DNA from: Liolophura sinensis
Lineage: Eukaryota; Mollusca; Polyplacophora; Chitonida; Chitonidae
Assembly: GCF_032854445.1 (NCBI RefSeq)
Contig: NC_088295.1
Location: 93,427,805 to 93,491,804, forward strand
Length of the DNA stretch: 64,000 nt
Direction: 5' to 3'
Both the position numbers and the translations under genes were made by a program. Of this stretch, positions 1-64,000 are shown piece after piece. Each line of letters begins with the position of its first letter. Position 1 is the first letter of the stretch. The notes beneath the pieces are model-generated. The model was not told the DNA's origin. It was given only the letters and a program-made list of their open reading frames with translations, and did not search any database.

Positions 1-237
1 TCTGGACTGCATACCATCAGCTTCATCCAGGCTGCCTAGTTACCATCCAGTTCATCTGGCTTTCTCTTAAATACCCCAGAGTCAACATTTTCTGCAAAAA
101 CCTTTGAGCTGTAATCACTTTTCGATAGTTTTGCTTTAGATTATTATGTAAAATATGGTTTAAAAGAGAAAATTCACTGTGAACCACCAAAAATCACGAT
201 CATGATTGGCTGACTACGCCACACGTCACAGATTTCA

Positions 238-312
238 TACATCTCTTATACACATCGATCAGTGTACAATGTTTAGTGGAAAGCGCCAACGCTGAACGCA
301 AACACCACCACC
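238..312 (+). promoter_or_regulatory. Possible core promoter and 5' UTR of the D8C gene
   Basis: A TATA-like stretch (TTATACACA, about 246-254) lies some 60 nt before the ATG at 313. The ATG sits in a good context (ACCACCACCATGG). The start of transcription cannot be fixed from sequence. Confidence 0.3.
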
Positions 313-373
313 ATGGTCGCCTTCCACACCACTCTCTTCCTCGGACTCATCTTTGTCTCCACGGTGGCGTCAC
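313..373 (+). CDS. Exon 1: signal peptide
   Basis: Twenty codons plus one base from an ATG with a purine at -3 and G at +4. The peptide is a typical signal sequence: hydrophobic LFLGLIFV core and a small-residue end (VAS) just before the Gln-Asp-Pro-Cys start of the mature protein in exon 2. The donor is GTAAGG at 374 and the intron phase is 1. A downstream exon at 56531 has the same length, phase and type. Confidence 0.85.
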
Positions 374-3300
374 GTAAGGCAGTGTCTGATTTAACACATT
401 TGTGTCTTAGAAAATTATTTCGCATTCATTTTAATTTAAGTTATTTATAATTCTCTTGTGTTTATATAAAGAAAATTACCTACAGTTTAAAAGCCATTTA
501 TATATTTTTCGTCGATTGTTGCATTCATGTTAGCATAACAATTTATTTGCAGAAGACCCCTGTGAGACAACCCGAACGCTTCCAAACTTGCAGAGAAGAG
601 GCACGAACATCAACGTCCCCGGCAACCTCACTAATGTTCTCTGTGACAGTGACATTAGTGGATACTACATTGTGAATCAGCAGATTGCGAGTATGTTTGT
701 TCCCGCGGGGAGATGTGGGACGAACGTTCCCGTGTTTGCAACACGTAAGTTCATCGGTTTAATTCTTTATCGACAATGGCAAATAGTTACTGATACTTGT
801 ATCTGTGCAGGTAATATTTGTATCAATCATAAGGAAGACTTGGCTTATCTTAAGAACTGACAATAAGCGGTGTTTAATTCCCCTCCCTTCCCCTTTCTTG
901 TTCTCCTCTAGCCTCCTATGTGAAACGCTCGTCTGGTAGGAAAGAAACCTACTTCCTTTCTCGTCTTAAAGTTTCCTGCCTTCTGTTCTGTTAGTGTCCG
1001 GTTTAATGTCATGTGTGAATCTTGTCGCAGGACGATGAATCCGTGTCACATTCTCCATTCTCCTCCCGTTTGAAAATCCGCTCTAGTCGTGTTTGAAAAT
1101 CGCCTGTTGTCAGTGACGAACGGACCACTCTTTCCCATTGCCAGATTGTTTTTCCTAATTTCGTGTCCAAATCTTACACTGTCTTGTCATGTGAGGGCTC
1201 GGTCCATCATGGTAAAGATCTCTTCTCCGTGCTAACATCTTCTCCATCATCTGATGACAAAACCTACCGTATCCTTTTCCCAGGCGTCGATCTCGCTTCT
1301 TGATCCTAGCGGCAAATTTTTCTCGTTTTGCTGTGTTGTACTCCATGTGAATATTGCAAGCAGCACACTTCTGTGTCAAGGTTTTGTTCCTCTTCTTGTG
1401 TCAAAGTCCACCTTGATCTGATGAGTGAATCTCGCCTCTTTTCTCGCGCGTCTCTCTGCTTTCTTCTGAAATGAAAATCCGCTATACTCTCATATGTAAA
1501 TCTGCCTTGTTATTGGCAAGCATCTAAGCACGGAGTTTGACATTCATGTTTATATACCACTGGTAAACAACGAAAGGAGATTCCATGTCGTAATCGCAGC
1601 ACATCTTCTCTTGAACAAAAGCCGGCTTCCTATCCCTGTAAAATTCTCCCCTTTCCCCCTGTTTCACCGCCCATCGTAAAGCCCAGAGCCAACCCGCTTC
1701 AACCATTCCCTATGTCCAATTCGTCCCTCTCCCCATGCGTCACCGCCCATCGTAAAGTCCAGAACCAACCCGCTTCAACCATTCCCTGTGTCCCATTCGT
1801 CCCTCTCCCCATGTGTCACCGCCCATCGTAAAGCCCAGAACCAACCCGCTTCAACCATTCCCTGTGTCCAATTCGTCCCTCTCCCCATGTGTCACCGCCC
1901 ATCGTAAAGCCCAGAACCAACCCGCTTCAACCATTCCCTGTGTCCAATTCGTCCCTCTCCTCATGTGTCACCGCCCATCGTTAAGCCCAAAACCAACCCG
2001 CTCCAACCATTCCCAATGTCCAATTCGTCCCTCTCCACATGTGTCACCGCCCATCGTAAAGCCCAGAGCCAACCCGCTTCAACCATTCCCAATGTCCAAT
2101 TCGTCCCTCTCCACATGTGTCACCGCCCATTGTAAAGCCGAGAACCAACCCGCTTCAACCATTCCCTATGTCCAATTCGTCCCTCTGCACATGTGTCACC
2201 GCCCATCGTAAAGCCCAGAATTAACCCTTCTTCAACCATTCCCAATGTCCAATTCGTCCCTCTCCCTATGTGTCACCGCCCATCGTAAAGCCGAGAGCCA
2301 ACCCACTTCAACCATTCTCTATGTCCAATTCGTTCAAATATGTGACCCTCCTTCCCTTGTGAGTAAAACTCATCTAAATCTCAAATTTATCTTATTTCAC
2401 ACCACTGCACTGGACGATGTCGAGAGACCAAGGATCAATCCCTTGTCGGATCATACAAAAGATCCATACCTGCCACATAAAGGATCAGAAAATTTATGGA
2501 TTTGATTTTAAATTTTAGTTCAATGTCGGATTTGAAATGGAAGTAAAACTTGAATAAACAGAGCAAAAATGTTCGAATTTAAACTTGCTCGCTTATATAA
2601 TGTAAATTACTTATAAAGGCTTAACTCTATTCCTGGGAAATTTTCCCATTTCCTGGAGAAAAGTAATAACTAAAGAAAAACATGATAGTACATCTTCAGG
2701 GAATAGTGCTTCACTCAGTTTGTCCATAGTCTTGTTTTACATTTGTACTGGAGTCATGCTCGCCTACACAACAATTTTACAGGTAAATTCGATCTTCCAC
2801 CCTAAGCAGCTGTCTTTCATTCAAGCTCCTTTACAACACATTGGGCCTACTCTTCTATCCATTTCTCTCTTCTGTACCTGTCTCTCTCCTCTGTATCCGC
2901 CTCTCTCCTCAATACTCGCCTCTCTCCTCCATACACGTCTCACTCCTCAGCCTCTATACCTGTTTCTCTCTTCTGTACCCGTCTCTCTCCTCAAACCACG
3001 TCTCTCCTATCTGTACTCGTCCGTCTCTAGTCTCTTTACTCGTCTTTCTACTCTACACGCCCGTCTCTCGTCTCATTACTCGTCTTTCTCTCCTCTGTAC
3101 AACGCCGCTTTTCGATATGTCCGTCTCTCTCGTCTCTATGCCGGTCTTTCCCCTCTATACTCGTCTACATCGTCTGCACGTCTCTTTCCTATTTACACTA
3201 GCCTGTCCTCTCGACACACGTCTTTCTCCTTTATACACGTCTCCCTCTTCTCTTTCCCTGTCGCTCTCATCTCTGTACTCATCTTTTCCATCTCTATATT

Positions 3301-6300
3301 CGTCTTTCGACTTTCTATACCCGCCCCTCTCCTCTGTACCCGTCTTTCTTTTAGTACTCGTCTCTCTCCACTATGCCCGTCTCATTGCTCTCTATATCCA
3401 TCTCTCTTCTCTAAACTCGTCTCTCTCATCTAAACTTGTCTTATCTTCTCTATACTTTTCTCCCACCTCTCTATACTCGACGTACGTGGGAAGGTCTGCC
3501 AGCAATTTGTGGATGGTCGTGGGTTTCTCCCGGGCTCTTTCCGGTTTCCTCCCACCATAATGCTGCCGGCCGCCGTCGTATAAGGAAAATATTCTTTAGT
3601 ACGGCGTTAAACACCAATCAAATAAATGAATAAATAAGTCTATCTCATATCTATACACGTCTATTTCTTCTATACCCGTCTCTCTCCTCGCTGTACTCTG
3701 TACTCGCCTGTTTTTCTCTCGAAGCTTCATACCTGTCTTCCTTCTCTCTATACCCGCTTTGCTCCTCTCTCTACTCTTCTCTCTTCACTATACCTGTCTT
3801 TATCCTCTCTATTCTCCTCTCTCTCCTCTCCCTACGCGTCTCTCTTCGCTTTATACTCGTCTCTCCGGTATACCCGCCTCTCTTGTCTCTATCCCCGTCT
3901 CTGTCCTCTTTTTTCCCGTCTCTCTCCTTTCTTTCTTCCTCTCTCTACTTTCTAACCCCCTTGTCTCTTCTCACTATTCTCCTCTCTCTCCATTATAGCT
4001 GTCTCTCTCCCCTCTATACTTATTTCTCTTCTCTCTCTGCACCTTCATGTTCTCTTTATACTCGTGTCTCTGGAATATACCCGTCTCTGTCACATCTATA
4101 CTCGTTTCTCACCTCTTTATACTCGTTTCTCTCCTCTGTACCAGTTTGCCTCCTCTCTGTACCTGTCCTTCTTATCTATTCCCCTCTCTACTTTCTAGCC
4201 CCTTGCCTTTACTCTATACACGTCTCTCTCCTCTTCATCTCCGTTTCTCACCTCCGTATACTCATCTTTTTCCTCTCTCCATTCGTCTTTCTTCTTTCTA
4301 TACCCGTTCCTCTCCTCTATACCCATTTCTCTGCTCTCTATACCCGTCTCTCCTCTTAATACTCGTCTCTATCCTATAAGCATCTCCCTTCTCTCTATAC
4401 CTGTATTCCTGCTTTCTGTACTCGTCTCTTGCCCCTATATACTCTTCTCTATCATCGTTATAGTCGTCTCTCTCCTATATACCCGTCTTTCTACTTCCTT
4501 GCTATACCTCATTCTAGCACTCTACACACATCTCCTTGTTGGATTTGTTTTTACTCGTGTATTTGCCTAAAATGTTGTTTTCCCCGTGTTGCCTGCACCT
4601 GGTTATTGTATTGCAGAGTCTTTATCAAATGTCCAGGGGGTGACAGTCCCGGTTTCAGTTTGCTTGAGTAGAGCTACGTCTAACAACAACGTGCTATGCG
4701 CAGACACCAGACAGATAAATGCCACCTGGTGCGGGACGCATTACGTCTATGGTCTTGTGCCCTTACCCTGTGACAACGACGGCAATGCTGCCTACTGCAT
4801 CAGTAAGTACTTCAATATTGCTCATATGTCTTTTATTAACGGTACTATTAAAAGAGTTGATTGCTTTGTGTATGATTCTTTTCAACGGCAAAAGACTTTT
4901 CGTTGTATATTACTTTTCTCCAGTGGCTAAGCTTTTGTGCTCTTTATGTCTAACAATGGAACGTTTTATTGTTTTCCGCAGATGCCATGACCTCAGGTAA
5001 GTTGTCCCTTGTTTCAGCGGTCAAGGTTTCTCGATCAGTCGGTTGGTTTACATTAGCGCAGGCTAGTATTTTGAAATTCACAAAGAGTATCATAGACACA
5101 AGCGAGTGTTGTTCAAGTGTGTGTACAAGTACAGTCACCAATAACTCCTGGAACAAGAGTGTGTACAAGGTCTGTCACCAATAACTCCTGGATCAAGATT
5201 GTGTACAAGTACTGTCACCAATAACTCCTGTTCATTTTAATGTCCGTAAATTTCTTTCACTGTGCATGATCTATCCACTGAAAACAGCATTGACTAATTG
5301 TTTAGAGGAGCAGAAATGTAGCTTTTGTAGTCCAAATATGGCCTTAGGTCGAATGCAAGATTTTAATCACAGATTTTGCTTAACCCACAAACACAGCACT
5401 GGTATGAGCTTTATTTGATTGTTTTGACTCAGCCTACCGAAAGTCAGCTCCAAGATGCTACATTTAGGGCAGTTTAGCTTACTACATCTTCTCAGCCATG
5501 ACTTATTTATTCATTTATTTGATTGGTGTTTTACGCCGTACTCAAGAATATTTCACTTATACGATGGCGGCCAGCAATATGGTGGGAGGAAAACGGGCAG
5601 AGCCCGGGGAAAACCCACGGCCATCCGCAGGTTGCTGATAGACCTTCCCACTTACGGTCGGAGAGGAAGCCAGCATGAGCTGGACTTGAATTCACAGTGA
5701 CCACATTGTTCTCAGCCATGACAGTTTTTGTTTTATTGGAACAGCACTTAGAAATAAGAAAAATCTTTGCCGCTAATTCAAAACATTTTTTGATCAAGCG
5801 TAAGTGCTCATTTATGACTTCCCCATAACTTCGTTTGTTTTATTTGGCACTACATGTCTATAACCTAAGGTGATTAAACTTCTAGGTGAGTTTGATCCGG
5901 TCCCCACACCGCCACCCCCACCAGAGCCGGTTCCAGTTTCAACTGGTAAGTGACACTGAATATAAGTGGTACAGTGGCCGAAGTACATGGTGTCGTGTTA
6001 ACTATTGTCATTTTCTTATCGGTCAATTGCTCTCTTTAAAATACTATCCAAGAGACACTTGGGTATGTTGACACTTCTTCAGCCTGTCAGTAAATAACTG
6101 GTTTGTGGATAATTTATATATCATAAGTTTACCGTTTTTTATTGCATTTTTTAAAAAAAATCAGCAAGCCCTGTTCAGTGCGTATTCTCCGCTGATAAAG
6201 CTCGTTGTTTTTCGTAGTAGAATCGGGTAAACTCATTCAACTGATAGTAACTTACTTTATAGGGATCAAGAAAATAACGAAAACACGATTTTTCGTCTGT

Positions 6301-9300
6301 TTAATATTCAGTCTCCGTAGATGAAGGTATATTTTGTTCCTAGATCCTACCGACTGCGACTTCGACAACGCAATGTACCCTCCATGGCTTGTGCAGTTCC
6401 CTCAAGGCGGGGTATGTGACCGTGATGTGTCCACGGCATGTCTAGTCCCAGAGGTTAAACTGTCCTCACGAAATCCCGTTCTCGCCACTGACAACATCAC
6501 ATGTTGCTACCGGGAAATCTGGGTAAATATGACATACCTACTGTGATCTAAAACGTGTATAAAATTTGTTCAGTACTTTGCAATAGTATTAGCATAATAC
6601 CGACTAAAATAGCTTCGTAAAATAATACGAAAACAAGTTACCTTTAACACAGGAACAAATTCATATCCAGCGTATGTCGGAGCATGCTTTCTCTTCCTGT
6701 GCGTCAAATGAAATACGTCTGACCTATATTACTTTAAGACAAGATGAGTTACGGCAAAGGGAAGTAATGAAAAGCTGCCAGATATCTATTGGCGATGGGA
6801 CATTCGTTGATCATGTTAATTTCTTGACGGCAAATATTCCAAACTCTCAATCTGATGAATTTGTTGATGTTAGTAACTTGTCACGGAACCCGTTTGGTGT
6901 ATAATTTTTGAAATCAGTTTCATGGCCAAATGCGCCATTGTTAATCTTAGTCTTAGAATTTTTGAATGTTTCCAGTAAATAAGTTCATGTTTTGATAAAC
7001 GGTTTGGGCTATCGGTGACAATGCTAATGTAACAGATTGTACAATTTTGAGTCAGGATAAAATACAGGCCAGACTGGTAATTTATATCACTATTTATTAA
7101 GTTATATATTTACTTACTTGCTTAATTCGTGTGAAATTGTTGTTTCTTTTCTTGTCGCCGGTGTATTTCTTCTTGTTTAGACGTGTAACTGGACCTATAG
7201 ATAAGAACAGAATTTATTTCCTACGCGGTATACACAATTTGAAAAACTGCTCGTTGTTTCAGGTGGATGAACGAGGACCTTTCATTAAGCACACGGTACC
7301 TCTTGTGTATAGGAGCGCCCTACACACAGACTGCAGCACTATTATGTGCCCCCTCCCAGATCTCCCGATTGCTCCCATCGAATCAGTACCAGGTTTCTTG
7401 GTCTCAATCAGCCGAGATCACGTTTTCTACGGAAACGAGAAACCATATGTACCATACGACGGCCGCTGTTGGACATGTTCATTCCCATACAATCCGGTTT
7501 GCACACTAAAGGTGAGACACTCCGAGAACTCCACACCTGTTATGACCCCATATTAGGCCGTAAGTGTCAGCAGGACATTTTTCCTTCATCGTTATAACGA
7601 TGAACTCCACACACGTTGTGACCACACATTAGGCCGTAAGTGTCAGTAGGACAGCTTGATTGATACCACATATTCAAACTTCGGTATTAGATATTGCCGC
7701 CGTCGTGTTAGTGAAAAATCTTGAGTACAGCGTAAAACGCCAATCAAATAGATAAATACATGTTGTATATTGTGTTTCCCCCGGGCTCTGTCCGCTTTCC
7801 TCTCGTCATAATGCTGGCCATCGTCGTGTAAGGGAAATATTCTTGAGTAAGGCGTTTAACATCAAATAAATAAATGAATTAATAAATCAATCAATAAATA
7901 CGTACATATATAGTATTATATATTGTCTGTATGTATATGTGTATAGTGATTTTGTATAGTTCATACTACAGAACTCCTGCATTCGGTATGCAGGTATTAC
8001 CCGTGAATCCATATGACCGTAGGTCACAATCTTCATATCCCTGATTGTGTCTGTACAACTTCCCGCTATAATGTTACAATTTCAGCATTCCTGATTGTAT
8101 GTGGAGAATTTACCGCTTATATCACGATCTTAGCCTCTCTGATAGTGTTTGAAGAAATCCCCGTTAATGTCACAGTCTGAGCACCCATAATTGTATCTGG
8201 AGGAATCCCCGTTAATGTCACAATCTTCACATTCCCGATTGTGTCTGTACAACTTACCGCTATAATGTTACAATCTCAGCATTCCTGATTGTATGTGGAG
8301 AATTTACTGCTTATATCACGATCTTAGCCTCTCTGATAGTGTTTGAAGAAATCTCCGTTAATGTTACAATCTCCACATTCCTGATTGTGTCTACACAATT
8401 CCCCGCTATAATGCTAGAATCTCAGCATCCCTGACTGTGTCTGCACAATTCCCCGCCATAATGTTACAATCCCAGCATCCCTGATTATGCGTGGAGAAAT
8501 CCCCGTTAATGTCACAATCTCAGCATCCCTGATTCTATTTAGGCAAATCCCGGTTAATGCCACAATTCCAGCATCCCTAAATGTATCTGGAGAAATCCTT
8601 GTTAATGCCACAATCTCAGCATCGGTGATTGTATATGGACAATTAACAGCTAATGTCACAATCCCAGCATCCCTAAATGTATCTTAAGAAATCCCCGTTA
8701 ATGTCACAGTCTCACCATCTCTGATTGTACCTGGGGAAATCCTTCGCATCCCTGATTCTACGCGGAAAGTTCCCGTTTATGTCTCAATATCAACATCGCT
8801 GATTGTGTCTCGCATAAACTTCCTATCTCTCTCCGTAGTATAAATTCCCCATGTCTTCATGAATTAAGAATGCAATCACATCTTATTGAACAGTTTAATT
8901 CAGACGCAGTTTGGATGCCCATGTAGTTTAAATGACAAATATAAGGAAGGAAAGTACAATAAAATTCAGTCACACATAAATGCCCATAAAGTTTCTTACA
9001 TTTTTTAAGAAACCTGCCTGTGTTAATTGGTTTTGTTGCCATGTATGTTTATATATGACACAGTGTAATATTATCACCACGTGCAAATGTTCTCTTATAC
9101 TCTGCGATGTTTTAGAACACGCCCTTGTGAGCTTTATTCGCGCCAGTTGTATCCCACATGCATGTTTAAGATTCATGGTGAATAAATGAAGTAAACATAT
9201 GTGTGCTCTTTATTCCAGCCTGATCACTGTTTTATCGAGGGCAGGTGTTACATCAATGGGGGTTTGCGACCAAATTCACCGCGGGAAATATGTAACCCAG

Positions 9301-12300
9301 AACAATCCACTACTGAATGGTCCATCATTGGTTAGTAGATCTAATACACTGACGCTTCAAGTGACTTAAAAGCTCCCTTTTATCTGTTGTCGATGTGACA
9401 TAAAAAACGTTTGCTACAAAAGTGACGCACAAGTGACGTACCGCACTTTGTACTAGTTGTGTACGTGCAGATATTGACGTACCTGTGACGTATTCCACGT
9501 TGTACTAGTTGTGTACATGCAGATAATTACGTGCCTGTCGCGTATCGCACTTTACACTAGTTGTGTACATGCACATGTGGCGTATTGCAATTTGTACTAG
9601 TTGTGTACATGCAGATAATGACGCACTTATGGTGTATCCCACATTGTACTAGTGCTGTACATGCAGATAAGGACCCACCTGTGGCGTATCTCACTTTGTA
9701 CTAGTTGTGTACATGCAGATAACTACGCACTTGTGGCGCATCACACTTTGTAATAGTTGTGTACGTGCAGATATTGACGTACCTCTGACGTATTCCACGT
9801 TGTACTAGTGTTCATGCAGATAATGGCCCACATGTGGCGTATCGCTATGTGCACTAGTTGTGTACATGCAGATAATAACGCACCTGTGGTCTGTCAAACT
9901 TTGTACTAGTTGTGTACATGCAGATAACTACGCATATGTGGCGTATCGCTCTTTGTACTAGTTGTGTACATGCAGATAATTACGTATCTGTGGCGTATCG
10001 CACTTTGTAATAGTTGTGTGCATGCAGATAATGCTGCACTTGTGGCGTATCGCACTTTACACTAGTTGTGTACATGCACACACTGGACATGTGTAATTGC
10101 ACATCTTGGCTACTGAGCGCTGAACAGTGTAAGTACCATAGATGAGGCAAGTGCAGGGCGGAATTTCAAGCCAATAAGGAGGCTAACATTATACATCATA
10201 AACATCCGCATCGACGTAATACCATATAGATGTCGCCGGGAGTAAGTGGATTGATGCAGTGACTACATTCATCTGCTCTAATTTCGATACATGCCAGATG
10301 CACAGTTAACTACATCCTGCCACCTACAAACGCGTCATATAGATCTAACGTTAGAGCCATGAACTGTAATCCTTGTCACCTTACTACATATATATGCTGT
10401 AAACATACTTTTAAATCTGTCAGACACGCTAATGAATTGTGTTTGGTTTCAGGAAATGGATGTGCAGACAATACCGGACTCACCTATTTGTCGGGGGAAC
10501 GACCCACTAATCCTTCTCTGGCTTGTTTGCAGTGCGTGCCCGAGGTATCCCAAACACAGTTAACTGTTGTAGGTGAGACTCAGAAATGCATATAAAAAGT
10601 CTCTCGGCGTTATTTGTTAATTAATAAATACAACAAATAGTAGGAGAATTGCCCCGATGTATACATGAATACTTGCCAAATGACAATTCTGTAAAAAAAA
10701 AGTTGCTTGTTCATATGTATATGCTGAGTACACGTAGGTGCTGGTAACACGCTGTCTCGTGACAATAGCATGGAGAGCTGATAGTTTGCCACATATGACC
10801 TTATTCCTTGTATACTGACAAAAATCGTCTTTAGTTCTACGTTTATCTTTTCTGTTAATGTGTTATCAGCATACAGGATTATCGCAACCATGTTCTCTCC
10901 GCGTTATCCAGAAAACCCGCGCCACGTATGGTCATGCGCTAACACAGTGTCACGGCGCTCACATAGTGCCACGTATGGTCATTCGATGACTCACTGCCAC
11001 GTATGGTCATGCGCTAACCCCGTGGCACGTATGGTCATGCGCTAGCACATTGCCACGTATGGTCACGTATGCGTTGTACTGAATGCGTGAGAGCGTCCTT
11101 AACTTAACAACAAAGCCAACAATCTATACTCCACATTCCTCCACTTCCATCGCCTTGGCGCTATGGATTATTGTCGTGGGTTTAGCCTGCTGTCTGTTCG
11201 TCTGCCCTGTCGTCTGTTCGTCAGTCCGTCTATTCATACGTCGGTCACCGCCTTTCTGTCCGTCTGTCTGTTCTGCCGTCTTTCTGTTTGTGTGTTCTTC
11301 TGTCTGTCCGTTTGTCTGTCCTGTCGTCTATTTGTCTGTCCTGCCGTCTGTCTGTCTGTCCCCATTTCTTGACATTTCTCAGAATTTACTGAAATTCAGG
11401 AATGATTTGAATGATTTGTAATCAGCATGATTTGTATAACGATCACCCTTTTGATATGGTGATACCTCTAAACCTATTGAATCCGTGCGTCGAAACAGAT
11501 ATTCGCTTCCAGTCGACAACCAAGATGGACGTTCCAGGTCAATTATCGCAAGAAGGCGAATTCATAAAGGGGTTTGCAGAGATGGTCATTATAACTCATA
11601 CATGCTGATGTGCCTTTTGGCCATTTTAAATATATTCTTGCACTTATTTAGGTAATTATGAGCAAAACAAAAGGTGATCGACAACGAATGTTCGTTGCTT
11701 TAGACAAAAAAAATCCACTCAGTCAGGGTACCTCCGTTGAGTGCAAAAGCAGGACCTACATGTATATGTCAAAGTATTCCATTCCCGCTGTCAAATGGAC
11801 CCGAATATCGATTCTTTGCAAACGAACAACATCTGTCGTGCATAGGGGCTTTGTTGAAGATGATTGAAGACCGCAAAAAGTGGTGTCACATCGGAAGTTT
11901 CCACCATTATGTTTATACTCAGAGGACGTAGACACTGAGTGGTTGATATATGCAATTATTTCGTGAAGTCCACTTCGCCCGCACGCGGCCTATGTCTGTT
12001 TCTCTACTTGTTGTTGTCAAAAATTAATCAAATTGCATCTTTGGCTCCAGTTTTACAGAGTCGGAATTTACTGTAGTTATTACATCTGGACACGATCACT
12101 TTTTGACGACTTTCTTTCTGAAATCAAATGTTGTTCGTGTGCTATGGGGTCTTAAAGTCACATTACTTGTCGAATAACAGGAAAATGGGGTAAAACAAAA
12201 TTGTGAATAGAAGTGTAGCTAAGAGAGTGTCAGCAGCTGTCAGTCAGAGCTGTAGTGAGTTTGACGTCTTAACCCGACGAAAATGTAACCCGATCACCGC

Positions 12301-15300
12301 TCTTTTGTTTCAGACGGTTGCTACATACAAAACGTTTGTATTGGTGAAGGTGCACCCCAGTCTAATTCAAACTGCCTAGTATGTCGACACGACAAGAACA
12401 CTACGGCATACTCCCCGTCGCCAGGTAGTACTAAATATATGTATATATTCAAATACAAAACTCGAATTAACTTTCGAAAACTAAACAGTATAATTCAAAC
12501 TTTGCCATGTTTGGCCTAGCATATGCATTTAGTGCCAAATTATGAGGATGTGTAAGGGAATAGCCTTTTGTAGGCTTAGTACATGCATAGCCTGTTTTGC
12601 AGGCCTAGGTGAACTGCTCTGGGCCTGGTTGCTCTAAAAAAGTTTTCAATTTTGTACTTGGCTCCAAAATAAACACTTGAGAGTACATTAAATGTGAACT
12701 ATATGTGCTGCTTTGGACAATTGCATTGGCTGCCCAGCAAAATCTTGGATAAAGTCTTAAACATAAAATATAACATAAAACCTGTATGAGCTAATAGACT
12801 TTCGAACAACTTGGCCTGGAACTGTGAGAGTATATCTGTAGGATACCTGGAACTGTGTCTGAAGGTACGAACTGTTACTCGCTACTTTGTGCATGTGTAG
12901 AGTTACTGAATGGCTACGTTTCTCTGAATAGCGGAACACTGAGGCAATCAGGAGAAAACATTAGTGTGAGGTTTAGTACAGTATTATGTGTGGGGCTTTG
13001 TGCGAAAAATAAGGTATTGGCCACAGAACTGCAGTTATCGTTGTATTTCAGATCATTGCTTTATAAATGGAGCATGTTACGATCGTGGTCAGCAGTTGGT
13101 CGGAGATACTTGCCAGGGATGTGACCCGGATGTAAGCCTGTACAGCTTCTCAGTACTGCGTAAGTCAGCATATTTTGACACACGTGCGCATATCGGAATG
13201 TCAGAACACTGTGAAACTCCATTATTACACGTGTACATATCGGAGTGTCAGCACACTGTAAAACTCCATTATTACACGTGTACATATCGGAGTGTCAGCA
13301 CACTGTAAAACTCCATTATTACATGTGTACATATCGGAGTGTCAGCACACTGTAAAACTCCATTATTACACGTGTACATATCGGAATGTCAGCACACTGT
13401 GAAACTCCACTAGTACACGTGGACATCTCGGAATGTTATTTATTGTGCTGCTGGGAATGATTTTTCAAAACAGTTATACGTCATCGTTTGACAAGGAACT
13501 AGAATGTTTGTCAACCTTTTAAAGGGAAGGAGTGGGGGGAGGGGGGGGGGGGGGGGAGCGGGCTCCTTGTCCGAGTGATTAGCGTGCCAGCACGGCGCAG
13601 TAACTTTGGAGCCTCTCACAGAAAGCGGTCGCTGTGAGTTGAAGTCTAAACATTTTAGCTTTTCTTCCCATATATCAAAATGATTGCTGAAGCTGTTCCT
13701 TTGCGTATGATTGCAAGTCAAGGTTGTATAAGGTGAAAAGAAAAGTAACAGAATGAGTTTCACATCACTCACACCCAGTTTTACGTATATGGCCCATGAA
13801 ACCAAAGCAGAAATTAAGCATCTATTTGCGCTTTATTCGGTTAAAAACACATTTAACTTATCCGACATGTTTTTTATCATCAAAATACGTACGGATCAGC
13901 GTACGCTTATCACCAACTAAAAATTGCTTTAAACTCGAAAGCCACTTTAGACATTTTACATAGAAGCCGGATGCGGTTTATCGCGCGCGAATGGTACCGT
14001 TCTCGTGCTGCGGACCGTCCTCGTCCCCTCGTCGTGCGGTCCGCAGATCTTGTCCGGGTGGAAAATACACGATAAAATGCCATGTTATCTTAACAGTGGG
14101 TATAGAGCTGCGGTATTCTGCATGATCAGACATAAATACAGCCCATGGTGTGTCAGACAAACACCTACATATGAACAGCTGCAGGAAAAGTGTTGTCCAT
14201 TCTTTAAGTATTTAGTGTTAGAAAAATAGTATACACTCCATAAACATATAATACTGTTTATGCAAATGAAAAGCTGCCAATGTTTCATAACCCGGCTTGT
14301 GTTAGCAAAAACGTCAAATGAAAAGAGGTAATACTCTATAACCACGCAGTGCGGTTAGAAAAGGTTGAGAAGGAGAAGTGGTAACGCCCCATAAACATGT
14401 ATGCTGCGACTGCTCATTTACCCTTCTCTGTTTTTCAGCTAACATGTGCAGGATTAATAACATGTGCTACACCCCAGGTCAACGAATGGGAGGCTCGTGT
14501 CTGGGCTGCGATCCCCTTGTAAGCCGGGATTCCCTCTCACCACTATGTGAGTCTTACTTTTTTTTTGCCATTCTTTATGTTTGAACATGCCGGTGAACAT
14601 GTGGATTTGTATCTTACGGTTTGTATGCATGTGTAGAGTATCGCGGGTGTCTGCATACCTGTACACAGTTCTGTCAGATCGGGGAAGGGCTGGGAGCCTC
14701 CGTGACTTAGTTGATTAACCCGCTAGCGCAGCATAATGGCCCAGGAGCCTCTCACCCATGTGGTCGCTGTGAGGCCTAGTCCAGCTCATGCTGGCTTCCT
14801 CTCCGGCCGCACGTGGGAAGGTCTGACAGCAAGATCGTGGGTTTCCCTCGGGCTCTGTTCGGTTTCCTCCCACTGTCGTGTTGGCTGCGGTCGTATAAGT
14901 GAAATATTCGTGAGCACACCAGCACCAATCAAATAAATAAACGAGGAGGGACATCGCCCTGCTCGTGTCTGTTAGTGCATCATAGGCGATGCCCAAAGCC
15001 ACAGCCCAGAGTCATGCCTGTCTTGTAATCAGTACTTACAGAGCAATGCTCATTTTCTACTCTCTGTGTCTGATCGCTGTGAGTTCAAGTCCAATCCAAG
15101 CTGGATTCCCCTCCGGTCATACATGGGCAGGTATGGTAGCAGCATGCAGAGTGTCGTGAGTTTCTCCCGGGCTCTGTTCCGATCGTATAAGTGAAACATT
15201 CTTGAGTATGTCGTAAAACACCAATCAAATATATAAATATTCAAAGTACCTGTGCACAAGACTGTCAGTGAGACTTCAACACTATTAGTGCCGGAAAGAA

Positions 15301-18300
15301 TGTCTCGGCAAAAGAATGTCTGTGCAAATCTATACAGGTGTCAGAAGAGGTCTATGCACAGAAATGTCAGAGCCCAAATGAGAGTAGCCTATCTGTTGTG
15401 CCATATCTGTGTACTCCGTAATTGTAGAAAAGAGCCTGCAGGTACAGGCCTGAACACAACCCCGTCAGTGCCAGAACAGCTACACCGTCAGTTCAACAAC
15501 AGCCATGCATAAGCCCGTCTTTTTCGGTTGCGAAACGGACTTGCCGTGTGCGGCTTTGTAAGTGTTTCGCAGGACTGAATGGGGCATGTCGGGCCATAAC
15601 ATTGCCAATGCCGAACGGGCAGGCCTATGCATAATAACGGCTGAAATTCGTACTCTCAAAGAACAAATAGTTGAGTGATGTTAGGATATTCCAGAATTCT
15701 GTTATTGAAGGAGATTGTTCTGTTAAAATTGCACATATTTTCTGTTAATTCAACGTAAGTCTTGTATTAGACCAAAAGATACTATGTTTGATGTGACACA
15801 GTTTTGTGTTATGACAACAGAATGCATTTTTACATCACTCAGACAACAGGCTTTCTGTTATAATTAACATATTGTTTTCTTGTGTAACAGCCATTGGTGC
15901 TATAATTCAGGTAGTATGTTGTCGCTTGCAACGTGAGTATTACAATGTTGGGTAAGTGTTATCAGACGTTACAAAGATACATGTAACGCGTGTATTGCAG
16001 TGTTGGATAAGTGTTATCAGGCGCTACAAAGACGCATATAAGGCGAGTATTGCAGTGTTGGGTATGTGTTATCAGGGGTTACAAGGATACCTGTAACGTG
16101 AGTATTGCAGTGTTGGGTAAGCGTTATCGGGCGTTACAAGGATACCTGCAACGTGAGTATTGCCGTGTTGGGTAAGTGTTATCAGGCGTTACAAGGATAC
16201 CTGTAACGTGAGTATTGCAGTGTTGGATAAGTGTTATCAGGCGTTACAAGGATACCTATAACGTGAGTATTGCAGTGTTGGGTAAGTGTTATCAGGCGTT
16301 AGAAGGATACCTGTAACGTGAGTATTGCAGTGTTGGGTAAGTGTTATCAGGCGTTACAAGGATACCTATAACGTGAGTATTGCAGTGTTGGGTAAGTGTT
16401 ATCAGGCGTTACAAGGATACCTATAACGTGAGTATTGCAGTGTTGGGTAAGCGTTATCAGGCGTTACAAAGATGCATATAACGCGAGTATTGCAGTGTTG
16501 GATAAGTTTTATCAAGCGTTACAAAGATGCATATAACGTGAGTCTTGCAGTGTTGGGTATGTGTTATCAGGCGTTACAAGGATACTTGTAACGTGAACAT
16601 TTCTCAGAGCGGGAAAACAGAAATCGAATGAAGTACGTGTTACTCGTAATAGGTTGTTTCACAACCAGTGATTTTTAGCTATGATGTGTAGTCATTTATA
16701 TGGCTAACGGGACAAACAGAACTGTCATAGTGTGACACCTGCTGTCTCTTATCTGTTCCAGCTGGTTGTTATATCAATGGCCGATGCTATGGCGAGGGTG
16801 AGGTTAGTCCCACCAACCCCTGTCGTCGCTGTGAAGGAGGGGAGACCCGTACGAACTTCACGACCAACGGTAAGCTAGTCACGTTAGCGATCGACGACTG
16901 TGCGTCCACATGATAAACATGTGAAATAAATGTGCCTTAAGTGAGCATCCCTAGTGCCTGGAGTGCAATCCATGTGCCTGGAGTGCATTTCCAGTGCCTG
17001 GAGTGCAATTCCAGTGCCTAAAGTGCAACCCCAGTGCCTAAAGTGCAACCCCAGTGCCTGGAGTGCATTCCCAATGCCTCGAGTGTAATCCCTGTGCCTC
17101 GAGTGCTATCCATGTGCCTGGAGTGCATCTATACGCAATCCAGAACAGACTGCCCTATGTCCAGCTCCACACAGATATCGCCTGTTCAGTTATTGGCCTA
17201 GAGCCAAATATAGAGATGTAGCCTGTAAATGCTTTGTGTCACGCGGTCGTGAGCAGTTAATGAACTAAGGTGGATAACATGGGCGGACAGGGTGCTTAAC
17301 ATGAGTTGGTAGGGTGGTTAATATGGGTGGGCAGGTTTGCTAACACGGGTTGGCAGGGTGGTTAACATGGGTGGGTAGGGTGGTTAACACGGGTGGGCAG
17401 GGTGGTTAACATGGGTAGGTAGGGTGTTAACACGGATGGACAGGGTGTTAACATAGGTGTCCAGGGCGGTTAACATGGGCGGGTAGGATGGTTAACATGG
17501 GCTGTTTCGGGAGCTAACATGGGTAGACAACGTGGTTAACATGGGTGGGCATAATGATTAACATGGATGGGCAGCGTGGTTAACATGGGTAGACAAGATG
17601 GTTAATATGGGTGGTCAACGTGGTTAAAATGGGTAGGCAGGATGGTTAATATGGGTGGGCAGCGTGGTTAACATAGATAGGCATTGTGGTTAACATAGGC
17701 GGGCAACTTTGTTAATATGGGTAGGCAGCATGGTTAATATGGGTAAGCCGGATAGTTAACAGGGGTGGGCGGGGTGGTTAACATGGATGGATAGATTGGC
17801 TAACACGGTAGGGCAGGGTGTTACCATGGGTCGACAGGGTGGTTAACATGGGTGGGCAGGGTGGTTAACATAGGTGGGCAGGGTGGCTAACATGTGTGTA
17901 TTGGGTGGTTAACACGGGTTGGTTGGGTCGTTAACATGGGTGGACAGGCTGGCAAACATGGGCGGGCAGGGTGGTTAACACCGGTTGGCAGGGAGGGTAG
18001 CGTGGGTGGGCAGGGTGGTTAACATGGGTGGACAGGGTGGTTAACATGAACAGAAAGGGTGGTTGACATGCACACAAAGGTTGGTAGACATGCAAAAGAA
18101 AGGGTGGTGATTACATTTATTTATTTGATTGGTGTTTTACGCCGTACTCAAGAATATTCCACTTATATGACGGGGGCCAGCATTATGGTGGGAGGAAACC
18201 GGGCCCAGCCCCGTGGAAACCGACGACCATCCGCAGTTTGCTGCCAGAGGTGGTGATATTAAATGGAAAGAGTGATTAATATGGGTAGATAGAATCAGTG

Positions 18301-21300
18301 TGTTGCAGAAATCCTTGTATGACTCTGGGGACCTTTTCTTTCAGTGGGATGCTTCATTAATGGTCAGTGTGTTGCCGAACTTTCCCCCAACCCGCTTGGA
18401 GATTGCCGAGTCTGTCAAAATGCTGTAGATGATGATGACTATTCTCCTCCACCGGGTAACACTGTAAAACTTTACGATTCTGACTGTTTAGAAAAAAGTT
18501 GTGAGGAAGTTACAATCATCATGCTGCAAAGCACTCTCACATTATACTGCATATTTATATGCTGTACTCCGCACCATATTATTCTACACGGTGTATTTTT
18601 ACAGTTACGGGAGTATTGTTTTGCCTTAACCTTGATATGTAATAATATTTCCCTTTGTTCTGATTGTTAAGTAACTGCACTTCTACAACTTTATTAGAGC
18701 TTAAAATTACAAAGGTACTGAAGTTTAAAGTATATTCTTTCCCCAAATCTTTTTGAAGATAACTATTTATACACGTTCTTAGAGTATATAACACGTACAC
18801 AGATCTGTTTACATTTTACAGGATATTGCTACATTGGTGGCCGATGCTACGCTCGCTTACAGCAGGAATCAGTTGGGTCGTGTCTGGCCTGTGTGCCAGA
18901 AGTCAGCCAGTTCGAGTTTTCAATTCTCCGTAAGTTGACTCCATAACCTGCCAAACGTGCCACATCGTGTCACAACCTGCCACAACCTGCGTCACGACCG
19001 GCCATACCACCTGCCACACAACCTGTCATAACCTGCCATAAGCTGTCACAACCTCCCATAAACTGTCACAACCTGCCATAACCTGCCGCAACCTGCCACA
19101 CAGCGTGCCACAACCTGCCTCAAACTGCCAAAACCTGCCACACAGCCTGCCGCATCCTGTCACAACCTGCCACACAACATGCCACAATCGGCGACAACCG
19201 GCCATAAACTGCCACAACCTCCCACAACCTCCAACACAATCTGCCATAGCCTGCCACACAACTTACATGGCTTACTTTCCTTACTGTTCTCATTTCTAAC
19301 ATTGGATTGTATGAAATCCGTATTTGCTAATCTTTATGCGAATCATTGCTGACATCATCCTGGTGCAGTTCTTTGATGATATGGCATTATGAGGACTGAA
19401 AATAACTTTCGCTAATCCTGTAAGCATACATACCTAGTAGGTCACGCGATGCAATCCAGCTCTTTGGAAATTTACGGCGCATTGAAATCATTAGGTATTA
19501 GCCTCCGGGAGGTTTTCTCCGCTCCTACCCGTCATATGAATGGAAAAACGGTGTTAAATGTTAATGAAAAGACTAAATTGACTATACACAGCCGCGATCT
19601 CATGCCTCACTCTTGATCGAAAGTATGTCATATGTGGCTAGTTGTGGCAAATGCATAAGGTCAAACAGGCGCATATTCTTCCGACTGACGTCAAAAATGC
19701 CAGAAATGCAACTAGTTCATCACACCCACGATGGGATCAATTCTAACCCCACGGCAACAAAGGGCTGTTCCCACAAAACCTTACTTTTTCGTCGGACAAC
19801 TTCATATAAAGCAATTCATATTTGGCATGAAAAAAAATTATAATACCTTTTCAAATCTTTTCCAGCAAACAGATGTTACGTGAGTGGCCAGTGCTATTTT
19901 TCAGGCTTCAGACCACCGTTTTCACCATGCTTGGAATGTATCCCGACAATCAGCCAGGATATACTTTCCCCTTCCAGTAAGTCTTTTTACATTTTTTTAT
20001 ATACCATTTGGGTACCTGCATCAATCTACATGTAATTACAGGGGTGAATATCTATCGGCGCCTGTTGCTTATACAGATCGGAGGAGATTCGCCTAAAATA
20101 TCCAAAGTTTACTTTCGCTATAAGGTCAGAAAAATTTGATAGGAACAGTTGAAAACCCTTTCAATGTATATAGATTTTGCCATTGCTGTGAATGTGGAGC
20201 AAAGGTTCTGTTAAGCTTACGGACAGTGGACGTGTTGAGCAAAGGTTCTGCCAAGCTTACCGACAGTGGTCGTGTTGAGCAAAGGTTCTGCCAAGCTTAC
20301 CGACAGTGGTCCTGTTGAGCAAAGGTTCTGCCAAGCTTACCGACAGTGGTCGTGTTGAACAAAGGTTCTGTTAAGCTTACGGACAGTGGACGTGTTGAGC
20401 AAAGGTTCTGCCAAGCTTACCGACAGTGGTCCTGTTGAGCAAAGGTTCTGCCAAGCTTACCGACAGTGGTCGTGTTGAACAAAGGTTCTGCCAAGCTTAC
20501 CGACAGTGGTCGTGTTGAACAAAGGTTCTGTTAAGCTTACGGACAGTGGACGTGTTGGGCAAAAGATCTGCCAATCTTTCCGACAGTGAATGTGTAAGCT
20601 GTAAGACAGTAAGCTTACGCAGCGCGGATATTTTCAACAAACGTTTTGCCAATCTTACCCAGCAAAGATATGTTGAGCACACGTTCCGCTAAGCTTACCC
20701 ACCGAAGATGTGTTGAGCAAACCTTCTGTCAAGCTTACTCAGCGCTGACCTGTTGAGCAACGTGCTGCTAAGCTTACTCAGCGCTGATGTGTTGAACAAA
20801 TGTTCTACTAAGCTTACCCAGCGCAGATGTGCAGAACAAAATTTCTGCTACGGTAACCCCCCGGAGATGTGTTAATCAAACGTTCTGCCAGGGTTACTCC
20901 GCGGAGATGTACTGAACAAATGTTCTGCCAAGCTTACCCAGCCCAGATGTCTTCAGCAAATGTTCTGCTAAGCTTACCCGGCGCAGTGATACTGAACGAA
21001 CGTTCAGCTAAAGTTACCCCTCGCAGATGCACTCAGCAAGGCTTACCCAGCATAGATATATTAAACGCACGTTCGCCTAAGGTAACCCGCTGAAAATATG
21101 GTGAGCAACCATTCAGTCAAGGTTACCCAGCGCAGATGTATTGAACAAACGTTCTGACAAGTTTGCCCAGAGCAGAAGTGTTGAACAAACGTTTTGCTAA
21201 GGCTACTCACCGAAGATGTGTTGAGCAAACGTTCTGCTAAGCTTACCCATAGCGGATGCACTGAGCAAATGTCATGTTAAGCTTATCGACGCTAAAGAGA

Positions 21301-24300
21301 CCTATCCAATACACATATAATTACTTTTCTAGTCTTTAACTATGGTTAAATAAATTAAGCATGACTTCATGAATAATCGACACAAATAAAAGATTTGCAC
21401 TATTTGTTTGTTGCAGTTGGTTGCTTTATAAACGGCGAATGTTATGCTGAGGGCACTACGGGACCTCAACACTGCCTTCAGTGTAGGAGGGCAGATGATC
21501 CCACCGACTGGACAGTTACAGGTAAGTTTTCTGCGGCCTTATTTACTTGTTGCACGGCGTACGTCATTCTATTGGGACTTCAGGTCCTCTGCCTTCCCTG
21601 TGGCATAGCAGATAATCGTGCCAACTGAATGGTAATTGGTACGTTTTCACCTAGATCCTTTATAAACGACGTATGTTGTGTTGATGATACTGCGAGTCCT
21701 CTTCCCTGGCGTCCCTGCGGTGTAGCAGGTAATCGTGCCAACTGAAAAGTAATGGGTAAGTTTTCACCTGGATGCTTTATAAACGACGTATGTTATGTTG
21801 ATAAAAAGAAACATGGCTTCCGTATAAGAGGGGAGATAATTCTGGTCATGGGAAGCTACAGGTAAGTGTAGGTTAGCAGAGACATACATCCCTTAATTAC
21901 ATCACATTAATTTCCTTTTATGAACGGCCTAATGATTCCTGTGTGTCAACATTCTGTCCCTTAACGATCGTGTGGCTTGTGTGTGTCAACACTGTGTCCC
22001 TCAACGATCGTTGAGATTGTGTGTGTCAAGATTCTGACCTTCTACGTTCGCATGGAGTGTGTGTCATTATGCCGCCATTCTATCGTCCAATCTTGCGTGT
22101 GTCAAAAGTCTACGATCGTCAACCTTGTATGTATTAACATTCTGTTCTTCTACGGTCGCATGGAGTGTGTGTTAATATGCCGTCTTTCTACGATCGTATA
22201 GATTGTGTGTGCCAAGATTCTGTTCTTCTACGGTGGCATGGAGTGTGTGTGTTAATATGCCGTCTTTCTATGATCGTATAGATTGTGTGTGTCAAGATTC
22301 TGTTCTTTTACGGTGGCATGGAGCGTGTGTTAATATGCCGTCTTTCTACGATCGTATAGATCGTGTGTGTCAAGATTCTGTTCTTCTACGGTCGCATGGA
22401 GTGTGTGTGTTAATATGCCGTCTTTCTATGATCGTATAGATTGTGTGTGTCAAGATTCTGTTCTTTTACGGTCGCATGGAGTGTGTGTCAATATGCCGTC
22501 TTTCTACGATCGTATAGATCGTGTGTGTCAAGATTCTGTTCTTCTACGGTCGCATGGAGTGTGTGTCAATATGCCGTCTTTCTACGATTGTATAGATCGT
22601 GTGTGTCAAGATTCTGTTCTTCTACGGTCGCATGGAGTGTGTGTTAATATGCCGTCTTTCTACGATCGTATAGATTGTGTGTGTCAAGATACTGTTCTTC
22701 TACGGTGGCATGGAGCGTGTGTCAATATGCCGTCTTTCTACGATCGTATAGATTGTGTATGTCAACGTTTTTGTCCTTCTACGATGCTGTACGTCAAACT
22801 TGTGTGTGTCAACATTCTGACCATCTATAATCCCTTGGAGTTTGTGTGTTAATATGCCGTCTTTCTACGATTGTATGGATTGTGTGTGTCACCATTCTGT
22901 CCTTCTGTGATCATCAAGCTTGTGTGTGTCAACATTCTGTCCTTCTATGATCGTCAAGCTTCTGTGTGGCATCATTCTGTCCTTCTATGATCTCCTGGAA
23001 AAGATCGTTGTCATTATGCTGTACTTCTACGATCGTCCAGCTTGTGTGCGTCAATATGCTCCATCCGCAAACCCCATCCACACTGCAGCGGGATGTGTTA
23101 ACAAATCAACAAACAAGTGCCTTTGCTGTTATTGCTTTTAAACCAGATATGCGGGGATAAGATAGTTGACACAATAAAAAGGAGAACAATTAAATCTTAT
23201 CATTTCTCTTCAGCTGGCTGTTATGTGGACGGCATTTGTTACAGCGAAAATCAGGTCAGCGCCATTGCGCCATGTCGACGATGCGATGAATCTCAGAACC
23301 GAACTCAGCTGACGACTACAGGTGAGTTATTCCTATTAAATGCATTTTTATGGAAGCCGGACACGGCCTTCATCCCCGAGCGAAAAGCCAATGTCACGAT
23401 GGTCTTACTCGGTTTCTATACAATGTAAATGAGTGAGAACGTCCAGGTACCAAGATGAACATTGTGTCCATTTAAAATGCACACGGAATTATATGAATAT
23501 GTAAAAAGCATTTATATCAAAAATATCCGTTTTCCTCCAGGGTTGTTAAGTAGACATTTGGGCAGCTGTACCCTTAAAACAAATTTTCTCTTTTCTGCAA
23601 ATTTCGAAGAATTTGAAAATTCGGAACCTGAAATGTGTAACGAGAGATGGGTATACGTTTGTACGTATTAATGATAATGATAAAAACATGGTAAAACGTA
23701 ATAACGTATAAAGGCGATAAACAGTAGTGTGAAACGAAAGTAACAGTACAAGAATCAGACAAAAAATAAAGCAGGAAAAGCTCATAACAACAGACAATGT
23801 AAATGAACGAACATGATTCGTCTAGTGGCTCGTTGTATTTATTATATCTTTTGAGTGATACATGCTTTATTGTAATGAACTTCTTTTTTATCGTTTCTAC
23901 GAGTCTGAGTGCAGCGATATTGTACACAAATCAAACACAAATCAACAGTGAAAAAAGAACTGAGCAACAGGGATACCATACAGAAACCATATACAAATAA
24001 AAGATAACAAAGAACTTAGAAGCAGGGAAACCATTCACACAATAACTACAAATCAACGGTAACAAAGAACTGAGCAGCAGGGAAACCATACACACACAAA
24101 TACAAATCAACGCAAACAAAGAAATGAGCATCAGGGCAACATACCCACACTAAATACAAATCAACAGTAACAAAGAACTGAGCAGCAGGGATACCGTGCA
24201 CACACCAATACAAATCTGTGGTACTGAGCTGAACAGCAGGGATACCGTGCACACACCAAATACAAATCTGTGGAACAGAGCTGAACAGCAGGGATACCGT

Positions 24301-27300
24301 GCACACACAAATACAAATCTGTGGAACAGAGCTGAACAGCAGGGATACCGTGCACACACCAAATGCACATCTGTAGTAAAGAGCTGAGCAGCAGGGATAC
24401 CGTGCACAGACCAAATACAAATCTGTGGTACAGAGCTTAACAGCAGCCATATTATACACTAATACAGGTCTGTGGTAAAGAACTGAACGCGATATAATGA
24501 TGAACTGAACAGAAGTAATATATACAAGTTTCTGGAAAAGAACTAAGAAGTAGCGATATATACAAATCTATAGCAAAGAACTGGGCAGTAGCGATATATA
24601 CAAATCTATGGTGAAGAACTGGGCAGTGGCGATATATACATATATGTTGAAGAACTGGGCAGTAGCGACATATACAAATTTATAGCAAAGAACTGGGCAG
24701 TAGCGATATATACAAATCTATAGCAAAGAACTGGGCAGTAGCGATATATACAAATCTATGGTGAAGAACTGGGCAGTGGCGATATATACATATATGGTGA
24801 AAAACTGAGCAGTACCGATGTGTTCATATCTATGTTGAAACACTTGGCAGTAGCGATATATACAAATTTAGTGTCAAGAAATTAACACTATGGATACACA
24901 CAAATGTATGGTAAAGCACCGAGCACTAACGATATCATACACAACGCAAACACCTACCTATGGGGACGCCATGAGCAGCCAACTGTTTTCTTTTGATCAA
25001 AGCTCTGGTCCTGTGGAGACAAGTAAAACAACTGATTGAATACTTACATTCAACTCTGATCAGCTCTTACCATTTCTCTGACAAATCATCCAGGAAATCT
25101 AGATCGGTCTTTCAACATCATGTTTTCGACATATTTGATTTCAGAGGGGTGTTACATCAACAATCAGTGTGTACCAGAACTTGCCCCCAGCCCAGAAGGA
25201 GACTGTCGAATCTGTCGTGGTGGTATTGACAGAAATGCATATTCACCCAGAGCAGGTAAAACGGTAAACCCGTGTAAATGCCAACCTACAGACCAAGCTA
25301 TTGGATCATAGCTGACGTATTCCGCTAAGTCTTTCTCTCACGTGCTCTTGTATTTTAACTTATGCCATTCTTCAGCCATAAACCATAAACATTCTTTTGC
25401 TGTTTTTCAACTGTAAATCTGTGACAAATTAAAATAAGGATAACTTCGAAGTTACATCAAGCTCTATGTATTAGTCATTGGAATATGAGTCGATCCCTGA
25501 AAGATGGTGCCTCATACTGAAATATGCTCTCACAAGGTTAACACCTTTGTATTGAAAAATTTCCACCCAGACGTTCAAGGATAGCGATATTTTCTCTTTG
25601 ACAACATTAAGGATACACTTTGTACATAAACTGTTTTCTTTCACAGGTTTTTGCTTCATAAACAATGCTTGCTTCAGTGCGAACACTGCAATCGGTCGAT
25701 TTTGTAGAGGATGTAATCCGATGACGGACCTATACAAACAGTCAACTCTGCGTAAGATACTCTAAATACTGTATCATTGTTATTTGTTTAATGCGCCGTT
25801 CTTAAGAATATTTTACTTATATTACGTGGGCCAGTACTGTGGTGGGAGGAAACCGAGCAGAGCCGTAGATTGCTGATATACTTTCCCCTCGGAGAGGGCA
25901 AGGAAGCCAACATGAGCTGGGCTTGAACTCACAGCAACTGCATTGGTGATGTGCTCCTAGGTCATTACCCAGCTCGGTAACCGAAGACCCCTGGTTCATT
26001 GCAAAGCTAGAATTAATTTTATTTAGCAAGTTTTGGCCAGGCATACACAATACTGGATTTTGTGTTACTTCGTTAAGCCCATAAAACAACTGTATCAAAC
26101 AGGAAATGTCTCCCTAAACGGCGATTTTTTGGTTTGGCAACATCTTAAAAATCATTAGATATGCTTGATCTGGGATAGTTTATCGGTGCATGCATCCGAA
26201 TGCATACATAACTTTACACAGTCACAGGAACTTTGCATGCTCTACCGTACAGTATAGTTAACTGTGTCTACCAGTCTGCTGTGCCATACAGGATAGCTAA
26301 CTGTATCTGCTGTACGGGATGGGATAGCTAACTATATCTGCTGTACCGTAGGGGATAGCTAAATGTATCTACCAGTTAACTGTGCCGTACAGGATAGCTA
26401 ACTATATCTGCTGTGCCGTAGGGGATAGCTAACTGTATCTACCAGTCTACTGTGCCGCACAGGACAGCTAACTATATCTGTTGTACCGGATGGGATAGCT
26501 AACTATATCTACCAGTTTACTGTGTCGTACAGGATAGCTAACTATATCTGCTATACGTTAAGGGATAGCTAACTGTATCTACCAGTCTACTGTGCCGCAC
26601 AGGATAGCTAACTATATCTGCTATACGTTAAGGGATAGCTAACTGTATCTACCAGTCTACTGTGCCGCACAGGATAGCTAGCTATACCCGGTGTACCGTA
26701 TGGGATAGCTAACTACTTGTATATCTACAGTGCTGTACAGGATAGCTAACTATATCTGCTGTACCGTAGGGGATAGCTAACTGTATCTATCAGTCTACCG
26801 TGCCGTACGGGATAGCTAACTATATCTACTGTACCGTAGAGGATATCTATATCCACTGTACCGCACAATATAACTAACTATATCTACTGTACCGTTCACG
26901 ATAACTAACTGTATCTACTGTACCGTTCACGATAACTAACTGTATCTACTGTACCGTTCACGATAACTAACTGTATCTACTGTACCGTTCACGATAACTA
27001 ACTGTATCTACTGTACCGTTCACGATAACTAACTGTATCTACTGTGCCGTTCACGATAACTAACTGTATCTACTGTGCCGTTCACGATAACTAACTGTAT
27101 CTACTGTACCGTTCACGATAACTAACTGTATCTACTGTACCGTTCACGATAACTAACTGTATCTACTGTACCGTTCACGATAACTAACTGTATCTACTGT
27201 ACCGTTCACGATAACTAACTGTATCTACTGTACCGAATAGGAAATCTTACTTTATATATTGTACAGTACAGAAAATCTAATTTTACATCCTCTGCCGTAA

Positions 27301-30300
27301 TGGAAATATCACTTTTTATACATACTGTATTTCATTTATTTATTTATTTGATTCTTAGTTTGTGCAATATTCAAGTTTTCATACAATTATACTACCATTT
27401 GCATACTGTACTTTGCATGAAATGAACTTCACATACTATACCGTGTACACAATGTACACAAGAATTAATATTATGTACTGTACCGTACACGAAAATCAAC
27501 GTTTTATACTGTGACGCACGGGAGATTCATCTTCACAAACTGTACTATACAAAAAATCAGATTTCTGATAGCGTACGGTAGAGAAAATCTTACTTTGGAC
27601 GAGAAATAACTTTTAGCTTTTCTACATATTTACACCCACTACGTATCTTTTGCAGCTGGTTACTGTTACGTGGCAGGCACATGTTACACTCAGGGTCAGG
27701 CACCTCTTGGATTGGATTGCCTACAGTGTGTAACGACGAATCCAGAGGAATTAACAGTTGTATGTAAGTATTCAATGTAGTGCTTCTGGATCACGGGGTT
27801 CCTTGTATTCGGTAAGCAGGTGTGCTCGTTCATCACAGCTTTGTGGATATTCAAAAGGCACGTGTACAGGTTAATCACTGCTATGTGGATATTCAAAAGG
27901 CACGTGTGCAGGTTCATCACTGATATGTGGATGCTAACAAGACACGTGTACAGCTTCATCACTGTTACATGTATCTGGCTATTCAGTAGGCACTACCATG
28001 TGGATGGTCAGAAGACACGTGCATTTCACTTTTACGACGGAGGCCAGCATTATGGAGGAAGGAAAACGAGCAGACCCCAGGGAAACCCACGGCCATGCGC
28101 AGGTTGCTGCGAGGTGCGGTTACATATTGCCGGAGATCACTATGACGTGAGGTTACATACTGTCGCAGATCACTGTGGTGTGTGGGTACATATTGTCGCA
28201 GCTCACTTCACTTGTGGTTACATACTGTTGGAGCTCACTGTGACTGTCCAGTTCTTGGTCACCGAGAGTTTTCCGCGGACCAGCCCATTATGGAATGCGG
28301 TCATACCTGCGATGGTGATGTTTTGTGAAAATAACGTACCTGTTCTGAACTAATGTAGTGTTGGATGAATGTTTCAATTTGCCCTGGCTGATTTAGGGGG
28401 TATTTTCTGGCTTTGGTGGGATCATATATGTGTAAATGTCCATTCGCTAGCTCTGTGTTTACCAAACCATTATAATCGCTTGTAACGACCAAAAGTACCG
28501 AAGCGTGATCAAACCTAACCCATTGTTTACCCATTTTGTTTCATTACAGCTGGCTGTTATATAGACAGTCAGTGCTATGCAGAGGGTGCCCAAGGCCCTC
28601 TGCCATGCCTTCGATGCGATTCGTCACAGAGCCGTACAGAGTGGACAGTCACAAGTACGTTTTTCTTTTCGAATAATATGCACGTTTCACCAAGGTTTGA
28701 ATTGTAGCGTGTCGCCTTCATATATCCTTCAGAGGTTAGAAATATCAAATGCATGCAGTAGACTAAGGATATTCTGGTGTGGCATTTGTCAGAAAATGCG
28801 CATATCTGTATTTCACTGTAACATTGTCTCTTTTCTGGTGTGGCATTTGTCAGAAAATGCGCATATCTGTATTTCACTGTAACATTGTCTCTTTTTTACA
28901 CAACGCAACAAACAACCCATTAAAATAAATCCTCAGGACACATAGCGATACAGACCATATAATTTATTTATTTATTTGATTGGTGCTTTACCCCGTACTC
29001 CAGACCATGTGAAGGTTGTACACTAATTAAATCTATCTAATTATATGACATCATCCTGTAAGACATTGGATTGGACGATAACACGCAGAACTTTCAAACA
29101 TAATGACGCAGGCATACATGGTGAGGCAGCCATGTGCATGGTGAGACAGCCATGTGCATGGTGAGACAGCCCTATGCAAGGTGAGACAGCCCTGTACATG
29201 GTGAGACAGCCATGTACATGATGAGACAACCCAGAACATTGTGAGCCAGCCCTGTGTATAGTGAGACAGCCCTGTGTATAGTGAGACAGCCCTGTGCGTG
29301 GTGAGACAGCCTTACAGGTCTACATTCTGAGACAGCCGTGTATGAGTTGATACAGCCATGTATATGGTGAAAAAGCCCTTTGCATGGTGAGACAGCTCTG
29401 TGCATGGTGAGACAGCCCTGTAAATGGTGACACAACCCTGTACATGACACGATAGGAGCACTCCTGTATGTGGTGACACAACCCTGTACATGACACGATA
29501 GGAGCACTCCTGTATGTGGTGACACAACCCTGTACATGACACGATAGGAGCACTCCTGTATGTGGTGACACAACCCTGTACATGACACGATAGGAGCACT
29601 CCTGTATGTGGTGACACAACCCTGTACATGACACGATAGGAGCACTCCTGTATGTGGTGACACAACCCTGTACATGACACGATAGGAGCACTCCTGTATG
29701 TGGTGACACAACCCTGTACATGACACGATAGGAGCACTCCTGTAAATGGTGACACAACCCTGTACATGACACGATAGGAGCACTCCTGTATGTGGTGACA
29801 CAACCCTGTACATGACACGATAGGAGCACTCCTGTATGTGGTGACACAACCCTGTACATGACACGACAGGAGCACTCCTGTATGTGGTGACACAACCCTG
29901 TACATGACACGATAGGAACACTCCTGTATGTGGTGACACAACCCTGTACATGACACGATAGGAGCACTCCTGTATGTGGTGACACAACCCTGTACATGAC
30001 ACGATAAGAGCACTCCTGTATGTGGCGACACAACCCTGTACATGACACGACAGGAGCACTCCTGTATGTGGTGACACAACCCTGTACATGACACGATAGG
30101 AGCACTCCTGTATGTGGTGACACAACCCTGTACATGACACGATAGGAGCACTCCTGTATGTGGTGACACAACCCTGTACATGACACGATAGGAGCACTCC
30201 TGTATGTGGTGACACAACCCTGTACATGACACGATAGGAGCACTCCTGTAAATGGTGACACAACCCTGTACATGACACGATAGGAGCACTCCTGTATGTG

Positions 30301-33300
30301 GTGACACAACCCTGTACATGACACGATAAGAGCACCCCTGTATGTGGTGACACAACCCTGTACATGACACGACAGGAGCACTCCTGTATGTGGTGACACA
30401 ACCCTGTACATGACACGATAGGAGCACTCCTGTATGTGGTGACACAACCCTGTACATGACACGATAGGAGCACTCCTGTATGTGGTGACACAACCCTGTA
30501 CATGACACGATAGGAGCACCCCTGTATGTGGTGAGACAACCCTGTACATGACACGATAGGAGCACTCCTGTATGTGGTGACACAACCCTGTACATGACAC
30601 GATAGGAGCACTCCTGTATGTGGTGACACAACCCTGTACATGACACGATAGGAACACTCCTGTATGTGGTGACACAACCCTGTACATGACACGATAGGAG
30701 CACTCCTGTATGTGGTGACACAACCCTGTACATGACACGACAGGAGCACTCCTGTATGTGGTGACACAACCCTGTACATGACACGATAGGAACACTCCTG
30801 TATGTGGTGACACAACCCTGTACATGACACGATAGGAGCACTCCTGTATGTGGTGACACAACCCTGTACATGACACGACAGGAGCACTCCTGTATGTGGT
30901 GACACAACCCTGTACATGACACGATAAGATCACCCTTGTATGTGGTGACACAACCCTGTACATGACACGACAGGAGCACTCCTGTATGTGGTGACACAAC
31001 CCTGTACATGACACGATAGGAGCACTCCTGTATGTGGTGACACAACCCTGTGCATGACACGATAGGAGCACTCCTGTATGTGGTGACACAACCCTGTACA
31101 TGACACGATAGGAGCACTCCTGTATGTGGTGACACAACCCTGTACATGACACGATAGGAACACTCCTGTATGTGGTGACACAACCCTGTACATGACACGA
31201 CAGGAGCACTCCTGTATGTGGTGACACAACCCTGTACATGACACGATAAGATCACCCTTGTATGTGGTGACACAACCCTGTACATGACACGACAGGAGCA
31301 CTCCTGTAAATGGTGACACAACCCTGTACATGACACGATAGGAGCACTCCTGTATGTGGTGACACAACCCTGTGCATGACACGATAGGAGCACTCCTGTA
31401 TGTGGTGACACAACCCTGTACATGACACGATAGGAGCACTCCTGTATGTGGTGACACAACCCTGTACATGACACGATAGGAACACTCCTGTATGTGGTGA
31501 CACAACCCTGTACATGACACGATAGGAACACTCCTGTATGTGGTGACACAACCCTGTACATGACACGACAGGAGCACTCCTGTATGTGGTGACACAACCC
31601 TGTACATGACACGATAGGAGCAGTACCCTATGACATTTACGTTGGTATGCAGAAGTATGCCTTTGCAGAGACTCACTTATATTAATCATATTACCAATAA
31701 AGACTGTCACACATTTTAAGTATTTGTGAATTATAGCTTTCTGGCTTTCACATTTACTTGTGATAGCCAGAAAGTTATTTGAACATTTTAACCATATTTC
31801 ATCTTCCTTTTATCTATAGGTGGCTGTTACGTCGATGGTGAATGTCATCCGGAGGGACCAGTTCCTGGTGTTCCGACGTGTATGCAGTGCAACTCGGTCA
31901 TGAGCAAGACTGAGTTCACGATCCAAGGTATCGTATTATGATGTAAATAGTCATTTTCTGTTAGAGGGATACATCGCCGACGGCGAAGAAAGGTTGTTGT
32001 GATTTTAGACGACATTAACATAAAGTTGAGACTTGTTCAGATGTCATGTTTGAGTGTACAATCTTTTGTTTTTAACCAGTTACCTCCCCTTGTCTATGCG
32101 ACGTGAGATGTTCAGCGAGTTTGAAATGTCAGAAACTGTATTTTGTTGTGATTATGCGGCCTACTATGTACTTTATACAGCTTTATCACTATAAAGGAAG
32201 GTCGTATTTGGTTAACTAGAGTTATAATTCGTTTTCAACCTATCGTATGGTTTACATGTGTGATCCACTATAGCCAACGTTGCATTGCGGAAATCTTTGC
32301 GATATCTCATGTTATCTCGTCGAGCAGACGACAGTTAAGACCAGTAATGAATTTCCCCTTATAATTCTGCTAATTGGTAGTTATCGGAAAACATAGGCCC
32401 AGGAGGTATAGTGAGGAGTCAGAGGCAGCTCATTTTTATATTTAGTTGAACCAAATCAAAAATTCTGAATTTCTTTCGGCGATATGTCCCTTTCATGATA
32501 TGTTGTCATTATTAACTCTCTCATCCTTGTATGATCTAAATACTAAACTTAACTTGCAAGACTTTGGAGGGGTTGGTATCATGTTACTCCTGTATTAATG
32601 CCATGTTTACCCTTTTTCGTGTCTTTTTGTGTTTGCATGCTGCGCAACTAGCCCTGTTCTTGTAATTCTTCGGTATCTTGCCATACATAATAATACCTTG
32701 TAGGAGAGGAATAACAGTGATTCTAGAAAACCCATTTATAAACGCATAATCCCCTGGCGGAACAAATCAGTGCATAAATGTACGTGGGTGCATCACTGGA
32801 TGTTTACATTCAATACCTGGATACGCATGTAACTTATACCTAATAAACGTCGGAAAACTTGAGATTAAACCCGGGTCGAATCATACCAAAGACTTCGGTA
32901 CTTGCAGTAGCCTCAACTGGTGCTCAGTTGTCAGTCTAATGGGTGGATCGGGCGGTGGGCGCCTGTAGACCACCTAATACAGCGTAAGTGATGAACCGCG
33001 CAATATGAGGTGTATTACAAGGTAGTCTTGTTAATTCACTTTTCAGTCTCCTGTTGTTTACCTAAAATTCACATCATTCATCGCACATGTTCTGTTACTG
33101 ACTACCGTGGTTTATTGTGCTGTTACAGTCGATCAGTGTTACATTGATGGCCGGTGTTATGCTTTTGATGAAGCGTCACTGGATAATGCATGTAGCAAAT
33201 GCTACCCTGCTGTAAGCAGAACAAGCTTCACAACAACAGGTAAGCAGATCGACTGGTACCACTTCTCCCAGTGAATTTTCTTAAAAATGATGGTGCTTAC

Positions 33301-36300
33301 ACGTGAACACGAGTCTACCTGATAACGCCCTGTTTGCCCTTACATAGTTATCACGCCCATTTTCTTGTCAAACCTTGGTGGTGCATTTTGCTCAGTATTT
33401 ATCACAATTTACAACTTGACTTTATATGTGAATGTTTAACGGGGACATGTATTGCCTGGGCCTCCTTTGCGGAGACACCTGTCACCTCATATCGTCTCAT
33501 TAATCAAATCCTAACGTTATTTTGTAGTTACGGTGTACATGTATGTATTCACATTGTACATGCATGTATTCACCGTGTACATGTTTGTATTTACGGTGTA
33601 CATGTATGTATTCACAGTGTACATGTATGTATTCACCGTGTACATGAATGTATTTACAGTGTACATGTATGTATTCACTGTGTACATGTATGTATTTATA
33701 GTGTACATGTATGTAATTACAGTGAACACGTATGTATTCACGGTGAACATGTATGTATTTACGGTGTACATGTATATATTTCTATATTCCATTGCTGTTT
33801 CGATTTAAATACAACATAATGTTGACGTAAGTTAGGAAAACAATTCAGATTCTCTCTATCCTCATCATTTACACCTGCTTTTTGAGACATCTTGACACTG
33901 GGGTAGCCCTTCATCATCAGTATTGATCCAGTATACACTGATATGCACTGGCATGACTGGAGGTAAACGCCGCAGGCCTACTCATGACTGTTTCACTTTT
34001 ATGCATGGGTATCGCAAACCCACCATCCTTGGCATAGTGCCAAACAAACGCCCTGAATAAAAGGCTCAGCTCACCCATAGCCGTCTTGATTTATGCCTTC
34101 AGCCTGTTTAAAAACATGAGCAATGGTTCACGGGTCGTAGGGGTGGCCCTTTCATGGCAGAGAAAACACTTATGTGACGTATATGTTAAACAGAAAACCA
34201 TTTAACACTGTCCATACAGTTGCTCATTTTTCAAAAATTGAATAATTCAAAATAAATTTATAAATGTGTTCCCCGAATGGACATTGAATCAACGTGTTTC
34301 AAGCAGAAAATATTCTTGTCACTTCAATAGTAATATTAATATAATATTCAATATAATCAATTCAATAATCATTATATTATACTGATACCCTCTAATCACT
34401 TCGGACCACCGTAAAATTTGATGTTTTAAAACCACTTCACTCAGTTGGAAAAGTTCTAAAAAAAATTTTAATATAAAATTGCACTATTTTTATGGACAGT
34501 GTTACATGGTGTTTCGTCTAATATACTAAACCGTATTAAACTACTTGATTAATCATCGTGATTATTCTGTTGTGCCGTGAAGGAGGCTGTTCTATTGGTA
34601 ACCAGTGCGTTCCTGAAGGTGTGGCAGAATCCCCATTAAACTTCTGTCGAGTCTGTGACTCCAGCCTCAACCCAACAGGATACAGCATATCCGATAATGG
34701 TAAGAATACAAACTACCGCACTACTCGTGGACATTAGAATAGAAGAACAGGAAGTCTTTCATTTGTATGAGGCGAAATACATAGAACTGGTACTGCATGT
34801 TTCTTACGAAGAAACGTGTATAACCTCGGTGAGACGTAAAGCAGAGCTGATAGCGATTTGTATGGGGTAGAACACTCAACGGCTGATGAGAAGTAAGAAA
34901 TGTCACTTGCACCTTTGTTCAGATAGCACCAGTTGCCCTACGGCGACAAGAACACAGCGGGTAGCGAAGTGTACCAATCTATAATCTCACATCTGCTATT
35001 TATGCATTAGAGTAAGCATTTAGAAACAAGCAATGCGTGAAATATTTTCCTGAAGTCACAGAGGGTTAAATGTAAAAGCTTGTCCAGAAACCACGAATGG
35101 TGTGTAAAAAGATTTTCCAGAAGTCACTAAGACTGTGCAAAAGCTTGTCCAGAACCCACAAAGGGTGTGTAAAAGCTTTTCCACAAGCCAAAAAGGGTGT
35201 GTGAAAGCTTGTCCAGAAGCCACAGAGGTTGTGTGAAAGCTTGTCCAGAAGCCACAAAGGGTGTGTGAAAGCTTGTCCAGAAGCCACAAAGGGTGTGTCC
35301 CGTATCGGAGAACAAAATGCTGAGGTATAGATGTAATAATGCAGTGAGGAGTTATAATCTACCGTACACGTATCAGAGAACACAATGCTGAGGTATAGAT
35401 ACAATATTGCAATGAGGAGTTATAATCTACCGTACACGTATCGGAGAACAAAATTCTGACGTATAGATATAATAATGCAGTGAGAAGTTATAATCTACTG
35501 TACACGTATCGGAGAACACAATGATGACGTATAGATATAATAATGCAGTGAGGAGTTATAATCTACCGTACATGTATCGGAGAACAAAATGCTGACGTAT
35601 AGATATAATAATGCAGTGAGAAGTTATAATCTACTGTACACATATCGGAGAACACAATGATGACGTATAGATATAATAATGCAGTGAGAAGTTATATTCT
35701 ACTGTACACGTATCGGAGAACACAATGCTGACGTATAGATATAATAATGCAGTGAGGAGTTATAATCTACTGTACACGTATCGGAGAACAAAATGCTGAC
35801 GTATAGATATAATAATGCAGTGAGGAGTTATAATCTACTGTACACATATCGGAGAACACAATGCTGACGTATAGATACAATATTGCAGTGAGGAGTTATA
35901 ATCTACCGTACACGTATCGGAGAACAAAATTCTGACGTATAGATATAATAATGCAGTGAGGAGTTATATTCTACTGTACACGTATCGGAGAACAAAATGC
36001 TGACGTATTGGTAAAATGATGCAGAGTGTTATTTTTTGGGTCCACATGTATCAGAGAACATAAAATATAAAGGTAAACGAAAGCGGTTAATCTTAAATGT
36101 TATTATTGGATGTATATACATCACAGAATATAAGGTAACGGTATACAAAGACACCGAACTGTGACGTGCTATAACCGGGTTTGTACGTGCATGTATCACT
36201 AAAACAAATTGTGGAGTTTGTTATGCCAACAATATGTGCCTATCATGCCTTTTGTAAGTAAGTTTTATAGAGCTGAAGAACGCATTCTGCATGTAATAAC

Positions 36301-39300
36301 ACCTTTTATTTCCATGTTTATACCAGGATGTTTCATTGGAAATCGGTGTTACGTATCTGGCCAGCGCGCCAGCGTCGCCGACTCTTGTCGTACATGTGCC
36401 CCGGCTATATCGAAGTTTGATTTCACAATTACTGGTAAGTAACAAATTCGCATCTTTCTCGGTTACATATATCCCTACGTTTATTTTACATTCACAAATA
36501 GTACTTGGTTGTAAATTCTTTTGCCCTATGTAGCTGGCATGATCAGTTGGACCCTGGGATTCAGAAACTAATACATGTCTTTAAGTTGGACTTAGATTTG
36601 TTTTAGCCTACACTGTATTGTATTGTAAGTTCATCTAAATGTCATATACGTAAACAACATTGCAAACCGACCGTATACAGTGTAACAAATGTGGTAGTAT
36701 GTAATCTATGATACATGGATATACAGTGACAATTGTGGTAGTATGTAATCTATGATATACGGGTATACAGTGTGACATTTGTGGTAGCATGTAATCTATG
36801 GTACACGAGTATACAGTATGACAAATGTGGTTGATTGCAATCTGTGATACAGACCTAGAAAAATATATAGTTTAATAAAAAATACATAGTTTTGGAACTG
36901 TGCACTTACCACTGCCATAAAACGCATAATGTTGCAGGAGGGTGCATTATCAACAATCAGTGTTTCCCGACGAATGCCCAGAGTTCCGATAATCCGTGTA
37001 ACCGGTGCATACCATCATCCAGCCTCTCTGCTTTTACACCAATGTGTGAGTGAAATTACCTTTAATATTGGCTGTCCAGGCACAAACTTGTCAAAGAGTC
37101 TCACAATCTCCGTTTTCCTTAAAAAAAGTGCATCATCTATTTTTCCTGGGCAATTCAAGCTAAGAAAATTTAGACATGACTTCACGTTTTAATGTCAGGT
37201 AGCCAAAAAAACAAAAAATACAGAACTAGAAGAAATCACCATTTGCCATTTTGGTAGTTGTACACACTTGTCCACACGTACACACTTATCATACCACAAC
37301 AGCAAACAGCACACAACTGCTATCCAACTAAATCACTGCGCCAAACAGCACACACCGCGACCAACACATGCAATAACTCCGCCAAACAGCAAACACCACG
37401 GCTAGCCCACAAAATCAAACGCCAAACTGCATACGCTGCAGGTATCATAGAGAATCACTCCACTCAAACTGCACAGGCAACGGCTATCTCAAAGAATCAA
37501 TCTGCAAGTCTGTATATTGCATACACTACAGGTATCCCAAAAATCCCACCGCCGAACTACGTCACACCTAACCTAACACACCACGGCTATATCACTCGGT
37601 CAAATTACACACACCATGGCTATCCCACAGAATCACTTTGCCATACCGCATACACTATTGGTATCCCAAAGAGTCACTTCACCGAACTACGTCACATCTA
37701 CCCCGACACACTACGGCTATCTCAAAGAGTCACTCCACCATATTGCATTCATTACAGCTATCCCAAAAAATCAATTCACCGAACTACATCAGACCTACCC
37801 CAACACACCACGGCTATCTCAAAGAGTCACTCAGCCAAATTACACACACCACGTCTATCCCAAAGAATCACTTCACCGAACTACGTCACATCTACCCCAA
37901 CACACCACGGCTATCTCAAAGAGTCACCCCACCATATTGCATACACTACAGGTATCTCAAAGAATCACTTCACCGAACTACGTCAAACCTACCCCAACAC
38001 ACTAGGGTTATCTCAAAGAGTCACTCGGTCAAATTACACACACCACGGCTATCCCAAAGAATCACTCCGCCATACCGCATCCACGACAGGTATCCCAAAG
38101 AATCACTTCACCGAACTACGTCACATCTACCCCAACACACCACGGCTATCCCAAAGATTCACTCCGCCATACCGCATCCACGACAGGTATCCCAAAGAAT
38201 CACTTCACCGAACTACATCAGACCTAGGCCGACACACCACGGCTATCTCAAAGAGTCACTCAGCCAAATTACACACACCACGGCTATCCCAAGGAATCAC
38301 TCCGCCATACGGCATCCACGACAGGTATCCCAAAAAATCACTTCACCGAACTACGTCAAACCTACCCCAACACACTAGGGTTATCTCAAAGAGTCACTCG
38401 GTCAAATTACACACACCACGGCTATCTCAAAGAGTCACTCGGTCAAATTACACACACCACGGCTATCCCATAGAATCACTCCGCCATACCGCATCCACTA
38501 CAGCTATCCCAAAGAATCACTTCACCGAACTACATCACATCTACCCCAACACACCACGGCTATCCCAAAGAGTCACTCGGCCAAATTACACACACCACGG
38601 CTATCCCATAGAATCACTCCGCCATACCGCATCCACTACAGCTATCCCAAAGAATCACTTCACCGAACTACATCACATCTACCCCAACACACCACGGCTA
38701 TCCCAAAGAGTCACTCAGCCAAATTACACACACCACGGCTATCCCAAAGAATGACTCCGCCATACCGCATCCACGACAGGTATCCCAAAGAATCACCCCA
38801 CCGAACTACATCAGACCTACCCCAACACACCACGGCTATCTCAAAGAGTCACTCAGCCAAATTACACACACCACGGCTATCCCAAAGAGTCACTCGGTCA
38901 AATTACACACACCACGGCTATCTCAAAGAGTCACTCGGTCAAATTACACACACCACGGCTATCCCAAAGAATCACTCCGCCATACCGCATCCACGACAGG
39001 TATCCCAAAGAATCACCCCACCGAACTACGTCAAACCTACCCCAACACACTACGGCTATCTCAAAGAGTCACTCGGCCAAATTACACACACCACGGCTAT
39101 CCCATAGAATCACTCCGCCATACCGCATCCACGACAGGTATCCCAAAGAATCACTTCACCGAACTACATCACATCTACCCCAACACACCACGGCTATCCC
39201 AAAGAGTCACTCAGCCAAATTACACACACCACGGCTATCCCAAAGAGTCACTCAGCCAAATTACACACACCACGGCTATCCCAAAGAATCACTCCGCCAT

Positions 39301-41855
39301 ACCGCATCTACGACAGGTATCCCAAAGAATCACTCCTCCGAACTACACCAGACCTACTCCAACACACCACGGCTATCCCTAAGATTCACTCCGCCATACC
39401 GCATACACTACAGGTATCCCAAAGAATCACTTCACCGAACTACATCAGACCTACGCCGACACACCACGGCTATCTCAAAGAGTCACTCGGCCAAATTACA
39501 CACACCACGGCTATCCCAAAGAATCACTCCGCCAGACCGCATACACTACAGGTATCCCAAAGAATCACTTCACCGAACTACATCACATCTACCCCAGCAC
39601 ACCACGGCTATCCCAAAGATTCACTCCGCCATACCGCATACACTTCAGGTATCCCAAAGAATCACTTCACCGAACTACATCAGACCTACGCCGACACACC
39701 ACGGCTATCTCAAAGAGTCACTCGGCCAAATTACACTAACCACGGCTATCCCAAAGAATCACTACGCCATACCGCATCCACGACAGGTATCCCAAAGAAT
39801 CACTCCTCCGAACTACATCAGACCTACCCCAACACACCACGGCTATCTCAAAGAGTCACTCGGCCAAATTACACACGCCACGGCTATCCCAAAGAATCAC
39901 TTCACCGAACTACGTCACATCTACCCCAACACACCACGGCTATCTCAAAGAGTCACTCGGCCAAATTACACACACCACGTCTATCCCAAAGAATCACTAC
40001 GCCATACCGCATCCACGACAGGTATGCCAAAGAATCACTTCACCTCACTACATCAGACTTACCCCAACACACCACGGCAATCCCAAAGATTCACTCCGCC
40101 ATACCGCATACACTACAGGTATCCCAAAGAATCACTTCACCGAACTACATCACATCTACCCCAACACACTACGGCTATCTCAAAGAGTCACTCGGCCAAA
40201 TTACACACACCACGGCTATTCCAAAGAATCACTCCGCCATACCGCATACACTTCAGGTATCCCAAAGAATCACTTCACCGAACTACGTTACATCTACCCT
40301 AACACACCACGGCTATCCCAAAGAGTCACTCGGTCAAACTACACACACCACGGCTATCCCAAAGAGTCACTACGCCATACCGCATCCACGACAGGTATCC
40401 TAAAGAATGACTTCACCGAACTACATCAGACCTACCCCAACACACCACGGCTATCCCAAAGAATTACTCCGCCATACCGCATCCACGACAGGTATCCCAA
40501 AGGATCAATCCATCGAGTAACGTCACACCTACCCCAACACACCATGGCTATGTCAACGAGTCACTCGGCCAAACTACACACACCACGGCTATCCCAAAAA
40601 GAACTCCACCGAACTACATTACAAGCTAGATTGATCTTTTTTACAAGTGACTTGTTCAATGGTTTTGTTAAGTTACTTTACTGGAGTAATTTGTTTAACA
40701 CCAAAGCTTATATCAGCAGACATACTGCTGCGGGAGTACTGCACTTGCAATATGATTTCTCCCAATCTTAACACTTGTATTCACAGTGCACAAAATGCCT
40801 ACTGTTTGTAGCTCTTTTCCGGTTTTATTAATCCGTGACGTATCAGCAAGATAGGAAAGTTCTTGATATATATCCAGAAAACTAACACCATGAATGATGG
40901 TTGTGTTTCAGCTGGTTGTGCTGTTGGTAATACATGTGTGGACAATGGTCAAACGAATCCGGTGAACCTTTGTGAAAGATGTGACACGAGCAGAACCACC
41001 AATGGCTACAGCCAGACGTTTTACCAAACCATCTTCTCCAGTATGTTATTTTTCCAATTTACTATAGCACGACACATATATAAACATAAACAGTTATAAT
41101 CCTGCAGCTTAGTTTCAGAAGTTGCTTAAGTCTGAAAGACTAAATAATTGGTAAGTTCACTGGTTTATTGATTGGTTAATTACTTGGTATGCAACCCTAG
41201 TAGAGATATCGTTTTACTTATATGACGGCAACGTCAATGAAACTGGTGCAAAAAGAGCACACTTTGCCTTTTAACAGCTCCTGTTATAAAGTCGCTACTA
41301 TCCTCCTGGTCCCTTTCAAAGCTCTCCTTTTTAAGGCCATCGCCTTCCCCCTGGTGCCTTACAGAACTCGAGTTCTGAGGCAAGTGTCCTTCCTGTGGTG
41401 CCTTACAAAGCTTTGGTTTTGAGGCTGCTGCCCATTGCTAGGTGTCCCTGGTGCCTTAGAAAGTACTCGTTTTAAGGCGGCTGTCGTAACTGTTGACGTT
41501 ACAAAGCTCTTGTTTTAAGACCACCGCCTTATCCATCCTTCCTTACAAAACCCTCGTTTTAAAAATGGCTGCCATTTACAAAGTGTTTACACGGCCCCCG
41601 CTTGCAGACCGCTACCCTTCGCAAGTCTATTACGATCCCTTTTTTAAGGTCATTGCCCTTCCCCTGGTGCCTGGTGCTCTCGTTTTAAGACCACTGGAAA
41701 TATTGTGAAAGATACAAAGATTTCAGTTTTTATAGCCTTCGTATTACTGAAAATAAACGGAAAGCTGTAAATAAATTAGACCTTACCATTTAGACGAAAA
41801 ACATCCGAACGGACTTTTAGTATTCATGAAAACTTAAAACATTAAATTTCTTCGA

Positions 41856-41927
<72 letters not shown>

Positions 41928-42973
41928 TGCAATTTTTTATAAGTTTGTGTGGCCTTTTTAGCCTATGTACGTGGGAATGTCTGCCGGCAACCTTCGGATG
42001 GGCGTGGGTTTCCGCGGGCTCTTTCCGGTTTCCTTCCACCATAATGCTGGCTGCATTATGATTATTTCCTCATAATTCCTCATTTGATTATTTGCTAATT
42101 AATTTGAATGAAAATGTGAAAAGATCGACCTATTTATATAAAAATTAAAAAATCACAGTGTTCCGTGAAAGGGTGTGTAATTTGTGTGGTGATTTATCTT
42201 GTGGTGACAGTTCTGAAACCCACTGACAAAACCACGGCGGAGGTGATTGAGGCTGTTGTTTTTTTGTTTGTTAACATCCATATAGTGCCCATAATGCCTG
42301 CATAGGCAGAGATAAACAGCCATGCACAGTTAATAGACAAATACTGTACAAGCAATAAACATTCAGCGGATGCATGACTTTTCATAGTAAGTAGAGTTTT
42401 GCAGTGAGCTATTCCCCCTGGTTGTTGGAGGACTAAAAATAAACACTACTACCTTGGTATACAACAAAGTATACATGTTATACAGTTCAAAGTATTTACA
42501 ACATGAATTTCATCTTCAAGTGACAGGTAAGATAAGAAAACGGAGAATCAAAATTTGGCGTACAAAATGACGAAACACCACACCTTGAACTGCTGCTCTT
42601 TGCCAGGCGCCTTGTATCTGGAAGATTCCCATGTAATTACGTGTATGTTTGTAAGCTTAGCTGGCTCTAGTCAAGCCGTGGCTAACTGAATGCTTTTGTG
42701 CTCAGGTTAATATCTCTCTCTGTTTCAGATACAGTCTCTTGCTTTGCGTTTTGTCAGCAGTTGTCAAGTATCGCGGCATCATTGCAATTTTTTTGCTCTA
42801 GTCCAAATTCAGTAGACTATTCCACCTACTGCACCTTGGAAAATCTCGAGGATTACAACAACCTTGCCTGTCCAACCACACTCCAAAATACCCTTGTAAT
42901 AAATTTTTGTTCAAATCGAGACACACTCCCTGCAGCTACGTCGTTGAGTAATGCCTGTGCCTTAGGACGATAA
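313..42973 (+). CDS. 29-exon gene for a secreted D8C plus 21-module cysteine-rich protein
   Basis: I joined 29 exons (listed separately) at GT-AG borders. They total 3507 nt, one frame of 1168 residues plus stop. Predicted order: signal peptide 1-20; D8C domain about 21-146; short linker and proline-rich stretch 147-171; ten-cysteine region 172-314; 21 four-cysteine modules 315-1087; C-terminal cysteine-rich region 1088-1168. No transmembrane segment or GPI-type tail is evident, so the product is probably extracellular. D8C domains occur in uromodulin, GP2, OIT3 and, as I recall, VWDE-like proteins; the four-cysteine module resembles one that follows the Ig-like part of VWDE-like proteins, but no VWD or EGF domain is present here. 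Function is unknown; a role in mucus, matrix, adhesion or defence is guesswork. Total agreement of phase across all joins is the main support. Individual weak borders (exon 26 acceptor, exon 4) could be wrong, and a missed symmetric exon would not disturb the frame. Confidence 0.85.
553..744 (+). CDS. Exon 2: N-terminal half of the D8C domain
   Basis: Acceptor TTTGCAG, donor GTAAGT, 64 codons, phase 1-1. It encodes residues 21-84 with Cys24 in a DPC start, Cys51 in CDSDISGYY and Cys75 in GRCGTNVPVF. These match the D8C hallmarks CDxxLxGWY and CGTxxP known from uromodulin-type proteins. A possible N-glycosylation site is at Asn45 (NLT). The other five cysteines are in exon 3, nearly 4 kb away. 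Confidence 0.88.
745..1654. other. Intron 2, first part: no recognised feature
   Basis: Pyrimidine-rich unique or very degenerate sequence. Short phrases recur loosely (GAAAATCCGCT at about 1073 and 1472), but I could not define a unit. The short ORFs on both strands carry no recognisable domain. Confidence 0.5.
1655..2335. repeat. 76-bp minisatellite, about 9 copies
   Basis: The phrase CCGCCCATCGTAAAGCCC returns at 1667, 1743, 1819 and 1895, an exact 76-bp step, and continues with more substitutions to about 2335. The 132- and 86-codon ORFs inside it are periodic by-products. After it, 2335-2800 shows nothing clear apart from a possible relic of a dispersed repeat near 2400-2470. Confidence 0.9.
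2860..4515. repeat. Pyrimidine-rich tandem array, about 17-20 bp unit, split by a SINE
   Basis: Many degenerate copies of a CTCTCCTCTATACCCGTCT-like unit on the plus strand form about 1.6 kb of C/T-rich DNA within intron 2. The array is interrupted by a SINE at about 3483-3636. All three plus frames stay open for long distances because the unit lacks purine-rich stops; these ORFs are not genes. The long pyrimidine tract ends about 100 nt before the exon 3 acceptor. Confidence 0.85.
3483..3636 (+). mobile_element. SINE, 5'-truncated copy
   Basis: Shares with the other copies the blocks ACGTGGGAAGGTCTGCCAGC, TCGTGGGTTTCTCCCGGGCT, TTTCCTCCCACCATAATGCT and the tail GGCGTTAAACACCAATCAAA followed by AATAAATGAATAAATAA. 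The tRNA-like head is missing. It sits inside the pyrimidine-rich array. Confidence 0.85.
4617..4802 (+). CDS. Exon 3: C-terminal half of the D8C domain
   Basis: Acceptor TATTGCAG, donor GTAAGT, 62 codons, phase 1-1. It supplies Cys100, Cys112, Cys123, Cys136 and Cys145, completing eight. The end reads CGTHYVYGLVPLPC then AYC, matching the family's terminal CxxxYYVYxLxxxPxC...AYC pattern. A possible N-glycosylation site is at Asn119 (NAT). This match to the family signature is the strongest domain call in the gene. Confidence 0.9.
4982..4996 (+). CDS. Exon 4: 15-nt microexon
   Basis: CCGCAG acceptor, then 15 nt, then GTAAGT. It is phase 1-1 and adds five residues (NAMTS), so inclusion or skipping keeps the frame. 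Both splice sites are good, but an exon this small could be chance. Confidence 0.55.
5119..5230. repeat. Short tandem repeat, about 2.5 copies of a 45-bp unit
   Basis: GTCACCAATAACTCCTGG occurs three times at even spacing within intron 4, together with GTGTACAAG. Confidence 0.8.
5506..5707 (-). mobile_element. SINE, reverse orientation, nearly full length
   Basis: Read on the minus strand it runs from CACTGTGAATTCAAGTCCAG (B-box region) through the shared core to the tail, seen here on plus as TTATTTGATTGGTGTTTTAC. It lies in intron 4. Confidence 0.88.
5886..5945 (+). CDS. Exon 5: proline-rich linker
   Basis: Acceptor TTCTAG, donor GTAAGT, 20 codons, phase 1-1. It encodes residues 152-171 with the run PVPTPPPPPEPVPV, a likely extended spacer between the D8C domain and the next region. 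The following intron (5946-6343) holds nothing I recognise. Confidence 0.78.
6344..6522 (+). CDS. Exon 6: first part of the ten-cysteine region
   Basis: Acceptor TTCCTAG, donor GTAAAT. It enters in phase 1 and leaves in phase 0, unlike the other early exons. It encodes residues 172-231 with five cysteines (TDCDF, GVCDR, TACLV, TCCYRE) and a possible N-glycosylation site (NIT). I have no confident family name; position and cysteines fit the segment between D8C and the Ig-like part of VWDE-like proteins. The following intron, 6523-7262, shows nothing recognisable. Confidence 0.78.
7263..7511 (+). CDS. Exon 7: Ig-like end segment with CxxC
   Basis: Acceptor TTGTTTCAG, donor GTGAGA, 83 codons, phase 0-0. 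It encodes residues 232-314. The stretch LVSISRDHVFYG then VPYDGRCWTCSF and a further cysteine resembles the VxxSxDGxxFS...VYDSxCxxC...C pattern that I recall from VWDE-like proteins, where it closes an Ig-like (TIG) fold and is directly followed by the same four-cysteine module as here. The domain name is from memory and needs a profile search. Confidence 0.8.
7530..7660. repeat. Direct duplication, about 70 bp, two copies
   Basis: GAACTCCACACC followed by TTAGGCCGTAAGTGTCAG occurs at about 7530 and again at about 7602 in intron 7. Confidence 0.75.
7688..7905 (+). mobile_element. Two adjacent SINE tail fragments
   Basis: A tail fragment at about 7688-7762 (GCCGCCGTCGTGTTAGTG to CGCCAATCAAAT) is followed at about 7780-7905 by a second, longer fragment (CCCCCGGGCTCTGTCCGCTT to an AATAAATAAATGAAT tail). 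Both lack the tRNA-like head. Confidence 0.8.
8000..8830. repeat. Minisatellite, about 50-bp unit
   Basis: Units around AATCCCCGTTAATGTCACAA and CAGCATCCCTGATTGT repeat with many substitutions and alternate in pairs. It is specific to intron 7. The sequence from 8830 to 9218 is unique. Confidence 0.82.
9219..9330 (+). CDS. Exon 8: cysteine module 1 (third cysteine lost)
   Basis: Acceptor ATTCCAG, donor GTTAGT. Phase 0 in and 1 out, so this exon converts the gene to phase 1. Residues 315-351: CFIEGRCYINGG then REICNP. The first of the paired cysteines (Cys3) is an arginine (CGG), leaving three cysteines. The motif otherwise fits, including a W near the end (EWSII). Confidence 0.82.
9420..10085. 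repeat. Minisatellite, about 52-bp unit, about 12 copies
   Basis: Recurring TTTGTACTAGTTGTGTACAT and GCAGATAA blocks with GTGGCGTATCGCAC between them. It is confined to intron 8. Nothing is recognised in 10086-10452. Confidence 0.88.
10453..10572 (+). CDS. Exon 9: cysteine module 2 (second cysteine lost)
   Basis: Acceptor GTTTCAG, donor GTGAGA, 40 codons, phase 1-1. It opens GCADNTGLTYLSGE, where the expected second cysteine is absent (TY replaces CY), then ends CLQCVPEVSQTQLTVV. Three cysteines. The C-terminal half is close to module 14 (CLQCV...LTVV). Confidence 0.82.
10905..11065. repeat. Tandem repeat, about 30-bp unit
   Basis: CCACGTATGGTCATGCGCTA recurs about five times in intron 9. 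Confidence 0.8.
11190..11372. repeat. CTGT-rich simple repeat
   Basis: Degenerate GTCTGTCTGTCC and CGTCTGTTCGTC runs. Codons read in it are periodic noise. The rest of intron 9 (11373-12313) shows nothing recognisable. Confidence 0.85.
12314..12424 (+). CDS. Exon 10: cysteine module 3 (class A)
   Basis: Acceptor TTTCAG, donor GTAGTA, 37 codons, phase 1-1. GCYIQNVCIGEG, then CLVC and an end in AYSPSP. Spacing C-x5-C-x11-C-x2-C. Class A marks: no aromatic after the second cysteine and a YSP end, shared with modules 7 and 12. The next intron (12425-13051) has no recognised feature. Confidence 0.86.
13052..13159 (+). CDS. Exon 11: cysteine module 4 (class B)
   Basis: Acceptor TATTTCAG, donor GTAAGT, 36 codons, phase 1-1. 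CFINGACYDRGQQ then CQGCDPDVSLYSFSVL. Spacing C-x5-C-x11-C-x2-C. The GQQ and F-S-x-L end relate it to module 8. Confidence 0.88.
13185..13440. repeat. 47-bp minisatellite, about 5 copies
   Basis: ATTATTACACGTGTACATAT recurs at 47-bp steps (13221, 13268 and on) in intron 11. Confidence 0.9.
13534..13556 (+). repeat. Poly-G tract
   Basis: Almost unbroken run of G on the plus strand, interrupted by one A, directly before a SINE head. It could form a G-quadruplex, or be an assembly-sensitive homopolymer. Confidence 0.8.
13558..13655 (+). mobile_element. SINE head-only fragment
   Basis: Matches only the tRNA-like 5' part of the SINE: GGCTCCTTGTCCGAGTGATT, GGAGCCTCTCACAG and the B-box-like GTGAGTTGAAGTC. 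The central core and tail are absent, the reverse of usual 5' truncation. Confidence 0.7.
14439..14546 (+). CDS. Exon 12: cysteine module 5 (class C)
   Basis: Acceptor TTTTTCAG, donor GTGAGT, 36 codons, phase 1-1. MCRINNMCYTPGQ then CLGCDPLVS and an LSPL end. Spacing C-x5-C-x10-C-x2-C. The LSP end is shared with module 9. Confidence 0.86.
14700..14943 (+). mobile_element. SINE, full length with tRNA-like head
   Basis: Runs from GCCTCCGTGACTTAGTTGAT (A-box region) through GGAGCCTCTCACCCATGTGG and GTGAGGCCTAGTCC (B-box position) to the shared core and the CACCAATCAAATAAATAAAC tail. It lies in intron 12. Confidence 0.85.
15066..15240 (+). mobile_element. SINE, 5'-truncated copy
   Basis: Starts at the B-box region (GCTGTGAGTTCAAGTCCAAT), then the core TCGTGAGTTTCTCCCGGGCT and tail AACACCAATCAAATATATAA. 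The following 15241-15935 holds nothing I can define. Confidence 0.82.
15940..16600. repeat. 55-bp minisatellite with splice-like motifs, about 12 copies
   Basis: Units repeat at 55 bp (ACAAGGATAC at 16081, 16136 and 16191). Most carry TTGCAG, then TGTTGG, then GTAAGT, which looks like an acceptor, a 6-nt gap and a donor. It is specific to intron 12. Confidence 0.9.
16762..16869 (+). CDS. Exon 13: cysteine module 6 (class D)
   Basis: Acceptor TGTTCCAG, donor GTAAGC, 36 codons, phase 1-1. GCYINGRCYGEGEVSPTNPC then RRC and a TNFTTN end with a possible N-glycosylation site (NFT). Spacing C-x5-C-x11-C-x2-C. Closest to module 11 (PCRRC, RT-x-x-TT). Confidence 0.9.
16925..17135. repeat. Tandem repeat, about 20-bp unit
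   Basis: AGTGCCTGGAGTGCAATCC-like units, about ten degenerate copies. Confidence 0.85.
17275..18065. repeat. Minisatellite, about 22-bp unit, about 35 copies
   Basis: GGTGGTTAACATGGGTGGGC units with substitutions through intron 13. G-rich on the plus strand. Confidence 0.9.
18114..18252 (-). mobile_element. SINE, reverse, partial
   Basis: Plus strand reads TTATTTGATTGGTGTTTTAC, CAGCATTATGGTGGGAGGAA, GACCATCCGCAG: tail and core, without the head. Confidence 0.85.
18345..18455 (+). CDS. Exon 14: cysteine module 7 (class A)
   Basis: Acceptor CTTTCAG, donor GTAACA, 37 codons, phase 1-1. GCFINGQCVAELSPNPLGDC then RVC and a DDDDYSPPP end. Spacing C-x5-C-x11-C-x2-C. Very close to module 12 (QCVPELAPSP, GDCRIC, YSP). 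The intron after it (18456-18821) shows nothing notable. Confidence 0.9.
18822..18929 (+). CDS. Exon 15: cysteine module 8 (class B)
   Basis: Acceptor TTTTACAG, donor GTAAGT, 36 codons, phase 1-1. YCYIGGRCYARLQQ then CLACVPEVSQFEFSIL. Spacing C-x5-C-x11-C-x2-C. Confidence 0.9.
18950..19265. repeat. Short-unit tandem repeat (CCACAACCTGCCA-like)
   Basis: Degenerate 12-16 bp units of ACAACCTGCCAC, CATAACCTGCCA and similar across 300 bp of intron 15. ORFs on both strands here are by-products. 19266-19865 has no recognised feature. Confidence 0.88.
19866..19976 (+). CDS. Exon 16: cysteine module 9 (class C)
   Basis: Acceptor TTTTCCAG, donor GTAAGT, 37 codons, phase 1-1. RCYVSGQCYFSGF then CLECIPTISQDILSPS. 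Spacing C-x5-C-x11-C-x2-C. Confidence 0.9.
20185..21300. repeat. 40-bp minisatellite, about 27 copies
   Basis: AAAGGTTCTGCCAAGCTTAC returns at 20201, 20241 and 20281, and then more degenerate units (TTCTGCTAAGCTTACCCAGC) continue to about 21300. The first third is much more homogeneous than the rest, suggesting recent expansion at that end. Confidence 0.92.
21417..21521 (+). CDS. Exon 17: cysteine module 10 (class D)
   Basis: Acceptor TTGCAG, donor GTAAGT, 35 codons, phase 1-1. GCFINGECYAEGTTGP then CLQC and a TDWTVT end. Spacing C-x5-C-x10-C-x2-C. The same length and WTVT end as module 15. It is followed by decayed copies of itself. Confidence 0.92.
21582..21861 (+). pseudogene. Three decayed copies of the module 10 exon
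   Basis: The segment at about 21582-21637 aligns with the 3' half of module 10 and its donor region. The segment at about 21648-21754 (CTTTATAAACGACGTATGTT) aligns with most of the exon. The segment at about 21768-21861 (same phrase, ending AAGCTACAG before GTAAGT) is a third copy with an intact donor. Frameshifts and in-frame stops (for example TATGTTGATAAAAAG after the second cysteine position) prevent coding. Confidence 0.75.
21930..23060. repeat. Minisatellite, about 78-80-bp unit
   Basis: Alternating blocks TGTGTGTCAAGATTCTGTTC, TACGGTCGCATGGAGTGTGT and TATGCCGTCTTTCTACGATC. The 161-codon ORF inside is periodic. It is specific to intron 17. Confidence 0.9.
23214..23321 (+). CDS. Exon 18: cysteine module 11 (class D, extra)
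   Basis: Acceptor CTCTTCAG, donor GTGAGT, 36 codons, phase 1-1. GCYVDGICYSENQ then PCRRCDESQNRTQLTTT, with a possible N-glycosylation site (NRT). Spacing C-x5-C-x11-C-x2-C. It is a second D-type module next to module 10. 23322-24030 has no recognised feature. Confidence 0.9.
24040..24490. repeat. 52-bp minisatellite, about 8 copies
   Basis: GGGATACCGTGCACACACCA recurs at 24239, 24291 and 24343 (52 bp). Minus-strand ORFs with a repeating YPCCSA peptide are by-products. Confidence 0.9.
24530..24870. repeat. 38-bp minisatellite, about 9 copies
   Basis: AGTAGCGATATATACAAATC with AAAGAACTGGGC at about 38-bp steps; distinct in sequence from the 52-bp array just before it, though the AAGAACTGAGCAG phrase suggests a shared origin. 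Confidence 0.88.
25145..25255 (+). CDS. Exon 19: cysteine module 12 (class A)
   Basis: Acceptor GATTTCAG, donor GTAAAA, 37 codons, phase 1-1. GCYINNQCVPELAPSP then GDCRIC and an AYSPRA end. Spacing C-x5-C-x11-C-x2-C. Near twin of module 7. The intron after it (25256-25646) is unremarkable. Confidence 0.92.
25647..25751 (+). CDS. Exon 20: cysteine module 13 (class B)
   Basis: Acceptor TTTCACAG, donor GTAAGA, 35 codons, phase 1-1. FCFINNACFSANTAIGRFC then RGCNPMTDLY. Spacing C-x5-C-x10-C-x2-C; a Phe replaces the usual Tyr after the second cysteine. Confidence 0.9.
25778..25992 (-). mobile_element. SINE, reverse, near full length, diverged
   Basis: On the minus strand it has the head (GTTACCGAGCTGGGTAATGA), the B-box-like GAGTTCAAGCCCAG, the core and a degraded tail. 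Older than most copies here by its mismatches. Confidence 0.82.
26265..26850. repeat. Minisatellite, composite 31-65-bp units
   Basis: GGATAGCTAACTATATCTGC and ACTGTATCTACCAGTCTACT alternate with CTGTGCCGCACA. It appears to be the diverged ancestor or neighbour of the 31-bp array that follows. Confidence 0.88.
26855..27235. repeat. 31-bp minisatellite, about 12 nearly identical copies
   Basis: TACCGTTCACGATAACTAAC repeats at exactly 31 bp (26922 and on) with almost no substitutions, a sign of recent expansion or homogenisation. 27236-27655 keeps weak traces (ACTGTACCGTACA). Confidence 0.92.
27656..27763 (+). CDS. Exon 21: cysteine module 14 (class C)
   Basis: Acceptor TTTGCAG, donor GTAAGT, 36 codons, phase 1-1. 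YCYVAGTCYTQGQAPLGLDC then LQCVTTNPEELTVV. Spacing C-x5-C-x11-C-x2-C. Confidence 0.92.
27815..27965. repeat. 42-bp tandem repeat, about 3.5 copies
   Basis: GGATATTCAAAAGGCACGTG at 42-bp spacing in intron 21. Confidence 0.85.
28020..28114 (-). mobile_element. SINE core fragment, reverse
   Basis: Plus strand shows GGCCAGCATTATGGAGGAAG, AACCCACGGCCATGCGCAGG; flanking head and tail are missing. Confidence 0.8.
28115..28250. repeat. 34-bp tandem repeat, about 4 copies
   Basis: GGTTACATACTGTCGCAGAT-type units directly abut the SINE fragment. They resemble the TCGCAGATCA phrase of the 66-bp array at 59.7 kb. Confidence 0.82.
28550..28654 (+). CDS. Exon 22: cysteine module 15 (class D)
   Basis: Acceptor CATTACAG, donor GTACGT, 35 codons, phase 1-1. 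GCYIDSQCYAEGAQGPLPC then LRC and a TEWTVT end. Spacing C-x5-C-x10-C-x2-C; twin of module 10. Confidence 0.92.
28770..28895. repeat. Tandem duplication, two copies of about 61 bp
   Basis: TCTGGTGTGGCATTTGTCAG with AAAATGCGCATATCTG and TTTCACTGTAACATTG occurs twice in a row. Confidence 0.9.
28961..29007 (-). mobile_element. SINE tail fragment, reverse
   Basis: TTATTTATTTATTTGATTGG followed by TGCTTTACCCCGTACTC, then the match stops. Confidence 0.75.
29110..29425. repeat. Minisatellite, about 20-bp unit
   Basis: GGTGAGACAGCCCTGTGCAT units. The words GTGA-ACA-CCCTGT are shared with the 46-bp unit that follows, so the larger array may have arisen from this one. Confidence 0.88.
29425..31625. repeat. 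46-bp minisatellite, about 48 copies
   Basis: ACACAACCCTGTACATGACA repeats every 46 bp, with AGGAGCACTCCT (an imperfect palindrome) and TGTATGTGGTG in each unit. A rare variant (CGATAAGATCACCC) occurs at 30921 and 31243, exactly seven units apart, and TGTGCATGAC is displaced by the same 322 bp, so a seven-unit block was duplicated. Minus-strand ORFs of up to 766 codons run through it in all three frames because no unit frame has a stop; 46 is not a multiple of three, so these are artefacts and not genes. Confidence 0.95.
31737..31774. other. Intronic hairpin before the module 16 exon
   Basis: CTTTCTGGCT pairs with AGCCAGAAAG, continuing inward with TCACA/TGTGA after one mismatch: 15 bp with a 6-nt loop. 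It ends 45 nt before the exon 23 acceptor. Confidence 0.75.
31820..31927 (+). CDS. Exon 23: cysteine module 16
   Basis: Acceptor TCTATAG, donor GTATCG, 36 codons, phase 1-1. GCYVDGECHPEGPVPG then CMQC and a KTEFTIQ end. Spacing C-x5-C-x11-C-x2-C. Position between ABCD blocks; class unclear, nearest to D. His replaces the usual Tyr after the second cysteine. Confidence 0.88.
31928..33128. other. Intron 23: mostly unique sequence
   Basis: One of the few long introns of this gene without a minisatellite. It contains a probable reverse fragment of dispersed repeat family 2 at about 32865-32910 (CCCGGGTCGAATCATACCAA). Nothing else is recognised. Confidence 0.5.
33129..33239 (+). CDS. Exon 24: cysteine module 17
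   Basis: Acceptor GTTACAG, donor GTAAGC, 37 codons, phase 1-1. QCYIDGRCYAFDEA then CSKCYPAVSRTSFTTT. Spacing C-x5-C-x11-C-x2-C. Class ambiguous (B-like VS-x-x-SF, D-like RT-x-FTT). Confidence 0.9.
33510..33785. repeat. 21-bp minisatellite, about 13 copies
   Basis: GTGTACATGTATGTATTCAC at 21-bp steps. Because 21 is a multiple of three, it gives heptapeptide-periodic ORFs on both strands. 33786-34582 is AT-rich and otherwise plain. Confidence 0.9.
34583..34699 (+). CDS. Exon 25: cysteine module 18 (class A)
   Basis: 39 codons, phase 1-1, donor GTAAGA. The acceptor (GTGAAG) lacks a good pyrimidine tract, the weakest splice site of the series. GCSIGNQCVPEGVAESPLNF then CRVC and a GYSISDN end. 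Spacing C-x5-C-x12-C-x2-C. Class A by CV and the YS end. Confidence 0.78.
35070..35297. repeat. 32-bp minisatellite, about 7 copies
   Basis: GAAAGCTTGTCCAGAAGCCA followed by CAAAGGGTGTGT. It directly abuts the next array. Confidence 0.88.
35298..36015. repeat. 68-bp minisatellite, about 10 copies
   Basis: CGTATCGGAGAACAAAATGC and TGCAGTGAGGAGTTATAATC at 68-bp steps (35441, 35509). Confidence 0.92.
36327..36434 (+). CDS. Exon 26: cysteine module 19 (class B)
   Basis: Acceptor TACCAG, donor GTAAGT, 36 codons, phase 1-1. GCFIGNRCYVSGQ then CRTCAPAISKFDFTIT. Spacing C-x5-C-x12-C-x2-C. Confidence 0.9.
36685..36850. repeat. 45-bp tandem repeat, about 3.5 copies
   Basis: TGTGGTAGTATGTAATCTAT at 36690, 36734 and 36780, with TATACAGTGTGACA between. 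Confidence 0.85.
36938..37045 (+). CDS. Exon 27: cysteine module 20 (class C)
   Basis: Acceptor GTTGCAG, donor GTGAGT, 36 codons, phase 1-1. GCIINNQCFPTNAQ then CNRCIPSSSLSAFTPM. Spacing C-x5-C-x11-C-x2-C. Confidence 0.88.
37400..40620. repeat. Composite minisatellite of three related subunits, 3.2 kb
   Basis: Three subunit types of about 44-53 bp share GGCTATCCCAAAGAATCAC but differ in the remainder: CGGCCAAATTACACACAC; CCGCCATACCGCATCCACG; and ACCGAACTACATCACATCTA. They mostly follow one another in fixed order, giving a higher-order unit. The plus-strand ORF of 498 codons is a by-product. It occupies nearly all of the largest intron (27). Confidence 0.93.
40912..41040 (+). CDS. Exon 28: cysteine module 21 (class A, longest)
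   Basis: Acceptor GTTTCAG, donor GTATGT, 43 codons, phase 1-1. GCAVGNTCVDNGQTNP then CERC and a GYSQTFYQTIFS end. Spacing C-x5-C-x11-C-x2-C. Extended C-terminally by about seven residues compared with its class. Confidence 0.88.
41270..41700. repeat. Degenerate tandem repeat, about 50-bp unit
   Basis: CCCCTGGTGCCTTACA and GCTCTCGTTTTAAGACCACC-like phrases recur about eight times. Confidence 0.7.
41858..41930. repeat. (GT)n microsatellite
   Basis: About 36 GT units with one A interruption. Confidence 0.97.
41962..42060 (+). mobile_element. SINE central fragment
   Basis: TACGTGGGAATGTCTGCCGG to CCACCATAATGCTGGCTGC; head and tail are missing. It sits just after the GT microsatellite. 42061-42728 has no other feature. 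Confidence 0.82.
42729..42973 (+). CDS. Exon 29: unique C-terminal cysteine region and stop
   Basis: Acceptor CTGTTTCAG, phase 1 in, ending with TAA at 42971-42973. Encodes residues 1088-1168: seven cysteines, opening SCFAFCQQLSS and ending NACALGR. It does not match the module pattern and I do not recognise it. It ends the long frame exactly and is followed by a poly(A) signal, supporting it as the last exon. An odd cysteine count could allow intermolecular bonding. Confidence 0.85.
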
Positions 42974-43022
42974 AATTCTCTTGTATACGACCTACATTAT
43001 GTTAAACCTGTCTTAAATTCGT

Positions 43023-43028
43023 AATAAA
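43023..43028 (+). terminator. Poly(A) signal of the D8C gene
   Basis: Canonical AATAAA 50 nt after the stop codon, with T/G-rich sequence (GTTGTTGCTTTATGTGT) about 30 nt downstream. Confidence 0.75.
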
Positions 43029-43399
43029 TATACTCAGTGCATCCCACATCGGATTTGAGTTGTTGCTTTATGTGTCATAATAATGCATTATGACATGAGT
43101 TTATAAATGATGCAGTTATTGCAACTGTTCACTGGGTGCTATCCTGGAATAAAATACGGCCCTCTGACAGGTGTCAAAGCTTTCTTACAGATAAATGTAT
43201 AATTAACGGCGTGTAAAAACTCCCCAGGGTGAAATACGACATCCCTGCGACACGTTTCCATCACGATTTCCCCCTGGAGAAACCCCATATATCATACCAC
43301 ATGTACCACAGCAAATCGTTTAGCTTCTAATAACACCATATTACTACCACTGTGTCTTCATTATTGGCACAGTGTGTTTATTTAACACATGTACTCCAC

Positions 43400-44475
43400 A
43401 TAAGTTGTTTTAATTAGCAAAAAACCCACAAGTATCATGGCGAAATATTCCATCCCGGCATAACAGTAGGTTTAAGCTGTAATGACGCCACATTGATTTT
43501 ATGGTGTTTTTTTTTTTAGATCATTTTCATAAAAAAAATTTAGATCTACCGGCATGGCAAACGGATTAAAGCTTAATCACAGTTTCACATGAAGAGGTAC
43601 TGTACATTACTACAGAAGTTTGGATAAACGTGTAAAAACACCACCGTTCCACCACGGTTTCCTCATGGCGAAAAACATCACGACACAGCAAGATTTAGGA
43701 TGTAATTGCTTCATTTTTCTTGTACGGTTTAGGACATGAACATGCCTCATTTCTACCACGGTTTCCTCAAGGCGATATACATCCCGGCAGAACACGGCTT
43801 AAGATGTAATAACACCTCATTTCTTCCACGGCTTCGCATGGCAAAATACCTCCAAAAACAGCACGTCTTAGAATGTAATAACGCCACATTACTATTACGA
43901 ATTAGAATGTGATAACGCCTCATTTCTACCACGGATTTCCCATGGTAAACTATATTCCGGCACATCACGCTTTAGACTGTAATAACGCCACATTTCTACC
44001 ATGGTTTCCCCGTGGCAAAGTACATCCCGACACAGCACGGTATAGGCTGTAATAAAGCCACATTTCTACCACGGTTTCCTGATGGTAAAGTACATCCCGA
44101 CACAGCAGAGTTTAGGATGCAATTAAGTCTCATTTCCCCATGTTGAAATACATTCTGGCACATCGCAGTTTAGAATGTAATAACGCTTTATTTCTACCAC
44201 GGTTTCCCCATGGCGAAATGTATTCCGGTACAGCACGGTTTAGGATGTAATAAGGCTTCATTTCCACCATGGTTTCCACATAGGGAAATTAATTTCTGCA
44301 CAGCACAGTTTAGAATGTAATAACGCCTCATTTGCCCATGACGAAATACATCCTGGCACAGCACAATTTAGGATGTAATAACGCCTCATTTCTACCACGG
44401 TTTCCCTATGGCGAAATGTATCCCGGTACAGCACGGTTTAGGATGTAATAACGCTTCATTTCCACCACGGTTTCC
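43400..44475. repeat. Minisatellite, about 65-70-bp unit, about 14 copies
   Basis: TTTAGGATGTAATAACGCCT, TTCTACCACGGTTTCCCC and TGGCGAAATACATCCCGGCA repeat with deletions. The first repeat-like traces begin near 43230. It lies directly between the D8C gene and the transposase fragment. Confidence 0.9.
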
Positions 44476-44509
44476 ACATGTGTAAGAACACACCAGCCTG
44501 ACACAAAGA

Positions 44510-45204
44510 GAATACAGCGGCCAAGACGGTGCAAGGTAGATTCCACGGCTGGATCAGACAGAGATACACATGAGCGAGAATGGGCTGCTGAAGGAATGCG
44601 ACTCATAGATATACAGAAAATGGTGTGTATATGGAACAAAGTAATGCTTGAGCACAGTGAGACCAAGGACCACTGTCCACTGCCCAGGTTAGAGATAGCT
44701 GCAGAGAAAAAGTGGGGTTTAGCCTGGGCGTTCAGTTTTAAGTGCTGTGACTGTGACTATGTATCTGGCTTCCACAAATTCTACAAAGAGGTAGAATGCA
44801 ACAGACCTGGCCAAAAAGCTGCGGCGGTGAACCGAGCTCTTCAAGTAGGCCTCCAGGACACACCAATGGGGAACACCCGAGCCAGACTCCTATTTGCAGC
44901 GATGGACGTGCCGCCTGCCACTCGTAGGAACATGCATCGCACTGCAAACCATGTCGCATCTGCAATCGCAAAGCTGAACAGAGAGGATATGGCAAATAAG
45001 GTGGAAGAGGTAAAGGCATACAAAAGGCAAAGAGGAGAGGATGACAGCACAATAGATCTGGCCACAGACACTCGCTACAACAACATTGCCATAACCAGTC
45101 CCAAGAAACCGGGCCAGAATGCTTCACAAGCAATTTCCCTGGCTGTGGAGACATCAACAGACAAGCAATACATTGTCTCCGCAGCACTGAAGAATAAATT
45201 GTGA
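44510..45204 (+). pseudogene. Mutator-like transposase-domain protein, fragment
   Basis: Open frame through 45204 (TGA at 45202-45204), with an ATG at 44596 but open upstream. Features: KWGLAWAFSFKCCDCDYVSG (CxxC), then RPGQKAAAVNRALQ, RKNMHR-like RRNMHRTANHVA, then ATDTRYNN and a late ASQAISLAVE. This order matches, from memory, the N-terminal part of Mutator-like transposase-domain proteins common in sponges, cnidarians and molluscs. Such proteins continue well past this point with the catalytic part, so the TGA after KNKL probably truncates it. Codon composition is richer in G+C than its repeat neighbours. It could instead be one exon of a spliced copy: no donor is evident at the stop. Confidence 0.7.
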
Positions 45205-45680
45205 GAAAGAAGCCATAAAAATCGTGACATAGGTTGACCGTCAAAATCTGGACCTTTCCATGCCGGCAGCTGGGAGGCGTGCCTAGCAACGCCAAGGGGA
45301 TGTCACTCGCAGCCTCATCACTACCTCACACCTTGTGTCCTTTCGTCCAGAATTTCAAACTTTCATCAATAAAGCTAATACCTCCTCAAAGTTTAGACAG
45401 TTTCCAGCATTTTAATACCAAGCATGCACCTGTGCACCAAAAATGGACGCCTGGGAGCAAAAAAGACTTTATACCCTAAAATTCACAGAACTTCAATCGT
45501 CCCTACCGAAAAACGGAAGTTGTAATGGGTGTCTGTGTCCTATATACTGCCACAAGAGTTCGCTTATGACCCCATGATTTCGTCCCTGCTTTTAGTGCCA
45601 AAACACGAGAATCCGGTACAACAGTAAATTTATAGTGTATTGACGCTAAATTTATTTAGGTCAAATGACGCTACATTTGC
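45205..45680. other. Unassigned sequence after the transposase fragment
   Basis: Contains AATAAA near 45367 and moderately GC-rich sequence just after the ORF, possibly the remainder or 3' end of the same element. No terminal repeats could be identified. Confidence 0.35.
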
Positions 45681-45689
45681 ATCGTGGAG

Positions 45690-46100
45690 ACGTCATGTTC
45701 TGCTCGGCACAACAACCAAAGCCTCAAACACCAGTTTGTTCACAGTGTAATAGCAACACAGTTCTACAACAAACACAACAGCCTGGCACACCAGTTTGTT
45801 GGCGATGTAATTAACAAAGCACGTCAACAACAAATACGACAGTCTGACAAGCTACTATGTTCACGGAGTAATAAGAACTCAGTTGCACAACAACAACCAC
45901 AGCCTCAAACACCACTATGTTCACAGTGTGATAACTAAACAGCTGTACAACACACAGACAGCCCCACACCAGTACGTTCACGGTTCTACAACAACAACAA
46001 CCGCAGCTTCAAACTCCAGGATGTTCATTATGTGATAACAAAGCAGTTCTGCAACAAACACGAGAAACTGACACACCAGTATCTTGGCGATGTAATAACA
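45690..46100. repeat. Degenerate outer part of the 60-bp arrays
   Basis: Diverged units with ACACCAGT-TGTTCAC and TAACAA-ACA-TTCTACAACAA. Confidence 0.75.
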
Positions 46101-47790
46101 AAACACTTCTACAAACAACTAGGACACCCTGACACACCGGTATGTTCACCTGGTGATAACAAAACACCTCTACAACAGCTAGGACAGCCTGACACACCAG
46201 TATGTTCACCTGGTGATAACAAAACACCTCTACAACAACTAGGACAGCCTGACACACCAGTATGTTCACCTGGTGATAACAAAACACTTCTACAACAACT
46301 AGGACAGCCTGACACACCGGTAGGCCTATGTTCACCTGGTGATAACAAAACACCTCTACAACAACTAGGACAGCCTGACACACCGGTATGTTCACCTGGT
46401 GATAACAAAACACTTCTACAACAGCTAGGGCACCCTGACACACCGGTATGTTCACCTGGTGATAACAAAACACTTCTACAACAGCTAGGACAGCCTGACA
46501 CACCAGTATGTTCACCTGGTGATAACAAAACACCTCTACAACAGCAAGGACAAGCTGACACACCGGTATGTTCACCTGGTGATAACAAAACACCTCTACA
46601 ACAACTAGGACAGCCTGACACACCAGTATGTTCACCTGGTGATAACAAAACACCTCTACAACAACTAGGACAGCCTGACACACCGGTATGTTCACCTGGT
46701 GATAACAAAACACTTCTACAACAGCTAGGACCGCCTGACACACCAGTATGTTCACCTGGTGATAACAAAACACCTCTACAACAACTAGGACACCCTGACA
46801 CACCGGTATGTTCACCTGGTGATATCAAAACACCTCTACAACAACTAGGACAGCCTGACACACCGGTATGTTCACCTGGTGATAACAAAACACCTCTACA
46901 ACAGGTAGGACAGCCTGACACACCAGTATGTTCACCTGGTGATAACAAAGCACCTCTACAACAACTAGGACAGCCTGACACACCAGTATGTTCACCTGGT
47001 GATAACAAAACACCTCTACAACAGCTAGGACACCCTGACACACCGGTATGTTCACCTGGTGATAACAAAACACTTCTACAACAAGTAGGACAGCCTGACA
47101 CACACCAGTATGTTCACCTGGTGATAACAAAACACCTCTACAACAACTAGGACAGCCTGACACACCAGTATGTTCACCTGGTGATAACAAAACACTTCTA
47201 CAACAGCTAGGACAGCCTGACACACACCAGTATGTTCACCTGGTGATAACAAAACACCTCTACAAAAACTAGGACAGCCTGACACACCGGTATGTTCACC
47301 TGGTGATAACAAAACACTTCTACAACAACTAGGACACCCTGACACACCGGTATGTTCACCTGGTGATAACAAAACACTTCTACAACAGGTAGGACAGCCT
47401 GACACACCAGTATGTTCACCTGGTGATAACAAAACACCTCTACAACAGCTAGGACAGCCTGACACACCAGTATGTTCACCTGGTGATAACAAAACACCTC
47501 TACAACAACTAGGACAGCCTGACACACCAGTATGTTCACCTGGTGATAACAATACACCTCTACAAAAGCTAGGACAAGCTGACACACCGGTATGTTCACC
47601 TGGTGATAACAAAACACCTCTACAAAAGCTAGGACAAGCTGATACACCAGTATGTTCACCTGGTGATAACAAAACACCTCTACAACAACTACGACAGCCT
47701 GACACACCAGTATGTTCACCTGGTGATAACAAAACACCTCTACAAAAGCTAGGACAAGCTGACACGCCACTATCTTCAGCGTGTAATAAA
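46100..47790. repeat. 60-bp minisatellite block 1, about 28 copies
   Basis: GTATGTTCACCTGGTGATAA with CAAAACACCTCTACAACAAC and TAGGACAGCCTGACACACC at 60-bp steps. As 60 is a multiple of three, it stays open for 372 codons on plus (20-residue period with TPVCSPGDNKTPLQQLGQ) and up to 330 on minus. Rare units of 62 or 66 bp shift frame (for example near 46320 and 47100), which argues against coding. Confidence 0.94.
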
Positions 47791-48530
47791 AAACACGACA
47801 GACTGACACACCAGTATGTCCACGTTGTGACAAAAACACAGTTCTACAACAAACACAAATGACAGACATACCAGTATGTTTACAGTGTGATAGCAACACA
47901 GTCCTACAACAAACACGACAATCTGACACACGAGGTGATTTACAGGGTGATAACAGCACAGTTCTACAACAAACATTGCAGCCTGAGGCACCAGTATGCT
48001 CACCGTGTGATAGCAACACACTTCTACAACAAACACGACAGAATGACAAACCAGTATGTTGGCGATGGGATAACAATACAGTTCTACAACAACCTCGATA
48101 TCCCGACACACCACTATGTTCACGGGGTTATAACAATACAGTTCTACAACAACCTCGATATCCCGACACACCACTATGTTCACGGTGTTATAACAACGCA
48201 GTTCTACAACAACCTTGATATCCCGACACACCACTATGTTCACGGTGTTATAACAGCACAGTTCTACAACAACCTCAATATCCCCACACACCACTATGTT
48301 CACGGTGTTGTAACAATACAGTTCTACATCAACCTCGATATCTCGACACACCACTATGTTCACGGTGTTATAACAATACAGTTCTACAACAACCTCAATA
48401 TCCCGACACACCACTATGTTCACGGTGTTATAACAATACAGTTCTACATCAACCTCGATATCCCGACACACCACTATGTTCAAGGTGTTATAACAACGCA
48501 GTTCTACAACAAACACAGAGCCTGACACAC
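47790..48530. repeat. 60-bp minisatellite block 2, about 8 homogeneous copies plus degenerate units
   Basis: From 48060 the unit is CCACTATGTTCACGGTGTTA with TAACAATACAGTTCTACAAC and AACCTCGATATCCCGACACA. Clearly related to block 1 through TATGTTCAC, GTGATAACAA and CTACAACAA, but a distinct subfamily. Confidence 0.92.
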
Positions 48531-49125
48531 CATTATGTTCATAGTGTGATAACACCACAGTTCCGTAACAACTACTACAGCCTCAAACACCACTATGTTC
48601 ACAGTGAGATAACAACACAGTTTTATAACAACCACCACACTTTCAACACCAGTATGTTCACAGTGATATAACAACACAGTTTTATAACAACCACTACAGC
48701 CTCAAACACCAGTATGTTCACAGTGTGATAACAACACAGGTTTACAACAACCACTACAGCCTCAAACACCACTATGTTCACGGTGTGATAACAACACAGT
48801 TTTATAACAACCACTACAGCCTCAAACACCAGTATGTTCACAGTGTGATAACAACACAGGTTTACAACAACCACTACAGCCTCAAACACCACTATGTTCA
48901 CAGTGTGATAACAACACAGGTTTACAACAACCACTACAGCCTCAAACACCAGTATGTTCACAGTGTGATAACAACACAGTTCAGTAACAACCACTACAGC
49001 CTTAAACACCAGTATGTTTACAGTGTGATAACAACACAGTTTTATAACAACCACTACAGCCTTAAAACCAGTATGTTCACAGTGTGATAATAACACAGGT
49101 TTACAACAAACACGATAGGGTGACA
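48530..49125. repeat. 60-bp minisatellite block 3, about 9 copies
   Basis: Unit CAGTATGTTCACAGTGTGAT with AACAACACAGGTTTACAACA and ACCACTACAGCCTCAAACAC: a third subfamily of the same 60-bp unit. Confidence 0.92.
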
Positions 49126-49955
49126 CACCAGTATGTGATAACAACATATTTTTACCATTATGACAACTATGGTCTATGAAGTCTGCTGGCCAAAACTAGT
49201 GAAATAATGTAATTTCATTAAACGCCTATTCCTGATGCCCCGTAAACATACATTGCCAAATTCATACTTTGTCACCATTGTATATTATTTGCTTGACTTT
49301 TGATGCCAAGAGGGTTTTACTTATATGAGGCCATCCTTAAAAAGTCAGTGTTGAGGTGATCAAACCCAACAGTCACGAAAACTAAGGTAGGTTGACAGGC
49401 AATTGTTTTCTTATATTCTGGACAATAAGAAAGACAGGGATTTTAAAGGTAACATTTTGAGAAATGTAAAACAAAAATTATGCCAAAAACCTCATTAATA
49501 TTGTTGACTAGGATGTTATTTTTTAAGGATTTGTCGGGTGATCCCCAACAAACATAATTGTGCGGATGGCCTGATGGTGGTCAGTTTTTAGGTGAGGAAA
49601 ATCGGAGTGCATGGGGTGAACCAACAGCATTCCGCAAGATACAGACAAACCTTCCCACACATGACGCACAGATATGCACAACATATTGGTGGAAAGCTAG
49701 TAGTCTCCAATGAATTTCACACCCTGCAAATGGCATCACGAGCGTTGTCAACCAATGTCCCACAAGCAGTGGGAGTGGGGATAATGTACAAATGTCCTCT
49801 CTATAGTTAGGCTTTAACCCACAACCCATGTGTCCTGGCCATTTAAGGACGAGATTTTTTTTAATTTCCACACTCTAACTGTTAATGGAATCTTCTTGAC
49901 AATAAGAGGTGGACAATGATGGTGTATCGCATCACGCAGTTGTTAAATGCTCCCT
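49126..49955. other. Unassigned intergenic sequence
   Basis: Apparently unique. Contains an 96-codon minus-strand ORF and a 72-codon plus-strand ORF over 49581-49871 with no domain I recognise; this 300-bp stretch is more GC-rich than its flanks and could be an old transposon piece. Confidence 0.4.
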
Positions 49956-49959
49956 GTCT

Positions 49960-50815
49960 TCCACCGATACTGGTGTGCATATCTGTACTTCACACAATAC
50001 ACAAACTCACCAAAGTGCTGTGGTTTATCGGCATTGGTGTGCATACCAGTAACACAATGCACAAACTGACTACAGTGCTGTGGTTTACCAGTACTGGTCT
50101 GGATGTCCGTACATCACACAAAATACAAACTGACCTGTGCTGTTGTGGTTTACCAGTACTGGTGTGCATATCCATACATTATACAATGCACAATCTTACC
50201 GCAGTGCTGTGGTTTACCAATTCTGGCGTGCATATCCGTACATCACACAATGCACAAACTTACCAAAGTGCTGTGGTTTACCAGTACTGGTGTGCATATC
50301 CGTACGTCACACAATGCACAAACTTACCAAAGTGCTGTGGTATACCAGTACTGGTGTGCATATCCGTACGTCACACAATGCACAAACTTACCAAAGTGCT
50401 GTGGTATACCAGTACTGGTGTGCATATCCGTACGTCACACAATGCACAAACTTACCAAAGTGCTGTGGTATACCAGTACTAGTGTGCATATCCGTACGTC
50501 ACACAATGCACAAACTTATCAAAGTGCTGTGGTATACCAGTACTGGTGTGCATATCCGTACGTCACACAATGCACAAACTTATCAAAGTGCTGTGGTATA
50601 CCAGTACTGGTGTGCATATCCGTACGTCACACAATGCACAAACTTATCAAAGTGCTGTGGTATACCAGTACTGGTGTGCATATCCGTACGTCACACAATG
50701 CACAAACTTATCAAAGTGCTGTGGTATACCAGTACTGGTGTGCATATCCGTACGTTATATAATACACAATCTGACCACAATGCTGCGGTTTACCAGTACT
50801 GCTGTGCATATGTGT
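49960..50815. repeat. 64-bp minisatellite, about 13 copies
   Basis: CCAGTACTGGTGTGCATATC and CACACAATGCACAAACTTAC at 64-bp steps (50281, 50345, 50409). The inner eight copies are nearly identical. ORFs of about 220 codons are by-products. 50816-51230 shows nothing else. Confidence 0.93.
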
Positions 50816-51231
50816 AGGTCTCACAATGGACAAAAGTGCTGGTTCGTTTATTCATAAAACTGACTCCATGCTACAATTGAAAAAATTTCATTGCGGAATT
50901 AAACAACTACCCAAGGAATAATATGTCGTCAGAATTATTTCTGTGGTTTACTATATTGTCCTATATTTTCAGAAAAGAATTTATTTATCCTATATTTTTA
51001 TTAAAAAGATCCTATAGTTCCTCCTACACATTTGCTTCGTGGGTTTTATCCGAGTGTAAACATCAACACGTATGTATGTTTATTACACGTTTACATATGT
51101 ATGTTTGGCGTTTAACGTCATACTGAATTTTTTTTCAGTCACATAACGACGATAAGTCATTAGGTATATGTACATACACTGGCTACTTGTGACAGGTCCA
51201 TACCGGCAAATTGCTGCCCCCACAGAACTAT

Positions 51232-51368
51232 CATGCCGAAGACACCAGTCATGACACCCAACCAGTCACATTATACTGCGAATGGCCAACCATTCAAGTT
51301 CCCTTGTTTTAACCTCTCAGTGCTGGGCGCCAGGCGAGGCAGCAGCAAGTTACATCTTCAAAGTCTTG
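51232..51368 (+). mobile_element. Dispersed repeat family 2, copy 1
   Basis: ATGCCGAAGACACCAGTCAT, CAACCAGTCACATTATACTG, AACCTCTCAGTGCTGGGCGC and AGGCAGCAGCAAGTTACATC are matched by a second copy at 63838. It ends exactly where a full SINE begins. Confidence 0.78.
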
Positions 51369-51600
51369 AGGACCTCCGTGGCCGAAGTGGTTAGCATTCC
51401 AGCGCAGTACTATGACCCAGGGGCCTCTCACCAAATGCGGTCACTGAGAGTTCAAGTCGTGCTCATGCTGGCTTCCTCTCCATACAGATGGTCGTGGGTT
51501 TCCTCAGGGCATTGCCCGGTTTCCTCTCACAATAATGCTGATCCGCCGTCGTATAAGTGAAATATTATTGCACACGGCGTAAATCAAATAATTTAAAAAC
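51369..51600 (+). mobile_element. SINE, full length
   Basis: Head GACCTCCGTGGCCGAAGTGG carries an A-box like that of class II (Leu/Ser) tRNAs, and GAGAGTTCAAGTCG is B-box like. The core and tail (CGTCGTATAAGTGAAATATT, GGCGTAAATCAAATAATTTA) follow. The best preserved head among the copies here. Confidence 0.87.
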
Positions 51601-53150
51601 CGTGAATGTCACAAAGGAAAAGTGTTGCCAGATTTTTACTTTGGTGCGTGTAAGTTGAGAGCCTTACTTATGTTATGTTAGTATGAGATATCCGATGGAC
51701 CACGCAAACGTCGTTTCCTTCGCCAGCAGAAAACGACATGTTTCTTATAAATGTTTATTATAGACCTTGAATGTCACAAAGGAAAAGTGTTTCCAGATTT
51801 TTACTTTGATACCTTTAAGTTGATAAGTGTGACTCACCACCGGTCTTTACTTGTATTCCGATCGATTCTCTCCGATAAAAAAGCCTCCATATTTTCATAA
51901 CGTGTTTAATTATATTGAGAATATGGGTCAGTGAATTTGTGTTTCGTCTCAAAGTAAAGAATGGTGTAGGAAATCTGAGAGGAAAGCGCTTTATTCGGAA
52001 AGTGGGTAACCAATGTAGCCACTACGGACGTGTAGAAATGAGCGCAGATGATTTTGTGGACAGCTTTACATAGTTATGTACAAAGAATAGTTTTATACAT
52101 GTTACTAAATATGATGGTTATGTTATACATAAGTAATAAATGGCGCTGATAGTATTTACACGTAGGTAATGTATTCCGATCTAACTCAGTGTTAACATTA
52201 AAGTTCACTTCAAGCACAATACTTCAGACATATTATGATAGCATATCCAGATACAGACCAGTCAGATTGCTGGTGTACATATAATGATGTCTGCATGAAA
52301 CATTATGTCCAAGACACCTGCAGGCCTGACACCCCACCCAATCAGAATTTACCAACACTAAACCTCCTCCATCCAATAACCATTCCAATTCTGAGTCATA
52401 AAACATGAAGCCAAAAGTAACTGTTTGTAAAGTCATGAAATGGTGACCAGCGTCAGTGCTGAACGCTGTATTACTTCCGGAGGGTCAGGAGAACTTTAGT
52501 CTACCACCATGGCGGTAAATCCTTTCAAGATGCATATGTCTTCCCTATTATCGGAAAATATGAATCCATCTTAGGCACAGCCATGTGTCTTCATCGCTAG
52601 GAAAGTTAGATTCCTTAGTCATTACAAACAAATAATCACAAAACAGTCGGCTATAAAATGTAGGCCTAAATGCGTTCAGTTAGGATTTATGCAAATCACG
52701 GGACTTGCTGTTTTTGTAGAAATGGGCAACCCTTCTAATATAATTCCTTATATCCAAACAAGCCTATATACAAAATATGGTGCTTTATTTTAACTCGGTC
52801 ACAATCTGCGGTCACCGGACAACAACGTTAATTGTTTAATTTGTAATAATATAGGCATATTTCAGTGGAAATGATCGAATATACATGTAGGTTTTCAAAT
52901 GCCTCGTGTAGGCCTATAGCTTTCATATACACTGGGTAATCTGCCTCACGTTACAGTAATGTGGCTCTGTTTTAACTCGAGATGCTGGAAAATGAGGAAA
53001 AGCACTTAGTGAGCGAACGAAAGTCTACATGTGTCATTAAGTTTAATGCATACCGCTTGAGACTTGAGTTGAGCTCGCACGAGATAAATTTATGCATGTT
53101 TTGGTATTTCTATCACTGCCAGGAGTTGAATAGGTCACCACTATCACCCG
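51601..53150. other. Unassigned intergenic sequence with a 60-bp direct repeat
   Basis: GAATGTCACAAAGGAAAAGT with CCAGATTTTTACTTTG at about 51604 is repeated at about 51771. The rest shows no gene, repeat or RNA I can support. Confidence 0.5.
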
Positions 53151-53160
53151 GGATGGGCAG

Positions 53161-53292
53161 GTGAAGTCGGGTCCACATTTCACTGTGAACCAGCGAGACA
53201 GGGGTACCTCGAGGACGTGAGGGGTTCAAATGCCCATCCCTCGAGGTACCCCTATCTCGCTGGTTCACAGTGAAATGTGGACCCGACTTCAC
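53161..53292. repeat. 54-bp inverted repeat at the start of the 82-bp array
   Basis: Left arm 53161-53214 (GTGAAGTCGGGTCCACATTT to GGTACCTCGAGG) is the reverse complement of 53239-53292 with one mismatch; a 24-nt spacer lies between. Confidence 0.92.
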
Positions 53293-54195
53293 CCGGGAAC
53301 GGCATGTGACTGCCTCACGTCCTCGAGGTACCCCTATCTCGCTGGTTCACAGTAAAATTTGGACTCGACTTCACGCGGGATGGGCATTTGAACCCCTCAC
53401 GTCCTCGAGGTACCCCTGTCTCGCTGGTTCACAATGAAATGTGGACCCGACTTCACCCGGGATGGACATGTGACCGCCTCACGTCCTCGAGGTGCCCCTA
53501 TCTCGCTGGTTCACAGTGAAATGTTGACTCGACTTCACCCGGGATGGACATGTGACCGCCTCACGTCCTCGAGGTACCCCTATCTCGCTGGTTCACAGTG
53601 AAATGTGGATCCGACTTCACGCGGGATGGGCATGTGACCGCCTCACGTCCTCGAGGTACCCCTATCTCGCTGGTTCACAGTTAAATGTGGACCCGACTTC
53701 ACCCGAGATGGGCATGTGACCGCCTCACGTCCTCGAGGTACCCCTATCTCGCTGGTTCACAGTGAAATTTGGACTCGACTTCACCCGGGATGGACATGTG
53801 ACCGCCTCACGTCCTCGAGGTACCCCTATCTCGCTGGTTCACAATGAAATGTGGACCCGACTCCAACCGGGATGGGCATGTGAACCCTCACGTCCTCGAG
53901 GTACCCCTATCTCGCTGGTTCACAGTGAAATGTGGACCCGACTTCACGCGGGATGGGCATGTGACCGCCTCACGTCCTCGAGGTACCCCTATCTCGCTGG
54001 TTCACAGTGAAATGTGGACCCGACTTCACGCGGGATGGGCATGTGACCGCCTCACGTCCTCGAGGTACCCCTATCTCGCTGGTTCACAGTGAAATGTGGA
54101 CTCGACTCCAACCGGGATGGGCATGTGAACCCTCACGTCCTCGAGGTACCCCTATCTCGCTGGTTCACAGTGAAATGTGGACCCGACTTCACCCA
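53215..54195. repeat. 82-bp minisatellite, about 12 copies
   Basis: CCTCACGTCCTCGAGGTACC, CCTATCTCGCTGGTTCACAG and TGAAATGTGGACCCGACTTC at 82 bp (53313, 53395). GC-rich compared with the surroundings. Open 82-codon frames are by-products. Confidence 0.93.
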
Positions 54196-54537
54196 GGATT
54201 CTCAGGGCAGCCACCATTATGATGCGAGGAAACCAAGCAGAGCCGGGGCAAATCTACGACCATTCAGAGTCTGCTTGCAGTGTAGTTATTTAACTGTTAT
54301 TATACGACGACAGTAAGACAACGCTCAATGGATGGAGGACACATAAGTGCCTGCGATAAACCACCGACCTTTGTTAATTTACTGACGAATTTTCCCAGAC
54401 GTGTGGAGTGAAACCCGGCAGAGCCGAGGGAAACGCACGACCTTCCCACGTATGGCCGGAGAGGAAGACAGCATGAGCTGAACTTGAACTCACTGAAACC
54501 GCATTGGTGAGAGGCTCCTGGGTCATCATGCATTGTC
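54196..54537 (-). mobile_element. Two reverse SINE fragments
   Basis: Fragment 54196-54275 (CAGCCACCATTATGATGCGA) covers the core; fragment about 54405-54537 (GGCAGAGCCGAGGGAAACGC to GTGAGAGGCTCCTGGGTCAT) covers core to head. About 130 bp separate them and both contain the core, so they are probably two insertions and not one interrupted copy. Confidence 0.78.
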
Positions 54538-55055
54538 GTATTTTAGATGGAGCTGATAACAGACTGGGAGTACAACAGCGGCCTGATTAACTCCACGGAC
54601 CTCTACACTTTAACTGCCAACACAAATGTTGCGTAAACAATGCCTCTCGTGTCTGGAGAGCTCCCACCGAAAAAGCCTTAACGTAATTCATTTTGAAGCC
54701 TACAACTTCTGCAATATTTCACTGACATAGATAAGAACTATCAGGCCAAAACCTGGTCGTCCGTGTTCTCAAAAGTAACGGGACGGAATGCTACGAAAGT
54801 CAATACTCACATACGGCAAGCGACCGCCATTACAGTTGGTTTCGTTTTAACATAGGGCGATGATCTTCGAGGCAGGCCAGCTGCTAATGAATAAAAGTGT
54901 GACCGCCTAAATTGTAGCGCGCATATTTGTGTTGGTCTGTACTTTGGCAAGAGACACAAGAAACGTGCCTTAGGTGCGAGTTGGCAGAACTCTGGCCGTA
55001 CTCCAAGACAATCGAATTGAATGTGGTGTAGCTCTACCCCATAGTGTTAGCGAAA
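54538..55055. other. Unassigned intergenic sequence
   Basis: No gene, repeat or RNA recognised. Confidence 0.5.
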
Positions 55056-55059
55056 GTGT

Positions 55060-55770
55060 AGTGGTACATGGAGCTACGGTCTGATGAAGTCACAAAAGTG
55101 TAATTGCCGTATTTTAGAACTTGAACAAGAAAGGCGGTGAACAGCGGCCTAATGAAGTTACAGAAGTGTAAATGTCGTGTTTTAGGTTGTAGAGCAGACA
55201 GCCAGACGACAGTTGTCAATCGTCTGATGGAGTCCCAAAAGTATTAATGTCGTGTTTTAGGTTGTAGAGCAGACAGCCAGACGACAGTTGTCAATCGTCT
55301 GATGGAGTCGCAAAAGTATTAATGTCGTGTTTTAGGTTGTAGAGCAGATAGCCGAACGACAGTTGTCAATCGTCTGATGGAGTCACAGAAGTTTAAATGT
55401 CGTCTTTTAGGTTATGTCGCAAATCACAGAATCGCAGTGAACAAAGTCTATAATAAAGTTACAGAAGTTTAAATATCGTCTTTTGGGTTGTGTCTCAAAT
55501 CACAGAATCGCAGTGAACAACGGTCAATGATGAAGTCACAGAAGTTTAAATGTCGTGTTTTAGGTTGTGTCGCAAGTCACAGAATCGCAGTGAACAGCAG
55601 TCAATGATGAAGTCACAGAAGTTTAAATGTCGTCTTTAAGGTTGTGTCGCAAATTACAGAATCGCAGTGAACAGCGGTCAATGATGAAGTCACAGAAGTT
55701 TATATGTCGTGTTTTAGGTTGTGTCGCAAATCACAGAATCGCAGTGAACAGCGGTCCACAGTGAAGTCGC
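55060..55770. repeat. Minisatellite, 75-77-bp unit, two subtypes
   Basis: First part: GTTGTAGAGCAGACAGCCAG at 75-bp steps. Second part: CACAGAATCGCAGTGAACAG at 77-bp steps (55501, 55578, 55655). Both share GTCACAGAAGTTTAAATGTC and GTTTTAGGTTGT. Confidence 0.92.
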
Positions 55771-56007
55771 AATAGTCTTCTAAATCGTTCCATACAAATT
55801 TAAGTGATCCACAGCACCATCTATTGAGTATTTGGGGCGTAACATTTACAACAATTACTTCAATACGTATAGTTTTCTCACAGAGTTTTTACTCATTTAG
55901 GTTTTACAAGACTATGATAAAATGTGTAGTCCTTGAAAAAGCAAAACATCTAACCAAAGTAATAAAAGAGTAAAAGTAAAGTAAAAATAAATATTGTAAC
56001 ACTGTGT

Positions 56008-56141
56008 CTAATTTATTTATTTATTTGATTTGTGTTTTACGCCGTACTCAAGAATATTTCACTTATATGGCGGCGGCCAGCATTATGGTGGGTGGAAACC
56101 GGCCAGAGCCTGGGGGAAACCCACGACCATCAGCAGGTTTG
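56008..56141 (-). mobile_element. SINE, reverse, partial (tail and core)
   Basis: TTATTTATTTATTTGATTTG, ACGCCGTACTCAAGAATATT and GGCCAGCATTATGGTGGGTG: well preserved, head missing. It lies about 400 bp upstream of the second gene start. 55771-56007 is AT-rich without features. Confidence 0.87.
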
Positions 56142-56530
56142 TTCTAATTGATAACTTCATCACTGGTTTTATCCTGAGCACATCGTCATTTACTTTATTT
56201 CCGCTGCTCTTTACGCTGCTCTACACGGTGCTCTATGCCGTTGGTAATGCGCAGGTCCGCCGTCCTAATTATGTACATGTCATACTTCTTAATCGTTCTG
56301 GGCAGGCCCTGTGCTCTAGATAACACTTTATACGTAAACAATAGTCTATGATTATGGTGTGGGAAACTTTTCAGATTTCTGTGCGCTGAGGCAGGCTCCA
56401 GTTAAATGAACTTTACTGGGTCAAGTCGGTCGTGTGTCTTAACTTGACCTCCGGAGCAGTCGGCTGGCTGTGTGCTTGTGCTGTGATAGGAGACGGTTGG
56501 ACAAGACTCCTTTCCGCCGCGCCCGCCACC
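56142..56530 (+). promoter_or_regulatory. Upstream region of the second gene
   Basis: Holds a possible TATA-like ACTTTATACG at about 56325-56334 and then GC-rich sequence with CCGCCGCGCCCGCCACC directly before the ATG. No firm promoter element can be assigned. Confidence 0.3.
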
Positions 56531-56591
56531 ATGCCCCACTCCGCAACCTTCTTCGTTGGTATTTTCACGTTATTGTCTGCAACAGTTCTGG
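56531..56591 (+). CDS. Exon 1 of a second secreted-protein gene (partial)
   Basis: An ATG in an almost ideal Kozak context (GCCCGCCACCATGC) starts 20 codons plus one base, then GTAAGT. The peptide (TFFVGIFTLLSATVL) is a signal sequence. Length (61 nt), phase 1 and type are identical to exon 1 of the D8C gene, suggesting a tandem paralogue. I found no matching second exon before the window ends, so the gene is incomplete here and the relation rests on one short exon. Confidence 0.62.
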
Positions 56592-58240
56592 GTAAGTATA
56601 TTTGCTACTATTTTAATGGATAATGAATTTTACTCTCCTTACTTAGAGTTTTTGTATTTTACTCCCATGTATCCATCCATATCAGGGTTAGCCACGTGGC
56701 ACCTTCTTCCGGAACCAAATTGCCAGTGATAGGGCCTACTGATGTTTCATTTACGGACAATATATGGCCGTTATTTCAAACTTCGTTATAATTTCTTCGA
56801 CATTCTTCGAAAGTTCATTCTTCGAATGAACTTTCGACATTAGTATTTTATTCCTAAATAGTATATTTCAATTACTGCCAAAATATCGCAGAATAATATA
56901 AAGTAAGCAGAGTATTGGTAACGTATTCCTATATTGAAATAAGCTACATTTCCAGTTGCACTTTGTTTTCTCTTCAATTTGCGGTCGGTACAGTAAAATG
57001 TATAGGCAAAATACGTTGGTAAACCAGCTGAAACATTATGGAGTTCAAGGTCGTGGATTTGGTAGAGTTCAGTGGTTATCCGACACCACAGAACAGGGGG
57101 CGGGCTGGAGCACTCCCGCAGCTTTATCTACACACCGGCCAACTACAACACCGTCGAAAATGGCAACTTGTTGCAGCTGGTGTTGATACTTGCATAATCC
57201 CAAGTCGTTGCAAAGCAGTTGTTCACACAAGTATGCGGTCTGAATCTCATGATGAGCCATTTAGCACACAGCCGAACTATGCTAACAAGAAGACAAGAGG
57301 ATTAATGCTATCCAGATAAGGAATTTGAATTATATCATCAGCCCAATACACAGGGCGTTTAACGTAACGATTTGACCATGCAGAATGTTAGAGACGGACG
57401 ATAGCATTTAAGTCACAACTTCACTTGTACATGGGAGCATGGTGCCATTTATAAAGCACCATAGACGATTATAGACGATTTGCATCTTACCCATCTTAAT
57501 GTAAACACGACTGCAAAAATTACACATTTTTTCATGATATATATGGGTGAAACACTGATCATTGGCTAATATTTGACTACATGCGTCTAAAGTCAGTAAG
57601 GTCACCAAGGCCATGTGACGTGGCTTAAGGGAAAAAAAATTCTGACAGACCTTGACAACAGATACCATTTGGTCCATACACAGCTGTATGTAGGTGTAGA
57701 GTAAGATGAATAGCTGTCGTATGTACAGAATCTTCCCTAGCCTTTACTCTAATCAAAAATGTGCTAAATTTGAGGGTTTCCGACGCTCTCGTTCTGTGCC
57801 AGATTACTGGTCATATTGACCAGTCAGAAGTTGAAAAAGTTTCAGCAGAGTTATCCCGCCAACAATGGCAGCAGCTCTTTCCGGCCACGTGTCACGGTGT
57901 TCAGGCGCTCTCGACAATTGATACGCCTACACGGTTACTCCAAAGTATCCATTCTGAAACGTTGTACAAATTAACCGATGACACTGCCAGATTATATCGT
58001 ACACAAATAGGAGTAAAATGCACGCACCAAATCTCTGAGTAATACTAATATAACGGGCGATTCTACATAGCTGACAGTAAATTAACTTCATGTCCTGTCG
58101 ATAACAGAACATTTGCTGTAAAAAAAATTACTTGTTAAATTTAACAGAATTCTTTGAGTGATGCTAAAAAATATTTTGCTATTACGGCAGCTTATTCTGT
58201 CAGATGGGTTAGCGTGTACAATACGCATTTGAAGTTGTCG
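56592..58240. other. Putative intron 1 of the second gene, with two coding-like stretches
   Basis: 57038-57319 is open for 93 codons in one frame, while the segment 57060-57190 is also open and protein-like in another (FIYTPANYNTVENGN). 57761-58042 is open for 93 codons (EVEKVSAELSRQQWQQLF), faintly death-fold-like. Neither is identified; they may be transposon relics. No D8C-type exon is visible. Confidence 0.35.
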
Positions 58241-58535
58241 GTTAGGATCAACAATGTGCCTCATCAGATCACCGACAAGTTCAGATGGGTTAGGATCAAC
58301 AATGTGCCTCATCAGATCACCGACAAGTTCAGATGGGTTAGGATCAACAATGTGCCTCATCAGATCACCGACAAGTTCAGATGGGTTAGGATCAACAATG
58401 TGCCTCATCAGATCACCGACAAGTTCAGATGGGTTAGGATCAACAATGTGCCTCATCAGATCACCGACAAGTTCAGATGGGTTAGGATCAACAATGTGCC
58501 TCATCAGATCACCGACAAGTTCAGATGGGTTAGGG
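58235..58535. repeat. 48-bp minisatellite, about 6 nearly identical copies
   Basis: AGATGGGTTAGGATCAACAA with TGTGCCTCATCAGATCACCG at 48 bp (58261, 58309). Open on both strands with a 16-residue period. Degenerate units (CAGATGGGTTAGGGTCT) continue to about 58700. Confidence 0.92.
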
Positions 58536-58734
58536 CCTACAAGTCTTATTACAGGAATTCAGATGGATTAGGGCGTAAAATAAGTCTAATTAGATCATAC
58601 TTGACTTCAGATGGGTTAGGGTCTTTAACTTGTCATTAAACCAGCAATAGATTCAGATGGGTTAGGGTCTACACTAAGTCCCATTAAATCAGCGAAATCT
58701 TCACATGGATCTATAAGGTCTATAATAAATGTTA

Positions 58735-58795
58735 TGCCCCCGACATATAAGTGAAATATTCTTGAGTGTGGCGTAAAACACCAATCAAATAAGCA
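58735..58795 (+). mobile_element. SINE tail fragment
   Basis: ATAAGTGAAATATTCTTGAG then GGCGTAAAACACCAATCAAA; only the 3' end is present. 58796-59685 shows nothing else. Confidence 0.8.
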
Positions 58796-59689
58796 ATTAA
58801 AATAATAAGCAATTAAAATAATTGTCATTGGTTGAATAGAAGAGACTGAGGAACCCCAAACATTTGATCCGTAAGATACAGGTAAATGCAGCGAAAAAAA
58901 GAAAAATGAAACCACAGCTCGAGCAAAGTGTGCCCAAGTTAAAAACTGTCTTTTTCCGAAGAATTTTAGAGTTAATGTTATACACAATAAAGTCAACATG
59001 GTCAGACCAGTCAAGGTTATTGTTAATAACCTTGAAGTTTTCCGGGATAAGCAGGCGTTTTTAAAACACTGTTTCCGAGAGTAATTCTGATTTCAATGAA
59101 ACTCAGATGACATATTTGCTGATTTGATGTCTTTATCAAAGATTGAATTTCCGACATCGAAGCTGCACCCGACTAAAATCAACAAATTGCTTTGTCTTCC
59201 ATAAGTAAGAGTTACAGGATGACATGTTGCCTATTGAACCATAGAACTGCGGTGATATTATCGTTTGTCACAACTCATTTCATTTTGGATAGGCTACCGC
59301 CTACGCCGAACTGGCACGAAATTCAACCTCACGAGTTATAGGCTTTTTTTGTATAGCAAGGCTGGTCGACCATGTACTGGCTAATAACATCTCTTGCCTT
59401 AATTTCTAATGAGTTTTAATGATTCTGCAGTTAAGAAGATGTTGAAAACTGTTCGTAACATCTTTCTGAGACAACTTAATCGCACACCTGCAAGTTGAAT
59501 GGAAAATGAGTAGCTAGAATAGCCCTCTGCTCTTTCCTGTAATTTCGACACTTCTGGCTCGGAAAAATGATATTTCGCCTGGTAGGCCTAATTTATTAGG
59601 ATATTACCGCCGATCACAGTTATATATTATTATATACGTGTATTGCCGCAGGGCACCGTGGTGTTTTGTTATGTATTGCCACATATCTC

Positions 59690-60290
59690 TGTGACGTATT
59701 GATATATAATGTCGCAGATCATTGTTAGGTGTGGTTATACATTGCCGTAGATCTCTTTAAGTTATTGATATATAATGTCGCAGATCATTGTTAGGTGTGG
59801 TTATACATTGCCGCAGATCTCTTTAACATATTGATATATAATGTCGCAGCTCATTGTTAGGTGTGGTTATACATTGCCGCAGATCTCTTTAACGTATTGA
59901 TATATAATGTCGCAGCTCATTGTTAGGTGTGGTTATACATTGCCGCAGATCTCTTTAACATATTGATATATAATGTCGCAGCTCATTGTTAGGTGTGGTT
60001 ATACATTGCCGCAGATCTCTTTAACATATTGATATATAATGTCGCAGATCATTGTTAGGTGTGGTTATACATTGCCGCAGATCTCTTTAACATATTGATA
60101 TATAATGTAGCAGATCATTGTTAGGTGTGGTTATACATTGCCGTAGATCTCTTTAAGTTATTGATATATAATGCCGCAGATCATTGTTAGGTGTGGTTAT
60201 ACATTGCCGTAGATCTCTTTAAGTTATTGATATATAATGCCGCAGATCATTGTTAGGTGTGGTTATACATTGCTATATCTTGCCGGAAGT
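59690..60290. repeat. 66-bp minisatellite, about 9 copies
   Basis: TTGATATATAATGTCGCAGA, TCATTGTTAGGTGTGGTTAT and ACATTGCCGCAGATCTCTTT at 66 bp (59831, 59897). Confidence 0.92.
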
Positions 60291-60389
60291 CGATGTCATG
60301 TGTAGTTGCATAATGCCACAGATCTCTGTGACATGTGATATTGCCGAAGATCATAATTATGTATGGTTATACATTGCCGGAGATCACAC

Positions 60390-60590
60390 TGATGTATTTT
60401 AAATGTGAGTCTACTGTGTAAAATCTGTTAATGTTACAGAGGGCATAGTTTACAATGTAATGATATGGCAGAATGAAGTATGCCAGTTTATAAATGTGAA
60501 AGAGTGAAAATTGCATCGTTTACAGTGCACCAGTATGGCAGAATGCCATGTATAGGTTTTGTACATGTTGCACTGATTAAACTGTATGTT
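60390..60590. repeat. About 190-bp direct repeat, left copy
   Basis: TTTTAAATGTGAGTCTACTG through ATGGCAGAATGCCATGTATA is nearly identical to 63348-63540. The two copies flank the 68-bp array. 60600-61470 between is otherwise unrecognised. Confidence 0.9.
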
Positions 60591-61469
60591 TATATTTTGC
60601 CGGGCATCACTGTGACGTATGGTCACGGACATACATTGTCGAATATCACTGTTACGTGTTGTTACATGTATATATTAACACAGATCACTGTGACATTTGG
60701 ATATATATTAATACATGTAGCTTCAGGTTGTGCCTCGTAACTTGTAGTCAGATTGGTCACGAGACTTGGCGGCCATGTTGAATATTGAGAGAGAAAAAAA
60801 CCCTACTGCCAAACGGCGAAAGGGAACGTGCTCAAATTTATACTGCAGTTGCAAATAACCTAAACACAGTTGATTTGTTAATATGGCCTTCATGAGGTAA
60901 AACTTGCAAAAGTTCACTCCTGGATAAAATGTCACGTCACTGACAGTTCCCTTTTGGTCATTTATTTGATACAAAAAGTGCTAACGTGTGCAATTTTAGC
61001 GTTGAATCCGTATGTGGAAATATTTTTACCAGTAATTTAAAGACTTTACCGCCCTCTAGCACAGGTCAGAATCAATGAAAATTGGGGGGAAAAATCGAGA
61101 AATCTTACAAAGAGGATACACCGTTTTGTGTGTAATCTGTAAAATGCTCATCGTTTTCCTTGCGGATTTTCGCCATTCCGAAGAAATCACATTTTGCCCT
61201 GCAAACTTATCCAAAATTGTAGCCGTAGATCGTGCGATTTGATATCCAATCAGCATACCTCTTTTTGAAGATGCAATCAACATACATCTTTCTGAAAGTT
61301 TTGATTTGTAGAATGAACCAGCATTCCTTTATGGATTGCGTTCTAATTTACCACTGCTGTGAAAGTTCGATCAAAAAGATCTGGTATTTGACAATATGTG
61401 ATAGACTTAAGTCTGGCAATAAATTTTACAAACCCGAGGTATACAGTGTTTGAATTTGATAGAGGTTGG

Positions 61470-63335
61470 ATTTAATGTGTAGAATTGCGACTGCGGAAGT
61501 GTGTAGGGTATACAGTCTCTCAGTTCCACAGAATGTAATTGAATGTGTAGAATTGCGAATGCGGAAGTGTGTAGGGTATACAGTCTCTCAGTTCCACAGA
61601 ATGTAATTGAATGTGTAGAATTGCGAATGCGGAAGTGTGTAGGGTATACAGTCTCTCAGTTCCACAGAATGTAATTGAATGTGTAGAATTGCGAATGCGG
61701 AAGTGTGTAGGGTATACAGTCTCTCAGTTCCACAGAATGTAATTGAATGTGTAGAATTGCGACTGCGGAAGTGTGTAGGGTATACAGTCTCTCAGTTCCA
61801 CAGAATGTAATTGAATGTGTAGAATTGCGACTGCGGAAGTGTGTAGGGTATACAGTCTCTCAGTTCCACAGAATGTAATTGAATGTGTAGAATTGCGACT
61901 GCGGAAGTGTGTAGGGTATACAGTCTCTCAGTTCCACAGAATGTAATTTAATGTGTAGAATTGCGACTGCGGAAGTGTGTAGGGTATACAGTCTCTCAGT
62001 TCCACAGAATGTAATTGAATGTGTAGAATTGCGAATGCGGAAGTGTGTAGGGTATACAGTCTCTCAGTTCCACAGAATGTAATTGAATGTGTAGAATTGC
62101 GACTGCGGAAGTGTGTAGGGTATACAGTCTCTCAGTTCCACAGAATGTAATTCAATGTGTAGAATTGCGACTGCGGAAGTGTGTAGGGTATACAGTCTCT
62201 CAGTTCCACAGAATGTAATTGAATGTGTAGAATTGCGACTGTGGAAGTGTGTAGGGTATACAGTCTCTCAGTTCCACAGAATGTAATTTAATGTGTAGAA
62301 TTGCGACTGCGGAAGTGTGTAGGGTATACAGTCTCTCAGTTCCACAGAATGTAATTCTTTCATCTTACATACACTTTTTAAATGTGAGTCTACTGTGTAA
62401 AATCTGGTAATGTTACACAGGGCATAGTTTACAATGTAATGATATGGCAGAATGAAGTATGCCAGTAATTGAATGTGTAGAATTGCGACTGCGGAAGTGT
62501 GTAGGGTATACAGTCTCTCAGTTCCACAGAATGTAATTGAATGTGTAGAATTGCGAATGCGGAAGTGTGTAGGGTATACAGTCTCTCAGTTCCACAGAAT
62601 GTAATTGAATGTGTAGAATTGCGACTGCGGAAGTGTGTAGGGTATACAGTCTCTCAGTTCCACAGAATGTAATTCAATGTGTAGAATTGCGACTGCGGAA
62701 GTGTGTAGGGTATACAGTCTCTCAGTTCCACAGAATGTAATTGAATGTGTAGAATTGCGACTGTGGAAGTGTGTAGGGTATACAGTCTCTCAGTTCCACA
62801 GAATGTAATTTAATGTGTAGAATTGCGACTGCGGAAGTGTGTAGGGTATACAGTCTCTCAGTTCCACAGAATGTAATTCTTTCATCTTACATACACTTTT
62901 TAAATGTGAGTCTACTGTGTAAAATCTGGTAATGTTACACAGGGCATAGTTTACAGTGTAATGATATGGCAGAATGAAGTATGCCAGTAATTGAATGTGT
63001 AGAATTGCGAATGCGGAAGTGTGTAGGGTATACAGTCTCTCAGTTCCACAGAATGTAATTGAATGTGTAGAATTGCGAATGCGGAAGTGTGTAGGGTATA
63101 CAGTCTCTCAGTTCCACAGAATGTAACTGAATGTGTAGAATTGCGAATGCGGAAGTGTGTAGGGTATACAGTCTCTCAGTTCCACAGAATGTAATTGAAT
63201 GTGTAGAATTGCGACTGCGGAAGTGTGTAGGGTATACAGTCTCTCAGTTCCACAGAATGTAATTGAATGTGTAGAATTGCGACTGCGGAAGTGTGTAGGG
63301 TATACAGTCTCTCAGTTCCACAGAATGTAATTCTT
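61470..63335. repeat. 68-bp minisatellite with a recurring spacer, about 23 units
   Basis: GTGTAGAATTGCGACTGCGG and GTATACAGTCTCTCAGTTCC at 68-bp steps (61503, 61571). A roughly 112-bp spacer starting CTTTCATCTTACATACACTT interrupts it at about 62355 and 62878, and its right-hand copy at 63332 leads into unique DNA. Units are nearly identical throughout. Confidence 0.94.
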
Positions 63336-63339
63336 TTAT

Positions 63340-63545
63340 CTTACATACACTTTTTAAATGTGAGTCTACTGTGTAAAATCTGGTAATGTTACACAGGGCA
63401 TAGTTTACAATGTAATGATATGGCAGAATGAAGTATGCCAGTTTATAAATGTGAAAGAGTGCAAATTGCATTGTTTACAGCGTACGAGTATGGCAGAATG
63501 CCATGTATAGGTTTTGCACATGTTGCACATGTTAAAATGTGCAAT
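63340..63545. repeat. About 190-bp direct repeat, right copy
   Basis: Matches 60390-60590, including TATGCCAGTTTATAAATGTG, which the internal spacers lack (they change to array after TATGCCAGT). Confidence 0.9.
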
Positions 63546-63671
63546 TTCGCTGTTTGTCAGGGTGCACTGTTTACAGTTCTTCAATATGGAATGATGACGT
63601 GTGAACATTTGTCAATGAGGCATAGTTTGCCAAAGTGGCAGAAAACACTATTTACAAGTTTTCATAATGTC

Positions 63672-63701
63672 AATATGTATGTATGTATGTATTTGTGTAT
63701 G

Positions 63702-63732
<31 letters not shown>

Positions 63733-63830
63733 GTATGCATGTGTGTATGCATATATGCTTGTATGCGTGTATGCGTGTATGTATGTATGGTTATATGTAT
63801 ATGGGTATGCGTGTATGTACACTGCCGCCA
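63672..63830. repeat. (ATGT)n microsatellite
   Basis: GTATGTATGTATGTATGTAT runs, degenerating to GCGTGTATGT at the right. Confidence 0.95.
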
Positions 63831-63837
63831 CTGAAGT

Positions 63838-64000
63838 ATGCCGGAGATACCAGACATGACACACCCAATCACATTATACTGACACCGGTCCAACCAGTCA
63901 TGTTTTCTTGCTCTAACCTCACAGTGCTGAGCGCCAAGAAAGGCAACAGTAAGTTATGTTTTTAAAGACTTTAGTATGACCCGACCCAGGTTTGATCCCG
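63838..64000 (+). mobile_element. Dispersed repeat family 2, copy 2
   Basis: Matches 51232-51368 (CAATCACATTATACTGACAC, AACCTCACAGTGCTGAGCGC) and extends into GTATGACCCGACCCAGGTTT at the window edge, a stretch also hinted at in reverse at about 32865-32910. Confidence 0.8.

What the first reader, a model, noticed from the sequence alone, without database searches (positions are those of the whole stretch)
313..42973. A D8C protein with 21 tandem one-exon cysteine modules
The reconstructed protein joins a uromodulin-type D8C domain to an unusually long run of small C-x5-C-x(10-12)-C-x2-C modules, one per exon, with no VWD, ZP or EGF domain. As far as I know from D8C proteins (UMOD, GP2, OIT3, VWDE), this architecture is not a standard one. 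The frame is continuous over 3507 nt and 29 exons. It may be a lineage-specific extracellular polymer, matrix or defence protein.
Basis: partly seen in the sequence, partly recalled or inferred. Interest (0 to 1): 0.78.

Follow-up and report, generated by a model that had tools for sequence, protein, structure and literature searches.

The report
VWDE-derived gene with 21-module exon array
This looks like a real gene for a secreted protein that kept parts of the animal protein VWDE, lost others, and multiplied one small cysteine module 21 times; sister genes in the same genome carry from 4 to about 63 copies, so a protein family appears to be growing by copying single exons.

Summary
The 29-exon, 3507-nt, 1168-residue model was rebuilt exactly, with AG/GT at all 28 introns. 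A module profile made only from another locus (C3) finds 21 of 21 module exons at E <= 0.0014 and nothing else below 0.05 in the window's two strands or its reversed sequence. Three old duplicate exon pairs show pN 0.28 against pS 0.74, a sign of coding constraint without cDNA.

The module is the small module of VWDE-type genes: three such genes here, with one copy seen in each stretch read, match the window's module profile at 8e-15 to 1.4e-13, and the exon 6-8 linker matches theirs. The "D8C" is a divergent eight-cysteine version of the VWDE/UMOD domain; it fails Pfam directly and rests on intermediates.

It belongs to a family: eight further linker exons at E <= 4e-8, clustered on C1 and C3. 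Four loci hold 4, 21, 43 and about 63 modules; one C3 array repeats a 3.2-kb five-exon unit ten to eleven times. Function is inferred: a secreted, disulfide-rich spacer or matrix protein. No cDNA or fold was available.

The parts
313..373 (+). Exon 1: start codon and signal-peptide-like sequence
   Evidence: highest hydropathy of the protein at residue 1
553..744 (+). Exon 2: first half of the D8C/D10C-type domain
   Evidence: counterpart in paralog P2
4617..4802 (+). Exon 3: second half of the D8C/D10C-type domain
   Evidence: counterpart in P2
4982..4996 (+). Exon 4: 15-nt microexon
   Evidence: no relative sought
5886..5945 (+). Exon 5: proline-rich hinge
   Evidence: no relative sought
6344..6522 (+). 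Exon 6: VWDE-type linker, first half
7263..7511 (+). Exon 7: VWDE-type linker, second half; eight paralogous exons at E <= 4e-8
9219..9330 (+). Exon 8: module 1 (starts phase 0; lacks third Cys)
10453..10572 (+). Exon 9: module 2 (lacks second Cys)
12314..12424 (+). Exon 10: module 3 (end 12424 or 12427)
13052..13159 (+). Exon 11: module 4
14439..14546 (+). Exon 12: module 5
16762..16869 (+). Exon 13: module 6 (pairs with exon 18)
18345..18455 (+). Exon 14: module 7 (pairs with exon 19)
18822..18929 (+). Exon 15: module 8 (start 18822 or 18783)
19866..19976 (+). Exon 16: module 9
21417..21521 (+). Exon 17: module 10 (pairs with exon 22)
23214..23321 (+). Exon 18: module 11
25145..25255 (+). 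Exon 19: module 12
25647..25751 (+). Exon 20: module 13
27656..27763 (+). Exon 21: module 14
28550..28654 (+). Exon 22: module 15
31820..31927 (+). Exon 23: module 16
33129..33239 (+). Exon 24: module 17
34583..34699 (+). Exon 25: module 18
36327..36434 (+). Exon 26: module 19
36938..37045 (+). Exon 27: module 20
40912..41040 (+). Exon 28: module 21, longer terminal-type module exon as in P1, P2, C3a and C3b
42729..42973 (+). Exon 29: Cys-rich C-terminal domain and stop codon; weakly similar to the last exons of C3a and C3b
43023..43028 (+). AATAAA polyadenylation signal

Best explanation
Shown from sequence: the window holds what looks like a complete gene of a VWDE-derived family. It encodes a signal peptide, an eight-cysteine D8C/D10C-type domain, a Pro-rich hinge, a VWDE-type linker, 21 tandem copies of the VWDE module (one exon each) and a Cys-rich C-terminal domain; no VWD or EGF match was found. 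Sister loci carry 4 to about 63 modules. The array probably grew by duplication of single exons and of blocks of exons, which the phase 1-1 introns make frame-safe. Inferred: the product is secreted and soluble. Each module is a small disulfide knot; complementary Cys losses in neighbouring modules suggest C2-C3 and C1-C4 bonds and one disulfide between modules 1 and 2. The array works as a stiff, protease-resistant spacer or matrix strand, with the D8C-linker head and the C-terminal domain as binding or assembly ends, and array length sets the reach or mesh of the secreted material.
For: Gene model; 21 of 21 module exons recovered by the C3 profile. P2 shows the same exon order with 4 modules. 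pN 0.28 / pS 0.74 over three duplicate pairs, with no blastn match (E <= 1e-3) left in five intron pairs. Linker plus first module against VWDE-type genes: z 26.5 (C6), 25.1 (C1:81.3), 6.4 (C4), 0 of 300 shuffles each; profile-profile probability 99.7. Single VWDE-type modules match the window module profile at 8.2e-15, 2.6e-14 and 1.4e-13. D8C chain: window-P2 z 20.9, P2-C4 z 16.0, window-C4 z 5.1, 0 of 500 shuffles each; profile-profile probability 96.5; the C4 domain matches uromodulin at 7.6e-16 and GP2 at 4.2e-14. Block duplication: exons 13-17 against 18-22 p 0.001, 13-18 against 18-23 p 0.0005, 2000 shuffles.
Against: The window D8C has no Pfam match at E <= 10. The C4 linker match is the weakest (z 6.4). 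Shorter blocks are marginal (three exons p 0.0675, four p 0.0485) and a test for a repeating order of module types found none (p 0.39-0.66, k 3-7). Exon 29 is only weakly like the other C-terminal exons: 0 of 1000 shuffles reach it for C3a and C3b, but 42 for P1 and 16 for P2, and a genome search with it found no paralog. Profile searches found no D8C exon upstream of C3a and C3b or beside P1, in the stretches read. Across all 61 C3b modules the flanking introns are more alike (0.77, gapped) than the exons (0.64, ungapped). The spacer or matrix role rests on architecture alone.
Confidence: 0.6

Rival explanations
1. Immune decoy or opsonin: the D8C head presents a glycan or binds microbes as in uromodulin and GP2, and the changing module array provides reach or variable binding surfaces.
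For: D8C/D10C is the FimH-binding decoy part of UMOD and GP2 (PMC8930769, passages). Six N-glycosylation sequons, two of them in the D8C. Clustered genes with differing arrays.
Against: pN below pS in the old window pairs and, where it can be computed, in C3 arrays (0.11 to 0.70) points to constraint rather than diversifying selection. No ZP match for filament formation. No D8C found near the C3 genes in the stretches read. No expression data.
Confidence: 0.2
2. A wound or regeneration role inherited from VWDE, a gene expressed in vertebrate blastemas.
For: Kinship with VWDE-type genes; VWDE is described as expressed in vertebrate blastemas with a role in their growth (PMC9117669, passages).
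Against: The VWD and EGF parts that give VWDE its name were not found; the number of paralogs and the array growth are unlike a conserved signalling gene.
Confidence: 0.12
3. Many module exons are skipped or decaying: a shorter transcript (D8C, linker, few modules, C-terminus) is the real product.
For: No RNA evidence. Exons 9-28 are all phase-symmetric, so any can be skipped in frame. P2 has only 4 modules. Two low-scoring module-like stretches in C3a introns may be dead exons.
Against: 21 of 21 exons keep an open frame and splice sites, 19 of 21 the full four-Cys pattern; pN is far below pS for exons 13/18, 14/19 and 17/22.
Confidence: 0.12

Closest known systems
[quoted passage not shown]
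   Same: D8C/D10C domain near the N-terminus; linker with a YD-x-x-C-x-x-C-like motif; the small four-Cys module directly after it.
   Different: No VWD or EGF match; module present 21 times; ends in a different Cys-rich domain where the C4 VWDE-type gene seems to continue into another domain.
Uromodulin and GP2 (D8C/D10C decoy module)
   Same: D8C-type domain, reached through the C4 intermediate.
   Different: No ZP or EGF match. Eight rather than ten cysteines; the losses fit the C3-C6 disulfide of GP2 (bond listed in PMC8930769; alignment).
Sister loci in this genome (P2 on C1; C3a and C3b on C3)
   Same: Linker, one-exon modules, longer terminal module exon, a Cys-rich last exon.
   Different: 4, 43 and about 63 modules; near-identical modules in C3a, a five-module repeat unit in C3b. 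Of these, D8C exons were found only in P2.
Equinox proteins (planarian wound epidermis)
   Same: Predicted secreted multi-domain protein compared with VWDE in print (PMC9117669, passages).
   Different: TSP1 and EGF domains; its similarity to VWDE is stated to lie mainly in the EGF repeats, which were not found here.

Membership tests
VWDE | D8C/D10C domain near the N-terminus | tested here: met
   By intermediates and profile-profile comparison only: z 5.1 directly to C4, 20.9 and 16.0 through P2; probability 96.5. Direct Pfam scan negative.
VWDE | VWD domain | tested here: not met
   No Pfam match in the 1168 aa; none of the 85 VWD matches at E <= 0.01 in the genome lies in the window. The scan also misses the D8C, so a very divergent copy is not excluded.
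VWDE | EGF repeats | tested here: not met
   No Pfam match; the model ends at 42973 with a stop codon and a polyA signal.
VWDE | Linker followed by the small four-Cys module | tested here: met
   compared with VWDE-type genes of this genome only. That human VWDE has this pair is recalled.
UMOD/GP2/OIT3 | ZP module | tested here: not met
   No Pfam match.
Pfam D8C_UMOD (PF23283) | Score above the curated cut-off of 27 bits | tested here: not met
   No match at E <= 10; the genome search lists three other places.
Known small Cys-rich domains (VWC and others) | Match to a domain model or solved chain | tested here: not met
   No Pfam match for the single, double or triple modules tried; only chance-level PDB matches (E 1.1 and 1.5) for the module profile. 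The likeness to half a VWC domain is recalled, a lead only.

The most novel reading that the evidence does not exclude
A VWDE-derived secreted family whose genes grow by copying one frame-safe exon, singly and as multi-exon repeat units, so that array length (4 to about 63 modules, perhaps varying between individuals) is itself the evolving trait that sets the reach or mesh of an extracellular material.
Probability: 0.45. Interest if true: 0.72.

Novelty: new variant of a known kind. Interest (0 to 1): 0.6.

Why it matters
VWDE has, by recall, one copy of this module and no known job for it. A genome that turned the module into arrays of 4, 21, 43 and about 63 exons gives a natural series for asking what the module does. 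It also shows coding exons behaving like a satellite repeat: a 3.2-kb five-exon unit copied ten to eleven times in frame. I saw no description of such a family in the listings of eight searches of an open-access library; the listings were capped, so this is weak evidence of absence.

Tried and rejected
Pfam on the whole protein and on pieces gave nothing for the window gene; NCBIfam on nine modules gave nothing. PDB searches with the first 536 residues and with the module profile gave only chance-level matches.

A repeating order of module types, which I thought I saw by eye, failed a permutation test (p 0.39 to 0.66) and is dropped; the five- and six-exon block duplication passed, three- and four-exon blocks were marginal. 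Similarity at lag 5 and lag 9 was marginal (p 0.036 and 0.035, uncorrected, nine lags).

Kinship with VWC domains is a recalled resemblance that no test supported. Origin from EGF repeats was set aside: different Cys pattern and no Pfam match.

C3 array statistics are mixed: pN/pS 0.70 for C3a on very few differences, 0.11 and 0.39 for two C3b types, no synonymous differences at all in the two other types. Exons are more alike than flanks in four of the five near-identical sets; in the fifth they are equal (0.990 and 0.992). I do not lean on them.

A second piece of the C4 gene that I took for VWD had no Pfam match, nor did the stretch I recalled as the VWDE 'helical' region beyond a chance-level E 0.17; its absence from the window gene was not searched.

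Counting: of 45 C3a hits I left out two low-scoring ones (8.5 and 10.6 bits); one of the 43 kept is a shortened candidate. C3b is 61 plus two read by eye. That each array is one gene is assumed. Most other long ORFs of the window lie in minisatellites; no Rfam match.

Full report
Observation. The gene model was rebuilt from the raw sequence: 29 exons from 313 to 42973, 3507 coding bases, 1168 residues, AG/GT at all 28 introns, a stop codon at the end and AATAAA at 43023. Exons 8-28 are 21 modules of about 35-43 residues; two Cys columns are invariant and two more are kept in at least 90%. Exons 9-28 begin and end in phase 1, so they can be duplicated or skipped without breaking the frame.

Is it more than chance? 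The strongest test uses no window sequence in the model. A profile from 40 unique C3 modules, run on the window's AG/GT candidate exons, gave matches overlapping 21 of 21 module exons with E from 3.6e-13 to 0.0014. The best match elsewhere was 0.079 on the plus strand (74 weaker matches up to E 10), 0.68 on the minus strand (5) and 0.14 on the reversed sequence (34). The C3 modules had themselves been found with a window-trained profile, so the sets are not fully independent, but the controls went through the same search. The window-trained profile gave 66 of 275 plus-strand candidates, 0 of 602 minus, 0 of 173 reversed, 1 of 389 complement and none in five shuffles.

Coding constraint. Exons 13/18, 14/19 and 17/22 are old duplicates. 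Their non-synonymous difference is 0.28 per site and their synonymous difference 0.74, near saturation, while the five introns after exons 13-17 show no blastn match (E <= 1e-3) to those after exons 18-22. That is what selection on protein sequence leaves.

What the parts are. The genome (609 Mb, 632 contigs) holds genes that look like VWDE. The C4 gene at 11.02-11.04 Mb has a Pfam D8C (E 1.5e-10), a VWD match (E 4.5e-4, over the cut-off), an EGF-like stretch just under the cut-off, a linker and one module. The C6 gene at 40.40 Mb has VWD (E 8.4e-7), an EGF-like stretch below the cut-off, linker and one module. The C1:81.3 Mb gene has linker and one module, then a repeat-rich stretch and a hydrophobic segment. 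Only stretches of 8 to 24 kb were read for each, so further modules are not excluded. The window's linker plus first module aligns to them with z 26.5 (C6), 25.1 (C1:81.3) and 6.4 (C4), and profile to profile with probability 99.7 (E-values there are for one comparison). Their single modules match the window-trained profile at 1.4e-13 (C6), 8.2e-15 (C1:81.3) and 2.6e-14 (C4). So I read the array as an amplification of the VWDE module. The VWDE label rests on domain order and on recall of the human protein; no VWDE from another species was compared.

The D8C. Pfam gives no match at E <= 10. Pairwise it scores z 20.9 against paralog P2; P2 scores z 16.0 against the C4 domain; the window scores z 5.1 against C4, with 0 of 500 shuffles reaching any of the three. 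The C4 domain matches uromodulin and GP2 chains at 7.6e-16 and 4.2e-14. The window and P2 domains have eight cysteines where C4 has ten (sequences). GP2 pairs C3 with C6 (PMC8930769, passages). The two missing cysteines fit that pair, but which of the adjacent C6 and C7 is lost depends on the alignment.

A gene family. A search with exon 7 listed 13 places: itself, eight at E <= 3.9e-8 (five on C1 between 93.05 and 93.38 Mb, three on C3 between 13.75 and 14.14 Mb), three at E 0.018-0.058 (C10, C1:81.3, C6) and one at 0.65 with a stop codon. A one-module query listed 150 places at E <= 10 (150 of 163 candidates were scored), all but three of them on C1 and C3. P2 (C1, minus strand) has two D8C exons, two linker exons, four modules and a last exon; splice sites fitting the window's phases exist at each of these boundaries, though searched for those phases, and its first exon, microexon and hinge were not sought. 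C3a (14.07-14.15 Mb) has 43 modules of at least 12 bits, 32 of them nearly identical at about 1.2-kb spacing. C3b (13.77-13.83 Mb) has 61 in the scan plus two read by eye; its core is five modules repeated every 3.2 kb ten to eleven times.

The ends of the family. A Cys-rich last exon follows the modules of P1, P2, C3a and C3b. Among those four the likeness is clear (0 of 1000 shuffles for each of six pairs). The window's exon 29 is the divergent one: 0 of 1000 shuffles for C3a and C3b, but 42 for P1 and 16 for P2, and a genome search with it found no paralog. A D8C profile found no exon in the 10 kb further upstream of C3a and of C3b, or beside P1 (best E 0.033, repeat-like), while it finds P2's two exons (which it was partly built from) at 2.3e-29 and 1.8e-25. 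So D8C plus modules is seen in the window gene and P2; whether the others lack it is open.

How the window array grew. Exons 13-17 resemble exons 18-22 in order: 0.1% of 2000 shuffled orders reach the similarity of this block pair, and 0.05% for six exons; three exons give 6.8% and four 4.9%. That the window array grew by block duplication like the five-exon unit of C3b is an inference. A general periodic order of module types was tested and not supported.

Mechanism, inferred. The protein has a signal-peptide-like start, no later strongly hydrophobic stretch, six sequons and 107 cysteines, 9% of residues. In the window, module 1 lacks the third Cys and module 2 the second; in C3a the second and third modules found show the same losses, 13 kb apart. 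If C2 normally bonds C3, such neighbours could share one bond; this is a proposal from two loci that may share ancestry. A disulfide-stiffened strand with a head and a tail domain would serve as spacer or matrix component. I put this ahead of an immune decoy or a regeneration role; none of the three was tested.

Literature. Eight searches were seen as capped listings only; none of the listed titles and abstract openings describes a VWDE-derived module array. Passages of PMC9117669 and PMC8930769 were read, no whole paper.

Noticed in passing
window 44596-45204 (+): Open frame of 202 aa matching Pfam Mutator-like transposase, E 1.6e-42.
   Followed up: partly
window introns, e.g. 29417-31622 (46-bp unit, 48 copies) and 37609-40619: Introns are crowded with minisatellites; the 46-bp array gives open frames of up to 766 aa on the minus strand that look like repeat artefacts.
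   Followed up: partly
window 9219-9330 and 10453-10572; C3:14139444-14139554 and 14126372-14126479: Neighbouring modules with complementary cysteine losses (third Cys in one, second in the next) in two family genes.
   Followed up: partly
L003-L004 (C3:14095832-14095960 and 14107936-14108055): Low-scoring module-like stretches inside introns of the C3a array, possibly dead module exons.
   Followed up: no
L017 (C1:81305338-81306589, minus strand): A VWDE-type single-module gene appears to continue into a repeat-rich stretch and a hydrophobic, membrane-anchor-like segment.
   Followed up: no
G000 C1:93141864-93142106 and C1:93247318-93247560: Two linker exons with identical scores about 105 kb apart, suggesting a recent duplication of a family gene.
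   Followed up: no
L009 (C1:93347818, plus strand): Threonine-rich, mucin-like open frame with a short Cys-rich start upstream of paralog P1's linker exons; no Pfam match for its Cys-rich part.
   Followed up: partly
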